DNA of 64,000 bases from Apostichopus japonicus (Eukaryota; Echinodermata; Holothuroidea; Aspidochirotida; Stichopodidae): positions 1,617,501-1,681,500 of the forward strand of contig NC_092570.1 of NCBI RefSeq assembly GCF_037975245.1, read 5' to 3'. Positions 1-64,000 of this stretch are shown one piece after another. Both the position numbers and the translations under genes were made by a program. Position 1 is the stretch's first letter. Every line of letters begins with the position of its first letter. Under the pieces are notes generated by a model that made no database searches, was not told where the DNA came from, and was given only the letters and a program-made list of their open reading frames with translations.

Positions 1-1742
1 ATGGGTTTCATTAGATAAATGTACTTGGATCTGCCATAGAATTATTACGGCGCTACAGTGATTCTCTCTAGCGATTAGGCAGTGGATGTACTTATAGACA
101 ATAAATAGAGAGTTCATAACGTCCTCACCAATGTAACAATAGCTACGTTTCATGTAACTGAATGTATCTTTTTTTTAATTAAAATTGTGTAATAACTTAT
201 ATCAATTACACTGTTAAATTATTGCGTTAGTTGCATTAACGTCTGTTTTAATCAATAGACAAATTAACACTCAGATGAGTTGATGATCCAGTACATAGTA
301 TAGAGCCCGCTAGTATTCAAACTGGGCGTCGCGATAAAAATATGTTGGAGTGTCGCCAAAACAACTGGGAGGATAAAATGACGAAATATTGGCAAATAAA
401 GAATACATATCTTAAAGATGAAAGATAATAACAACTTTTTGCAATTATACACGCTTAATCGAATGAAGAAATTCGCTTCCTCCTCGTGAACCCCCCCCCC
501 TCACGGGTCAAAACATCTGCCACTAGATGGTTGCCAAGATAAAGAAGGTGAAAATAGGGTCACCATGGAAAAGCTTGAATAATGGGGATGCAGAGTATTA
601 GGCTGTTTCGACCCCCACCTCATTTTTCGAAAAAAATAGTATCTCTGGTTTGAAGGCAAAATAAGTTCATGTGCAACATTATTATATAACAAAATTAAAT
701 AACTGGTATGGAGGACTAAAAAAACTTCATGAAATTGTACTAATGACTTTAATACAGGACCTCCGCCTGCTGAAGCCATCGTAAGAATCCAGTGCTCTGT
801 AACGCTAGATCAATGCTTAGATATGTAATAAACACAAAAGATGTGTACATCGTTCTTTTCTTAATAAACGAGTTAAAATCAAAGTCGTATTCAATTTGAT
901 AAGTGAAGTTCCCTTCGGGTGAGGATACGTTAACAGACGGAAGTATGTCATATGAGACCGTTGAAGTCTTCGACATTCCGACATAATCCAATAGTTTCAG
1001 CGAATTTCGGACAATAAAATGTGCTGGCTCCATTAAGTGTAAAATGCGGATAGATTTCTACTTTGTGCTTTAAGAGACCGTTATACTTTACGCACAGATG
1101 TCCTAGTTTATAAAGCCGCCCACTCGAAATAAAGACATGTGTCCCGTCATATCAATATAATTCATGTATATGCGTTACTTCACATATGAAAAGAAAAGGT
1201 GTGCTTTTTTTAATCCCACGTGCGAGCATATGGTTAACTACAAGCTATACTTCAGACGATGAATATTATATTATTTCACTTTTGGAGAACGAGTTGAGAT
1301 TTAATTTCCTCCCAATCCTGAATTTCTTTTCTTTTCTAATCATATAGACCCATACATGTATCTGTGTGTTGTACGCTCTGTTAATATGCATTCATTTATG
1401 TTTTGTAGTCTTAAAATGACATGATTTCATTTTATCAAAGGACCACGAGGACTATAGGCTATGATACTGCAGAAGGATCTTTCATTGTGTGTTGTAAAGA
1501 AATATTCGGGTTTTTTTTCTGGTGTATTGATCTTTATTAATTTAATATATATCTGTCGTACCACTAGCTCCACATTTCTTATTTACGGCGTGGCTTGCCT
1601 ATAAACGAAAATATGTGTAAATTGTCAGATTCAAAGCACCAGGGGTGCACTCTGTACAATCATAACACTTGGGTAATACGCCCTTATTGACAGTTATACC
1701 ATGGAGGTAAAACAAAGCCAGTTATACGCATTCACAATACCA
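1..1742. other. Unique left flank, no gene recognised
   Basis: This stretch shares no visible similarity with the repeated units that follow. Only short open frames occur, the longest under 100 codons and without recognisable motifs. It has a run of C near 487-497 and several T-rich tracts. I see no promoter, exon or element end that I can name, and treat it as non-array DNA bordering the gene cluster. Confidence 0.6.
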
Positions 1743-1817
1743 GTAGCATCACTGTCGTCGAGTGGTACGGAATTCGGTCTGTGACACAAGGTTCGGGGTT
1801 CGATTCCTATCTTCGCC
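1743..1817 (+). mobile_element. tRNA-like block, probable SINE head or tRNA pseudogene
   Basis: A Pol III B-box-like motif, GGTTCGATTCC, lies at about 1797-1807, and an A-box-like stretch containing CGAGTGGTACGG lies about 35-45 bases upstream. The supposed T-stem pairs only in part, so an intact tRNA is unlikely. A tRNA-derived SINE fragment or tRNA pseudogene fits better. It sits directly against the left edge of the array homology. No poly(A) tail or target duplication was identified. Confidence 0.4.
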
Positions 1818-1827
1818 TGGGGATGAT

Positions 1828-2085
1828 AGTAATGGTAGTTTTCGCAATGTTTACTTTGATATAATATACCAACCATATCAGTTCAGCGTGGGTGTTCTCG
1901 TGATCTCAAAGTCCAAACTCAAATGTATAACAGTTTCGTGCGTTATATTCATTGTACATATACGTACAACGTACTGCGCATATTCTCATGTATTTCCTTC
2001 TTGGTCCGATTCGTAACAACGTAAGAAAGATCAAATCCAGCTAGGTTGATACAAGACTAAGGGAAAAGGTAAACATTAAAATACG
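1828..2085 (+). other. Truncated 5' exon of copy 1 (left edge of array)
   Basis: Similarity to the 5' UTR exon of the other copies begins at about 1828 and runs to the splice donor at 2085/2086 (ACG before GTAAGT; the other copies have AAG). The TATA promoter found about 100 bases upstream in copies 3, 4, 5, 7, 8 and 9 is missing and replaced by unrelated DNA with the tRNA-like block. Intron 1 of this copy would be 2086-2752, ending in a CTTTCTTTACAG acceptor 20 bases before the ATG. Confidence 0.6.
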
Positions 2086-2772
2086 GTAAGTCTTGAAATG
2101 TAAAACGGTGATAATTTCAAACATGTTTCTTTAGTTCATCTGTATTTTGTTATATCATTAAGTGGGAAGTAATATAACCAACTTACATTGGTGATCAGTA
2201 TTATCGTTAATTTTGTGTATGTATTGCCATCGGTAGTACTAGGGCTAAAAATTCTTAACAGAACAGATATCGAGATCATTGCCATGATACCGAATTCACT
2301 AAACCTTGAAGTTACTGACTTATTGAGTGAACTTCAAATCATCATGTATTGTCATTACAAGTCAACTAGTTATTGTATCAAGGTTGCAAGGCATGGTTCA
2401 AGGCATGGTGCGCTGTTGGTGGTATCGTTCCAGCACCATAAACGTCTATGACGTCGTATTTGTCATAAGCTACGCCCGAGTGTTTACATTTCATCTCACA
2501 TAAAGAATGTCATTACTATAAGTGAACACAACACAGCTCAATTATGACAGTGATCGAGTTGCACCAATATCTCGACTTCTTTGTTTATAAATGTTTTAAA
2601 TGGGGCAATAATACCCGTCATACAGTAGGTTACAAAGAACAGTTTTTGAATTCAGTTCATTAAAGGTTTTTCTAAATTAATTTTCTTACACTCAATTTGT
2701 TACTCCAGATTATGATATTCATAAACACGGATCTTAATAACTTTCTTTACAGCTTTAATTTCCGAGACAAAA

Positions 2773-5007
2773 ATGGCCTGCCCAACGCCTTGGAAAGACA
2801 TCGCAGATACATTCTTCGAATGTTCAATTTGTTTGGATCTGTTTAAAGAACCGAAACTCTTACCATGTCTGCATAGATTCTGTAAACAATGTCTGGAACC
2901 TATACTAGAAGGACAGGCTAATGGGACATTTGAATGTCCTCTTTGTAAAGATGTCTGTAAAATACCAAACGATAGAGTCGATGGATTCAAGACTGACTTC
3001 CATATGAAAAGTATGCTGCAGTTTATTCAGCTACAGAAAACATTTGAAAACAAAGAAGAGAGAGAATGTATTGGCTGTGAAGAGAAGTTAAAGGTTACAG
3101 CGTACTGTTTTATGTGTAAAGAATTTCTTTGTGTTCAGTGTTATCAATTTCATTTGACCAAGAAGATATTTGTCAAACATCGGAAACACGTATTAGCTCT
3201 GAATGATCTCGAGGGGAAAAGTCTGACACAAGAAAAACTTGCATCATTGATGGAAGCTCCTAGGTGCCATATTCACCCGGAACACATGGCTCAGTTGTGT
3301 TGTTGTACATGCGGAAACCTCCCAGTTTGTGTGACATGTATTTTTGATGAACACAAAGGTCATGAACTTCGTGACGTCAGGAAAGTAGCAAACGACGAAA
3401 GGGAACACTTGAAGGAGATATTGGAAGAACTTGTAAAACGTAAAGATACTGTATTCAACATTGCTGATAAAATCAACAGAGTGAATAATGACGTTCTGTC
3501 CATTGTCGCTGAAACTAAAGCAAAATGGAAAACACAGTACGAAGATCAGACCAGGAAGTTACGGAATAAGAAAGAGAAAGAAAAGAGAGAACTCGACAGA
3601 TTCAAAACAGTTCTTGAAAAAAGGACTCGAAAAGAGTTGAAAGAATTAGAAACAGAAATGGAAGAGAAAATTAGAAAAATAAGAGACGAGTACGACAGAT
3701 TGATTAAAATCAAAATAAGAGAATCAAAGGAGAAAGAGGACACCAAAAGAAATGAAATAGAAAACAGAGAATTCAAGATTGACGAAACAATGAACCGACT
3801 TGATGCGGTAATGAATGAGAAAAATAAAACAATAGACGAACAACAGCAACGCAAGTTTAGAAAAACACAAAACTTATCAGATCTCTGTAATCAATGGGTC
3901 AATAAATTTGAAAATGTGTCTATTATATCTACGAGTGTCCTTGAATCACATAATCACTGGACAGAAGCACAGTGTATTCCTGATATAAGAGCAGCTAGTG
4001 AACCACTTGTTGAGGATGGAATGAAAGATTTTCCTGAAATAGAATCTTTATCTGATATAACAATTGATGATTTACCAATATTGTGTATTGATAGCGTACA
4101 TATATCGGTTAATGCAGAATCTGTTGTTGATGTTGATGTGATCAAATCTCGTTGGTTTTGGTTAACTGGTATAACAAGTACTGGCTCTGGTAACATCGTC
4201 ATCTCTGGGAGATTATCACATGCCCATTCATTTATCACAGTCATAAACAGACAAGGACGTCAGATTCGTCATAACAAGATAGATAAAGGCAAAGGGAGCT
4301 CTTTTCAACCCTTTCGTCACTGTGCTGCTTTATCACGTGATAATATAGCTTCGGTTTGTGAATCCAATCAGGTTGTTGTTTATAATATTCATGATGGGTC
4401 CTTTACTCAAAATAACATCACGTCCCTCTTTGATGACATCAATGCGGGGGATGCGAAGTATGCGACTTGTATAACTACTGATACTAAACGTGGCCACATC
4501 ATTGTAGGTACATCACGAAAGATTGGATTGCTATTTATATTTGATGAAGAATTTAATTTCATTCGAGCTCTGAAGCTACCAGAGGTTATAAAATGGTCAA
4601 GAGATATCCTTTATCATGAAGGCGTTCTGCTGATATGCGATGAAGAGAGTAGATGTGCATACGCTGTAACCATGGATACATCTAAAACAGAAGCAGAGTT
4701 ACTATACAAGCTTCCGAAACCAGATATTGACGGACTAACTTGGTATCCTTCGAGTATATGTAAAGACAGGGCAGGTTTTGTATACATCTTGTGGTCAGAT
4801 AGACAGTTAGGTAGTGGAAAAGATATGATCACACAGTACAGTCAAGATGGTCAGCAGTTGTTGACAACCAAACAGACAGAAGATGGAGCAGAATGTATGA
4901 CCACAATGATGACAGAGGAGGGAGAGAAGCTACTTGTAGCTACAAAATGGTCAGGAAAGATGTTTTGTTATGGTCTGGTGAGTATATCTCAGTGTTTCTT
5001 ATTTTAA
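2773..5007 (+). CDS. TRIM-like RING/B-box/coiled-coil/beta-propeller protein, copy 1
   Basis: The open frame has 744 codons. A C3HC4 RING lies at residues 17-58 (C17, C20, C32, H34, C37, C40, C55, C58), which in this family binds E2 and transfers ubiquitin. B-box 1 is at about 99-139 and B-box 2 at about 165-197. A long, highly charged coiled coil at about 205-395 would dimerise. A beta-propeller-like domain (NHL-like) fills about 445-735. The layout recalls TRIM56 or TRIM-NHL proteins. A strong splice donor (CTG then GTGAGT) at 4977/4978 and an acceptor at 5555 suggest the mature protein leaves exon 2 after residue 735 and ends with Met-Pro-Glu (stop 5565-5567); without splicing it ends at 5007. 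Variable loops: SDRQLGSGKDM at 675-685 and KGKGSSFQPF at 505-514. The frame is intact, but the family's TATA promoter is absent upstream. Confidence 0.85.
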   Translation: MACPTPWKDIADTFFECSICLDLFKEPKLLPCLHRFCKQCLEPILEGQANGTFECPLCKDVCKIPNDRVDGFKTDFHMKSMLQFIQLQKTFENKEERECIGCEEKLKVTAYCFMCKEFLCVQCYQFHLTKKIFVKHRKHVLALNDLEGKSLTQEKLASLMEAPRCHIHPEHMAQLCCCTCGNLPVCVTCIFDEHKGHELRDVRKVANDEREHLKEILEELVKRKDTVFNIADKINRVNNDVLSIVAETKAKWKTQYEDQTRKLRNKKEKEKRELDRFKTVLEKRTRKELKELETEMEEKIRKIRDEYDRLIKIKIRESKEKEDTKRNEIENREFKIDETMNRLDAVMNEKNKTIDEQQQRKFRKTQNLSDLCNQWVNKFENVSIISTSVLESHNHWTEAQCIPDIRAASEPLVEDGMKDFPEIESLSDITIDDLPILCIDSVHISVNAESVVDVDVIKSRWFWLTGITSTGSGNIVISGRLSHAHSFITVINRQGRQIRHNKIDKGKGSSFQPFRHCAALSRDNIASVCESNQVVVYNIHDGSFTQNNITSLFDDINAGDAKYATCITTDTKRGHIIVGTSRKIGLLFIFDEEFNFIRALKLPEVIKWSRDILYHEGVLLICDEESRCAYAVTMDTSKTEAELLYKLPKPDIDGLTWYPSSICKDRAGFVYILWSDRQLGSGKDMITQYSQDGQQLLTTKQTEDGAECMTTMMTEEGEKLLVATKWSGKMFCYGLVSISQCFLF

Positions 5008-5555
5008 TATTACTAGATATTACAGGATACTCTGATGTACGACGTTGAAAGGGTACAATAAATTGGGACAATATCGCCAAGGATATTATCTTAATGTATT
5101 GGCTTTATGTATGACCAAATAGTGTGCTATTTTAATAACTTTAAAGATAGTTTTCGATTAACTTTAGCTCAAGTAATAGTAGAAGTTATTTCCCAAAGCC
5201 AATATACATGAAACTAAAGTGAACAACTTGTTCACCATTACCTAAACGGATTCTTAAAACAAAGATTAAAGAATTCTAACGAGATCATGGTATTGTTGTT
5301 GCCAAGACTTCGCAATGCCAACTTAAGTTGATTTAAGAGAAATAAAACAACAACAAAAACAGAAAAGTGAACAGAATAGGCAAAAAGGGAAGAAGAAAAG
5401 GCAAGAAAAGAACAGAAAAGAAGGGATTTGTTTGCTGAAAGACGTAACACAAACAATCTACATCTAACATGACTTGTTTTAGCATTCTAAATGTACTTCA
5501 AACGTATAGAGAACTGAATCAACGTTTGTAACATTATAAATGTTCTTTCCAACAG

Positions 5556-5936
5556 ATGCCAGAATAAAGTCAACCGCGAAAACATACATGAAAGAAACGA
5601 ATATCCAGAGCATACACCACACTGAATCGAATATCAGGGCAGCTGATGAGGAGAGAATAATAAATATTTGCAGAAACGGCTAGAAACTTTGAGATGAGAC
5701 GGATCCTCAATCTTTATCTGATTAAATGAAGATACAGTTCCTGATTATTATTAACAGCACCGACGAACAATAGTAAAAAGAGATAAGTCTGCTTATGTCA
5801 GATGGTGGTCATATTGTGATTTTCTGATGTCATAATTACACTATCACCAATGTGTGATGTCAAGATGCCACTAAAGAGTGACGTCTTTCATGTTATTTTA
5901 TTTTTATTTATTAAATTAATGTATATGTAAATATAA
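5556..5936 (+). other. Exon 3 and 3' UTR of copy 1
   Basis: The acceptor TTCTTTCCAACAG ends at 5555. Joined to the donor at 4977, the exon adds ATG CCA GAA TAA in frame. The 3' UTR would run to about 5936, but the polyadenylation signal that is AATAAA in copies 2, 3, 4, 7 and 8 is altered here. Exon 3 and its acceptor are shared by every copy whose 3' side is present. Confidence 0.6.
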
Positions 5937-6088
5937 GGACTGTAGTACTCGCGTCGGAGATCAAATTCCGTGAAACTTAAAAATTCTATCCAAGGTGGTA
6001 AAATGAATTTATTGAAAGTATCACAACTATTTGTTTTATTGCAAGACCGTGTTAATTTTGTGTGCGTGCGTGTGACGCCTTGCTTGCA

Positions 6089-6665
6089 AACACGATATCT
6101 CAAGAAGTGAAGCTTGGACAATCTAAAATTTCGTGTGTAGAAGAACCTCATGTAGGAGTAAGAGCCAATTATTTTGGTGAAGATCATATGTCATTTGAGG
6201 TCACCAGTGGTCAAATTGTGAAACCTTGTAAACACGATGTCCCAAGAAAAGAAACATTGACCAATATCATATTTCGTGTGTAGAAGTAACACATTCAGTA
6301 GAATAAGCCTATTGGTTGTTGTGTACGTCAATGTTATTTGGGGTCACTAGGGGTCAAATAGTGAAACCATGACAACATGATATCTCTAGAAGAAAAGCTG
6401 GTACCAATCTCATATATAGTGTGAATGAGTAACACATTGATTAGAAGCAGCCTATTGTTTAGAGTGACGGTCAAAGTTCGTTTGGGTTCACTAGGGGTAC
6501 AATTGTGAAAACCCCCATTAATTAACACGATATCTCAAGAAGTAGAGCTTGGACCAATCACATATTTTGTGTGAAGTACAACATTGAGTAGAAAAAGCCA
6601 ATTGGTTTTTGTGGCGGTCAGCGGTAATATGGAGTCACCAGAGGTCAAATTGTTGAAACCGTGTT
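6089..6665. repeat. Minisatellite downstream of copy 1, four 140-160 bp units
   Basis: Units begin with CACGATATCTCAAGAAG-like sequence at about 6091, 6233, 6376 and 6536. Each carries a GCTTGGACCAAT block, an ATTTCGTGTGT block, and GGTCA repeats at its end. The last unit grades into the spacer near 6665. The same block follows copies 2, 3, 4, 5, 7 and 8. Confidence 0.8.
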
Positions 6666-8276
6666 TCATAATCTACCGTATCTCCAACCGACCAGCCTAT
6701 TAGATAACATGTGCGTTACGCCTCATAATAAAAGAGGTTGTTTGCAATTGAAAATTAGCTAATGGGCATCCGTAGATAGTACCAGAGAAAGTCGAAACAA
6801 TCGCCATTTACTTAAACGTGTCGCTAACTGCATACGTCATTGCATAACAAAGGTGTCATGTTTGTACATACAACGTTCATTGGAATGAACTATACCGTTG
6901 TGAATCACATACCTGTATTAAATATTTGTTTCCGTTGTTGAAGTTTTCCCGTCGTGTTTCGCAATTGTTGAGATTCAGTGCCAAATAAAAACTGAGTTGG
7001 AATGTAGTTACGTTGAGGAAACGACCAGGCGCCGTTTAGGAACTTAACTGTCGCCTAGTGTAAAATGGTTCGCTAGCTGCACGTGCATTATGTACGGGAA
7101 GTTTTCATGTGCGGAGATTGATCACAAACTTCACAGGACATTTATAAACATAAAGCGAAATCATCATTTAAATTCTAAAATAACAATTCATTACAGGGAA
7201 CAGTTTAAGCTTACGCAGTACGTAACGTGTTTCAAAGGCATTGATAAATACGCTGGGTTCATATGTTAAATCATCAACCAATTAAAATATGTTATTAAAC
7301 ATCACCACGGCTAGGTTATGCACAGGCAACCCCTACACAGAAGATTATAGTACTAGTCGCCCCGGTATAGACTATAAACATTGGTCATCCTCGTCTGAGT
7401 AGGGTAAAATTGGGTTCGTTAACACAAACACGTGAAGAAAAAGTGCTTCAGGTCAGAATACCAATTCACTTGAGGTAGCCAAACATCTCCTACATTATTT
7501 CTTCAGGCATTTCCCACATGCCATCAGTCATAATTCGCCAAATATACAATTAAAGGAGTTTTGAGACAAGTTCGCTGTAACCACTGCTATGATTTTTTTA
7601 AAAGATTTTCAGTTGCGAGTGAAAGATAGATGCTCTTTCAACCTTAGATTTTCATTGCGTAAAAGATCGCTTTGATTTAGGCAGTGTAATGGAGTAATAT
7701 CAATATTTTCGAACACCAATAAGCAGTTTAAGCCAAGATGAATAATTAGGAAAATCACAGAAGTCGCGCCAATCGAAGATGTGGTTCATAGTAGGAGTGA
7801 GGTACTGTATAGGCTTAGGACTCGCGCACACCTATAGCTACTGTATATGGTATATGTTTAGTACTAGAGGATTCCTAATGTAGCAGAAGCCAAGCTATCG
7901 TCGTAGGTACCTCTGAAAATGATTTATTTTTAATTGTTTGAGACACTATACAGTAGCCCAAGCTGCATATGTATGATTCTGCGACATGTTTAACTTTGTT
8001 CAACATTTACTTTTGGTGGAAAAATGTTTAACGTTCACACTGCATAGACACATAATTTTCCAATGTGCGAGTACGTAACACCATATATCTGCCTAAGTGC
8101 CTACTCTGTAGTTCATAGAAAGTATAAATGTTGTAGATCTGTACTATGGAGACTTGAACAACAGTCATAGTGGCGAGTGAATTTTTCATTTTGGCGAGAA
8201 GAGTTTTAGTCACGTTCGCCAAATAACTAGTACTTTAAAAAACATTTTAGTATCGAGGCCTGACAAACCTTTAAAA
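6666..8276. other. Intergenic spacer after copy 1
   Basis: No protein-coding gene is supported. The first part (to about 7440) is present after copies 1, 2 and 4 but deleted after copies 3, 7 and 8. The second part is present in seven spacers and holds a small minus-strand frame (8028-8222, 64 codons) that stays open in all seven. I assign that frame no function. Confidence 0.6.
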
Positions 8277-8515
8277 CATGATTTCTCACAATTTAAATTA
8301 TGGATAATTTTCATACATGGTATACGGATTTGGCATATTGAGTACAATAATCTTGTTGCCTATGTGGTCAAATCTCAATTGCGGTCACCAGACGTCAAAC
8401 TTTGAAAACCATATTACATGATATCTAACGATGTGAATCTTGGATACTTCTTATACATGGTGTGTGGATGCATCACATTGAGTGCAAGACCACTATTGGT
8501 TTTGGTGGAGGTGTG
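8277..8515. repeat. Two diverged minisatellite units
   Basis: Starting at an ACATGATTTCTCA-like sequence, two degenerate relatives of the 6089-6665 units can be recognised by the shared order: ATGATATCT, CTTGGATAC, CACATTGAGT, CTATTGGTTTTGGTGGAGG, GGTCACCAGACGTCAAA. The spacer is therefore flanked on both sides by the same repeat family. Confidence 0.6.
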
Positions 8516-8670
8516 TATTGCCACGTACAGTAGACTGATCTGTGTTTGCTTTGCCATAGTGGAAATTGTTCATCAAAGAAGACTATTTATATTGTGATAG
8601 CTATTTCTGGTTGACAAGTAGAAGTCTAGTGCAATGAAGTCATCGTAACCTCAATGCATTTTGCATTCCG

Positions 8671-8825
8671 GTTATTAGTATTTTTATTTTTATAATATTA
8701 ATAACAATAATAATAATAATGATAATAATATTAATAATAATAATTATGATTATGATTATGATGATGATGATGATTATTATTATTATTATTGTTATTATTA
8801 TTATTATTATTGTTATTATTATTAA
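8671..8825. repeat. ATT/ATA microsatellite 1 (after copy 1)
   Basis: A mix of AAT, ATG and ATT trinucleotide runs. This is the first of the two ATT microsatellites that precede each promoter region. Confidence 0.9.
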
Positions 8826-8926
8826 CCTCTGCTTATCAAATACCTTACCTTTACATTTATGTAGTAGCATAGACAATCTCTGATGTTTTTCGCTGATGTT
8901 TTATTTCTCACTGTGCTTTGTTTTAC

Positions 8927-9075
8927 TTGTGTGTGGGTGTTTATTTGCGTACATGTGTGTTTGTATGCATGTGTGTCTCTGTATTTGTACGTTTTGTAGG
9001 TGTGTGTGTGGGTATTTGTATTTGTATGTGTATGTATATGTACTTGTTTTGCGCGTGTGTAAGCGTGAGTTTTAT
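8927..9075. repeat. GT-rich tract
   Basis: An irregular TGTGTG/TATGTGT-rich stretch between the two ATT microsatellites. Equivalents are at 21735-21880, 38927-39075, 50397-50540 and 59495-59638. It is missing in the spacers before copies 3 and 5. Confidence 0.8.
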
Positions 9076-9280
9076 ATTCACTGAAGGTTGTTTTTCTGGA
9101 TGTGTATACATATATTTCGGTATAAGGGAGAAGAAGAAATACTCAATTCAGAATCAATTTTCGCATCATGTAAATAATTCCTTTGTATAATTCAGATGAC
9201 ATACCTATGTTGTTATCAGAAATCTAATTATAATCGATGTACTATATACATGTTAACTAATCGTGATTAAATGAGATGGA

Positions 9281-9436
9281 AAAAAATATTTATATTTATT
9301 TTTTAATATTATTTTTAATCATGATTATTATTTTTATTGATATGATTATTATTTTTATTGATATGATTATTATTATATATTTTGTATTATTATTATTAGT
9401 AGTAGTAGTATTATTATTATTATTATTATTAGTATT
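9281..9436. repeat. ATT microsatellite 2 (before copy 2)
   Basis: An ATT/GATT/AGT trinucleotide-rich run ending just before the conserved upstream block that leads to the promoter in complete copies. Confidence 0.9.
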
Positions 9437-9535
9437 GAATTGTGTGTATAGTTTGGGTGCGTGTACGCACGGAATGTAGAAATATGGCTCTGCACTAATG
9501 CACCATTAAATAAGTTACGGGAAGGTGTAAGGTAA

Positions 9536-11550
9536 TTGCTCAATACATTGACACCCAAATCAGCAACTGGGGATTTCCATTATTATATTATTCAGCTACA
9601 GAAAACATTTGAAAACAAAGAAGAGAGAGAATGTATTGGCTGTGAAGAGAAGTTAAAGGTTACAGCGTACTGTTTTATATGTAAAGAATTTCTTTGTGTT
9701 CAGTGTTATCAATTTCATTTGACCAAGAAGATATTTGTCAAACATCAGAAACACGTATTAGCTCTGAATGATCTTGAGGGGAAAAGTCTGACACAAGAAA
9801 AACTTGCATCATTGATGGAAGCTCCTAGGTGCCATATTCACCCGGAACACAAGGCTAAGTTGTGTTGTTGTACATGCGGAAACCTCCCAGTTTGTTTGAC
9901 ATGTACGTATGATGAACACAAAGGTCATGAACTTCGTGACGTCAGGAAAGTGGCGAACGACGAAAGGGAACACTTGAAGGAGATATTGAAAGAACTTGTA
10001 AAACGTAAAGATTCTGTATGCAACTTTGCTGATAAACTCAACAGAGTGAATAACGACGTTCTGTCCATTGTCGCTGAAACTAAAGTAAAATGGAAATCAC
10101 AGTACGAAGATCAGACCAGGAAGTTACAGAATGAAAAAGAGAAAGAAAAGAGAGAATTCAACAGATTCAAAACAGTTCTTGAAGAAAGTACTCGACACAT
10201 AATGAAAGAATTAGAAACAGAAATGGAAGAGAAAATTAGAAAAATAAGAGACGAGTACGACAGAATGATTAAACTTAAAATTAGGCAATCAAAAGAGAAA
10301 GAGGACACCAAAAGAAATGAAATCGAAAACAGAGAATTTAAGATTGACGAAACAATTAACCGACTTGATGCAGTCATGAATGAGAGAAATAAAACAATAG
10401 AAGAACAACAGCAACGCAAGCTTAGAGAAACACAAAACTTATCAGATCTCTGTAATCAATGGGTCAATAAATTTGAAAATGTGTCTACTATATCTTCGAG
10501 TGTCCTTGAATCGTATAACCACTGGACAGACGCGCAGTGTATTCCTGATATAAGAGCAGCGAGTGAACCTCTTGTTGAGAATATAATGAAAGATTTTCCT
10601 GAAATAGAATCTTTATCTGATATAACAATGGATGATTTACCAATATTGTGTATTGATAAAGTACATATATCGGATCATGTAGAATCTGTTGATGTTGATG
10701 TGATCAAAGCTAAATGGTTTTGGTTAATTGGTATAACAAGTACTGGCTCTGGTAACATCGTCATCTCTGGAAGATTATCATTGGACCATTCATTTATCAC
10801 AGTCATAAACAGACAAGGACGTCAGATTCGTCATAACAAGATAGATAAAGGCAAAGGGGGCTCTCTTTATCCCAATCGTCACTGTGCTGCTTTATCACAT
10901 GATAGGATAGCTTCAGTTTGTGAATCCAATCAGGTTGTTGTTTATAATATTCAAGATGGGTCCTTTACTCAAAATAACATCACGTCCCTCTTTGATGACA
11001 TCAAAACGGTGGATGAGAAGTATGCGGCTCGTATAACTACTGATACTAAACGTGGACACATCATTGTAGGTACATCACGAAAGATTGGATTGCTATTCAT
11101 GTTTGATGAAGAATTGAATTTCATTCGAGCTCTGAAGCTGCCAGAGGTTATAAAATTGTCAGGAGATATCCTTTATCATGAAGGCGTTCTGCTGATATGC
11201 GATGAAGAGAGTAGATGTGCATACGCTGTAACCATGGATACATCTAAAACAGAAGCAGAGTTATATACGAGCTTCCGAAACCAGATATTGACGGACTGAA
11301 TTGGTATCCTTTGAGTATATGTGCAGACAGGGCAGGTTTTGTATACATCTTGTGGTCATCGAGGACAACATATCCTGTAAAATGTATCATCACACAGTAC
11401 AGTCAAGATGGTCAGCAGTTGTTGACAACCAAACGGACAGAAGATAGAGCATTGATGACAGAGGAGGGAGAGCAGCTACTTGTAGCTATAGTGTCAGGAA
11501 AGATACTTTTTTATGGTCTGGTGAGTTTATCACAGTGTTTCCTATTGTAA
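9536..11550 (+). pseudogene. Copy 2 of the TRIM-like gene: RING deleted, C-terminal frameshift
   Basis: A deletion of about 1.4 kb (junction near 9580-9592) joins the upstream spacer directly to codon 85 of the family. It removes the promoter, exon 1, intron 1 and the RING. It left an open in-frame start, MLNTLTPKSATGDFHYYI, ahead of the B-box region. B-boxes and coiled coil are intact. A one-base deletion near 11262 breaks the frame in the propeller after 11299-equivalent sequence, and the rest of the propeller continues in another frame (11311-11550), with a further 15-base in-frame loss. Loop types are KGKGGSLYPN and SSRTTYPVKCI. The splice donor after CTG at 11520 and the exon 3 acceptor at 12113 remain. 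A RING-less B-box protein is possible if transcribed, but no family promoter is present. Confidence 0.8.
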
Positions 11551-12113
11551 TATTACTAGATATCACATGCAGGATACTCTGATGTAACGACAATGAAAGG
11601 ATACATTAAACTGGGACAATATCGCCAAGGATATTATCTTAATGTATTGGCTTTATGTATGACCAAATAGTGTGCTATTTTAATAACTTTAAAGATAGTT
11701 TTCGATTAATTTTAGCTCAAGTAATAGTAGAAGTTATTTCCCAAAGCCAATATACATGAAACTAAAGTGAACAACTTGTTCACTATTACCTAAACGGATT
11801 CTTAAAACAGATTAAAGAATTCTAACGAGATCATGGTATTGTTGTTGACAAGACTTCGCAATGCCAACTTAAGTTGATTTAAAAAATAAAACAGAAATAA
11901 ATAAACAACAACAAAAACAGAAAAGTGAACAGAATAGGCAAAAAGGAAAGAAGAAAAAACAAGAAAAGAACAGAAAAGAAGTGATTTGTTTGCTGAAAAA
12001 CGTAACACAAATAATCTACAACTAACATGACTTGTTTGAGCATTCTAAATGTACTTCAAACGTATCTAGAACTGGATCAACGTTTGTAACTTTATAAATG
12101 TTCTTTCCAACAG

Positions 12114-12492
12114 ATGCCAGAATAAAGTCATCCGCGAAAACATACATGAAAGAAACGAATATGCAGAGCATACACCACACTGAATCGAATATCAAGGGCA
12201 GCCGATGAGGAGAGAATAATAAATATTTGCAGAAACAACTAGAAACTTTGAGATGAAACGGATCCAATATCTTTATCTGATTAAATGAAGATACAGTTCC
12301 TGATGATTATCAACAGCCCCGACGAACAATAGTAAAAAGAGATAAGTCTGCTTATGTCAGATGGTGGTCATATTGTGATTTTCTGATGTCATAATTCCAC
12401 TATAACCACTTGTGATGTCACAATGCCACTAAAAAGTGACGTCTTTCATGTTATATTTATTTGTTAAATAAATGTATATGTAAATATAAGGA
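12114..12492 (+). other. Exon 3 and 3' UTR of copy 2
   Basis: The acceptor TTCTTTCCAACAG is followed by ATGCCAGAATAA. A canonical AATAAA is at 12467-12472. Confidence 0.6.
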
Positions 12493-12641
12493 CTGTAGTA
12501 CTCGCGTCGGAGATCAAATTCCGTGAAACTTAAAAATTCTATCCAAGGAGGTAAAATGAATTTATTGAAAGTATCACAACTATTTGTTTTATTGCAAGAC
12601 CGTGTTAATTTTGTGTGTGTGCGTGTGACGCCTTGCTAGTA

Positions 12642-13222
12642 AACACGATATCTCAAGAAGTGAAGCTTGGACAATCTAAAATTTCGTGTGTAGAAGAACC
12701 TCATGTAGGAGTAAGAGCCAATAATTTTGGTGAAGATCATATGTCATTTGAGGTCACCAGTGGTCAAATTTTGAACCCTTGTAAACACAATGTCCCAAGA
12801 AAAGAAACTTTGACCAATATCATATTTTCGTGTGTAGAAAGTAACACATTCAGTAGAATAAGCCTATTGGTTGTTGTGTACGTCAATGTCATTTGGGGTC
12901 ACTAGGGGTCAAATAGTGAAACCATGTCAACACGATATCTCTAGAAGAAAAGCTGGTACCAATCTCATATATAGTGTGAATGAGTAACACATTTATTAGA
13001 AGCAGCCTATTGTTTAGAGTGACGGTCAAAGTTCGTCTGGGTTCACTAGGGGTACAATTGTGAAAACCCCCATTAATTAACACGATATCTCAAGAAGTAG
13101 AGCTTGGACCAATCACATATTTTGTGTGAAGTACAACATTGAGTAGAAAAAGCCAATTGGTTTTTGTGGCGGTCAACGGTAATATGGAGTCACCAGAGGT
13201 CAAATTGTTGAAACCGTGTTTC
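12642..13222. repeat. Minisatellite downstream of copy 2
   Basis: Four units equivalent to those at 6089-6665, starting with CACGATATCTCAAGAAG at about 12644. Confidence 0.8.
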
Positions 13223-14837
13223 ATAATCTACCGTATCTCCAACCGACCAGCCTATTAGATAACATGTGCGTTACGCCTCATAATAAAAGAGGTTGTTTGC
13301 AATTGAAAATTAGCAGATGGGCATCCGTAGATAGTACCAGAGAAAGTCGAACCAATCGCCATTTACTTAAACGTGTCGCTAACTGCATACGTCATTGCAT
13401 TACAAAGGTGGGATGTTTGTACATACAACGTTCATTGGAATGAACTATACCGTTGTGAATTACATACCTGTATTAAATATTTGTTTCCGTTGTTGAAGTT
13501 TTCCCGTCGTGTTTCGCAATTGTTGAGATTAAGTGCCAAATAAAAACTGAGTTGGAATGTAGTTACGTTGAGGAAACGACCAGGCGCCGTTTAGGAACTT
13601 AACTGTCGCCTAGTGTAAAATGGTTCGCTAGCTGCACGTGCATTATGTACGGGAAGTTTTCATGTGCGGAGATTGATCACAAACTTCACAGGACATTTAT
13701 AAACATAAAGCGAAATCATAATTTAAAATGTAAAATAACAATTCATTACAGGGAACAGTTTAAGCTTACGCAGTACGTAACGTGTTTCAAAGGCATTGAT
13801 AAATACGCTGGGTTCATATGTTAAATCATCAACCAATTAAAATATGTTATTAAACATCACCACGGCTAGGTTATGCACAGGCAACACCTACACAGAAGAT
13901 TATAGTACTAGCCGCCCCGGTATAGACTATAAACATTGGTCATCCTCACCTGAGTAGGGTAAAATTGTGTTCGTTAACACAAACACGTGAAGAAAAAAAT
14001 GCTTCATGTCAGAATACCAATTCACTTGAGGCGGCCAAACATCTCCTACATTATTTCTTCAGGCATTTCCTACATGCCATCAGTCATAATTCGCCAAATA
14101 TAAAATTAAAGGAGATTTCAGACAAGACAGTTTGCTGTTACCATTGCCATGATTTTTTGTAAAGATTTTCAGTTGCGATTGAAAGATAGATTCTCTTTCA
14201 ACCTTAGATTTTCATTGTGAAAAAGATCGCTTTGATTTAGGCAGTGTAATGGAGTAATATCAATGTTTTCGAACACCAATAAGCAGTTTAAGCCAAGATA
14301 AATAATTGGGAAAATCACCGAAGTCGCGCGAATCGAAGAAGCGGTTTATAGTAGGAGTGGGGTACTGTATAGGCTTAGGACTCGTGCACACCTTTATAGC
14401 TACTGTATATGGTATATGTTTAGTACTAGAGGATTCCTAATGTTGCAGAAGCCAAGCTATCGTCGTAGGTATTTTTGAAAATGATTTATTTTTAATTGTT
14501 TGAGACACTTTACAGTAGGCCAAGCTGTATATTTATGATTCTGCGACATGTTTAACTTTGTTCAGCACTTACTTTTGGTGGAAAAAATATTTAAAGTTCA
14601 CACTGCATAGAAACATAATATTCCAATGTGCGAGTACGTAACACCATATATCTGCCTACGTGCCTAATCTGTAGTTCATAGAAAGTATCAATGTTGTAGA
14701 TCTGTACTATGGAGACTTGAACAACAGTCATAGTGGCGAGTGGAATTTGCGTTTTGGCGAGGAGAGTTTTAGTCACTTTCGCCAAATAACTAGTACTTTA
14801 AAAAGCATTTCAGTATCGAGGCCTGACAAAACTTTAA
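13223..14837. other. Intergenic spacer after copy 2
   Basis: Close copy of 6666-8276, including the minus-strand 64-codon frame (14591-14785). No gene is supported. Confidence 0.6.
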
Positions 14838-14974
14838 AACATGATTTCTCATAATATAAATCATGGATATTTTTCATACATGGTATATGGATTTGCCATA
14901 TTATTTTTTATTTATATTATTATTTTTTTTTTTATTATTATTATTATTATCATCGTTATTATCAGTAGTAGCTT
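14838..14974. repeat. Partial minisatellite unit fused to ATT microsatellite
   Basis: One diverged minisatellite unit (to about 14899) runs straight into an ATT-rich tract (14900-14974). The second unit, the first ATT run and the GT-rich tract seen in other spacers are gone, so one breakpoint lies in the ATT repeat. Confidence 0.7.
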
Positions 14975-15325
14975 TGAATTGTGTGTAAAGTTTGGGCACG
15001 TGTACGCACGGAATGTAGAAATAGGGCTCTGCACTAATGCACCGTTAAACAAGTTACGGGAGGGTGTAAGGTAATTGCTCAATACATTGACACCCAAATC
15101 AGCAACTGGGGATTTCCATTATTATCGCGTGGTTTTGGAATTGCATCGGTCCTTTGTGTCTCGTCTATTGTATTTTCAACAACTGGATAAAGTAGGATTC
15201 AAGTAGTTATGATATTTCAACTTGTGTTGTAAATATTCTGTTCTGCGATTGGTCTCTGTGTTCAATGTATGAAGGAAGGTGCACGGCCATTTTAACCCGG
15301 AAGTATTGAATGGTGCATGATTGGT

Positions 15326-15673
15326 TATAAAACTGAAGTACAGTGGATTATTACGAGATTACCGGAGCTTTCCTGCTCGTAGCAAATGCATGGCATTAAG
15401 GACTTGTTAAGGACTTTAGAAATGGAAGTTTTCGCAATGTTTACTTTTGATATAATATACCAACCATATCAGTTCTGCGTGGATGTTCTCGTGATATCAA
15501 ATGTCAAACTCAATTGTATAAGTTCTGTGCGTTATATCTATTGTACATATACGTACAACGTACTGCGCATATTCTCATGTATTTCCTTCTTGGTCCGATT
15601 CGTAACAGATTCGTAACCATTCGTGCTGCTAGGCTGATACACGACTAAGGGAAAAGGTAAACATTAAAATAAG
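15326..15673 (+). promoter_or_regulatory. Promoter and 5' UTR exon 1 of copy 3
   Basis: TATAAAA at 15326-15332 is preceded by ATTGG (an inverted CCAAT) a few bases upstream. Transcription should start some 30 bases downstream. Exon 1 ends in AAG before GTAAGT at 15674. The intron runs to the TTGCTTTACAG acceptor at 16260, 20 bases before the ATG (587 bp). A 76-codon upstream ORF (15386-15616) lies within the exon and could dampen translation. The same arrangement precedes copies 4, 5, 7, 8 and 9. Confidence 0.65.
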
Positions 15674-16280
15674 GTAAGTCTTGAAATGTAAAACGGTGAT
15701 AATTTCAAACATGTTTCTTTAGTTCATTTGTATTTTGTTATATCATTAAGTGGGAAATAATATAACCAACTTAGTACATTGGTGATTAGTATTATCGTTA
15801 AGCTTGTATATCAATTGCCATCGGTAGTACTAGGGCTAAAAAGTCCTAACAGAACAGATATCGAGATCATTGACATGATACCGAATTCACTAAACCCCAG
15901 AGTTACTGACTGTTTGTGTAAACTTCAAATCATCATGTATTGTCATTACAGGTCAACTAGTTCTTTTATCAAGGTAAAGTGCACTTAGGGCATGGTGCGC
16001 TGCTGGTGGTATCGTTCCAGCACTATAAACGTCTATAAGGTCGTATTTGTCATCAGCTACGCCCGAACGTTTCCTTTATGCCAGTGATCGAGTTGCACCA
16101 ATATCTCGATTTCTGTGTTTATATGGGGCAATAATACCCGTCATACAGTAGGTTACAATGAACAGTTTTTGAATTCAGTTCATTAAAGGTTTTTCTAAAT
16201 TAATTTTCTTACACTTAATTTGTTACTCCAGATTATGATATTCATAAACTTGCTTTACAGCTTAAATTTCCGAAACAAAA

Positions 16281-18503
16281 ATGGCATGCCCTTCTCCTTG
16301 GAAAGACATCGCAGATACATTCTTCGAATGTTCAATTTGTTTGGATCTGTTTAAAGAACCGAAACTCTTACCATGTCTGCATAGATTCTGTAAACAATGT
16401 CTGGAACCCATACTAGAAGAACAGGCTGATGGGACATTTGAATGTCCTCTTTGTAAAGATGTCTGTAAAATACCAAACGATAGAATCGATGGATTCAAGA
16501 CTGACTTCCATATGAAAAGTATGCTGCAGTTTATTCAGCTACAGAAAACATTTGAAAACAAAGAAGAGAGAGAATGTATTGGCTGTGAAGAGAAGTTAAA
16601 GGTTACAGCGTACTGTTTTATGTGTAAAGAATTTCTTTGTGTTCAGTGTTATCAATTTCATTTGACCAAGAAGATATTTGTCAAACATCAGAAACACGTA
16701 TTAGCTCTGAATGATCTTGAGGGGAAAAGTCTCACAAAAGAAAAACTTGCATCATTGATGGAAGCTCCTAGGTGCCATATTCACCCCGAACACAAGGCTA
16801 AGTTGTGTTGTTGTACTTGTGGAAACCTCCCAGTCTGTTTGACATGTACGTATGATGAACACAAAGGTCATGAACTTCGTGACGTCAGAAAAGTGGCGAA
16901 CGACGAAAGAGAACACTTGAAGGAGATATTGGAAGAACTTGTAAAACGTAAAGATACTGTATTCAATTTTGCTGATAAAATCAAAAGAGTGAATAATGAC
17001 GTTCTGTCCATTGTCGCTGAAACTAAAGCAAAATGGAAATCACAGTACGAAGATCAGACCAGGAAGTTACAGAATAAGAAAGAGGAAGAAAAGAGAGAAT
17101 TCAACAGATTCAAAACAGGTCTTGAAGAAAGTACTCAACAGATCATGAAAGAATTAGAAACAGAAATGGAAGAGAAAATTAGAAAAATAAGAGACGAGTA
17201 CGACAGATTGAAGAAAATCAAAGTTAGGGAATCAAAAGAGGAAGAGGACAACAAAAGAAATGAAATAGAAAATAGAGATATAAAGATTGACGAAACAATT
17301 AACCGACTTGATGCAGTAATGAATGAGAGAAATAAAACAATAGACGAAAAACAGCAACGCAAGCTTAGAGAAACACAAAACTTATCAAATCTCTGTAATC
17401 AATGGGTCAATAAATTTGAAAATGTGTCTACTTTATCTTCGAGTGTCCTTGAATCATATAACCACTGGACAGACGCACAGTGTATTCCTGATATAAGAGC
17501 AGCGAGTGAACTTTTGGTTGAGGATATAATGAAAGATTTTCCTGAAAAAGAATCTTTCTCTGATATAACAATTGATGATTTACCAATATTGTGTATTGAT
17601 AGAGTACATATATCGGATAATGTAGAATCTGTTGTTCATGTTGATGTGATCAAAGCTAAATGGTTTTGGTTAACTGGTATAACAAGTACTGGCTCTGGTA
17701 ACATCGTCATCTCTGGAAGATTATCATCTGACCATTCATTTATCACAGTCATAAACAAACAAGGACGTCAGATTCGTCATAACAAGATAGATAAAGTTAA
17801 AGGGCGCTCTCTTCAACACTTTCGTCACTGTGCTGCTTTATCACGTGATAAGATAGCTTCGGTTTGTGAATCCAACCAGGTTGTTGTTTATAATACTCAA
17901 GATGGGTCCTTCACTCAAAATAACATCACGTCCCTCTTTGATGACATCAAAACAGTGGATAGAAAGTATGCGACTTGTATAACTACTGATACTTTACGTG
18001 GCCACATCATTGTAGGTACAAATAGAAATACTGGATTGGTATTTATATTTGATGAAGAATTGAATTTCATTCGAGGTCTGAAGCTACCAGAGGTTATAAA
18101 ATGGTCAAGAGATATCCTTTATCATAAAGGCGTTCTGCTGATATGCGATTCAGAGAGTAGATGTGCATGCGCTGTAACCATGGATACATCTAAAACAGAA
18201 GCAGAGTTACTATACGAGCTTCCGGAACCAGATATTGACGGACTGACTTGGTGTCCTTACAGTATATGTGCAGACAGGGCAGGATATGTCTACATCTTGT
18301 GGCATAGTGCTGGAACAAAGTGTATCATCACACAGTACAGTCAAGATGGTCAGCAGTTGTTGACAACCAAACGGACAGAATGTACAGCACGGTGTATGAC
18401 AACATTGATGACAGAGGAGGGAGAGAAGCTACTTGTAGCATCATGGTCAGGAAAGATGCTTTGTTATGGTCTGGTGAGTTTATCTCAGTGTTTCTTATTT
18501 TAA
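16281..18503 (+). CDS. TRIM-like RING/B-box/coiled-coil/beta-propeller protein, copy 3
   Basis: The open frame has 740 codons. RING cysteines and histidine match copy 1 (C17 to C58, same length through QADGTF). Both B-boxes and the long charged coiled coil are complete. Propeller loops differ from its neighbours: KVKGRSLQHF in the first variable loop, a short HSAGTKCI in the last, and TNRNTGLVF in the middle. The exon 2 donor is at 18473/18474. With exon 3 (acceptor ends 19046) the protein would end with Met-Pro-Glu at 19058. The complete promoter, exon 1, exon 3 and AATAAA make this one of the best candidates for an expressed member. Role by family: cytoplasmic E3 ligase; the substrate is unknown. 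Confidence 0.87.
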   Translation: MACPSPWKDIADTFFECSICLDLFKEPKLLPCLHRFCKQCLEPILEEQADGTFECPLCKDVCKIPNDRIDGFKTDFHMKSMLQFIQLQKTFENKEERECIGCEEKLKVTAYCFMCKEFLCVQCYQFHLTKKIFVKHQKHVLALNDLEGKSLTKEKLASLMEAPRCHIHPEHKAKLCCCTCGNLPVCLTCTYDEHKGHELRDVRKVANDEREHLKEILEELVKRKDTVFNFADKIKRVNNDVLSIVAETKAKWKSQYEDQTRKLQNKKEEEKREFNRFKTGLEESTQQIMKELETEMEEKIRKIRDEYDRLKKIKVRESKEEEDNKRNEIENRDIKIDETINRLDAVMNERNKTIDEKQQRKLRETQNLSNLCNQWVNKFENVSTLSSSVLESYNHWTDAQCIPDIRAASELLVEDIMKDFPEKESFSDITIDDLPILCIDRVHISDNVESVVHVDVIKAKWFWLTGITSTGSGNIVISGRLSSDHSFITVINKQGRQIRHNKIDKVKGRSLQHFRHCAALSRDKIASVCESNQVVVYNTQDGSFTQNNITSLFDDIKTVDRKYATCITTDTLRGHIIVGTNRNTGLVFIFDEELNFIRGLKLPEVIKWSRDILYHKGVLLICDSESRCACAVTMDTSKTEAELLYELPEPDIDGLTWCPYSICADRAGYVYILWHSAGTKCIITQYSQDGQQLLTTKRTECTARCMTTLMTEEGEKLLVASWSGKMLCYGLVSLSQCFLF

Positions 18504-19046
18504 TATTACTAGATATTACAGGATAATCTGGTGTAACGAAATTGAAAGGGTACATTATACTGGGACAATATCGCCAATATCTTAATGTATTGACTTTATG
18601 TATGACCAAATAGTGTGCTATATTAATAACTTTAAAGATAGTTTTCGATTGACTTTAGCTCAAGTAATAGTAGAAGTTAATTCCTAAACCCAATATACAT
18701 GAAACTAAAGTGCACATCTTGTTCACTATTTCCTATACGGAATCGCAAAAGAATTCTAACGAGATCATGGTATTGTTGTTGACAAGACATCGCAATGCCA
18801 ACTTAAGTTGATTTAAAAGAAATAAAACAACAACAAAAACAGAAATGTGAACAGAATATAGGCAAAAGGGAAAGAAGAAAAGCCAAGAAAAGAACAGAAA
18901 AGAACTTAAAGAAGGGATTTGTTTGCTGAAAAACGTAACAAAAACAATCTACATCCAACATAACCTTTTTTAGCATTCTCAATGTACTTCAAACGTTTAG
19001 AGAACTGGATCAACGTTTGTAACTTTATAAATGTTCTTTCCAACAG

Positions 19047-19425
19047 ATGCCAGAATAAAGTCAACCGCGAAAACATACATGGAAGAAACGAACATCCAGA
19101 GCATACATTACACTGAATCGAATATCAAGGGCAGCCGATGAGGAGAGAATAAGCAATATTTGCAGAAACAACTAGAAACTTTAAGATGAAACGGATCCAG
19201 TATCTTATGAAATGAAGATACAGTTCCTGATGATTATCAACAGCCCCGACGAACAATAGTAATAAGAAATAAGACTGTTTATATAAGATGGTGGTTATAT
19301 TGTGATTCTCTGATGTCATAATCCCACTATAACCAATGTGTGATGTCACAATGCTACTAAAGAGTGATGTCTTTCATGTTATTGTAATTATATTTATTGA
19401 ATAAATGTATATGTAAATATTAGGA
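19047..19425 (+). other. Exon 3 and 3' UTR of copy 3
   Basis: ATGCCAGAATAA follows the CCAACAG acceptor; AATAAA at 19400-19405. Confidence 0.6.
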
Positions 19426-19572
19426 CTGTAGTACTCGCGTCGGAGATCAAATTCCATAAAACTAAAAAATTCTATCCAAGATGTAAAAATGAATTAATTG
19501 AAAGTATCACAACTATTTGTTTTATTGCAAGACCGTGTTTATTTTGTGTGTGCGTGTGACGCCTTGCTTATA

Positions 19573-20150
19573 AACACGATATCTCAAGAATTGAAGCTTG
19601 GACAATCTCAAATTTCGTGTGTAGGAGAACCTCCATTTAGGAGTAAGAGCCAATTATTTTTGGTGGAGATCATATGTCATTTGAGGTCACCGGTGGTCAA
19701 ATTGTGAATCCTTGTAAACACGATATCCCAAGAAAAGAAGCTTTGATCAATATCATATTTCGTGTGTATAGAGTAACACATGCAGTAGAATAAGCCTATT
19801 GGTTGTTGTGAACGTCAAATGTCATTTGGGGTCAATAAGGGTCAAATAGTGAAACCCTTTAGACACGATATCTCAAGAAGAAAAGCTTGTACCAATCTCA
19901 TATATAGTGTGAATGAGAACAACATTGATTAAAAGCAGTCTATTGTTTAGAGTGGCGGTCAAAGTTCGTTTGGGTTCACTATAGGGGTACAATTGTGAAA
20001 ACCCGGGTAAACACGATATCTCAAGACGGAGAGCTGGGACCAATCACATATTTCGTGTGAAGTACAAAATTGAGTAGAAGAAGCCAATTAGTTTTGTGGC
20101 GGTCAAAGGAAATTTGGAGTCACCAGAGGTCAAATTTTTGAAACCGTGTT
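19573..20150. repeat. Minisatellite downstream of copy 3
   Basis: Four units of the same family; the first begins near 19575. Confidence 0.8.
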
Positions 20151-21164
20151 TCATAATCTACCGTATCTCCAACCGACCAGCCTATTAGATAACATATGCG
20201 TTACGTCTCATCATAAAAGAGGTTGTTTGTAATTGAAAAATAGCTAATGAGAAAGTCGAACCAATCGCCATTTACTTAACCGTGTCGCTAACTGCATACG
20301 TCTTGCATTACAAAGGTGTGAAAGGGAAAAAATGCTTCATGTCAGAATACCAATTCACCTGAGGTGGCCAAACATCTCCTACATTATTTCTTCAGGCATT
20401 TGCATTTGCCATCAGTCATAATTCGCCAAATATACAATTAAAGGAGTTTTGAGACAAGTTTGCTGTATACCACTGCCATGATTTTTTGCAAAGATTTTCA
20501 GTTGCGAGTGAAAGATAGATGCTCTTTCAACCTTAGATTTTCATTGTGTAAAAGATCGCTTTGATTTAGGCAGTGTAATGGAGTAATATCAATATTTTTG
20601 CACACCAATATGCAGCTTAATCCATCATAAATAATTGGGAAAATCTTCGAAGTCGCGCCAATCGAAGATGTGGTTCATAGTAGGAGTGAGGTACTGTATA
20701 GGCTTAGGACTTGCGCACACCTATAACTACTGTATATAGCGTATGTTTAGTACTAGACGATCCCTAATGTAACAGAAGCCAAGCTATCGTCGTAGGTATT
20801 TTTGAAAATGGTTTATTTTTAATTGTTTGAGACACTACAGTAGCCAAGCTGCGTGTTTATGATTCTCCGACATTTTTAACTTTGTTCAACACTTACTTTT
20901 GGCGAAAAAAAATATTTAAAGTTCACACTGCATAGAAACATAATTTTCCAATGTGCGAGTACGTAACACCATATATCTGCCTACGTGCCTAATCTGTAGT
21001 TCATAGAAAGTATTAATGTTGTAGATCTGTACTATGGAGACTTGAACAACAGTCATAGTGGCGAGTGAATTGTTCGTTTTGGCGAGAAGAGTTTTAGTCA
21101 CGTTCGCCAAATAACTAGTACTTTAAAAAGCATTTCAGTATCGAGGCCTGACAAACCTTTAAAA
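20151..21164. other. Shortened intergenic spacer after copy 3
   Basis: It lacks most of the first spacer half that is present after copies 1, 2 and 4: the sequence jumps near 20320 from the thiamine-poor TACAAAGGTGTG region to the AAAATGCTTCATGTCAG region. The remainder matches other spacers and keeps the minus-strand frame (20916-21110). No gene is supported. Confidence 0.6.
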
Positions 21165-21395
21165 CATGATTTCTCATAATATAAATCATGGATAATTTTC
21201 ATACATGGTATATGGATTTGGCATATTGAGTACAAGAATCTTGTTGCCAAATCATAATTGTCAAATCTCAATTGCGGTCACCAGACGTCAAACTTTGAAA
21301 ACCATTCACATGATATCTAACGATGGGAATCGTGGATATTTCTCATACTTAGCGTGTGGATGCATCACATTGAGTACCACTATTTGCCTTGGTGG
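21165..21395. repeat. Two diverged minisatellite units
   Basis: Equivalent to 8277-8515, before the ATT repeats. Confidence 0.55.
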
Positions 21396-21567
21396 ACGAG
21401 TGTAATGCCACGTACAGAAAACTGGTCTGTGTTTTGCCTTGCCATAGTGTAAATTGTTCATCAAAGAAGTGGTTCGGACTATTTATATTGTGATAGCTAT
21501 TTCTGTTTAACAAGTAGAAGTCTAGTGCAATGAAGTCATCGAAACCTCAATGCATTTTGAATTCCGG

Positions 21568-22230
21568 TTATTATTATTTTTATTTTTATAATAATAATAA
21601 GCATAATTATGATTATGATTATGATTATTTTTAATATGAATAACCTCTGCTTATCAAATACCTTACTGTTACATTTATGTAGTAGCATAGACAATCTCTG
21701 ATGTTTTACGCTGTTTTATTCCTCACTGTGCTTTGTTTTACTTGTGTGGGGGTGTTTATGTTCGTACTAACGTGTTTGTATGCGTGTGTGTCTCTGTATT
21801 TGTATGTGTGTAGGTGTGTGTGTGGGTCTTTGTATGTGTATGTATATGTACTATTTTGCGCGTGTGCAAGCGTGGGTTTTGTATTCACTGAGGGTTTGTT
21901 TTTCTGGATGTGTATCAAATATTTCGGTATAAGAGGAGAAGAAGAAATACTCAATTCAGAATCAATTTTCGCATCATGTAAATAATTCCTTTGTATCATT
22001 CAGATGCATACCTATGTTGTTATCGGAACTCTAAATATAATCAATGTACCATATACATGTTTAATAATCGTGAATAAATCAGATGGAAAAATATTATTAT
22101 TATTATTTTTTTTGAATACTATTTTTTATCATGATTATTATTTCATTTTTATGATTATTATTATATATTTTTATTATTATTATTATTAGAAGTAGTAGTA
22201 TTATTGTTATTATTATTAGTAGTAGTATTG
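21568..22230. repeat. ATT microsatellites flanking GT-rich tract (before copy 4)
   Basis: First ATT-rich run at about 21568-21640, GT-rich tract at 21735-21880, second ATT run at 22088-22230. This is the complete arrangement, useful as a reference for the deletions seen before copies 3 and 5. Confidence 0.85.
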
Positions 22231-22560
22231 AATTATGTGTATAGTTTGGGTGCGTGTACGCACGGAATGTAGAAAAATAGCTCTGCACTAAAGCACCATT
22301 AAACAAGTTACGGGAGGGTGTAAGGTAATTGCTCAATACATTGACACCCAAATCAGCAACTGGGGATTTCCATTACTATCGCGACTTGCATCGGTACTTT
22401 GCGTCTCGTCTGTTGTATTTCAACAACTGGATAAAGTAGGATTCAAGTTATTCTGATATTTCAACTTGAATTACAATAAGGCCTCAATACTCCATCGACT
22501 GGAAGCAAATAGCACAAGGTTAGAACTATTCTGTTCTGCGATCGGTCTCTGTGTTCAATG

Positions 22561-22592
22561 CACTGATCTGTACACTAGTGTACAGATCAGTG
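22561..22592. mobile_element. 32-bp perfect palindrome with 8-bp flanking duplication
   Basis: Two 16-base arms, CACTGATCTGTACACT and its exact reverse complement, meet without a spacer. The 8-base sequence GTTCAATG occurs immediately on both sides (22553-22560 and 22593-22600). All other copies have GTTCAATG once at this place. It therefore looks like an inserted terminal-inverted-repeat element reduced to its two ends. An 8-bp duplication fits the hAT superfamily. Confidence 0.75.
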
Positions 22593-22658
22593 GTTCAATG
22601 TATGAAGGAAGGTGCACGGCCATTTTAACCCGGAAGTATTGAATGGTGCATGATTGGT

Positions 22659-23012
22659 TATAACACTGAAGTACAGTGGATAATTACGGTATTAACCACC
22701 AGCTTTTCTGCTCGTAGCAAATACATGGACTTGTTAAGGAATTGTTAAGGACTTTAGTAATGGTAGTTTTCGCAATGTTTACTTGTGATATAATATACCA
22801 ACCATATCAGTTCTGCGTGGGTGTTCTCGTGATATCAAAGTCCAAACTCAATTGTATAAGTTCCGTGCATTATATCCATTGTACATATACGTACAACTTA
22901 CTGCGTATATTCTCATGTTGTTCCTTCTTGGTCCGATTTGTAACAACTTAAGAAAGATCAAATGCAGCTAGGTTGATACAAGACTAAGGGAAAAGGTAAA
23001 CATTAAAATAAG
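22659..23012 (+). promoter_or_regulatory. Promoter and 5' UTR exon 1 of copy 4
   Basis: The TATA box is altered to TATAACA (22659-22665). The upstream ATTGG is kept. The 69-codon upstream ORF is at 22742-22951. The donor is AG before GTAAGT at 23013 and the acceptor ends at 23612, giving a 600-bp intron. Confidence 0.6.
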
Positions 23013-23632
23013 GTAAGTCTTGGAATGTAAAACGGTGATAATTGCAAACATGTTTCCTTAGTTCATCCGTATTTTGTTATATCATTAAGTGGGAAATAAT
23101 ATAACCAACTTACATTGGTGATTAGTATCATCGTTAAGCTTGTATATCAATTGCCATTGGTAGTGCTAGGGCTCAAAAAGTCCTAACAGAACAGATATCG
23201 AGATCATTGCCATGATATCGAATTCATTAAACCCCAGAGTTACTGACTGTTTGAGTAAACTTCAAATGATCATGTATTGTCATTTCAGGTCAACTAGTTC
23301 TTGTATCAAGGTAAAGTTCACTAAGGGCATGGTGTGCTGTTGGTGGTATCGTTCCAGCACTATAAACGTCTATCAGGTAGTATTTGTCATCAGCTACGCC
23401 CGAACAGTTCCATTATGCCAGTGATCGAGTTGCACCAATATCTCGGCTTCTGCGTTTGTATGGAGCAATAATACCCGTCGTACCGTAGGTTACAAAGAAC
23501 AGTTTTTGAATTCAGTTCAATAAAGGTCTTTCTAAATTAATTTTCTTATCCTCAATTTGTTACTCCAGATTATGATATTCATAAACACTGATCTTAATAA
23601 CTTGCTTTACAGCTTAAATTTCCGAGACAAAA

Positions 23633-25860
23633 ATGGCATGCCCGTCGCCTTGGAAAGACATGGCAGATACATTCTTCGAATGTTCAATTTGTTTGGATCT
23701 GTTTAAAGAACCGAAACTATTACCATGTCTGCATAGATTCTGTAAACAATGTCTGGAACCTATATTAGAAGGACAGGCTGGAACATTTGAATGTCCTCTT
23801 TGTAAAGATGTCTGTAAAATACCAAACGATAGAATCGATGGATTCAAGACTGACTTCCATATGAAAAGTATGCTGCAGTTTGTTCAGCTACAGAAAACAT
23901 TTGAAAACAATGAAGAGAGAGAATGTATTGGCTGTGAAGAGAAGTTAAAGGTTACAGCGTACTGTTTTATGTGTAAAGAATTTCTTTGTGTTCAGTGTTA
24001 TCAATTTCATTTGACCAAGAAGATATTTGTCAAACATCAGAAACACGTATTAGCTCTGAATGATCTTGAGGGGAAAAGTCTCACACAAGAAAAACTTGCA
24101 TCATTGATGGAAGCTCCTAGGTGCCATATTCACCCGGAACACATGGCTCAGTTGTGTTGTTGTACATGCGGAAACCTCCCAGTTTGTGTGACATGTACGT
24201 ATGAGGAACACAAAGGTCATGAACTTCGTGACGTCAGGAAAGTGGCGAACGACGAAAGGGAACACTTGAAGGAGATATTGGAAGAACTTGTAAAACGTAA
24301 AGATACTGTATCCAACATTGCTGATAAACTCAACAGAGTTAATAATGACGTTCTGTCCATTGTCGCTGAAACTAAAGTAAAATGGAAATCACAGTACGAA
24401 GATCAGACCAGGAAGTTACAGAATGAGAAAGAGAAAGAAAAGAGAGAATTCAACAGATTCAAAACAGGTCTTGAAGAAAGTACTCGAAACAAAAAGAAAG
24501 AATTAGAAACAGAAATGGAAGAGAAAATTAGAAAAATAAGAGACGAGTACGACAGAATGAAGAAAATCAAAGTTAGGGAATCTAAAGAGAAAGAGGACAC
24601 CAAACGAAATGAAATAGAAAATAGAGAATTAAAGATTGACGAAACAATGTCCAAACTTGATGCGGTAATGAATGAGAGAAATAAATCAATAGACGAGCAA
24701 CAGCAACGCAAGCTTAGAGAAACACAAAACTTATCAGATCTCTGTAATCAATGGGTCAATAAATTTGAAAATTTGTCTACTATATCTTCGAGTGTCCTTG
24801 AATCGTATAACCACTGGACAGACGCACAGTGTATTCCTGATATAAGAGCAGCGAGTGAACCTCTTGTTGAGGATATAATGAAAGATTTTCCAGAAATAGA
24901 ATCTTTATCTGATATAACAATGGATGATTTACCAATATTGTCTATTGATAAAGTACATATATCGGATAATGTAGAATCTGTTGTTGATGCTGATGTGATC
25001 AGAGATAAATGGTTTTGGTTATCTGGTATAACAAGTACTGGCTCTGGTAACATCGTCATTTCTGGGAGATTATCATTTGACCATTCATTCATCACAGTCA
25101 TAAACAAACAAGGACGTCGGATTAGTCATAACAAGATAGATGAAGGCAAACGGATTCGTCTTCCCTTTCGTCACTGTGCTGCTTTATCACGTGATAAGAT
25201 AGCTTCGGTTTGTGAATCCAATCAGCTTGGTGTTTATGATATTCGTGATGGGTCCTTTACTCAAAATAACATCACGTCCCTCTTTGATGACTTCGAAACG
25301 GTGGATGGGAAGTATGCGACTTGTATAACTACTAATACTAAACGTGGCCACATCATTGTAGGTACATCACGAAGATTGGATTGCTATTTACATTTGATGA
25401 AGACTTGAATTTCATTCGAGCTCTGAAGCTGCCAGAGGTTATAAAATGGTCAAGAGATATCCTTTACCATGAAGGCGTTCTGCTGATATGCGATACAGAG
25501 AGTAGATGTGCATACGCTGTTACCATTGATATATCTAAAACAGAAGTAGAGTTACTATACGAGCTTCCGAAACCAGATATTGACGGACTGACTTGGTCTC
25601 CTTGGAGTATATGTAAAGACAGGGCAGGCTTTGTATACATCTTGTGGTCACAAGAACAGGGTAGTACTACTAAACGTATCATCACACAGTACAGTCAAGA
25701 TGGTCAGCAGTTGTTGACAACCAAACGGACAGAACACAGAGTAAGGTGTATGACAACATTGATGACAAAGGATGGAGAGAAGCTACTTGTAGCTACATCG
25801 TGGTCAGGAAAGATGTTTTGTTATGGTCTGGTGAGTATATCTCAGTGTTTCTTAGTTTAA
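23633..25860 (+). pseudogene. Copy 4 of the TRIM-like gene, broken by one base
   Basis: Nearly identical to copy 8, including the loop types EGKRIRLPF and SQEQGSTTKRI and the RDKWFWLS segment. RING (C17 to C57; one residue shorter than copy 1 through QAGTF), both B-boxes and coiled coil are intact. A single A is missing near 25372, in CGAAGATTGG where copy 8 has CGAAAGATTGG. This shifts the frame, so the first frame ends at 25408 and the rest of the propeller continues in another frame from 25381 to 25860. The exon 2 donor is at 25830/25831. Only one lesion was found, so it may be young or polymorphic in the species. If translated, it would yield a ligase lacking roughly the last quarter. Confidence 0.82.
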
Positions 25861-26410
25861 TTTTACTATATATTACAGGATACACTGATGTAATGACATT
25901 AAAAGGGTATATTAAACTGGAACAATATCGCCAAGGATGTTATCTTAATGTATTGACTTTATGTATGACCAAATGGTGTGCTATATTAATAACTTTAAAG
26001 ATAGTTTTCGATTGACTTTAGCTCAAGTAATAGTAGAAGTTATTTCTCAAACCCAATATACACTAAACTAAAGTGAACAACTTGTTCACTATTTCCTATA
26101 CGTAATCGTAAAAGAAAGATTAAAGAATTCTAACGAGATAATGGTATTGTTGTTGACAAGATATCGCAATGCCAACTTAAGTTGATTTAAAAGAAATAAA
26201 ACAACAACAAAAACAGAAATGTGAACAGAATGTAGGCAAAAAGGAAAGAAGAAAAGACAAGAAAAGAACAAAAAAGAAGGGATTATTTTGCTGAAAACGT
26301 AACACAAACAATCTACATCTAACATGACTTGTTTTAGCATTCTAAATGTACCTCAGACGTATAGAGAATTGGATCAACGTTTGTAACTTTATAAATGTTC
26401 TTTCCAACAG

Positions 26411-26794
26411 ATGCCAGAATGAAGTCAACCGCGAAAGCATACATGAAAGAAACTAATATCCAGAGCATACACCACACTGAATCGAATATCAAGGACAGCC
26501 GATGAGGAGAGAATAATCAATATTTGCTGAAACAACTAGACACTTTAAGATGAAACGGTTCCTTTATCTTAATCTGATGAAATGAAGATACAGTTCCTGA
26601 TGATTATCAACAGCCCCGACGAACAATAGTAAAGAGAAACAAGTCTGTTTTTGTAAGACGGTGGTGATATTGTGAATTTCTGATGTCATAATTCCACTAT
26701 TACCAATGTGTGATGTCACAATGCTACTAAAGAGTGACGTCTTTCATTTTATTTATTTTTAATTATTCAATAAATGTATATGTAAATATAAGGA
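26411..26794 (+). other. Exon 3 and 3' UTR of copy 4
   Basis: After the acceptor ending at 26410 the exon reads ATG CCA GAA TGA, so the stop position is kept although the stop codon differs. AATAAA at 26769-26774. Confidence 0.6.
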
Positions 26795-26943
26795 CTGTAG
26801 TACTCGCGTCGGAGATCATATTCCATGACATTTTAAAATTCTATCCAATGTGGTAAAATGAATTTATTGAAAGCATCACAACCATATGCTTTATTGCAAG
26901 ACCATGTTTATTTTGTATGTGTGCATGTGCCGCCTTGCATGTA

Positions 26944-27470
26944 AATACGATATCTCAAGAAGTGAAGCCCGGACAATCTCAAATTTCGTGTGTAGGAGAA
27001 CCTCATGTAGGAGTAAGAGCCAATTATTTTGGTGGAGGTCATATGACATTTGAGGTCACCAGAGGTCAACTTGTGAAACCTTGTAAACACGATATCCCAA
27101 GAAAAGAAGCTTTCACCAATATCATACTTCGTGTGTATCGAGTAACACATTCAGTAGAATAAGCCTATTGGTTGTTGTGAACGTCAAAGGTCATTTGAGG
27201 TCACTAGGGGTCAAATAGTGAAACCCTGTAAACACGATATCTCAAGAAGAAAAGCTTGTACCAATCTCATATATAGTGGGAATGAGTACCACATTGGTTA
27301 GAAGCAGCCTATCGTTTAGAGTGATGGTCAAAGTTCGTTTGGGTTCACTAGGGGTACAATTGTGAAAAACCGGGTAAACATGATATCTCAAGAAGGAGAG
27401 CTTGGACCAATCACATATTTCGTGTAATTTGGAGTCACCAGAGGTCAAATTGTTGAAACCGTGTTTCATA
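26944..27470. repeat. Minisatellite downstream of copy 4, with regularly spaced GGTCA half-sites
   Basis: Same family as 6089-6665. At 27188-27213 the half-sites AGGTCA, AGGTCA and GGGTCA follow each other with exactly four bases between them (TTTG, then CTAG). Another AGGTCA pair spaced by CCAG lies near 27053-27068. Confidence 0.8.
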
Positions 27471-29067
27471 ATCTACCGTATCTCCAACCGACGAGCCTAT
27501 TACATAACATGTGCGTTACGCCTCATAATAATAATAGAGGTTGTATGCAATTGGAAATTAGCTGATGGGCATCTGTAGTTAGTACCATAAAAGGCTAACC
27601 AATAGCCATTTACTTAACCGTGTCGCTAACTGCATACGTCATTGCATTACAAAGGTGTCATGTATGTACATACAACGTTCATTGGAATCAACTATACCGT
27701 TGTGAATCACATACCTGTATTAAATATTAGTTCCCGTCGTTGAGGTTTTTCCGTCGTATTTCGCAATTGTCGAGATTCAGTGCCAAATAAAAACTTCAAA
27801 TTGGGATGTAGTTACGTTGAGAAAACGACCAGGCGCCGTTTATGGTTCGCTAGCTGCACGTGCATTATGTACGGGAAGTTTTCATGTGCGGAGATTGATC
27901 ACAAACTTCACGGAGCATTTATAAACATACAGCGAAATCATCATTTAAAGTCTAAAATAACAATTCATTACAGGGAACAGTTTAAGCTTAAGAAGGATGT
28001 AACATGTTTCAAAGGTATTAATAAATATGCTGGGTTCATATATTAAATTTTCAACCAATTAGAAAATGTTATTAAACATCACCACGGCTTGGTTATGCAC
28101 AGGCAACCCCTACACAGAAGAGTATAGTACTAGCCGCCCCGGTATAGACTACTAATAATAAACATTGGTCATCCCCATCTGAGTAGGGTAAAATTGGGTT
28201 CGTTAACACAACAACGTGAAGAAAAAAAATGCTTCATGTCAGAATACCAATTCACTTGAGGTGGCCAAACATCTCCTACATTATTTCTTCAGGCATTACC
28301 CACATGCCATCAGTCATAATTCGCCAAATATAAAATTAAAGAAGATTTCAGACAAGACAGTTTGCTGTTATCACTGCCATGATTTTTTGCAAAAATTTTC
28401 AGTTGCGATTGAAAGATAGATGCTCTTTAAACCTTAGATTTTCATTTCGTAAAAGATCGCTTTGATTTAGGCAGTGTAATGGAGTAATATCAATATTTTC
28501 GCACACCAATATGTAGTTTAAGCCAAGATAAAATAATTGGGAAAATATCGGAAGTCGCGCGAATCGAAGAAGCGCTTCATAGTAGGAGTGAGGTACTGTA
28601 TAGGCTTAGGCATCGCGCACACCTATAGCTACTGTATATGGTATATGTTTAGTACTAGAAGATTCCTAATGTAGCAGAAGCCAAGCTATCGTCGTAGGTT
28701 CTTTTTAAAATGATTTATTTTTAATTGTTTGAGACACTATACAGTAGCCCAAGCTGCATATGTATGATTCTGCGACATGTTTAACTTTGTTCAACACTTA
28801 CTTTTGGTGGAAAAATGTTTAAAGTTCACACTGCATAGACACATAATTTTCCAATGTGCGAGTACGTAACACCATATATCTCCCTAAGTGCCTAATCTGT
28901 AGTTCATAGAAAGTATCAATGTTGTAGATCTGTACTATGGAGACTTGAACAACAGTCATAGTGGCGAGTGGAATTTGCGTTTTGGCGAGGAGAGTTTTAG
29001 TCACGTTCGCCAAATAGCTAGTACTTTAAAAAAAAACATTTCAGTATCGAGGCCTGACAAAACTTTA
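27471..29067. other. Intergenic spacer after copy 4
   Basis: Carries both spacer halves, as after copies 1 and 2, and the minus-strand 64-codon frame (28819-29013). An 88-codon plus-strand frame at 27780-28046 is open only in this copy and is not supported as a gene. Confidence 0.6.
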
Positions 29068-29310
29068 AAACATGATTTCTCATAATATAAATCATGGATA
29101 ATTTCCATACATGGTATATGGATTTGGCATATTGAGTACAAGAATCTTGTTGCCTGTGAGGTCAAATCTCAATTGAGGTCACCAGACGTCAAACTTTGAA
29201 AACCGTTTTACATGATATCTAACGATGGGAATCTTGGATACTTCTCATACTTATAGCGTGTGGATGCATCACATTGAGTACAAGACCACTATTGGTTTTG
29301 GTGGAGGTGT
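29068..29310. repeat. Two diverged minisatellite units
   Basis: Equivalent to 8277-8515. Confidence 0.55.
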
Positions 29311-29474
29311 GTATTGCCACGTACAGTAGACTGATCTGTGTTTGCCTTGCCATAGTGTAAATTGTTCATCAAAGAAGTGGTTCGGACTATTTATATTGTG
29401 ATAGCTATTTCTGGTTAACAAGTAGAAGTCTAGTGCAATGAAGTCATCGTAAACTCAATGCATTTTGCATTCCG

Positions 29475-29617
29475 GTTATTATTATTATTTTTATAATACT
29501 ATTTTTTATCATGATTATTATTTTTATTTATATGATTATTATTATATATTTTTATTATTATTATTATTAGAAGTCGTTGTAGTAGTAGTATTGTTATTAT
29601 TATTAGTAGTAGTATTG
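29475..29617. repeat. Single fused ATT microsatellite (before copy 5)
   Basis: The left side matches the first ATT run of other spacers and the right side matches the second. The GT-rich tract between them, about 0.5 kb, is absent, as expected from recombination between the two ATT runs. Confidence 0.8.
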
Positions 29618-30016
29618 AATTGTGTGTATAGTTTGGGTGCGTGTACGCACGGAATGTAGAAATATGGCTCTGCACTAAAGCACCATTAAACAAGTTACGG
29701 GAGGGTGTAAGGTAATTGCTCAATACATTGACACCCAAATCAGCAACTGGGGATTTCCATTACTATCGCGTGGTTTTGGACTTGAATCGGTACTTTGCGT
29801 CTCGTCTGTTATATTTTCAACAACTGGATAAAGAAGGATTCAAGTAATTCTGATAGTTCAACTTGAATTACAATAAGGCCCCAATACTCCATCGACTAAA
29901 AGCAACTACCACAAGGTTAGTAACTATTCTGTTCTGCGATTGGTCTCTGTGTTCAATGTATGAAGGAAGGTGCACGGCCATTTTAACCCGGAAGTATTGA
30001 ATGGTGCATGATTGGT

Positions 30017-30365
30017 TATAAAACTGAAGCACAGTGGATTATTACGAGAATACCGGAGCTTTCCTGCTCGTAGCAAATGCATGGCATTAAGGACTTGTTA
30101 AGGACTTTAGTAATGGTAGTTTTCGCAATGTTTACTTTTGATATAATATACCAACCATATCAGTTCTGCGTGGATGTTCTCGTGATATCAAATTTCAAAC
30201 TCAATTGTATAAGTTCTGTTCGTTATATCTATTGTACATATACGTACAACGTACTGCGTATATTCTCATGTATTTCCTTCTTGGTCCGATTCGTAACAAC
30301 TTAAGAAAGATCAAATGCAGCTAGGTTGATACAAAACTAAGGGAAAAGGTAAACATTAAAATAAG
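30017..30365 (+). promoter_or_regulatory. Promoter and 5' UTR exon 1 of copy 5
   Basis: TATAAAA at 30017-30023 with ATTGG just upstream; 75-codon upstream ORF at 30077-30304; donor AAG before GTAAGT at 30366; acceptor ends at 30965 (600-bp intron). Confidence 0.65.
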
Positions 30366-30985
30366 GTAAGTCTTGAAATGTAAAACGGTGATAATTTCAA
30401 ACATGTTTCCTTAGTTCATTTGTATTTTGTTATATCCATTAAGTGGGAAATAAAATAACCAATTTACATTGGTGATTAGTATTATCGTTAAGCTTGTATA
30501 TCTATTGCCATCGGTAGTGCTAGGGCTAAAAAGTCCTAACAGAACAGATATCGAGATCATTGACATGATACCGAATTCACTAAACCCCAGAGTTACTGAC
30601 TGTATGAGTAAACTTCAAATCATCATGTATTGTCATTACAGGTCAACTAGTTCTTGTATCAAGGTAAAGTGCACTAAGGGTATGGTGCGCTGTTGGTGGT
30701 ATTGTTCCAGCACTATAAACGTATATAAGGTCGTATTTGTCATCAGCTACGCCCGAACAGTTCCATTATGCCAGTGATCGAGTTGCACCAATATCTCGGC
30801 TTCTGTGTTTATATGGGGCAATAATACCCGTCATATCGTAGGTTACAAAGAACAGTTTTTGAATTCAGTTCATTAACGGTCTTTCTAAATTAAGTTTCTT
30901 ACACTCAATTTGTTACTCCAGATTATGATATTCAGAAACACTGATCTTAATAACTTGCTTTACAGCTTACATTTCCGAGACAAAA

Positions 30986-33208
30986 ATGGCCTGCCCTTCG
31001 CCTTGGAAAGACATCGCAGATACATTCTTCGAATGTTCAATTTGTTTGGATCTGTTTAAAGAACCGAAACTATTACCCTGTCTGCATAGATTCTGTAAAC
31101 AATGCCTGGAACCTATATTAGAAGGACAGGCTGGGACATTTGAATGTCCTCTTTGTAAAGATGTCTGTAAAATACCAAACGATAGAATCGATGGATTCAA
31201 GACTGACTTCCATATGAAAAGTATGCTGCAGTTTATTCAGCTACAGAAAACATTTGAAAACAAAGAAGAGAGAGAGTGTATTGGTTGTGAAGTGAAGTTA
31301 AAGGTTACAGCGTACTGTTTTATATGTAAAGGATTTCTTTGTGTTCAGTGTTATCAATTTCATTTGACCAAGAAGATGTTTGTCACACATCAGAAACACT
31401 TATTAACCTTGAATGATCTTGAGGGCAAAAGTCTCACACAAGAAAAACTTGCATCATTGATGGAAGCTCCTAGGTGCCATATTCACCCGGAATATATGGC
31501 TCAGTTGTGTTGTTGTACATGCGGAAACCTCCCAGTTTGTGTGACATGTACGTATGATGAACACAAAGGTCATAAACTTCGTGACGTCAGGAAAGTGGCG
31601 AACGACGAAAGAGAACAGTTGAAGGAGATATTGGAAGAACTTGTAAAACGTAAAGAAACTGTATTCAACATTGTTGATAAACTCAACAGAGTGAATAATG
31701 ATGTTCTGTCCATAGTCGCTGAAACTAAAGAAAAATGGAAATCACAGTACGAAGATCAGACCAGGAAGTTAAAGAATAAGAAAGAGAAAGAAAAGAGAGA
31801 ATTCGACAGATTCAAAACAGGTCTTGAAGAAAGTACTCGACACAAAAAGAAAGCATTGGAAACAGAAATGGAAGAGAAAATTAGAAAAATAAGAGACGAG
31901 TACGACAGAATGATTAAAATCAAAATAAGGGAATCAAAAGAGAAAGAGGACAACAAAAGAAATGCAATAGAAAACAGAGAATTAAAGATTGACGAAGAAA
32001 TGAACCGACTTGATGCAGTAATGAATGAGAGAAATAAATCAATAGACGAACAACAGCAACGCAAGCTTAGAGAAACACAAAACTTATCAGATCTCTGTAA
32101 TCAATGGGTCGATAAGTTTGAAAATTTGTCTACTATATCTTCGAGTGTCCTTGAATCATATAACCACTGGACAGACGCACAGTGTATTCCTGATATAAGA
32201 GCAGCGATCGAACCTCTTGTTGAGGATATCATGAAAGATTTTCCTGAAATAGAATCTTTATCTGATATAACAATTGATGATTTACCAATATTGTGTATTG
32301 ATATAGTAAATATATCGGATTATGTAGAATCTGTTGTTGATGTTGATGTGTTCAAATCTGGTTGGTTTTGGTTAACTGGTATAACAAGTACTGGCTCTGG
32401 TAACATCGTCGTCTCTGGGAGATTATCACGTGGCAAATCATTTATCACTGTCATAAACAGACAAGGACGCCAGATTCGTCATAACAAGATAGATGAAAGC
32501 AAAGGGAGCTATCCTGATCCCAATCGTCACTGTGCTGCTTTATCACGCGATAAGATAGCTTCAGTTTGTGAATCCAATCAGCTTGGTGTTTATAATATTC
32601 AAGATGGGTCCTTTACTCAAAATAACATCACGTCCCTCTTTGATGACATCAAAACGGTGGATAGGAAGTATGCGACTTGTATAACTACTGATACTTTACG
32701 TGGCCACATCATTGTAGGTACACGGAATACTGGATTGCTATTTATATTTGATGAAGAATTTCATTTCATTCGAGCTCTGAAGCTGCCAGAGGTTATAAAA
32801 TGGTCAAGAGATATCCTTTATCATGAAGGAGTTCTGCTGATATGCGATTTAGAGAGTGGATGTGCATGCGCTGTAACCATGGATACATCTAAAACAGAAG
32901 CAGAGTTACTATACGAGCTTCCGAAACCAGATATTGACGGACGGACTTGGTCTCCTTCGAGTATATGTAAAGACAGGGCAGGTTTTGTATACATCTTGTG
33001 GTATGGTACTAACAGACGTATCATCACACAGTACAGTCAAGATGGTCAGCAGTTGTTGACAACCAAACGGACAGAATATCCAGCTGTATGTATGACAACA
33101 TTGATGACAGAGAAGGGAGAGAAGCTACTTGTAGTTACAGCTACACCATATCCAGGAAGGATGCTTTGTTATGGTCTGGTGAGTATATCTCAGTGTTTCT
33201 TATTTTAA
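30986..33208 (+). CDS. TRIM-like RING/B-box/coiled-coil/beta-propeller protein, copy 5
   Basis: The open frame has 740 codons. The RING is complete (C17, C20, C32, H34, C37, C40, C54, C57). B-box 1 carries copy-specific changes (EVKLKV, ICKGFL, KKMFVTH, also in copy 6 and partly in copy 9). The coiled coil is complete. Propeller loops are ESKGSYPDPN and a short YGTNRRI, with an enlarged last loop VTATPYPGRM shared only with copy 9. The exon 2 donor is at 33178/33179 and the exon 3 acceptor ends at 33792, so the spliced product would end with Met-Pro-Glu at 33804. Promoter and exon 1 are complete; the polyadenylation signal appears mutated. Confidence 0.87.
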   Translation: MACPSPWKDIADTFFECSICLDLFKEPKLLPCLHRFCKQCLEPILEGQAGTFECPLCKDVCKIPNDRIDGFKTDFHMKSMLQFIQLQKTFENKEERECIGCEVKLKVTAYCFICKGFLCVQCYQFHLTKKMFVTHQKHLLTLNDLEGKSLTQEKLASLMEAPRCHIHPEYMAQLCCCTCGNLPVCVTCTYDEHKGHKLRDVRKVANDEREQLKEILEELVKRKETVFNIVDKLNRVNNDVLSIVAETKEKWKSQYEDQTRKLKNKKEKEKREFDRFKTGLEESTRHKKKALETEMEEKIRKIRDEYDRMIKIKIRESKEKEDNKRNAIENRELKIDEEMNRLDAVMNERNKSIDEQQQRKLRETQNLSDLCNQWVDKFENLSTISSSVLESYNHWTDAQCIPDIRAAIEPLVEDIMKDFPEIESLSDITIDDLPILCIDIVNISDYVESVVDVDVFKSGWFWLTGITSTGSGNIVVSGRLSRGKSFITVINRQGRQIRHNKIDESKGSYPDPNRHCAALSRDKIASVCESNQLGVYNIQDGSFTQNNITSLFDDIKTVDRKYATCITTDTLRGHIIVGTRNTGLLFIFDEEFHFIRALKLPEVIKWSRDILYHEGVLLICDLESGCACAVTMDTSKTEAELLYELPKPDIDGRTWSPSSICKDRAGFVYILWYGTNRRIITQYSQDGQQLLTTKRTEYPAVCMTTLMTEKGEKLLVVTATPYPGRMLCYGLVSISQCFLF

Positions 33209-33588
33209 TATTACTAGATATGACAGGATTCTCTGATGTTACGACATTGAAAGGGTACATTAAACTGGTACAATAATATCGCCAAGGATATTATCTGCTT
33301 GTATTGACTTTATGTATGACCAAATAGTGTGCTATATTAATAACTTTAAAGATAGTTTTCGATTGACTTTAGCTCAAGTAATAGTAGATGTTATTTCCCA
33401 AATCAATATACATGAAACTAAAGTGCACAACTTGTTCACTATTTCCTATACGGAATCGTAAAAGAATTCTTACGAGATCATGGTATTGTTGTTGACAAGA
33501 CATTGCAATGCCAACTTAAGTTGATTTAAAAGAAATAAAACAACAACACAAACAGAAATGTGAACAGAAAATATAGGCAAAAAGAAAA

Positions 33589-33661
33589 GAAGAAAAGACA
33601 AGAAAAGACAAGAAAAGACAAGAAAAGACAAGAAAAGACAAGAAAAGACAAGAAAAGAAGG
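33589..33661. repeat. 10-bp purine repeat AGAAAAGACA in intron 2
   Basis: About six to seven units, all purine except one C per unit. Other copies have one to three units at this place (for example 63945-63974), so it is a length-variable tract inside intron 2. Confidence 0.85.
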
Positions 33662-33792
33662 GATTTGTTTGCTGAAAAACGTAACACAAACGGTCAACAT
33701 CTAACATGACTTGTTTTAGCATTCTAAATGTACTTCAAACGTTTAGAGAACTGGATCAACGCTGGTAACTTTATAAATGTTCTTTCCAACAG

Positions 33793-34175
33793 ATGCCAGA
33801 ATAAAGTCAACCGCGAAAACATACATGAAAGAAACGAATATCCAGAGCATACACCACACTGAATCGAATATCAAGGGCAGTCGATGAGGAGAGAATAAGC
33901 AATATTTGCAGAAACGACTAGAAACTTTAAGATGAAACGGACCCATTATCTTTATCTGATGAAATGAAGATACAGTTCCTGATGATTATCAACAGCTCCG
34001 ACGAACAATAGTAAAAGAAATATGTCTGTTTATGTAAGATGGTGGTGATATTGTGATTCTCTAAAGTCATAATTCCCATATAACCAATGTGTGATGTCAC
34101 AATGCCACTAAAAAGTGACGTCTTTCATGTTATTTTATTTTAATTTATTAAAAAAATGTGTATGTATATATAAGG
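33793..34175 (+). other. Exon 3 and 3' UTR of copy 5
   Basis: ATGCCAGAATAA follows the CCAACAG acceptor. The position of the AATAAA signal reads AAAAAA here, so 3' end formation may be weaker or shifted. Confidence 0.55.
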
Positions 34176-34325
34176 ACTGTAGTACTCGCGTCGGAGATCA
34201 AATTCCATGACATTTTAAAATTCTATCCAAGATTGTAAAATGAATTTATTGAAAGTATCACAACCATATGCTTTATTGCAAGACCATGTTTATTTTGTGT
34301 GTGTGCATGTGACGCCTTGCTTGTA

Positions 34326-34900
34326 AACACGATATCTCAAGAAGGGAAGCTTGGACGATCTCAAATTTCGTGTGTAGGAGAACCTCATTTAGGAGTAAGA
34401 GCCAATTATTTTGGTGGAGGTCATATGTCATTTGAGGTCGCCAGAGGTCAAATTGTGAAACCTTGTAAACACGATATCCCAAGAAAAGAAGCTTTGACCA
34501 ATATCATATTTCGTGTGTATAGAGTAACACATTCAGTAGAATAAGCCTATTGGTTGTTGTGAACGTCAAAGGTCATTTTGGGTCAATAGGGGTCAAATAG
34601 TGAAACCATGTAAACACGATATCTCAAGATGAAAAGCTTGTACCAATCTCATATATAGTGATTAGAAGCAACCTATTGTTTAGAGTGGCGGTCAAAGTTC
34701 GTTTGGGTTCACTAGGGGTACAATTGTGAAAACCCGGGTAAACACGATATCTCAAGAAGGAGAGCCTGGACCAATCACATATTTCGTGTTAAGTACAGCA
34801 TTGAGTAGAAGAAGCCAATTGGTTTTTGTGGCGGTCAAAGGCAATTTGGAGTCACCAGAGGTCAAATTGTTGAAACCGTGTTTCATAATCTACCGTATCT
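34326..34900. repeat. Minisatellite downstream of copy 5
   Basis: Four units of the family. The block ends at about 34909, where the sequence jumps directly into intron 1 of copy 6 (CCAACCGATA joined to TGGGAAATAATATAACC). Confidence 0.75.
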
Positions 34901-34909
34901 CCAACCGAT

Positions 34910-35432
34910 ATGGGAAATAATATAACCAACTTACATTGGTGATCAGTATAATCGTTAATTTTGTGTATGTATTGCCATCGGTAGTACTAGGGCTAAAAAT
35001 TCTTAACAGAACAAATATCGAGATCATTGCCATGATACCGAATTCACTAAACCTTAAAGTTACTAACTTATTGAGTGAACTTCAAATCATCATGTACTGT
35101 CATTACAAGTCAACTAGTTTTTGTATAAAGGTTAAGTTCACTAATGGCATGGTGCGCTGTTGATGGTATCGTTCCAGCACTATAAACGTCTATCAGGCAG
35201 TATTTGTCATAAGCTACGCCCGAACGGTTCCTTTATGCCAGTGATCGAGTTGCACCAATATCTCGACTTCTGTGTTTATATGGGGCAATAATACCCGTCA
35301 TATCTTAGGTTACAAAGAACAGTTTTTGAATTCAGTTCATTAAAGGTTTTTCTAAATTAAGTTTCTTTCTCTCAATTTGTTACTCCAGATTATGATATTC
35401 AGAAACACTGATCTTAATATTTTGCTTTACAG
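34910..35432 (+). other. Intron 1 remnant of copy 6
   Basis: Starts abruptly within intron 1 sequence. No TATA region, exon 1 or splice donor precedes it. The acceptor TTTGCTTTACAG at 35421-35432 is kept. Confidence 0.65.
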
Positions 35433-35452
35433 CTCAAATTTCCGAGACAAAA

Positions 35453-37714
35453 ATGGCATGCCCATCGCCTTGGAAAGACATCGCAGATACATTCTTCGAA
35501 TGTTCAATTTGTTTGGATCTGTTTAAAGAACCGAAACTATTACCATGTCTGCATAGATTCTGTAAGCAATGTCTGGAACCTATATTAGTAGGACAGGCTG
35601 GGACATTTGAATGTCCTCTTTGTAAAAATGTCTGTAAAATACCAAACGATAGAATCGATGGATTCAAGACTGACTTCCATATGAAAAGTATGCTGCAGTT
35701 TATTCAGCTACAGAAAACATTTGAAAACAAAGAAGAGAGAGAATGTATTGGTTGTGAAGTGAAGTTAAAGGTTACAGCGTACTGTTTTATATGTAAAGGA
35801 TTTCTTTGTGTTCAGTGTTATCAATTTCATTTGACCAAGAAGATGTTTGTCACACATCAGAAACACTTATTAGCTCTGAATGATCTTGAGGGGAAAAGTC
35901 TCACACAAGAAACACTTGCATCATTGATGGAAGCTCCTAGGTGCCATATTCACCCGGAACACATGGCTCAGTTGTGTTGTTGTACATGCGGAAACCTCCC
36001 AGTTTGTGTGACATGTACGTATGATGAACACAAAGGTCATGAACTTCGTGACGTCAGGAAAGTGGCGAACGCCGAAAGGGAACACTTGAAGGAGATATTG
36101 GAAGAACTTGTAAAACGTAAAGATACTGTATTCAACATTGCTGATAAAATCAAAAGGGTGAATATTGACGTTCTGTCCATTGTCGCTGAAACTAAAGCAA
36201 AATGGAAAACACAGTACGAAGATCAGACCAGGAAGTTACAGAATGAGAAAGAAAGAGAAAAGAGAGAATTCAACAGATTCAAAACAGTTCTTGAAGAAAG
36301 TACTCGACACATAATGAAAGAATTAGAAACAGAAATGGAAGAGAAAATTAGAAAAATAAGAGACGAGTACGACAGAATGATTGAAATCAAAATTAGGGAA
36401 TCAAAAGAGAAAGAGGACACCAAAAGAAATGAAATCGAAAACAGAGAATTAAAGATTGACGAAACAATTAACCGACTTGATGCAGTAATGAATGAGAGAA
36501 ATAAAACAATAGACGAACAACAGCAACGCAAGCTTAGAAAAACACAAAACTTATCAGATCTCTGTAATCAATGGGTCAATAAATTTGAAAATGTGTCTAT
36601 TATATCTTCGAGTGTCCTTGAATCATATAACCACTAGACAGACGCACAGTGTATTCCTGATATAAGAGCAGCGAGTGAACCTCTTGTTGAGGATATAATG
36701 AAAGATTTCCCTGAAATAGAATCTTTATCTGATATAACAAGGGATGATTTACCAATATTGTGTATTGATAGAGTACATATATCGGATAATATAGAATCTG
36801 TTGTTGATATTGATGTGATTAAAGCTCATGGTTTTTTTTTTAATGGTATAACAAGTACCGGATCTGGTTACATCGTCATCTCTGGGTCATTATCATCAGA
36901 CCAATCATTTATCACTGTCATAAACAGACGAGGACGTCAGATTCGTCATAACAAGATAGATAAAGGCAAAGGGAGCCCTTATTTCCCCAGTCGTCACTGT
37001 GCTGCTTTATCACGTGATAAGATAGCTTCGGTTTGTGAATCCAATCAGGTTGGTGTTTATAATATTCAAGATGGGTCCTTTACTCAAAATAACATCACGT
37101 CCCTCTTTGATGACATCGAAACGGTGGATAGGAAGTATGCGACTTGTGTAACTACTGATCCTAAACGTGGCCACATCATTGTAGGTACACGAAATACTGG
37201 ATTGCTATTCATATTTGATGAAGAATTGAATTTCATTCGAGCTCTGAAGCTGCCAGAGGTTATAAAATGGCCAAGAGATATCCTTTATTATGAAGGCGTT
37301 CTGCTGATATGCGATTCAGAGAGTAGATGTGCATACGCTCTAACCATGGATACATCTAAAACAGAGGCAGAGTTACTATACGAGCTTCCGAAACCAGATA
37401 TTGACGGACTGACTTGGTCTCCTTCGAGTATATGTAAAGACAGGGCAGGTTTTGTATACATCTTGTGGTTACATATAAAGTTTCTTTCTAGAAAAAGTAT
37501 CATCACACAGTACAGTCAAGATGGTCAGCAGTTGTTGACAACCAAACGGACAGAAGATAGAGCAGGGTGTATGACAAAATTGATGACAGAGGAGGGAGAG
37601 AAGCTACTTCTAGCTACATCATGGTCAGGAAAGATGTTTTGTTATGGTCTGGTGAGTATATCTCAGTGTTTCTTATTTCAATATTACTATATATTACAGG
37701 ACACTCTGATGTGA
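35453..37714 (+). pseudogene. Copy 6 of the TRIM-like gene: exon 2 cassette with one nonsense codon
   Basis: RING, B-boxes and coiled coil are complete, but the family's TGG (Asn-His-Trp-Thr) is TAG at 36635-36637, ending the frame after 394 codons. The propeller frame is open again downstream (from Met at 36698). Loop types are KGKGSPYFPS and LHIKFLSRKSI, with a divergent KAHGFFFN segment. Both flanks are deleted: no promoter or exon 1 upstream, and no exon 3 or polyadenylation signal downstream (the jump into spacer sequence is near 37752). The unspliced stop shared by the others is changed to CAA, while the GTGAGT donor at 37652 is kept, which supports that tail being intronic in the family. 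Likely not expressed; it could still donate sequence by gene conversion. Confidence 0.82.
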
Positions 37715-37752
37715 TGACTTTGAAAGGGAACATTAAACTGGGACAATATCAT

Positions 37753-38359
37753 TATGTACGATTTAGGCAGTGTAATCGAGTAATATCAATATTTTCATAC
37801 ATCAATATGCAGCTTAAGCCAAGATAAATAATTGGGAAAATCTCCGAAGCCGCGCGAATCGAAGAAGCGGTTCATAGAAAGAGTGAGGTACTATATAGGC
37901 TTAGGACTCGTGCACACCTTTATAGCTACTGTATATGGTATATGTTTAGAAATAGAGGATTCCTAATGTAGCAGAAGCCAAGCTATCGTCGTAGGTATTT
38001 TTGAAAATGGTTTATTTTTAATTGTTTGAGACACTACAGTAGCCAAGCTGCATGTTTATGATTCTCCGACATTTTTAACTTTGTTCAACACTTACTTTTG
38101 GTGGAAAAATGTTTAAAGTTCACACTGCATAGACACATAATTATTCAATGTGCGAGTACGTAACACCATATATCTCCCTAAGTGCCTAATCTGTAGTTCA
38201 TAGAAAGTATAAATGTTGTAGATCTGTACCATGGAGGCTTGAACAACAGTCATAGTGGCTAGTGAATTTTTCGTTTTGGCGAGAAGAGTTGTAGTCACAT
38301 TCGCCAAATAATTAGTACTTTAAAAAACATTTCAGTATCGAGGCCTGACAAAACTTTAA
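37753..38359. other. Shortened spacer after copy 6
   Basis: Only the second spacer half remains. The minus-strand frame at 38113-38307 is open. Exon 3 and the minisatellite that should precede it are missing. Confidence 0.65.
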
Positions 38360-38605
38360 AACATGATTTCTCATAATATAAATCATGGATAATGTTCATA
38401 CATGGTATATGGATTTGGCATATTGAGTACAAGAAGCTTGTTGCCTGTGAGGTCAAATCTCAATTGCGGTCACCAGACGTCAAACTTTGAAAACCATATT
38501 ACATGATATCTAACGATGGGAATCTTGGATACTTCTCATACTTAGCGTGTGGATGCATCACATTGAGTACAAGACCACTATTGGTTTTGGTGGAGGTGTG
38601 TATTG
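38360..38605. repeat. Two diverged minisatellite units
   Basis: Equivalent to 8277-8515. Confidence 0.55.
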
Positions 38606-38762
38606 CCACGTACAGTAGACTGATCTGTGTTTGCCTTGCCATAGTGTAATTGTTCATCAAAGAAGTGGTTCGGACTATGTATATTGTGATAGCTATTTAT
38701 GGTTAACAAGTAGAAGTCTAGTGCAATGAAGTCATCGTAACCTCAATGCATTTTGCATTCCG

Positions 38763-38796
38763 GTTATTATTATTATTTTTATAATAATTATAATAA

Positions 38797-38831
<35 letters not shown>

Positions 38832-39435
38832 CTCTGCTTATCAATTACCTTACTGTTACATTTATGTAGTAGTATAGACAATCTGTGATGTTTTTTGCTG
38901 TTTTATTCCTCACTGTGCTTTGTTTTACTTGTGTGTGGGTGTTTATTTGCGTACATGTGTGTTTGTATGCATGTGTGTCTCTGTATTTGTACGTTTTGTA
39001 TGTGTGTGTGTGGGTATTTGTATGTGTATGTATATGTACTTGTTTTGGGCGTATGTATGCGTGAGTTTTGTATTCACTGAAGGTTTGTTTTTCTGGATGT
39101 GTATACATATATTCGGTATAAGAAGAGAAGAAGAAATACTCAATTCAGAATCAATTTTCGCATCATGTAAATAATTCCTTTGTATCATTCAGATGACATA
39201 CCTATGTTGTTATCAGAACTCTAATTATAATCGATGTACCATATACATGTTTACTAATCGTGAATAAATGAGATGGAAAAAAAATTATTTTTGTTAATTT
39301 ATTTTTAATATTATTTTTTATCATGATTATTATTTTTATTTATATGATTATTATTATATATATTTATTATTATTATTATTATTATAAGTAGTAGTAGTAT
39401 TATTATTATTATTATTATTGTTATTATTATTAGTA
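38763..39435. repeat. ATT microsatellites flanking GT-rich tract (before copy 7)
   Basis: ATT runs at 38763-38829 and 39283-39435, with the GT-rich tract at 38927-39075. Confidence 0.85.
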
Positions 39436-39837
39436 TTGAATTGTGTGTAAAGTTTGGGCACGTGTACGCATGGAATGTAGAAATATGGCTCTGCACTAAT
39501 GCACCATTAAACAAGTTACGGGAGGGTGTAAGGTAATTGCTCAATACATTGACACCCAAATCAGCAACAGGGAATTTCCATTATTATCGCGTGGTTTTGG
39601 ACTTGCATAGGTACTTTGCGTCCCGTCTGTTGTATTTTCAACAACTGGATAAAGTAGGATTCAAGTAATTCTGATATTTCAACTTGAATTACAATAAGTC
39701 GTCAATACTCCATCGACTAAAAGCAAATAGCACAAGGTTAGTAACTATTCTGTTCTGCGATTGGTCTCTGTGTTCAATGTATGAAGGAAGGTGCACGGCC
39801 ATTTTAACCCGGAAGTACTGAATGGGGCATGATTGGT

Positions 39838-40188
39838 TATAAAACTGAAGTACAGTGGATAATAACGGTATTAACAACGAGCTTTTCTGCTCGTAGCAAG
39901 TACATGGCATTAAGGACTTGTTAAGGACTTTAGTAATGGTAGTTTTCGCAATGTTTACTTTTGATATAATATACCAACCACATCAGTTCTGCGTGGGTGT
40001 TCTCGTGATATCAAAGTCTAAACTCCATTGTATAAGTTCTGTGCGTTATATCCATTGTACATATACGTACAACGTACTGCGTATATTCTCATGTATTACC
40101 TTCTTGGTCCGTTTCGTAACAACTTAAGAAAGATAAAATCCAGCTAGGCTGATACAAGACTAAGGGAAAAGGTAAACATTAAAATAAG
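39838..40188 (+). promoter_or_regulatory. Promoter and 5' UTR exon 1 of copy 7
   Basis: TATAAAA at 39838-39844; 69-codon upstream ORF at 39918-40127; donor AAG before GTAAGT at 40189; acceptor ends at 40788 (600-bp intron). Confidence 0.65.
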
Positions 40189-40808
40189 GTAAGTCTTGAA
40201 ATGTAAAACGGTGATAATTTCAAACATGTTACCTTAGTTCATCTGTACTTTGTTATATCATTAAGTGGGAAATAATATAACCAACTTACATTGGTGATTA
40301 GTATCATCGTTAAGCTTGTATATCAATTGCCATCGGTAGTGCTAGGGCTCAAAAAGTCCTAACAGAACAGATATCGAGATCATTGCCATGATACCGAATT
40401 CATTAAACCCCAGAGTTACTGACTGTTTGAGTAAACTTCAAATCATCATGTATTGTCATTTCAGGTCAACTAGTTCTTGTATCAAGGTAAAGTTCACTAA
40501 GGGCATGGTGTGCTGTTGGTGGTATCGTTCCAGCACTATAAACGTCTATCAGGTAGTATTTGTCATCAGCTACGCCCGAACGGTTCCATTATGCCAGTGA
40601 TCGAGTTGCACCAATATCTCGACTTCTGTGTTTATATGGGGCAATAATACCCGTCATATCTTAGGTTACAAAGAACAGTTCTTGAATTCAGTTCATTAAA
40701 GGTCTTTCTAAATTAATTTTCTTACCCTCAATTTGTTACTCCAGATTATGATATTCATAAACACTGATCTTAATAACTTGCTTTACAGCTCAAATTTCCG
40801 AGACAAAA

Positions 40809-43037
40809 ATGGCCTGCCCGTCGCCTTGGAAAGACATGGCAGATGCATTCTTCGAATGTTCAATTTGTTTGGATCTGTTTAAAGAACCGAAACTATTACC
40901 ATGTCTGCATAGATTCTGTAAACAATGTCTGGAACCTATATTAGAAGGACAGGCTGGAACATTTGAATGTCCTCTTTGTAAAGATGTCTGTAAAATACCA
41001 AACGATAGAATCGATGGATTCAAGACTGACTTCCATATGAAAAGTATGCTGCAGTTTGTTCAGCTACAGAAAACATTTGAAAACAATGAAGAGAGAGAAT
41101 GTATTGGCTGTGAAGAGAAGTTAAAGGTTACAGCGTACTGTTTTATATGTAAAGAATTTCTTTGTGTTCAGTGTTATCAATTTCATTTGACCAAGAAGAT
41201 ATTTGTCAAACATCAGAAACACGTATTAGCTCTGAATGATCTTGAGGGCAAAAGTCTCACACAAGAAAAACTTGCATCATTGATGGAAGTTCCTAGGTGC
41301 CATATTCACCCGGAACACATGGCTCAGTTGTGTTGTTGTACATGCGGAAACCTCCCAGTTTGTGTGACATGTACGTATGATGAACACAAAGGTCATGAAC
41401 TTCGTGACGTCAGGAAAGTGGCGAACGACGAAAGGGAACACTTGAAGGAGATATTGGAAGAACTTGTAAAACGTAAAGATACTGTATTCAACATTGTTGA
41501 TAAAATCAAAAGAGTTAATAATGATGTTCTGTCCATTGTCGCTGAAACTAAAGTAAAATGGAAAACACAGTACGAAGATCAGACCAGGAAGTTACGGAAT
41601 AAGAAAGAGGAAGAAAATAGAGAATTCGACAGATTCAAAACAGTTCTTGAAGAAAGTACTCGACACAAAATAAGAGAATTAGAAACAGAAATGGAAGAGA
41701 AAATTAGAAAAATAAGAGACGAGTACGACAGAATGATTAAAATTAAAATTAGGCAATCAAAAAAGAAAGAGGACACCAAAAGAAATGAAATCGAAAACAG
41801 AGAATTAAAGATTGACGAAACAATTAATCGACTTGATGCGGTAATGAATGAGAGAAATAAAACAATAGAAGAACAACAGCAACGCAAGCTGAGAGAAACA
41901 CAAAACTTATCAGATCTCTGTAATCAATGGGTCAATAAATTTGAAAATGTGTCTACTATATCTTCGAGTGTCCTTGAATCATATAACCACTGGACAGACA
42001 CACAGTGTATTCCTGATATAAGAGCAGCGATTGAACCTCTGGTTGAGGATATAATGAAAGATTTTCCTGAAATAGAATCTTTATCTGATATAACAATGGA
42101 TGATTTACCAATATTGTGTATTGATAGCGTACATATATCGGATAATGTAGAATCTGTTGTTGATGTTGATGTGATCAAAGCTAAATGGTTTTGGTTAACT
42201 GGTATAACAAGTACTGGCTCTGGTAACATCGTCATCTCTGGGTCATTATTATTAGACCAATCATTTATCACAGTCATAAACAGACAAGGACATCAGATTA
42301 GTCATAACAAGATAGATTGCAAACGGGGGTCTGGTTTTCCCTTTCGTTACTGTGCTGCTTTATCACGTGATAAGATAGCTTCGGTTTGTGAATCAAATCA
42401 GGTTGGTGTTTACAATATTCAAGATGGGTCCTTTACTCAAAATAACATCACGTCCCTCTTTGATGACATCAATACGGTGGATTCGAAGAATGCGACTTGT
42501 ATAACTACTGATACTTTACGTGGCCACATCATTGTAGGTACATCACGAAATTCTGGATTGCTATTTATATTTGATGAAGAATTTAATTTCATTCGAGCTC
42601 TGAAGCTGCCAGAGGTTATAAAATGGTCAAGAGATATCCTTTATCATAAAGGCATTCTGCTGATATGCGATGAAGAGAGTAGATGTGCATACGCTGTAAC
42701 CCTGGATACATCTAAAACAGAAGCAGAGTTACTATACGAGCTTCCGAAACCAGATATTGACGGACTGACTTGGTATCCTTCGAGTATATGTAAAGACAGG
42801 GCAGGTTTTGTATACATCTTGTGGTCAGATAGACAGTTAGGTAGTGGAAACGATATGATCACACAGTACAGTCAAGATGGTCAGCAGTTGTTGACAACCA
42901 AACGGACAGAAGATAGAGTAGGGTGTATGACAACATTGATGACAGAGGAGGGAGAGAAGCTACTTGTAGCTACATCATATGCAGGAAAGATGTTTTGTTA
43001 TGGTCTGGTGAGTATATCTCAGTGTTTCTTATTTTAA
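40809..43037 (+). CDS. TRIM-like RING/B-box/coiled-coil/beta-propeller protein, copy 7
   Basis: The open frame has 742 codons, with complete RING (C17 to C57), B-boxes and coiled coil. The last variable loop is SDRQLGSGNDM, almost the copy 1 type, but the first loop is the different CKRGSGFPF and the strand before it reads SLLLDQSF. So this copy combines loop types found separately elsewhere. The exon 2 donor is at 43017/43018 and the acceptor ends at 43597 (GCAACAG), so splicing would end the protein with Met-Pro-Glu at 43609. Promoter, exon 1, exon 3 and AATAAA are all present, making it a strong candidate for an expressed gene. Confidence 0.87.
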   Translation: MACPSPWKDMADAFFECSICLDLFKEPKLLPCLHRFCKQCLEPILEGQAGTFECPLCKDVCKIPNDRIDGFKTDFHMKSMLQFVQLQKTFENNEERECIGCEEKLKVTAYCFICKEFLCVQCYQFHLTKKIFVKHQKHVLALNDLEGKSLTQEKLASLMEVPRCHIHPEHMAQLCCCTCGNLPVCVTCTYDEHKGHELRDVRKVANDEREHLKEILEELVKRKDTVFNIVDKIKRVNNDVLSIVAETKVKWKTQYEDQTRKLRNKKEEENREFDRFKTVLEESTRHKIRELETEMEEKIRKIRDEYDRMIKIKIRQSKKKEDTKRNEIENRELKIDETINRLDAVMNERNKTIEEQQQRKLRETQNLSDLCNQWVNKFENVSTISSSVLESYNHWTDTQCIPDIRAAIEPLVEDIMKDFPEIESLSDITMDDLPILCIDSVHISDNVESVVDVDVIKAKWFWLTGITSTGSGNIVISGSLLLDQSFITVINRQGHQISHNKIDCKRGSGFPFRYCAALSRDKIASVCESNQVGVYNIQDGSFTQNNITSLFDDINTVDSKNATCITTDTLRGHIIVGTSRNSGLLFIFDEEFNFIRALKLPEVIKWSRDILYHKGILLICDEESRCAYAVTLDTSKTEAELLYELPKPDIDGLTWYPSSICKDRAGFVYILWSDRQLGSGNDMITQYSQDGQQLLTTKRTEDRVGCMTTLMTEEGEKLLVATSYAGKMFCYGLVSISQCFLF

Positions 43038-43597
43038 TATTACTATATATTACAGGATACTCTGATGTAACGACATTGAAAGGGAACATTAAACTGGGAC
43101 AATATCACCAAGAATATTATCTTCATGTATTGACTTTATGTATGACCAAATAGTGTGATATATTAATAACTTTAAAGATTGTTTTCGATTGACTTTAGCT
43201 CAAGTAATAGTAGAAGTTATTTCCCAAAACCCATGTACATGAAACTAAAGTGCACAACTTGTTCACTATTTCCTATACGGAATCGTAAAAGAATTCTTAC
43301 GAGATCATGGTATTGTTGTTGACAAGACATCGCAATGTCTACTGAAGTTGATGTAAAAGAAATAAAACAACAACAAAAACAGAAATGTGAACAGAATATA
43401 GGCAAAAAGGAAAGAAGAAAAGAAAAGACAAGAAAAGAAAAGAACAGAACAGAACAGAAAAGATGGGATTTGTTTGCTGAAAAACGTAACACAAACAATC
43501 TACATCTAACATGACTTGTGTTAGCATTCTAAATGTACTTCAAACGTATAGAGAACTGGATCAACGTTTGTAACTTTATAAATGTTCTTTGCAACAG

Positions 43598-43981
43598 ATG
43601 CCAGAATAAATTCAACCGCGAAAACATACATGAAAGAAACGAATATCCAGAGCATACACCACACTGAATCGAATATCAAGGGCAGCCGATGAGGAGAGAA
43701 TAATCAATATTTGCAGAAACGACTAGAAACTTTAAGATGGAACGGATTAATTATCTTTATCTTATGAAATGAAGATACAGTTCCTGATGATTATCAACAG
43801 CCCCGACGAACAATAGTAAAAGAAATAAGTCTGTTTATGTAAGATGGTGGTGATATTGTGATTTTCTGATGTCATAATTCCACTATAACCGATGTGTGGT
43901 GTCACAATACCACCAAAAAGTGACGTCTTTCATGTTATTTTATTTTTATTTATTAAATAAATGTATATGTAAATATAAAGA
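43598..43981 (+). other. Exon 3 and 3' UTR of copy 7
   Basis: ATGCCAGAATAA follows the acceptor; AATAAA at 43956-43961. Confidence 0.6.
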
Positions 43982-44130
43982 CTGTAGTACTCGCGTCGGA
44001 GATCAAATTCCATGAAACTTAAAAATTCTCTCCAAGATGGTAAAATGAATTTATTGAAAGTAACACAACTATTGATTCTATTGCAAGACCATGTTTAGTT
44101 TGTGTGTGTGCGTGTGACGCCTTGCTTGTA

Positions 44131-44393
44131 AACACGATATCTCAAGAAGTGAAGCTTGGACAATCTCAAATTTCGTGTGTAGGAGAACCTCATTTAGGAG
44201 TTAGAGCCAGTTATTTTTGGTGGAGGTCATATGTCACTTGAGGTCACCAGGGGTCAAATTATAAAACCTTGTAAACACGATATCCCAAGAAAGAAGATTT
44301 GACCAATATCATATTTCGTGTGTAGGAGTATCACATTCAATAGAATAAGCCTATTGGTTGTTGCGAACGTCAAAGATCATTTGGGGTCATTAT
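44131..44393. repeat. Minisatellite downstream of copy 7, left part
   Basis: About two units, cut by a transposon at 44394. The block resumes at 46292. Confidence 0.75.
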
Positions 44394-44980
44394 CAGTGGC
44401 GGAGAAACAGGGGGGTTGGGGTTTTTTAACCCCCCCCCCCCACTTTTTGAAGAGGGGGGTTGGCCTACACAATCAACCCCCCCTAGTTTTAGCCAGTAAT
44501 GTTCTGTTATAGCCTATGTTATGTGCTCCAAATGGTATAATAAATCAAATTATTGAATTTGAAATTGTTAAAGTCATTTCAACCTATTACCTGGTAGGCT
44601 ACATCAACAATTAACGACCGAAAACCGAGTTAGAATTGACCCACACATTATTTCTAGCCCCTTTCCCCCACCTTGCGCACTGGAACTTGTAGCTCATAGC
44701 GCTAACTTTACCCCACAACAGACATACACAAAATAACGTTTTGTTGCTGTTGAATAGCTTTGGAACTGTATACACTTGCCAACCTCAACGAGGTGAAGGA
44801 AGGAAAAGAAAAAGAAGAAAGAGAGAAAAGGAGAAAAGGATGAAGTAGAAAATACGGCAAGAAAATGGGAAGAGAAAGAGGAACAGTGACAAAATTATTC
44901 GAATTTGTAAAGCAAACAGCAGATATCACATCATATCAGTGAGCATGAAAATGGCGTTCCACGATAAACAGCCTCCAAAC

Positions 44981-45538
44981 CATGGGCGCAGATCCTGGTG
45001 AAGACAGCGGGACGCGTCCCCACCAACTTTTTCAGTAGTGGGGACATGATATACCGTGTCCCCACCAATTTGTCTTGACCAATAGCTGCATTTCAAGTTC
45101 CCCTATATTGAACTTTGGCGCAGTTTGATCCAGCATTGTGCAAATGACATGCAGCAGTTCTCATTTTATTGTATTTTATCCACAGTTGTTAAATATAGGA
45201 CGGAAATCGCATTTGCGGCAGTCTATATTTGTTTTCTGGGAGAGGACCCCAGACCCATCGTATATACAAAAGTCTACTTGGATTATTTGTCCCCTGATTT
45301 TCTTTCTGCAGACGCCCATGTATTTCTCCAAACTAAATTTCTAAGCCATGAGATCTAAAACTTAAGGAGGTTTAGGAGCATCATTAGGTCTGGGAAGTGT
45401 TATTTCCGGCGATCTGGGAGGTATATTTGCCCCAAAAAATCGTACGCTACGCGCGAACCCATGGTCGCGCTCCGCTTAGATAGTATCAGAGAGCATACAC
45501 GCGTCCCCTCCATTATCCAAGACTGATCTGCGCCCATG
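44981..45538. mobile_element. Nested hAT-like MITE, 558 bp
   Basis: The 14-base inverted ends CATGGGCGCAGATC and GATCTGCGCCCATG are perfect. The flanks CTCCAAAC (44973-44980) and CTCAAAAC (45539-45546) differ by one base. The related empty site near 47920 reads CAGCCTCAAAAACTGTC, which confirms insertion into the larger element. It contains one copy of the roughly 95-bp module also found at 45951, 46109 and 47319. Confidence 0.85.
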
Positions 45539-45950
45539 CTCAAAACTGTCGATGTGTGTAGTGTTCGGTTTTGGAAATATCTGGTATATTTTTATTTCCT
45601 TCAACGAAATTTTTTAATTGCCGTCTGAATTTTCGAAAATTCCCTAACCAACATTCTTCATCATACTACATCATACTCGTGCAATTTTGACCCGTCTGTT
45701 AGGGTTTGAAGGAGGTTTTTCTATATCGGTTGTCCATAGATGATATTTTGTGCAACATTATGGGTATGTTTTGAAGTGAATTCCGCGATGAAGAATCACC
45801 TACAAAAGCAATGATCCACAGGATATGTGATGAAGTCGAACATGATGTGTGACTGGTGACAATCTTCAAAAAGGTTATAGATAAGAAAAATGTATTTGGG
45901 AAATACTTGGTTCTCAGGCAAAAGTGTACATATGGTTGGTCAGTTTCAAG

Positions 45951-46206
45951 CCCGAGAAGTGCCATTTCCGGTGATCTGGGGGTACCAAAACCAGAAATTT
46001 GCTTGTACGCTGCGCGCCAACCAATGGTGGCGCTCCGCTTAGATAGTAATGCGCGCCCCCGGGTTAGAAAATCCTGCATACGCCCCTGGTTAAATGCAGC
46101 TTTTCAGGGCCTGGGCAGTGCCATTTACTGCAATCTGGGAGGCAATATTTGCCAAAAGATTCTTGTGCACTTCGCGCCAACTTATGGTGGCGCTCCACTT
46201 AGATAG
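45951..46206. repeat. Two copies of a ~95-bp module
   Basis: Both copies (about 45951-46047 and 46109-46206) run from an AAGTGCCATTT-like start through ATCTGGG to GGCGCTCC.CTTAGATAG. Others lie at about 45395-45483 and 47319-47418, with truncated ones at 48902-48965 and 58000-58063. Confidence 0.7.
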
Positions 46207-46291
46207 TGAGCCAGCAGTTATGACTTTTTATTTCATCAATGGCCTGCAACCCCCCCACTTGTGACAAGAAATCTCCGCCACTGGTCATTAT

Positions 46292-46602
46292 GAGTCAATT
46301 AGTGAAACCCTGTAAACACAATATCTCAAGAAGAAAAGCTTGTACCAATCTCATATATAGTGTGAATGAGTAACACATTGATTAGAAGCAGTCTATTGTT
46401 TAGAGTGGCGGTCAAAGATCGTTTGGGTTCACTAGGGGTACAATTGTGAAAACCCGGGTAAACACGATATCTGAAGAAGGGGAGCTGGGACCAATCACAT
46501 ATATCGTGTGAAGTACAACATTGATCAGAAGAAGCCAATTAGTTTTGTGGCGGTCAAAGGAAATTTGGAGTCACCAGAGGTCAAATTGTTGAAACCGTGT
46601 CT
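46292..46602. repeat. Minisatellite downstream of copy 7, right part
   Basis: Continues the block cut by the hAT-like element; about two further units. Confidence 0.75.
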
Positions 46603-46778
46603 CATAATCTACCGTATCTCCAACCGACCAGCCTATTAGATAACATATGCGTTACGCCTCATCATAAAAGAGGTTGTTTGTAATTGAAAAATAGCTAATG
46701 AGAAAGTCGAACCAATCGCCATTCACTTAACCAGGTGCGTATCCAGGGGGGGCGTTGGGGGCGCGCGGCCCCCGGGTA

Positions 46779-46905
46779 AGGAAAAGAGGAGAGAAAAAAA
46801 AGAGAAGAAAAAAGGGAAAAGGAGGGGGGAAAAAGAAAAGGAGGAGAGGAAGGAAGGGAAAAGAAAAAGAAAAAAGAGAGAAAAAGGAAAAAAGGAGGGA
46901 GTAGA
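46779..46905. repeat. Long A/G-only tract
   Basis: Over 100 bases almost wholly purine on the + strand. Such tracts can form triplex-like structures. A related one lies at about 44797-44890. Confidence 0.7.
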
Positions 46906-47512
46906 AGATAGCCAAGACCTCGGGAAGAGAAAGAGGAACAGTCATAGTTAAAGCGCTGATCCCTATAATATACACAGGGTAGCCAGTGACAGATCAAGGA
47001 TTACGGAGGGGGTGTGCTCCACACCCTACCCCTTACACCGACAACTCCATTTTTGACGTTTCCATTTTCCTCTCTCACTAATGTATCTATATAAATACTA
47101 TATAAAGTATATCATAACGCGTGTGTGTGTATGGACGCCTTAAACAATTGTACAATTGTGCTATATGGAACCAACTGTGGCTGGTCTTGAACTCGACCGA
47201 GTCGTCGGGGTACATGACGCATTTCGGGAAGGGGGCGACCGCCCCCCCCCTGAGCAAATTTTCTTTATGACATCGCTAGTAATTTCAAAATAGACAATGC
47301 TTAGATGCAACTTACAAGGCCTGGGAAGTGTCATTTCCAGCGATCTGGGAGGCATTTTCGGCCAATTTTTTTCTTGTACGCTTCGCGCCAACCCATGGTG
47401 ACGCTTCGCTTAGATAGTTTGCCTACAGGCTTCGCCCCTCCCTGGCAATTACTCGCTACACGCCTGTTCGAATTTGTAAAGCAAAGAGCAGATATAACAT
47501 CATATCAGTGAG

Positions 47513-47880
47513 CAAGGGCGTAGGAACCGGGGGGCTGGGGGGCGCCAGCCCCCCAGTGAAAATGTGGAGGGGCGGAAGTATCATTCCGCCCCCGGTTCGC
47601 AATTCAGAAAACCCCTTTTTCATTTCCAAATGAGAAAAAAAATCTCATTTGGAACACCAAATTGCATCTAAGGCCAGGTGAAAATACAAAATTAAGTTTA
47701 CAAAATGGAGTGGGTGTTGAACTGTGCTATATTGCACCAAATTAAATCTGAGGCCACCTGGAAATGCAAAAACTTCCAAAGGGGAGGGGGACACCCCCTC
47801 CCCTTAGACCCTTCCCCAGACTGGCCATCAGTCTTCAGCCCCCCCCCCCACTCAAAAGTACCTTCTTTCTTACGCCACTG
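47513..47880. mobile_element. Small hAT-like MITE, 368 bp
   Basis: Flanked by the perfect 8-base duplication TCAGTGAG (47505-47512 and 47881-47888). Ends are CAAGGGCGTAGGA and TTTCTTACGCCACTG, imperfect inverted repeats sharing GGCGTA. The interior is G/C-run rich. The empty site is visible in the related element near 44936-44945. Confidence 0.78.
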
Positions 47881-47942
47881 TCAGTGAGCATTGAAATGCA
47901 TGTTCCACGATGAACAGCCTCAAAAACTGTCTATGTGTGTAG

Positions 47943-48369
47943 TTAAAGGCGTAGGAGCCCAATTGGATTTGGGGGCTGTAATGACTTGCCCGAAAAAAAA
48001 GCCAAAATTTTTCGCGCGCGAACATATCAATGCCAATATCATATAAGCAAGCATCGGTCATTACAGTGCATAGCATCGTGTACCGAACGGTCCGTGAAAG
48101 TTGCACAGTATACCGCTGGATGCTATGTAAACAACCAAATGTCTTATGTAGATGGAGAAAAATCATACAGATCCATTTATGTCAAAACTCTCTTTTACAG
48201 TAGTAATGTCGGCCAAGCTTAGAACTTTATTTTAATTACCAAGGAGATCATTTTTAAGCTATTCATTGCTATTTATTTTTCTTTCAGTAGGTGCCCGAAA
48301 AAGATGGGGAAAATTTGGTTGCGGGGGGGGGGGGCTGCAGCCACCGCCTCCTACGGGACCTACGCCTAT
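47943..48369. mobile_element. Small hAT-like MITE, 427 bp
   Basis: Flanked by the 8-base duplication GTGTGTAG (47935-47942 and 48370-48377). Ends TTAAAGGCGTAGGAGCC and GGGACCTACGCCTAT are imperfect inverted repeats around GGCGTAGG. The empty site GATGTGTGTAGTGTTCGG is seen near 45549 in the related element. Confidence 0.72.
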
Positions 48370-48537
48370 GTGTGTAGTGTTCGGTTTCGATATACCTGAT
48401 ATCGGAAATATCTGCTATTTTTCATTTCCTTCAACCAAGTTTTATGATAGCCATTATAAGAGGTTGCAATATTTCTACACCAATAAATTAACTGTGTCTG
48501 AATTTTAGAAAATTTCCTCACCAACATTCTTCATCAT

Positions 48538-51245
48538 ACTTTCCTCTACTCGTGCAACTTTGACCTGTCTGTTAGGGGTTCAAGGAGGTTTTTCTATATT
48601 GCTTGTCCATAGATTGAATTTTGTGCAACATTATGTGCATGTTTTGAAGTGATTTTATTCACGAGAAATGTGAATTTTCAAATTCTCAACAAATAATGGG
48701 CATAAAACCTTGAAAAGTGGGGCTTTCGGATATTGTTGCCGTGATGTAGAATCACCTACAAAAGCAATGATCCATAGGACATGCAATGAGGTCGAACATG
48801 ATGTGTGACTGGTGACAGTCTTCAAAAAGGTTATGGATGAAAATAACTTTTGGGAAACACTTGGTTCTCAGCCAAAAGTGTACATCTGGTTGGTCATTTT
48901 CATGCCCGAGAAGTGCTATTTCCGGTGATCTGGGGGGTATCAAAACCAGAAATTTTCTTGTGCGCTACAAAGGTGTGATGTTTGTACATAATCAGCATAA
49001 ACACGTGAAGAAAAAAATGCTGCATGTCAGAATACCAATTCACCTGAGGTGGCCAAACATCTCCTACATTATTTCTTCTGGCATTTCCCACATGCCATCA
49101 GTCATAATTCGCCAAATATACAATTAAAGGAGTTTTGAGACAAGTTTGCTGGATACCAATGCCTTGATTTTTTGCAAAGATTTTCAGTTGCGAGTGAAAG
49201 ATAGATGCTCTTTAAACCTTAGATTTTCATTGCGTAAAAGATCGCTTTGTAATGGAGTAATATCGATATTTTTGCACACCAATATGCAGCTTAATCCAAG
49301 ATAAATAATTGAGAAAATCTTCGAAGTCGCGCCAATCGAGGTGGCGGTTCATAGTAGGGGTGAGGTACTGTATAGGCTTAGGACTCGTGCACGTCTATAG
49401 CTACTGTAAATAGTATATGGTTAGTACTAGAGGATCCCTAATGTTACATAAGCCAAGCTATCGTCGAAGGTATTTTGGAAATGATTTATTTTTAATTGTT
49501 TGAGACACTACAGTAGCCAAGCTGCATGTTTATGATTCTCCGACATGTTTAACTTTGTTCAACACTTACTTTTGGTGGAAAACAATGTTTCAAGTTCACA
49601 CTGCATAGAAACATAATTTTCAAATGTGCGAATAGGTAATACCATATATATGCCTAAGTGCCTGCTCTGTAGTTCATAGAAAGTATACATGTTGTAGATC
49701 TGTACTATGGAGACTTGAACAACAGTCATAGTGGCGAGTAGAATTTGCGTTTTGGTGAGAAGAGTTTTAGTCACGGTCGCCAAATAACTAGTACTTTAAG
49801 AAACATTTCAGTATCGAGGCCTGACAAAACTTTATACCATGATTTCTCATAATATAAATCATGGATAATTTCCATACATGGTATATGGATTTGCCATATT
49901 GAGTACATGAATCTTGTTGCCTGTTAGGTCAAATCTCAATTGAAGTCACCAGACGTCAACTTTGAAAACCATTTTACATGATATCTAACGATGGGAATCT
50001 TGGATACTTCTCATACTTAGCGTGTGGATGCATCACATTGAGTACAAGACCACTAATGGTGGACCACTGGAGGTGTGTATTGCCACGTACAGTAGACTGA
50101 TCAATGTTTGCCTTGCCATAGTGTAAATTGTTCATCAAAGAAGTGGTTCGGACTATTTATATTGTGATAGCTATTTCTGGTTAACAAGTAGAAGTCTAGT
50201 GCAATGAAGTCATCGTAACCTCAATGCATTTTGCATTCCGGTTATTATTATTATTTTTATAATAATTATAATAATATTTATTATTATTATTATTATTAAC
50301 CTCTGCTTATCAATTACCTTACTGTTACATTTATGTAGTAGTATAGACAATCTGTGATGTTTTTCGCTGTTTTATTCCTCACTGTGCTTTGTTTTACTTG
50401 TGTGTGGGTGTTTATGTTCGTACTAACGTGTTTGTATTCGTGTGTGTCTCTGTATTTGTACGTTTGTAGGTGTGTGTGTGGGTCTTTGTATGTGTATGTA
50501 CTTTTTTGCGCGTTTGCAAGCGTGGGTTTTGTATTCACTGAAGGTTTGTTTTTCTGGATGTGTATACATATATTTCGGTATTAGAGGAGAAGAAGAAATA
50601 CTCAATTCAGAATAGATTTTCGCATCATGTAAATAATTCCTTTGTATCATTCAGATGCATACCTATGTTGTTATCGGAACTCTAAATATAATCAATGTAC
50701 CATTTACATGTTTAATAATCATGAATAAATGATATGGAAAAAGTATTATTATTTTTTATCATGATTATTATTTTTATTTATATTATTATTATTATATATT
50801 TTTATTATTATTATCATTATTAGAAGCAGTAGTAGTAGTATTGTTATTTTATTATTAGTAGTATTGAATTGTGTGTATAGTTTGGGTGCGTGTACGCACG
50901 GAATGTAGAAATATGGCTCTGAACTAATGCACCATTCAACAAGTTACGGGAGGGTGTAAGGTAATTGCTCAATACATTGACACCCAAATCAGCAACTGGG
51001 GATTTCCATTATTATCGCGTGGTTTTGGACTTGCATCGGTACTTTGCGTCTCGTCTGTTGTATTTTCAACAACTGGATAAAGTAGGATTCAAGTAATTAT
51101 GATATTTCAACTTGAATTACAATAAGGCCTCAATACTCCATCGACTAAAAGCAAATAGCACAAGGTTAGTTACTATTCTGTTCTGCGATTGGTCTCTGTG
51201 TTCAATGTATGAAGGAAGGTGCACGGCCATTTTAACCCGGAAGTA
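48538..51245. repeat. Segmental duplication, first copy (2708 bp)
   Basis: Matches 57636-60343 at a constant offset of 9098. I noticed one mismatch (T at 48844, A at 57942). The copy includes 428 bp of transposon-derived sequence, the spacer with its minus-strand frame (here extended to 74 codons, 49559-49783), diverged minisatellite units (49840-50070), ATT runs (50242-50299, 50741-50868) and the GT-rich tract (50397-50540). Identity falls right after 51245. Confidence 0.9.
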
Positions 51246-51265
51246 CTGAATGGGGCATGATTGGT

Positions 51266-51616
51266 TATAAAACTGAAGTACAGTGGATAATTACGGTATT
51301 AACCAAGAGCTTTTCTGCTCGTAGCAAGTACATGACATAAAGGACTTGTTAAGGACTTTAGTAATGGTAGTTTTCGCAATGTTTACATTTGATATAATAT
51401 ACCAACCATATCAGTTCTGCGTGGGTGTTCTCGTGATATCAAAGTCTAAACTCAATTGTATAAGTTCCATGCGTTATATCCATTGTACATATACGTACAA
51501 CGTACTGCACATATTCTCATGTATTTCCTTCTTGGTCCGTTTCGTACCAACTTAAGAAAGATAAAATGCAGCTAGGTTGATACAAGACTAAGGGAAAAGG
51601 TAAACATTAAAATAAG
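51266..51616 (+). promoter_or_regulatory. Promoter and 5' UTR exon 1 of copy 8
   Basis: TATAAAA at 51266-51272 with ATTGG upstream; 69-codon upstream ORF at 51346-51555; donor AAG before GTAAGT at 51617; acceptor ends at 52216 (600-bp intron). Confidence 0.65.
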
Positions 51617-52236
51617 GTAAGTCTTGAAATGTAAAACGGTGATAATTTCAAACATGTTTTCTTAGTTCATCTGTATTTTGTTATATCATTAAGTGGGAAA
51701 TAATATAACCAACTTACATTGGTGATTAGTATCATCGTTAAGCTTGTATATCAATTGCCATCGGTAGTGCTAGGGCTCAAAAAGTCCTAACAGAACAGAT
51801 ATCGAGATCATTGCCATGATATCGAATTCATTAAACCCCAGAGTTACTGACTGTTTGAGTAAACTTCAAATCATCATGTATTGTCATTTCAGGTCAACTA
51901 GTTCTTGTATCAAGGTAAAGTTCACTAAGGGCATGGTGTGCTGTTGGTGGTATCGTTCCAGCACTATAAACGTCTATCAGGTAGTATTTGTCATCAGCTA
52001 CGCCCGAACAGTTCCATTATGCCAGTGATCGAGTTGCACCAATATCTCGGCTTCTGTGTTTGTATGGAGCAATAATACCCGTCGTACCGTAGGTTACAAT
52101 GAACAGTTCTTGAATTCAGTTCATTAAAGGTCTTTCTAAATTAATTTTCTTATCCTCAATTTGTTACTCCAGATTATGATATTCATAAACACTGATCTTA
52201 ATAACTTGCTTTACAGCTCAAATTTCCGAGACAAAA

Positions 52237-54465
52237 ATGGCCTGCCCGTCGCCTTGGAAAGACATGGCAGATACATTCTTCGAATGTTCAATTTGTTTGG
52301 ATCTGTTTAAAGAACCGAAACTATTACCATGTCTGCATAGATTCTGTAAACAATGTCTGGAACCTATATTAGAAGGACAGGCTGGAACATTTGAATGTCC
52401 TCTTTGTAAAGATGTCTGTAAAATACCAAACGATAGAATCGATGGATTCAAGACTGACTTCCATATGAAAAGTATGCTGCAGTTTGTTCAGCTACAGAAA
52501 ACATTTGAAAACAATGAAGAGAGAGAATGTATTGGCTGTGAAGAGAAGTTAAAGGTTACAGCGTACTGTTTTATGTGTAAAGAATTTCTTTGTGTTCAGT
52601 GTTATCAATTTCATTTGACCAAGAAGATATTTGTCAAACATCAGAAACACGTATTAGCTCTGAATGATCTTGAGGGGAAAAGTCTCACACAAGAAAAACT
52701 TGCATCATTGATGGAAGCTCCTAGGTGCCATATTCACCCGGAACACATGGCTCAGTTGTGTTGTTGTACATGCGGAAACCTCCCAGTTTGTGTGACATGT
52801 ACGTATGATGAACACAAAGGTCATGAACTTCGTGACGTCAGGAAAGTGGCGAACGACGAAAGGGAACACTTGAAGGAGATATTGGAAGAACTTGTAAAAC
52901 GTAAAGATACTGTATTCAACATTGCTGATAAACTCAACAGAGTTAATAATGACGTTCTGTCCATTGTCGCTGAAACTAAAGTAAAATGGAAATCACAGTA
53001 CGAAGATCAGACCAGGAAGTTACAGAATGAGAAAGAGAAAGAAAAGAGAGAATTCAACAGATTCAAAACAGGTCTTGAAGAAAGTACTCGAAACAAAATG
53101 AAAAAATTAGAAACAGAAATGGAAGAGAAAATTAGAAAAATAAGATACGAGTACGACAGAATGAAGAAAATCAAAGTTAGGGAATCTAAAGAGAAAGAGG
53201 ACACCAAACGAAATGAAATAGAAAATAGAGAATTAAAGATTGACGAAACAATGAACAAACTTGATGCGGTAATGAATGAGAGAAATAAATCAATAGACGA
53301 GCAACAGCAACGCAAGCTGAGAGAAACACAAAACTTATCAGATCTCTGTAATCAATGGGTCAATAAATTTGAAAATTTGTCTACTATATCTTCGAGTGTC
53401 CTTGAATCATATAACCACTGGACAGACGCACAGTGTATTCCTGATATAAGAGCAGCGAGTGAACCTCTTGTTGAGGATATAATGAAAGATTTTCCTGAAA
53501 TAGAATCTTTATCTGATATAACAATGGATGATTTACCAATATTGTCTATTGATAGCGTACATATATCGGATAATGTAGAATCTGTTGTTGATGCTGATGT
53601 GATCAGAGATAAATGGTTTTGGTTATCTGGTATAACAAGTACTGGCTCTGGTAACATCGTCATTTCTGGGAGATTATCATTTGACCATTCATTCATCACA
53701 GTCATAAACAAACAAGGACGTCGGATTAGTCATAACAAGATAGATGAAGGCAAACGGATTCGTCTTCCCTTTCGTCACAGTGCTGCTTTATCACGTGATA
53801 AGATAGCGTCGGTTTGTGAATCCAATCAGCTTGGTGTTTATGATATTCGTGATGGGTCCTTTACTCAAAATAACATCACGTCCCTCTTTGATGACTTCGA
53901 AACGGTGGATGGGAAGTATGCGACTTGTATAACTACTGATCCAATAAGTGGCAACATCATTGTAGGTACATCACGAAAGATTGGATTGCTATTTACATTT
54001 GATGAAGAATTGAATTTCATTCGAGCTCTGAAGCTGCCAGAGGTTATAAAATGGTCAAGAGATATCCTTTACCATGAAGGCGTTCTGCTGATATGCGATA
54101 CAGAGAGTAGATGTGCATACGCTGTTACCATTGATATATCTAAAACAGAAGTAGAGTTACTATACGAGCTTCCGAAACCAGATATTGACGGACTGACTTG
54201 GTCTCCTTGGAGTATATGTAAAGACAGGGCAGGCTTTGTATACATCTTGTGGTCAGAAGAACAGGGTAGTACTACTAAACGTATCATCACACAGTACAGT
54301 CAAGATGGTCAGCAGTTGTTGACAACCAAACGGACAGAAGACAGAGTAAGGTGTATGACAACATTGATGACAAAGGAGGGAGAGAAGCTACTTGTAGCTA
54401 CATCGTGGTCAGGAAAGATGTTTTGTTATGGTCTGGTGAGTATATCTCAGTGTTTCTTAGTTTAA
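52237..54465 (+). CDS. TRIM-like RING/B-box/coiled-coil/beta-propeller protein, copy 8
   Basis: The open frame has 742 codons, with complete RING (C17 to C57), both B-boxes and coiled coil. It is the intact sister of copy 4, with the same loops (EGKRIRLPF, SEEQGSTTKRI) and the same RDKWFWLS segment. Small differences include a Ser in place of the otherwise conserved Cys after RH (RHSAALS) and DPISGN in place of DTKRGH. The exon 2 donor is at 54435/54436. The acceptor ends at 55016 and exon 3 reads ATG CAA GAA TAA, so the end would be Met-Gln-Glu instead of Met-Pro-Glu. Promoter, exon 1, exon 3 and AATAAA are present. Confidence 0.87.
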   Translation: MACPSPWKDMADTFFECSICLDLFKEPKLLPCLHRFCKQCLEPILEGQAGTFECPLCKDVCKIPNDRIDGFKTDFHMKSMLQFVQLQKTFENNEERECIGCEEKLKVTAYCFMCKEFLCVQCYQFHLTKKIFVKHQKHVLALNDLEGKSLTQEKLASLMEAPRCHIHPEHMAQLCCCTCGNLPVCVTCTYDEHKGHELRDVRKVANDEREHLKEILEELVKRKDTVFNIADKLNRVNNDVLSIVAETKVKWKSQYEDQTRKLQNEKEKEKREFNRFKTGLEESTRNKMKKLETEMEEKIRKIRYEYDRMKKIKVRESKEKEDTKRNEIENRELKIDETMNKLDAVMNERNKSIDEQQQRKLRETQNLSDLCNQWVNKFENLSTISSSVLESYNHWTDAQCIPDIRAASEPLVEDIMKDFPEIESLSDITMDDLPILSIDSVHISDNVESVVDADVIRDKWFWLSGITSTGSGNIVISGRLSFDHSFITVINKQGRRISHNKIDEGKRIRLPFRHSAALSRDKIASVCESNQLGVYDIRDGSFTQNNITSLFDDFETVDGKYATCITTDPISGNIIVGTSRKIGLLFTFDEELNFIRALKLPEVIKWSRDILYHEGVLLICDTESRCAYAVTIDISKTEVELLYELPKPDIDGLTWSPWSICKDRAGFVYILWSEEQGSTTKRIITQYSQDGQQLLTTKRTEDRVRCMTTLMTKEGEKLLVATSWSGKMFCYGLVSISQCFLV

Positions 54466-55016
54466 TTTTACTATATATTACAGGATACACTGATGTAATG
54501 ACATTAAAAGGGTATATTAACCTGGAACAATATCGCCAAGGATTTTATCTTAATGTATGACTTTATGTATGACCAAATAATGTGCTATTTTAATAACTTT
54601 AAAGATAGTTTTCGATTAAATTTAGCTCAAGTAATAGTAGAAGTTATTTCCCAAAGCCAATATACATGAAACTAAAGTGAACAACTTGTTCACTATTACC
54701 TAAACGGATTCGTAAAACAAAGATTAAAGAATTCTAACGAGATCATGGTATTGTTGTTGACAAGACATCGCAATGCCAACTTAAGTTGATTTAAAAGAAA
54801 TAAAACAACAACAAAAACAGAAAAGTGAACAGAAAATAGGCAAAAAGGAAAGAAGAAAAGACAAGAAAAGAACAGAAAAGAAAGGATTTGTTTGCTGAAA
54901 AACGTAACAAAAACAATTTTCATCCAACATGACTTTTTTTTAGCATTCTCAATGTACTTCAAACGTATCGAGAACTGGAACAACGTTTGTAACTTTATTA
55001 ATGTTCTTTCCAACAG

Positions 55017-55401
55017 ATGCAAGAATAAAGTCAACCGCGAAAACATACATGAAAGAAAAAACTATCCAGAGTATACACCAAACTGAATCGAATATCAAAG
55101 GCAGCCGATGAGGAGAGAATAATCAATATTTGAAGAAACAACTAGAAACTTTAAGATGAAACGGATCCCTTATCTTAATCCGATGAAATGAAGATACAGT
55201 TCCTGATGATTATCAACAGCCCCGACGAACAATAGTAAGAAGAAATAAGTCTGCTTATGTCAGATGGTGGTGATATTGTGAATTTCTGATGTCATAATTC
55301 CACTATAACCGATGTGTGGTGTCACGATGCCACCAAAAAGTGACGTCTTTCATGTTATTTTATTTTTATTTATTAAATAAATGTATATGTAAATACAAGG
55401 A
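55017..55401 (+). other. Exon 3 and 3' UTR of copy 8
   Basis: The stop position is kept despite a Pro-to-Gln change in the middle codon. AATAAA at 55376-55381. Confidence 0.6.
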
Positions 55402-55547
55402 CTGTACTCGCGTCGGAGATCCAATTCCATGACATTTTAAAATTCTATCCAAGATTGTAAAATGAATTTATTGAAAGCATCAGAACTATTTGTTTTATTG
55501 CAAGACCATGTTTATTTTGTGTGTGTGCATGTGACGCCTTGCTTGTA

Positions 55548-56112
55548 AACACGATATCTCAAGAAGTGAAGCTTGGACAATATAAAATTCGTGTGTAGGA
55601 GAACCTCATTTAGGAGTAAGAGCCAATTATTTTGGTGGAGATCATATGTCATTTGAGGTCACCAGAGGTCAACTTGTGAAACCTTGTAAACACGATATCC
55701 CAAGAAAAGAAGCTTTGACCAATATATATTTCGTGTTTATAGAGTAACACATTCAGTAGAATAAGCCTATTGGTTGTTGTGAACGACAAAGGTCATTTGG
55801 GGTCACTAGGGGTCAAATAGTGAAACCCTGTGAACACGATATCTCAAGAAGAAAAGCTTGTACCAATCTCATAATGAGTACCACATTGGTTAGAAGCAGC
55901 CTATTGTTTAGAGTGATGGTCAAAGTTCGTTTGGGTTCACTAGGGGTACAATTGTGAAAACCCGGGTAAACACGATATCTCAAGAAGGAGAGCTTGGACC
56001 AATCACATATTTCGTGTGAAGTACAACATTGGGTAGAAGAAGCCAATAGGTTTTGGTGGCGGTCAACGGTAATATGAAGTCACCAGAGCTCAAATTGTTG
56101 AAACCGTGTTTC
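55548..56112. repeat. Minisatellite downstream of copy 8
   Basis: Four units. The half-site triplet recurs at 55790-55815 as AGGTCA, GGGTCA and GGGTCA with the same four-base gaps. Confidence 0.8.
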
Positions 56113-56477
56113 ATAATCTACCGTATCTCCAACCGACCAGCCTGTTAGATAACATATGCGTTACGCCTCATAATAAAAGAGGTTGTTTGCAATTGAAAAT
56201 TAGCTAACGAGAAAGTCGAACCAATCGCCATTTACTTAACCGTGTCGCTAAGTGCATACGTCTTGCATTACAAAGGTGTGATGTTTGTACATAGTCATGG
56301 TTTATTTGGTTCTTATTTCATCATTGCAACTTACATTTATCTAGCGTCATACTTTCATTGTGTTACATTTTGTACTTTTCATTCGACTGCCAAGTATTGC
56401 TGACGAAGGTCCCAGATAACATATGCGTTATCTCCTTATTTGTCAATTATGAGTCATATCTTATTTCTCTGGTTTTC

Positions 56478-56481
<4 letters not shown>

Positions 56482-56556
<75 letters not shown>
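56482..56556. repeat. (AT)n microsatellite
   Basis: About 37 uninterrupted AT units. Confidence 0.95.
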
Positions 56557-56559
<3 letters not shown>

Positions 56560-57283
56560 ATACTTGCGCAGAAAATTACTATGATCATTTTTTTTCATAA
56601 TGGAGTTATAAGGAAGGCAACGAAATCACAAGAAACCAGACACGATTTATATAGGGATTAGTTTGGAGTTAGTGCCAAGAGACTGGTGTTTCTAACGAGA
56701 TGTATATGATTTAGACCGAATGAATGATGATTCCTTTTGGGATATTCCAGGATTAAACTATCGTCCTTACACGTAAAAAAAGAAGAAAAGCAAAACAGAT
56801 ACAGTATGGCTTCCTTTTCAGTAACAATTACTCTCTGTATTACTGGATTTGAAATAGCAATTTCTTAATGAACGCATCAAACTACTTCAAACATCTGCGA
56901 ACGTAACACTATTTGCACTAAAAGTCATGATACATGTAAACATTTGGTTGAGACAAATTCCAGCCTCCTATTTACCAAAGATAAAACCACCCCCCCCCCA
57001 TTTCCATTTTTATCCATTTGCAGGCAAGACGACCAAGGGTAGGATATAAATTAACAACCATTCGCAACCGCCAGATTTAGTGGCACTGGTGACGATATTG
57101 TTCTCGTCACAAAGAAAGTTCTGAAATTGAATTAGAAATAAAAGGACAAATGGAATTAAATAAAAGAGAATAAATACGCTAAAAGTCTGTTTAGTTTAGA
57201 AATCAAGGATAGACCTGAAAAGTAAAAGCGGAATTTGAGATATAACCGAAGATGCGCAAAAGCTTTTTCATTTCGTTTTTGGT

Positions 57284-57318
57284 GGGTTGGAGGGGGTGGG
57301 ATGGGGAGGGGAATGGGG
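57284..57318 (+). other. Possible G-quadruplex tract
   Basis: At least five runs of three or more G separated by short loops on the + strand, within the non-array insert. Confidence 0.5.
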
Positions 57319-57635
57319 AATAACTGTATTTCGCATTTTGATCATTTTGTGTTGATTAAAGTAATAGAGATAATATCAGTTTATTCTTACCCATCATTCT
57401 CCTAATTATTTACTTAATCGCAATTCGGGTTTTCGATGTAGAGCTTTTACCACGCTGATTTAGGTTGGTTTTACTGATCTCTATTGATACACGACGGTAC
57501 ACCATCATGTGACGTATGACCGTGTGGCTGCATAATCAACACACATGGCAACAATTTGTAGCAAAAGGTAAACCTAAAACTTCAGCAACAGTGTTTGTTA
57601 TAGGTATCAATCAGTTCTCTGTTTTCAGCAAGCAA

Positions 57636-60343
57636 ACTTTCCTCTACTCGTGCAACTTTGACCTGTCTGTTAGGGGTTCAAGGAGGTTTTTCTATATTGC
57701 TTGTCCATAGATTGAATTTTGTGCAACATTATGTGCATGTTTTGAAGTGATTTTATTCACGAGAAATGTGAATTTTCAAATTCTCAACAAATAATGGGCA
57801 TAAAACCTTGAAAAGTGGGGCTTTCGGATATTGTTGCCGTGATGTAGAATCACCTACAAAAGCAATGATCCATAGGACATGCAATGAGGTCGAACATGAT
57901 GTGTGACTGGTGACAGTCTTCAAAAAGGTTATGGATGAAAAAAACTTTTGGGAAACACTTGGTTCTCAGCCAAAAGTGTACATCTGGTTGGTCATTTTCA
58001 TGCCCGAGAAGTGCTATTTCCGGTGATCTGGGGGGTATCAAAACCAGAAATTTTCTTGTGCGCTACAAAGGTGTGATGTTTGTACATAATCAGCATAAAC
58101 ACGTGAAGAAAAAAATGCTGCATGTCAGAATACCAATTCACCTGAGGTGGCCAAACATCTCCTACATTATTTCTTCTGGCATTTCCCACATGCCATCAGT
58201 CATAATTCGCCAAATATACAATTAAAGGAGTTTTGAGACAAGTTTGCTGGATACCAATGCCTTGATTTTTTGCAAAGATTTTCAGTTGCGAGTGAAAGAT
58301 AGATGCTCTTTAAACCTTAGATTTTCATTGCGTAAAAGATCGCTTTGTAATGGAGTAATATCGATATTTTTGCACACCAATATGCAGCTTAATCCAAGAT
58401 AAATAATTGAGAAAATCTTCGAAGTCGCGCCAATCGAGGTGGCGGTTCATAGTAGGGGTGAGGTACTGTATAGGCTTAGGACTCGTGCACGTCTATAGCT
58501 ACTGTAAATAGTATATGGTTAGTACTAGAGGATCCCTAATGTTACATAAGCCAAGCTATCGTCGAAGGTATTTTGGAAATGATTTATTTTTAATTGTTTG
58601 AGACACTACAGTAGCCAAGCTGCATGTTTATGATTCTCCGACATGTTTAACTTTGTTCAACACTTACTTTTGGTGGAAAACAATGTTTCAAGTTCACACT
58701 GCATAGAAACATAATTTTCAAATGTGCGAATAGGTAATACCATATATATGCCTAAGTGCCTGCTCTGTAGTTCATAGAAAGTATACATGTTGTAGATCTG
58801 TACTATGGAGACTTGAACAACAGTCATAGTGGCGAGTAGAATTTGCGTTTTGGTGAGAAGAGTTTTAGTCACGGTCGCCAAATAACTAGTACTTTAAGAA
58901 ACATTTCAGTATCGAGGCCTGACAAAACTTTATACCATGATTTCTCATAATATAAATCATGGATAATTTCCATACATGGTATATGGATTTGCCATATTGA
59001 GTACATGAATCTTGTTGCCTGTTAGGTCAAATCTCAATTGAAGTCACCAGACGTCAACTTTGAAAACCATTTTACATGATATCTAACGATGGGAATCTTG
59101 GATACTTCTCATACTTAGCGTGTGGATGCATCACATTGAGTACAAGACCACTAATGGTGGACCACTGGAGGTGTGTATTGCCACGTACAGTAGACTGATC
59201 AATGTTTGCCTTGCCATAGTGTAAATTGTTCATCAAAGAAGTGGTTCGGACTATTTATATTGTGATAGCTATTTCTGGTTAACAAGTAGAAGTCTAGTGC
59301 AATGAAGTCATCGTAACCTCAATGCATTTTGCATTCCGGTTATTATTATTATTTTTATAATAATTATAATAATATTTATTATTATTATTATTATTAACCT
59401 CTGCTTATCAATTACCTTACTGTTACATTTATGTAGTAGTATAGACAATCTGTGATGTTTTTCGCTGTTTTATTCCTCACTGTGCTTTGTTTTACTTGTG
59501 TGTGGGTGTTTATGTTCGTACTAACGTGTTTGTATTCGTGTGTGTCTCTGTATTTGTACGTTTGTAGGTGTGTGTGTGGGTCTTTGTATGTGTATGTACT
59601 TTTTTGCGCGTTTGCAAGCGTGGGTTTTGTATTCACTGAAGGTTTGTTTTTCTGGATGTGTATACATATATTTCGGTATTAGAGGAGAAGAAGAAATACT
59701 CAATTCAGAATAGATTTTCGCATCATGTAAATAATTCCTTTGTATCATTCAGATGCATACCTATGTTGTTATCGGAACTCTAAATATAATCAATGTACCA
59801 TTTACATGTTTAATAATCATGAATAAATGATATGGAAAAAGTATTATTATTTTTTATCATGATTATTATTTTTATTTATATTATTATTATTATATATTTT
59901 TATTATTATTATCATTATTAGAAGCAGTAGTAGTAGTATTGTTATTTTATTATTAGTAGTATTGAATTGTGTGTATAGTTTGGGTGCGTGTACGCACGGA
60001 ATGTAGAAATATGGCTCTGAACTAATGCACCATTCAACAAGTTACGGGAGGGTGTAAGGTAATTGCTCAATACATTGACACCCAAATCAGCAACTGGGGA
60101 TTTCCATTATTATCGCGTGGTTTTGGACTTGCATCGGTACTTTGCGTCTCGTCTGTTGTATTTTCAACAACTGGATAAAGTAGGATTCAAGTAATTATGA
60201 TATTTCAACTTGAATTACAATAAGGCCTCAATACTCCATCGACTAAAAGCAAATAGCACAAGGTTAGTTACTATTCTGTTCTGCGATTGGTCTCTGTGTT
60301 CAATGTATGAAGGAAGGTGCACGGCCATTTTAACCCGGAAGTA
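57636..60343. repeat. Segmental duplication, second copy
   Basis: Near-identical to 48538-51245. Left junction: transposon-derived sequence abuts the non-array insert. It contains the spacer, the minus-strand frame (58657-58881), ATT runs (59340-59397, 59839-59966) and the GT-rich tract (59495-59638). Confidence 0.9.
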
Positions 60344-60363
60344 TTGAATGGTGCATGATTGGT

Positions 60364-60714
60364 TATAAAACTGAAGTACAGTGGATAATTACGGTATTAA
60401 CCAAGAGCTTTTCTGCTCGTAGCAAGTACATGACATAAAGGACTTGTTAAGGACTTTAGTAATGGTAGTTTTCGCAATGTGTACTTTTGATATAATATAC
60501 CAACCATATCAGTTCTGCGTGGGTGTTCTCGTGATATCAAAGTCTAAACTCAATTGTATAAGTTCCGTGCGTTATATCAATTGTACATATACGTACAACG
60601 TACTGCGTATATTCTCATGTATTTCCTTCTTGGTCCGACTCGTAACAACTTAAGAAAGATCAAATGCAGCTAGGTTGATACAAGACTAAGGGAAAAGGTA
60701 AACTTTAAAATAAG
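60364..60714 (+). promoter_or_regulatory. Promoter and 5' UTR exon 1 of copy 9
   Basis: TATAAAA at 60364-60370; 69-codon upstream ORF at 60444-60653; donor AAG before GTAAGT at 60715; acceptor ends at 61318 (604-bp intron). The promoter side resembles copy 8, while intron 1 from roughly 60750-60830 on resembles copy 5. Confidence 0.65.
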
Positions 60715-61338
60715 GTAAGTCTTGAAATGTAAAACGGTGATAATTTCAAACATGTTTACTTTGTTCATTTGTATTTTGTTATCTCCGATTTGTGGGAAAT
60801 AATATAACCAACTTACATTGGTGATTAGTATTATCGTTAAGCTTGTGTATCTATTGCCATCGGTAGCACTAGGGCTAAAAAGTCCTAACAGAACAGATTT
60901 CGAGATCATTGACATGATACCGAATTCACTAAACCCCAGAGTTACTGACTGTATGAGTAAACTTCAAATCATCATGTATTGTCATTACAGGTCAACTAGT
61001 TCTTGTATCAAGGTAAAGTGCACTAAGGGTATGGTGCGCTGTTGGTGGTATTGTTCCAGCACTATAAACGTATATAAGGTCGTATTTGTCATCAGCTACG
61101 CCCGAACAGTTCCATTATGCCAGTGATCGAGTTGCACCAATATCTCGGCTTCTGTGTTTATATGGGGCAGTAATACCCGTCATATCGTAGGTTACAAAGA
61201 ACAGTTTTTGAATTCAGTTCATTAATTAAAGGTCTTTCTAAATTAAGTTTCTTACACTCAATTTGTTACTCCAGATTATGATATTCAGAAACACTGATCT
61301 TAATAACTTGCTTTACAGCTTAAATTTCCGAGACAAAA

Positions 61339-63562
61339 ATGGCCTGCCCTTCGCCTTGGAAAGACATCGCAGATACATTCTTCGAATGTTCAATTTGTTT
61401 GGATCTGTTTAAAGAACCGAAACTATTACCCTGTCTGCATAGATTATGTAAACAATGCCTGGAACCTATATTAGAAGGACAGGCTGATGGGACATTTGAA
61501 TGTCCTCTTTGTAAAGATGTCTGTAAAATACCAAACGATAGAATCGATGGATTCAAGACTGACTTCCATATGAAAAGTATGCTGCAGTTTATTCAGCTAC
61601 AGAAAACATTTGAAAACAAAGAAGAGAGAGAATGTATTGGTTGTGAAGAGAAGTTAAAGGTTACAGCGTACTGTTTTATATGTAAAGGATTTCTTTGTGT
61701 TCAGTGTTATCAATTTCATTTGACCAAGAAGATGTTTGTCACACATCAGAAACACTTATTAACCTTGAATGATCTTGAGGGGAAAAGTCTCACACAAGAA
61801 AAACTTGCATCATTGATGGAAGCTCCTAGGTGCCATATTCACCCGGAATATATGGCTCAGTTGTGTTGTTGTACATGCGGAAACCTCCCAGTTTGTGTGA
61901 CATGTACGTATGATGAACACAAAGGTCATGAACTTCGTGACGTCAGGAAAGTGGCGAACGACGAAAGAGAACACTTGAAGGAGATATTGGAAGAACTTGT
62001 AAAACGTAAAGAAACTATTCAACTTTGCTGATAAACTCAACAGAGTGAATAATGATGTTCTGTCCATAGTCGCTGAAACTAAAGAAAAATGGAAATCACA
62101 GTACGAAGATCAGACCAGGAAGTTACAGAATAAGAAAGAGGAAGAAAAGAGAGAATTCAACAGATTCAAAACAGTTCTTGAAGAAAGTATTCAACAGATC
62201 ATGAAAGAATTGGAAACAGAAATGGAAGAGAAAATTAGAAAAATAAGAGACGAGTACGACAGAATGATTAAAATAAAAATAAGGGAATCAAAAGAGAAAG
62301 AGGACACCAAAAGAAATGAAATCGAAAACAGAGAATTAAAGATTGACGAAACAATTAACCGACTTGATGCAGTCACGAATGAGAGCAATAAAACAATAGA
62401 CGAACAACAGCAACGCAAGCTTAGAGAAACACAAAACTTATCAGATCTCTGTAATCAATGGGTCAATAAATTTGAAAATGTGTCTACTATATCTTCGAGT
62501 GTCCTTGAATCATATAACCACTGGACAGACGCACAGTGCATTCCTGATATAAGAGCAGCGAGTGAACCTCTTGTTGAGGATATAACGAAAGATTTTCCTG
62601 AAATAGAATCTTTATCTGATATAACAATGGATGATTTACCAATATTGCATATTGATAGAGTACATATGTCGGATCATGTAGACACTGTTGTGGATGTTGA
62701 TGTGATCACAGCTGATCGTTTTTTTTTAACTGGTATAACAAGTACTGGCTCTGGTAATATTGTCATCTCTGGGAGATTATCACGTGACTATTCATTTATC
62801 ACAGTCATAAACAGACAAGGACGTCAGATTCGTCATCACAAGATAGATAAAGGCAAAGGGAGCTCTTTTCAACACTTTCGCCACTGTGCTGCTTTATCAC
62901 ATGATACGATAGCTTCGGTTTGTGAATCCAATCAGGTTGGTGTTTATAATATTCAAGATGGGTCCTTTACTCAAAATAACATCACGTCCCTCTTTGATGA
63001 CATCAAAACGGTGGATAGGAAGTATGCGACTTGTATAACTACTGATACTTTACGTGGCCACATCATTGTAGGTACACGGATTACTGGATTGCTATTTATA
63101 TTTGATGAAGAATTGAATTTCATTCGAGCTCTGAAGCTGCCAGAGGTTATAAAATTGTCAAGAGATATCCTTTATCATGAAGGAGTTCTGCTGATATGCG
63201 ATTTAGAGAGTGGATGTGCATGCGCTGTAACCTTGGATACATCTAAAACAGAAGCAGAGTTACTATACGAGCTTCCGAAACCAGATATTGACGGACGGAC
63301 TTGGTATCCTTCGAGTATATGTAAAGACAGGGCAGGTTTTGTATACATCTTGTGGTATGGTACTAACAGACGTATCATCACACAGTACAGTCAAGATGGT
63401 CAGCAGTTGTTGACAACCAAACGGACAGAATATCCAGCAGTATGTATGACAACATTGATGACAGAGAAGGGAGAGAAGCTACTTGTAGTTACAGCTACAC
63501 CATATCCAGGAAGGATGCTTTGTTATGGTCTGGTGAGTATATCTCAGTGTTTCTTATTTTAA
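61339..63562 (+). pseudogene. Copy 9 of the TRIM-like gene, broken by a two-base deletion
   Basis: RING is complete apart from Phe36 replaced by Leu; the B-boxes are of the copy 5 type. Near 62014 two bases (GT) are missing compared with copy 5 (GAAACTATTC against GAAACTGTATTC). The frame ends at 62031, early in the coiled coil, and continues in another frame from about 62045 to 63562. The C-terminal third is nearly identical to copy 5 (YGTNRRI, EYPAVC, VTATPYPGRM), but the first loop is KGKGSSFQHF, closer to copies 1 and 3, and TADRFFLT is its own. The exon 2 donor is at 63532/63533; exon 3 lies beyond the window. A single lesion suggests recent loss. Confidence 0.82.
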
Positions 63563-64000
63563 TATTACTAGATATGACAGGATTCTCTGATGTTACGACA
63601 TTGAAAGGGTACATTAAACTGGGACAATAATATCGCCAAGGATATTATCTGCTTGTATTGACTTTATGTATGACCAAATAGTGTGCTATATTAATAACTT
63701 TAAAGATAGTTTTCGATTGACTTTAGCTCAAGTAATAGTAGATGTTATTTCCCAAACCAATATACATGAAACTAAAGTGCACAACTTGTTCACTATTTCC
63801 TATACGGAATCGTAAAAGAATTCTTACGAGATCATGGTATTGTTGTTGACAAGACATCGCAATGCCAACTTAAGTTGATTTAAAAGAAGTAAAACAACAA
63901 CAAAAACAGAAATGTGAACAGAAAATATAGGCAAAAAGAATAGAAGAAAAGACAAGAAAAGACAAGAAAAGAAGGGATTTGTTTGCTGAAAAACGTAACA
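63563..64000 (+). other. Start of intron 2 of copy 9 (cut by window end)
   Basis: Follows the other copies up to the purine-rich tract (two to three AGAAAAGACA units at about 63945-63974). The acceptor and exon 3 would lie just beyond 64000. Confidence 0.6.

What the first reader, a model, noticed from the sequence alone, without database searches (positions are those of the whole stretch)
2773..63562. Hypervariable propeller loops in an otherwise uniform TRIM array
RING, B-boxes and coiled coil differ by few residues between nine copies, but short propeller segments differ strongly. Between VYILW and ITQYSQDG the copies read, in order: SDRQLGSGKDM, SSRTTYPVKCI, HSAGTKCI, SQEQGSTTKRI, YGTNRRI, LHIKFLSRKSI, SDRQLGSGNDM, SEEQGSTTKRI, YGTNRRI (7 to 11 residues, always in frame). 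Between NKID and the RHCAALS-like motif: KGKGSSFQPF, KGKGGSLYPN, KVKGRSLQHF, EGKRIRLPF, ESKGSYPDPN, KGKGSPYFPS, CKRGSGFPF, EGKRIRLPF, KGKGSSFQHF. Other variable points are around residues 458-465 and 480-486, near SGKMFCYG, and after TKRTE. Concentrated change on loops of a binding domain is what is known for finTRIM and TRIM5 recognition regions. I infer a diversified recognition system, possibly immune, in this animal.
Basis: partly seen in the sequence, partly recalled or inferred. Interest (0 to 1): 0.88.

Follow-up and report, generated by a model that had tools for sequence, protein, structure and literature searches.

The report
Sea-cucumber-like TRIM repertoire, one hypervariable face
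In what is probably a sea cucumber genome, a large family of similar ubiquitin-ligase genes keeps its working end constant while natural selection keeps changing one face of its propeller-shaped end, the pattern expected of proteins that recognise many moving targets such as microbes or selfish DNA.

Summary
Nine tandem TRIM copies lie in the window and all 18 quoted loop strings are there. Four of nine are broken (copies 2, 4, 6, 9); copy 2 lacks the RING. The contig's array has 14 copies. Four genome queries give 130 places, 108 full length and open in at least one search, as lower bounds.

Best reading: an expanded repertoire of E3 ligases with a constant effector end and a diversified upper-face ligand site, working like finTRIM/TRIM5 (B30.2 loops) and fungal HNWD propellers (same two loop types). 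Immune function is inferred, not shown. The window's own array alone is not significant (1.27, 0.81-2.04).

The parts
2773..5007 (+). copy 1: intact TRIM, RING + B-boxes + coiled coil + six-bladed propeller, single coding exon
9588..11552 (+). copy 2: broken; 5' part with the RING missing, frame lost near residue 641 (end approximate)
16281..18503 (+). copy 3: intact; 10 of 2220 aligned coding bases differ from the copy in L016 about 74 kb downstream
23633..25860 (+). copy 4: broken by a 1-base deletion near residue 580
30986..33208 (+). copy 5: intact
35453..37714 (+). copy 6: broken by an in-frame TAG at 36635-36637
40809..43037 (+). copy 7: intact; reference for residue numbers and for the structure model
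52237..54465 (+). copy 8: intact; 17 of 2226 aligned coding bases differ from the copy in L011
61339..63562 (+). copy 9: broken by a 2-base deletion near residue 225
40857..40979 (+). RING of copy 7 (residues 17-57): all eight C3HC4 zinc ligands kept in 37 of 37 intact paralogues
42129..43013 (+). propeller of copy 7 (residues 441-735): six blades, NHL-type fold (predicted)
42165..42188 (+). upper-face loop D6-A1 (453-460) of copy 7, selected sites 456, 458-460
42249..42257 (+). upper-face loop B1-C1 (481-483) of copy 7, selected site 482, with 479 at the end of strand B
42390..42398 (+). upper-face loop B2-C2 (528-530) of copy 7, selected site 528 (whole-propeller and thirds models)
42447..42491 (+). 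upper-face loop D2-A3 (547-561) of copy 7, selected sites 559, 561
42543..42557 (+). upper-face loop B3-C3 (579-583) of copy 7, selected site 579 and length differences
42606..42632 (+). upper-face loop D3-A4 (600-608) of copy 7, selected site 606
42672..42683 (+). upper-face loop B4-C4 (622-625) of copy 7, selected site 622
42741..42773 (+). upper-face loop D4-A5 (645-655) of copy 7, selected site 653, with 656 and 658 near the top of strand A
42909..42917 (+). upper-face loop D5-A6 (701-703) of copy 7, selected site 703, with 705
42975..42986 (+). upper-face loop B6-C6 (723-726) of copy 7, selected sites 723, 724
40774..40788 (+). T-rich stretch ending in ACAG, 20 bases before the ATG of copy 7; present in 8 of 8 copies that keep this region; possible 3' splice site of an untranslated first exon (inference)

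Best explanation
These genes form an expanded germline repertoire of RING E3 ligases, presumably cytosolic. The N-terminal RING, two B-boxes and coiled coil are a constant effector end (dimer and ubiquitin transfer, from knowledge of TRIMs). The C-terminal six-bladed NHL-type propeller presents a ligand site built from the D-A and B-C loops of the blades. Duplication within and between chromosomes, segment exchange between copies, and positive selection on those loops keep generating new binding faces. A copy that binds a foreign or selfish molecule would oligomerise on it and ubiquitinate it or signal. Shown here: the gene family, the conserved RING, positive selection in the family, the one-face geometry on a predicted model, segment exchange in the C10 array, intact and broken copies side by side. 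Inferred: ligase activity, cellular location, the nature of the ligand (microbial or viral protein or RNA most likely) and a role in immunity.
Confidence: 0.66

Rival explanations
1. The propeller recognises endogenous selfish elements (transposon or endogenous viral RNA or proteins) rather than infecting microbes; an arms race with the genome's own parasites drives the loops.
For: NHL upper faces bind RNA in Brat and LIN41 (PMC5908797, passages). The genome is 47% repeats, 27% LTR, if it is the A. japonicus assembly (PMC10344927, passages).
Against: No direct evidence; upper loops are not consistently positively charged (17 genes).
Confidence: 0.15
2. Relaxed constraint plus gene conversion: the loops tolerate any residue and the site models are misled by recombination and by gaps in the alignment.
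For: Recombination is clear in C10 and inflates the tests (2dlnL 45-105 in null simulations). Loop dN/dS within C10 alone is not significantly above 1. Loop dS is also raised in C10 (0.159 against 0.058-0.077 elsewhere in the propeller).
Against: Real values exceed the nulls in every blade (four replicates). Tree-free dN/dS is above 1 in 37 genes, also after dropping columns within 3 of any gap (1.80, 1.08-2.86). Lower loops of the same domain stay at 0.60.
Confidence: 0.09
3. Self/non-self or gamete recognition (allorecognition), as in the fungal het-d/het-e propellers.
For: The same two loop types of a propeller are selected in the fungal HNWD genes, with exchange between copies (PMC1805685, passages).
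Against: More than 100 loci rather than a few; allelic diversity between individuals could not be looked at.
Confidence: 0.07
4. Assembly artefact: false duplication of haplotypes or unpolished errors create copies and frameshifts.
For: Two genes on C1 near 17 Mb each have a near-identical partner near 21 Mb and could be false duplicates.
Against: Window blocks differ by about 4-11% from each other over several kb, much and ordered in tandem; the assembly it resembles is HiFi (PMC10344927, passages).
Confidence: 0.03

Closest known systems
finTRIM genes of teleosts and primate TRIM5alpha (TRIM with B30.2)
   Same: Expanded TRIM family with positive selection on loops of the C-terminal binding domain; M2a puts 15.6% of finTRIM B30.2 sites above 1 (PMC2657112, passages), here 15.7%.
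   Different: Binding domain is predicted as an NHL-type beta-propeller, not a B30.2 sandwich; an invertebrate (by inference), not a fish; single coding exon.
HNWD (het-d/het-e/het-r) NLRs of Podospora anserina
   Same: Selected codons lie in the d-a loop and the b-c turn on the top of a beta-propeller, with exchange of sequence between family members (PMC1805685, passages).
   Different: WD40 propeller on a NACHT protein, with repeats nearly identical within and between genes; here an NHL-type propeller on a TRIM.
TRIM-NHL proteins (TRIM2, TRIM3, TRIM71/LIN41, Brat, Mei-P26, Thin)
   Same: Fold of the propeller; RING closest to TRIM2, TRIM3 and TRIM56 among solved chains.
   Different: No NHL match by Pfam in copies 1, 5 and 7 at E up to 10 nor among the 25 of 45 families shown for the 37 members of alignment A1, although the same library finds NHL in the canonical TRIM of this genome, L002. 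Large, fast-evolving family, whereas TRIMs without the recent SPRY set were described as the conserved group 1 (PMC2533329, passages; that NHL TRIMs belong there is recalled).
TRIM genes of the purple sea urchin
   Same: Echinoderm TRIM expansion (140 annotated) and induction in coelomocytes (PMC13043383, passages).
   Different: In the passages seen, no mention of a hypervariable propeller face and no occurrence of NHL; the inducer was UVB; the relation of those genes to these was not tested.

Membership tests
TRIM/RBCC | RING finger at the N terminus | tested here: met
   PF00097 in 37 of 37 members of A1, i.e. 34 of the 37 intact genes of the window's tier plus 3 of the 40% tier; zinc ligands in 37 of 37 intact genes
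TRIM/RBCC | B-box zinc finger(s) | tested here: met
   PF00643 in 37 of 37 members of A1 at E up to 1; two stretches in each of copies 1, 5 and 7; copies 1 and 7 pass the curated cut-off, copy 5 misses it by 0.1 bit
TRIM/RBCC | Coiled coil | tested here: met
   long predicted helices 201-298 and 304-389; oligomerisation not tested
TRIM-NHL (class VII) | NHL repeats recognisable by sequence | tested here: not met
   no PF01436 in the full lists for copies 1, 5, 7 at E up to 10, nor among the 25 of 45 families shown for A1; positive control L002 matches at 5e-29
TRIM-NHL (class VII) | Six-bladed NHL-type propeller fold | tested here: met
finTRIM | C-terminal B30.2 (PRY/SPRY) domain | tested here: not met
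   no SPRY or PRY family in the full lists for copies 1, 5, 7 nor among the 25 of 45 families shown for A1; the domain is predicted as a propeller
finTRIM | Positive selection concentrated in loops of the binding domain (works-like feature) | tested here: met
   for the C10 array alone not significant
HNWD-type propeller recognition | Selected sites in D-A and B-C loops of a propeller (works-like feature) | tested here: met
   30 of 42 classified sites in these loops, 1 in the A-B/C-D loops, 11 in strands
HNWD-type propeller recognition | NACHT domain and WD40 repeats | tested here: not met
   neither is among the families listed for copies 1, 5 and 7 at E up to 10
Immune receptor repertoire | Induction by infection and binding of a microbial ligand | not testable with these tools
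   no expression or binding data

The most novel reading that the evidence does not exclude
An animal without rearranging antibodies has built an anticipatory intracellular repertoire of more than 100 germline E3 ligases, in which twelve loops (D-A and B-C of six blades) on one face of an NHL-type propeller act as the variable region and are reshuffled between copies by gene conversion: a further scaffold, beside B30.2 and WD40, for diversified cytosolic recognition.
Probability: 0.5. Interest if true: 0.82.

Novelty: new variant of a known kind. Interest (0 to 1): 0.66.

Why it matters
Fast-evolving immune TRIMs are known from vertebrate B30.2 proteins, while other TRIMs were described as a conserved group (PMC2533329, passages). 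A hypervariable NHL-type face in a large invertebrate (probably echinoderm) family would show that the TRIM effector end has been joined to another diversifying binding scaffold, and that evolution chose the same propeller loops as in fungal allorecognition. It gives directly testable candidates for intracellular recognition in an animal without adaptive immunity.

Tried and rejected
Relaxed constraint and recombination artefact: tested with own-tree models, null simulations and tree-free counts and rejected for the family; within the C10 array alone it cannot be rejected. One search timed out with 4 of 12 replicates finished, so the null rests on four replicates and their 24 blade fits, the latter with a coarser grid than the real fits. 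The simulated sets were more divergent than the real one (0.145-0.173 against 0.106).

Selection in the N-terminal end: RING/B-box 2dlnL 7.9 (one site) and coiled coil 28.7 (three sites). I do not claim these, because null simulations of propeller blades reach 27.

The exchange test was not significant for the propeller of all 37 genes (249 of 300 permutations at or below the observed value) or of ten genes of the C1 block (23 of 300). It was (0 of 300) for whole gene, N-terminal part and propeller of C10, and for whole gene and N-terminal part of the other two sets. The claim of exchange between propellers therefore rests on C10.

Counts. classifies 42 of the 45 M8 columns; residue 440 and two insert columns absent from copy 7 were left out. 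The per-blade list has 28 of 30 for the same reason. The 37 genes are those with a start and an open frame of at least 690 codons; 37 of 40 rows were kept because L012, L015 and L017 repeat window copies. L046 among them ends some residues early. Identical rows were dropped for trees (36 distinct propellers, 33-36 rows per piece). Pairs for the 11-pair test have overall dS 0.005-0.10. In one search I marked broken or partial places by hand; three C17 places with a stop count as open because one search shows them without one. One search stopped on a division by zero and was redone; the optimiser did not move and was redone; one search printed overflow warnings, matrices were clipped, and itself was not rerun.

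Promoter motifs (consensus recalled, not from a call): none found. Rfam and tRNA scans of the window: nothing. Literature searches for a TRIM expansion or a selected NHL face in echinoderms (open-access library; only the listed rows were seen, for example 15 of 2,144 and 10 of 3,454) showed the sea urchin paper with 140 TRIMs but no description of this pattern. A sea cucumber genome preprint that discusses expanded families has no occurrence of TRIM or tripartite in its main text (PMC13228809, term search).
Full report
WHAT IS THERE. The window is C10:1617501-1681500 of a 671.58 Mb assembly in 35 contigs. [quoted passage not shown] PMC10344927, passages). That identity is an inference; no tool named the organism. 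Nine copies of one TRIM gene lie head to tail on the + strand; the intact ones have an uninterrupted coding region of about 2.2 kb. The repeated blocks run over about 4-7 kb at 89-96% identity. Five copies are intact and four are broken. Five more copies follow downstream on the same contig, four of them intact. The next 20 kb shows two open frames of 200 codons or more, which do not look like TRIM by eye and were not searched further; about 5 kb just upstream of the window reads N.

HOW LARGE THE FAMILY IS. Four protein queries (window copy 7, L060, L061, L059), each scoring only its best 60-61 of 764-1043 candidates, give 130 distinct places, of which 108 are full length and open in at least one search (tallied). 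They lie on C17 (44), C1 (30), C2 (20), C20 (18), C10 (14), C22, C9, C4 and C11 (one each). These are lower bounds. The copies fall into at least two tiers: members 77% or more identical to window copy 7, and members at about 40%.

SELECTION. Among 37 intact genes of the window's tier, pairwise dN/dS is 0.22 in the RING, 0.32 in the B-boxes, 0.49 in the coiled coil and 1.08 in the propeller; in the nine intact C10 genes 0.12, 0.27, 0.58 and 1.04. Synonymous divergence in C10 is similar along these parts (0.107, 0.089, 0.101, 0.091), so the uniform N-terminal end is kept by purifying selection rather than by homogenisation. Site models on 36 distinct propellers give 2dlnL 665 for M1a/M2a and 655 for M8a/M8, with 16-18% of sites at omega 5; thirds with their own trees give 99-330 for M1a/M2a; single blades with their own trees 25-142. 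Copies recombine, so I simulated codon data with no selected class and a different tree for every 15 codons. The whole propeller then gave 45-105 with omega 2-2.5 in the four replicates that finished of twelve, and blades gave 0-27, each blade's real value lying above its own four nulls. Counting without any tree, upper-loop dN/dS in 37 genes is 1.78 (codon bootstrap 1.29-2.48), and 1.80 (1.08-2.86) when columns within three of any gap are dropped; in 11 independent recent pairs the upper half gives 1.87 (1.39-2.56) and the lower half 0.54 (0.36-0.82). In the nine C10 genes alone, however, the upper loops give 1.27 (0.81-2.04): the window and its array by themselves do not prove positive selection.

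ONE FACE. In a propeller the D-A and B-C loops lie on one face and the A-B and C-D loops on the other (established knowledge; the fungal HET-E model places its d-a and b-c sites on the top, PMC1805685, passages). Of 42 classified M8 sites, 30 are in D-A or B-C loops, 11 in strands and 1 in a lower loop; 40 of 42 lie in the upper half against 158 of 295 positions (Fisher P 4e-10). In 37 genes lower loops have dN/dS 0.60, and strands 1.31 in the upper and 0.44 in the lower half. The commonest length differences are in upper loops or at their edge (residues 673-676 absent in 22 genes, 579-581 in 9-20); others touch one to five genes, some of them in strands. On C17, L060 and five relatives 73-81% identical to it show the same pattern: upper loops 1.11, lower loops 0.32, upper strand halves 1.28, lower 0.41, and site variability correlated with that of the window's tier (rho 0.38); with three more distant members added, upper loops 1.13, lower loops 0.35, upper strand halves 0.84. 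These genes were not used to find the selected sites, though L060 was one of the 37 rows behind the model. 36 of 37 genes have a distinct set of residues at the 43 selected positions.

EXCHANGE BETWEEN COPIES. Nearby sites are more compatible than distant ones in C10 (0 of 300 permutations). Closest-copy scans with 150-base windows show it directly: copy 1 has L013 as its closest copy, at 98-100%, from about residue 424 to 670, and mostly other copies elsewhere; copy 7 has L049 as its closest, at 97-100%, from about residue 573 to the end, and mostly others before; copies 5 and 9 are each other's closest, at 97-99%, near both ends but not at about residues 249-523. Loops are thus reassorted: copies 1 and 7 have nearly the same B5-C5 loop but different D1-A2 loops, and copies 5 and 9 likewise. 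For the propellers of all 37 genes the compatibility test was not significant.

WORKING MODEL. Constant E3 ligase end, variable propeller face, many copies, turnover by duplication, exchange and decay: the design of a diversified recognition repertoire. Shown: copies, constancy, selection in the family, face on a predicted model, exchange in C10, decay. Inferred: ligase activity, location, the ligand, immunity. The upper face of NHL domains binds RNA in Brat and LIN41 and evolves fast (PMC5908797, passages), which makes RNA a candidate ligand, but the upper loops have net charge -5 to +7 in the 17 genes examined, mostly near zero, so protein ligands are as likely. TRIM-like genes are among the most highly induced genes in sea urchin coelomocytes after UVB (PMC13043383, passages), which fits a stress or defence role in the phylum.

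COMPARISON. It works like finTRIM and TRIM5 but with another binding domain, and like the HNWD propellers but on a TRIM. TRIM genes outside the young SPRY group were described as the conserved group 1 (PMC2533329, passages), and TRIM2/3/32/45/56/71 as subfamily C (PMC3503706, passages). No description of a hypervariable NHL-type face was seen in the listings (open-access library). I rate it a new variant of a known kind.

Noticed in passing
window 40774-40788 and the same place before copies 1, 3, 4, 5, 6, 8, 9: A T-rich stretch ending in ACAG about 20 bases before the ATG in 8 of 8 copies suggests a spliced untranslated first exon, so promoters probably lie further upstream.
   Followed up: partly
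window 6088-6660, 12741-13219, 19567-20061, 26940-27425, 34322-34654, 55544-56109: A degenerate tandem repeat of about 145 bases lies downstream of several copies; part of the duplicated block.
   Followed up: no
window 44393-48534: A stretch with higher GC (0.434 in 44001-48000 against 0.33-0.37 in the other 4-kb windows) that is mostly not repeated elsewhere in the window, so an insertion into one block or a remnant of the ancestral locus.
   Followed up: no
upper loops of C10 copies: Synonymous divergence is also raised in the upper loops of C10 copies (0.159 against 0.058-0.077 in the rest of the propeller), as if loops arrive by exchange with more distant copies or by multi-base changes.
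   Followed up: partly
G000:C1 17.0-17.3 Mb and 21.3-21.5 Mb (L007, L008, L059): Two TRIM genes each have a near-identical partner about 4.2-4.3 Mb away on the same contig (99% for L059's; L007 and L008 differ in a few residues); either a recent large duplication or a false duplication in the assembly.
   Followed up: no
G000:C9 31.73-31.82 Mb (L004, L005): Another cluster with RING, B-boxes and coiled-coil-like sequence in open frames of about 425 codons in the two members read, so without an obvious 300-residue propeller; several TRIM architectures may be expanded in this genome.
   Followed up: no
coiled coil, residues 211, 227, 253 of copy 7: Three coiled-coil sites reach posterior 0.95 for omega above 1, but the test value is close to the highest recombination-null value and I do not claim it.
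   Followed up: partly
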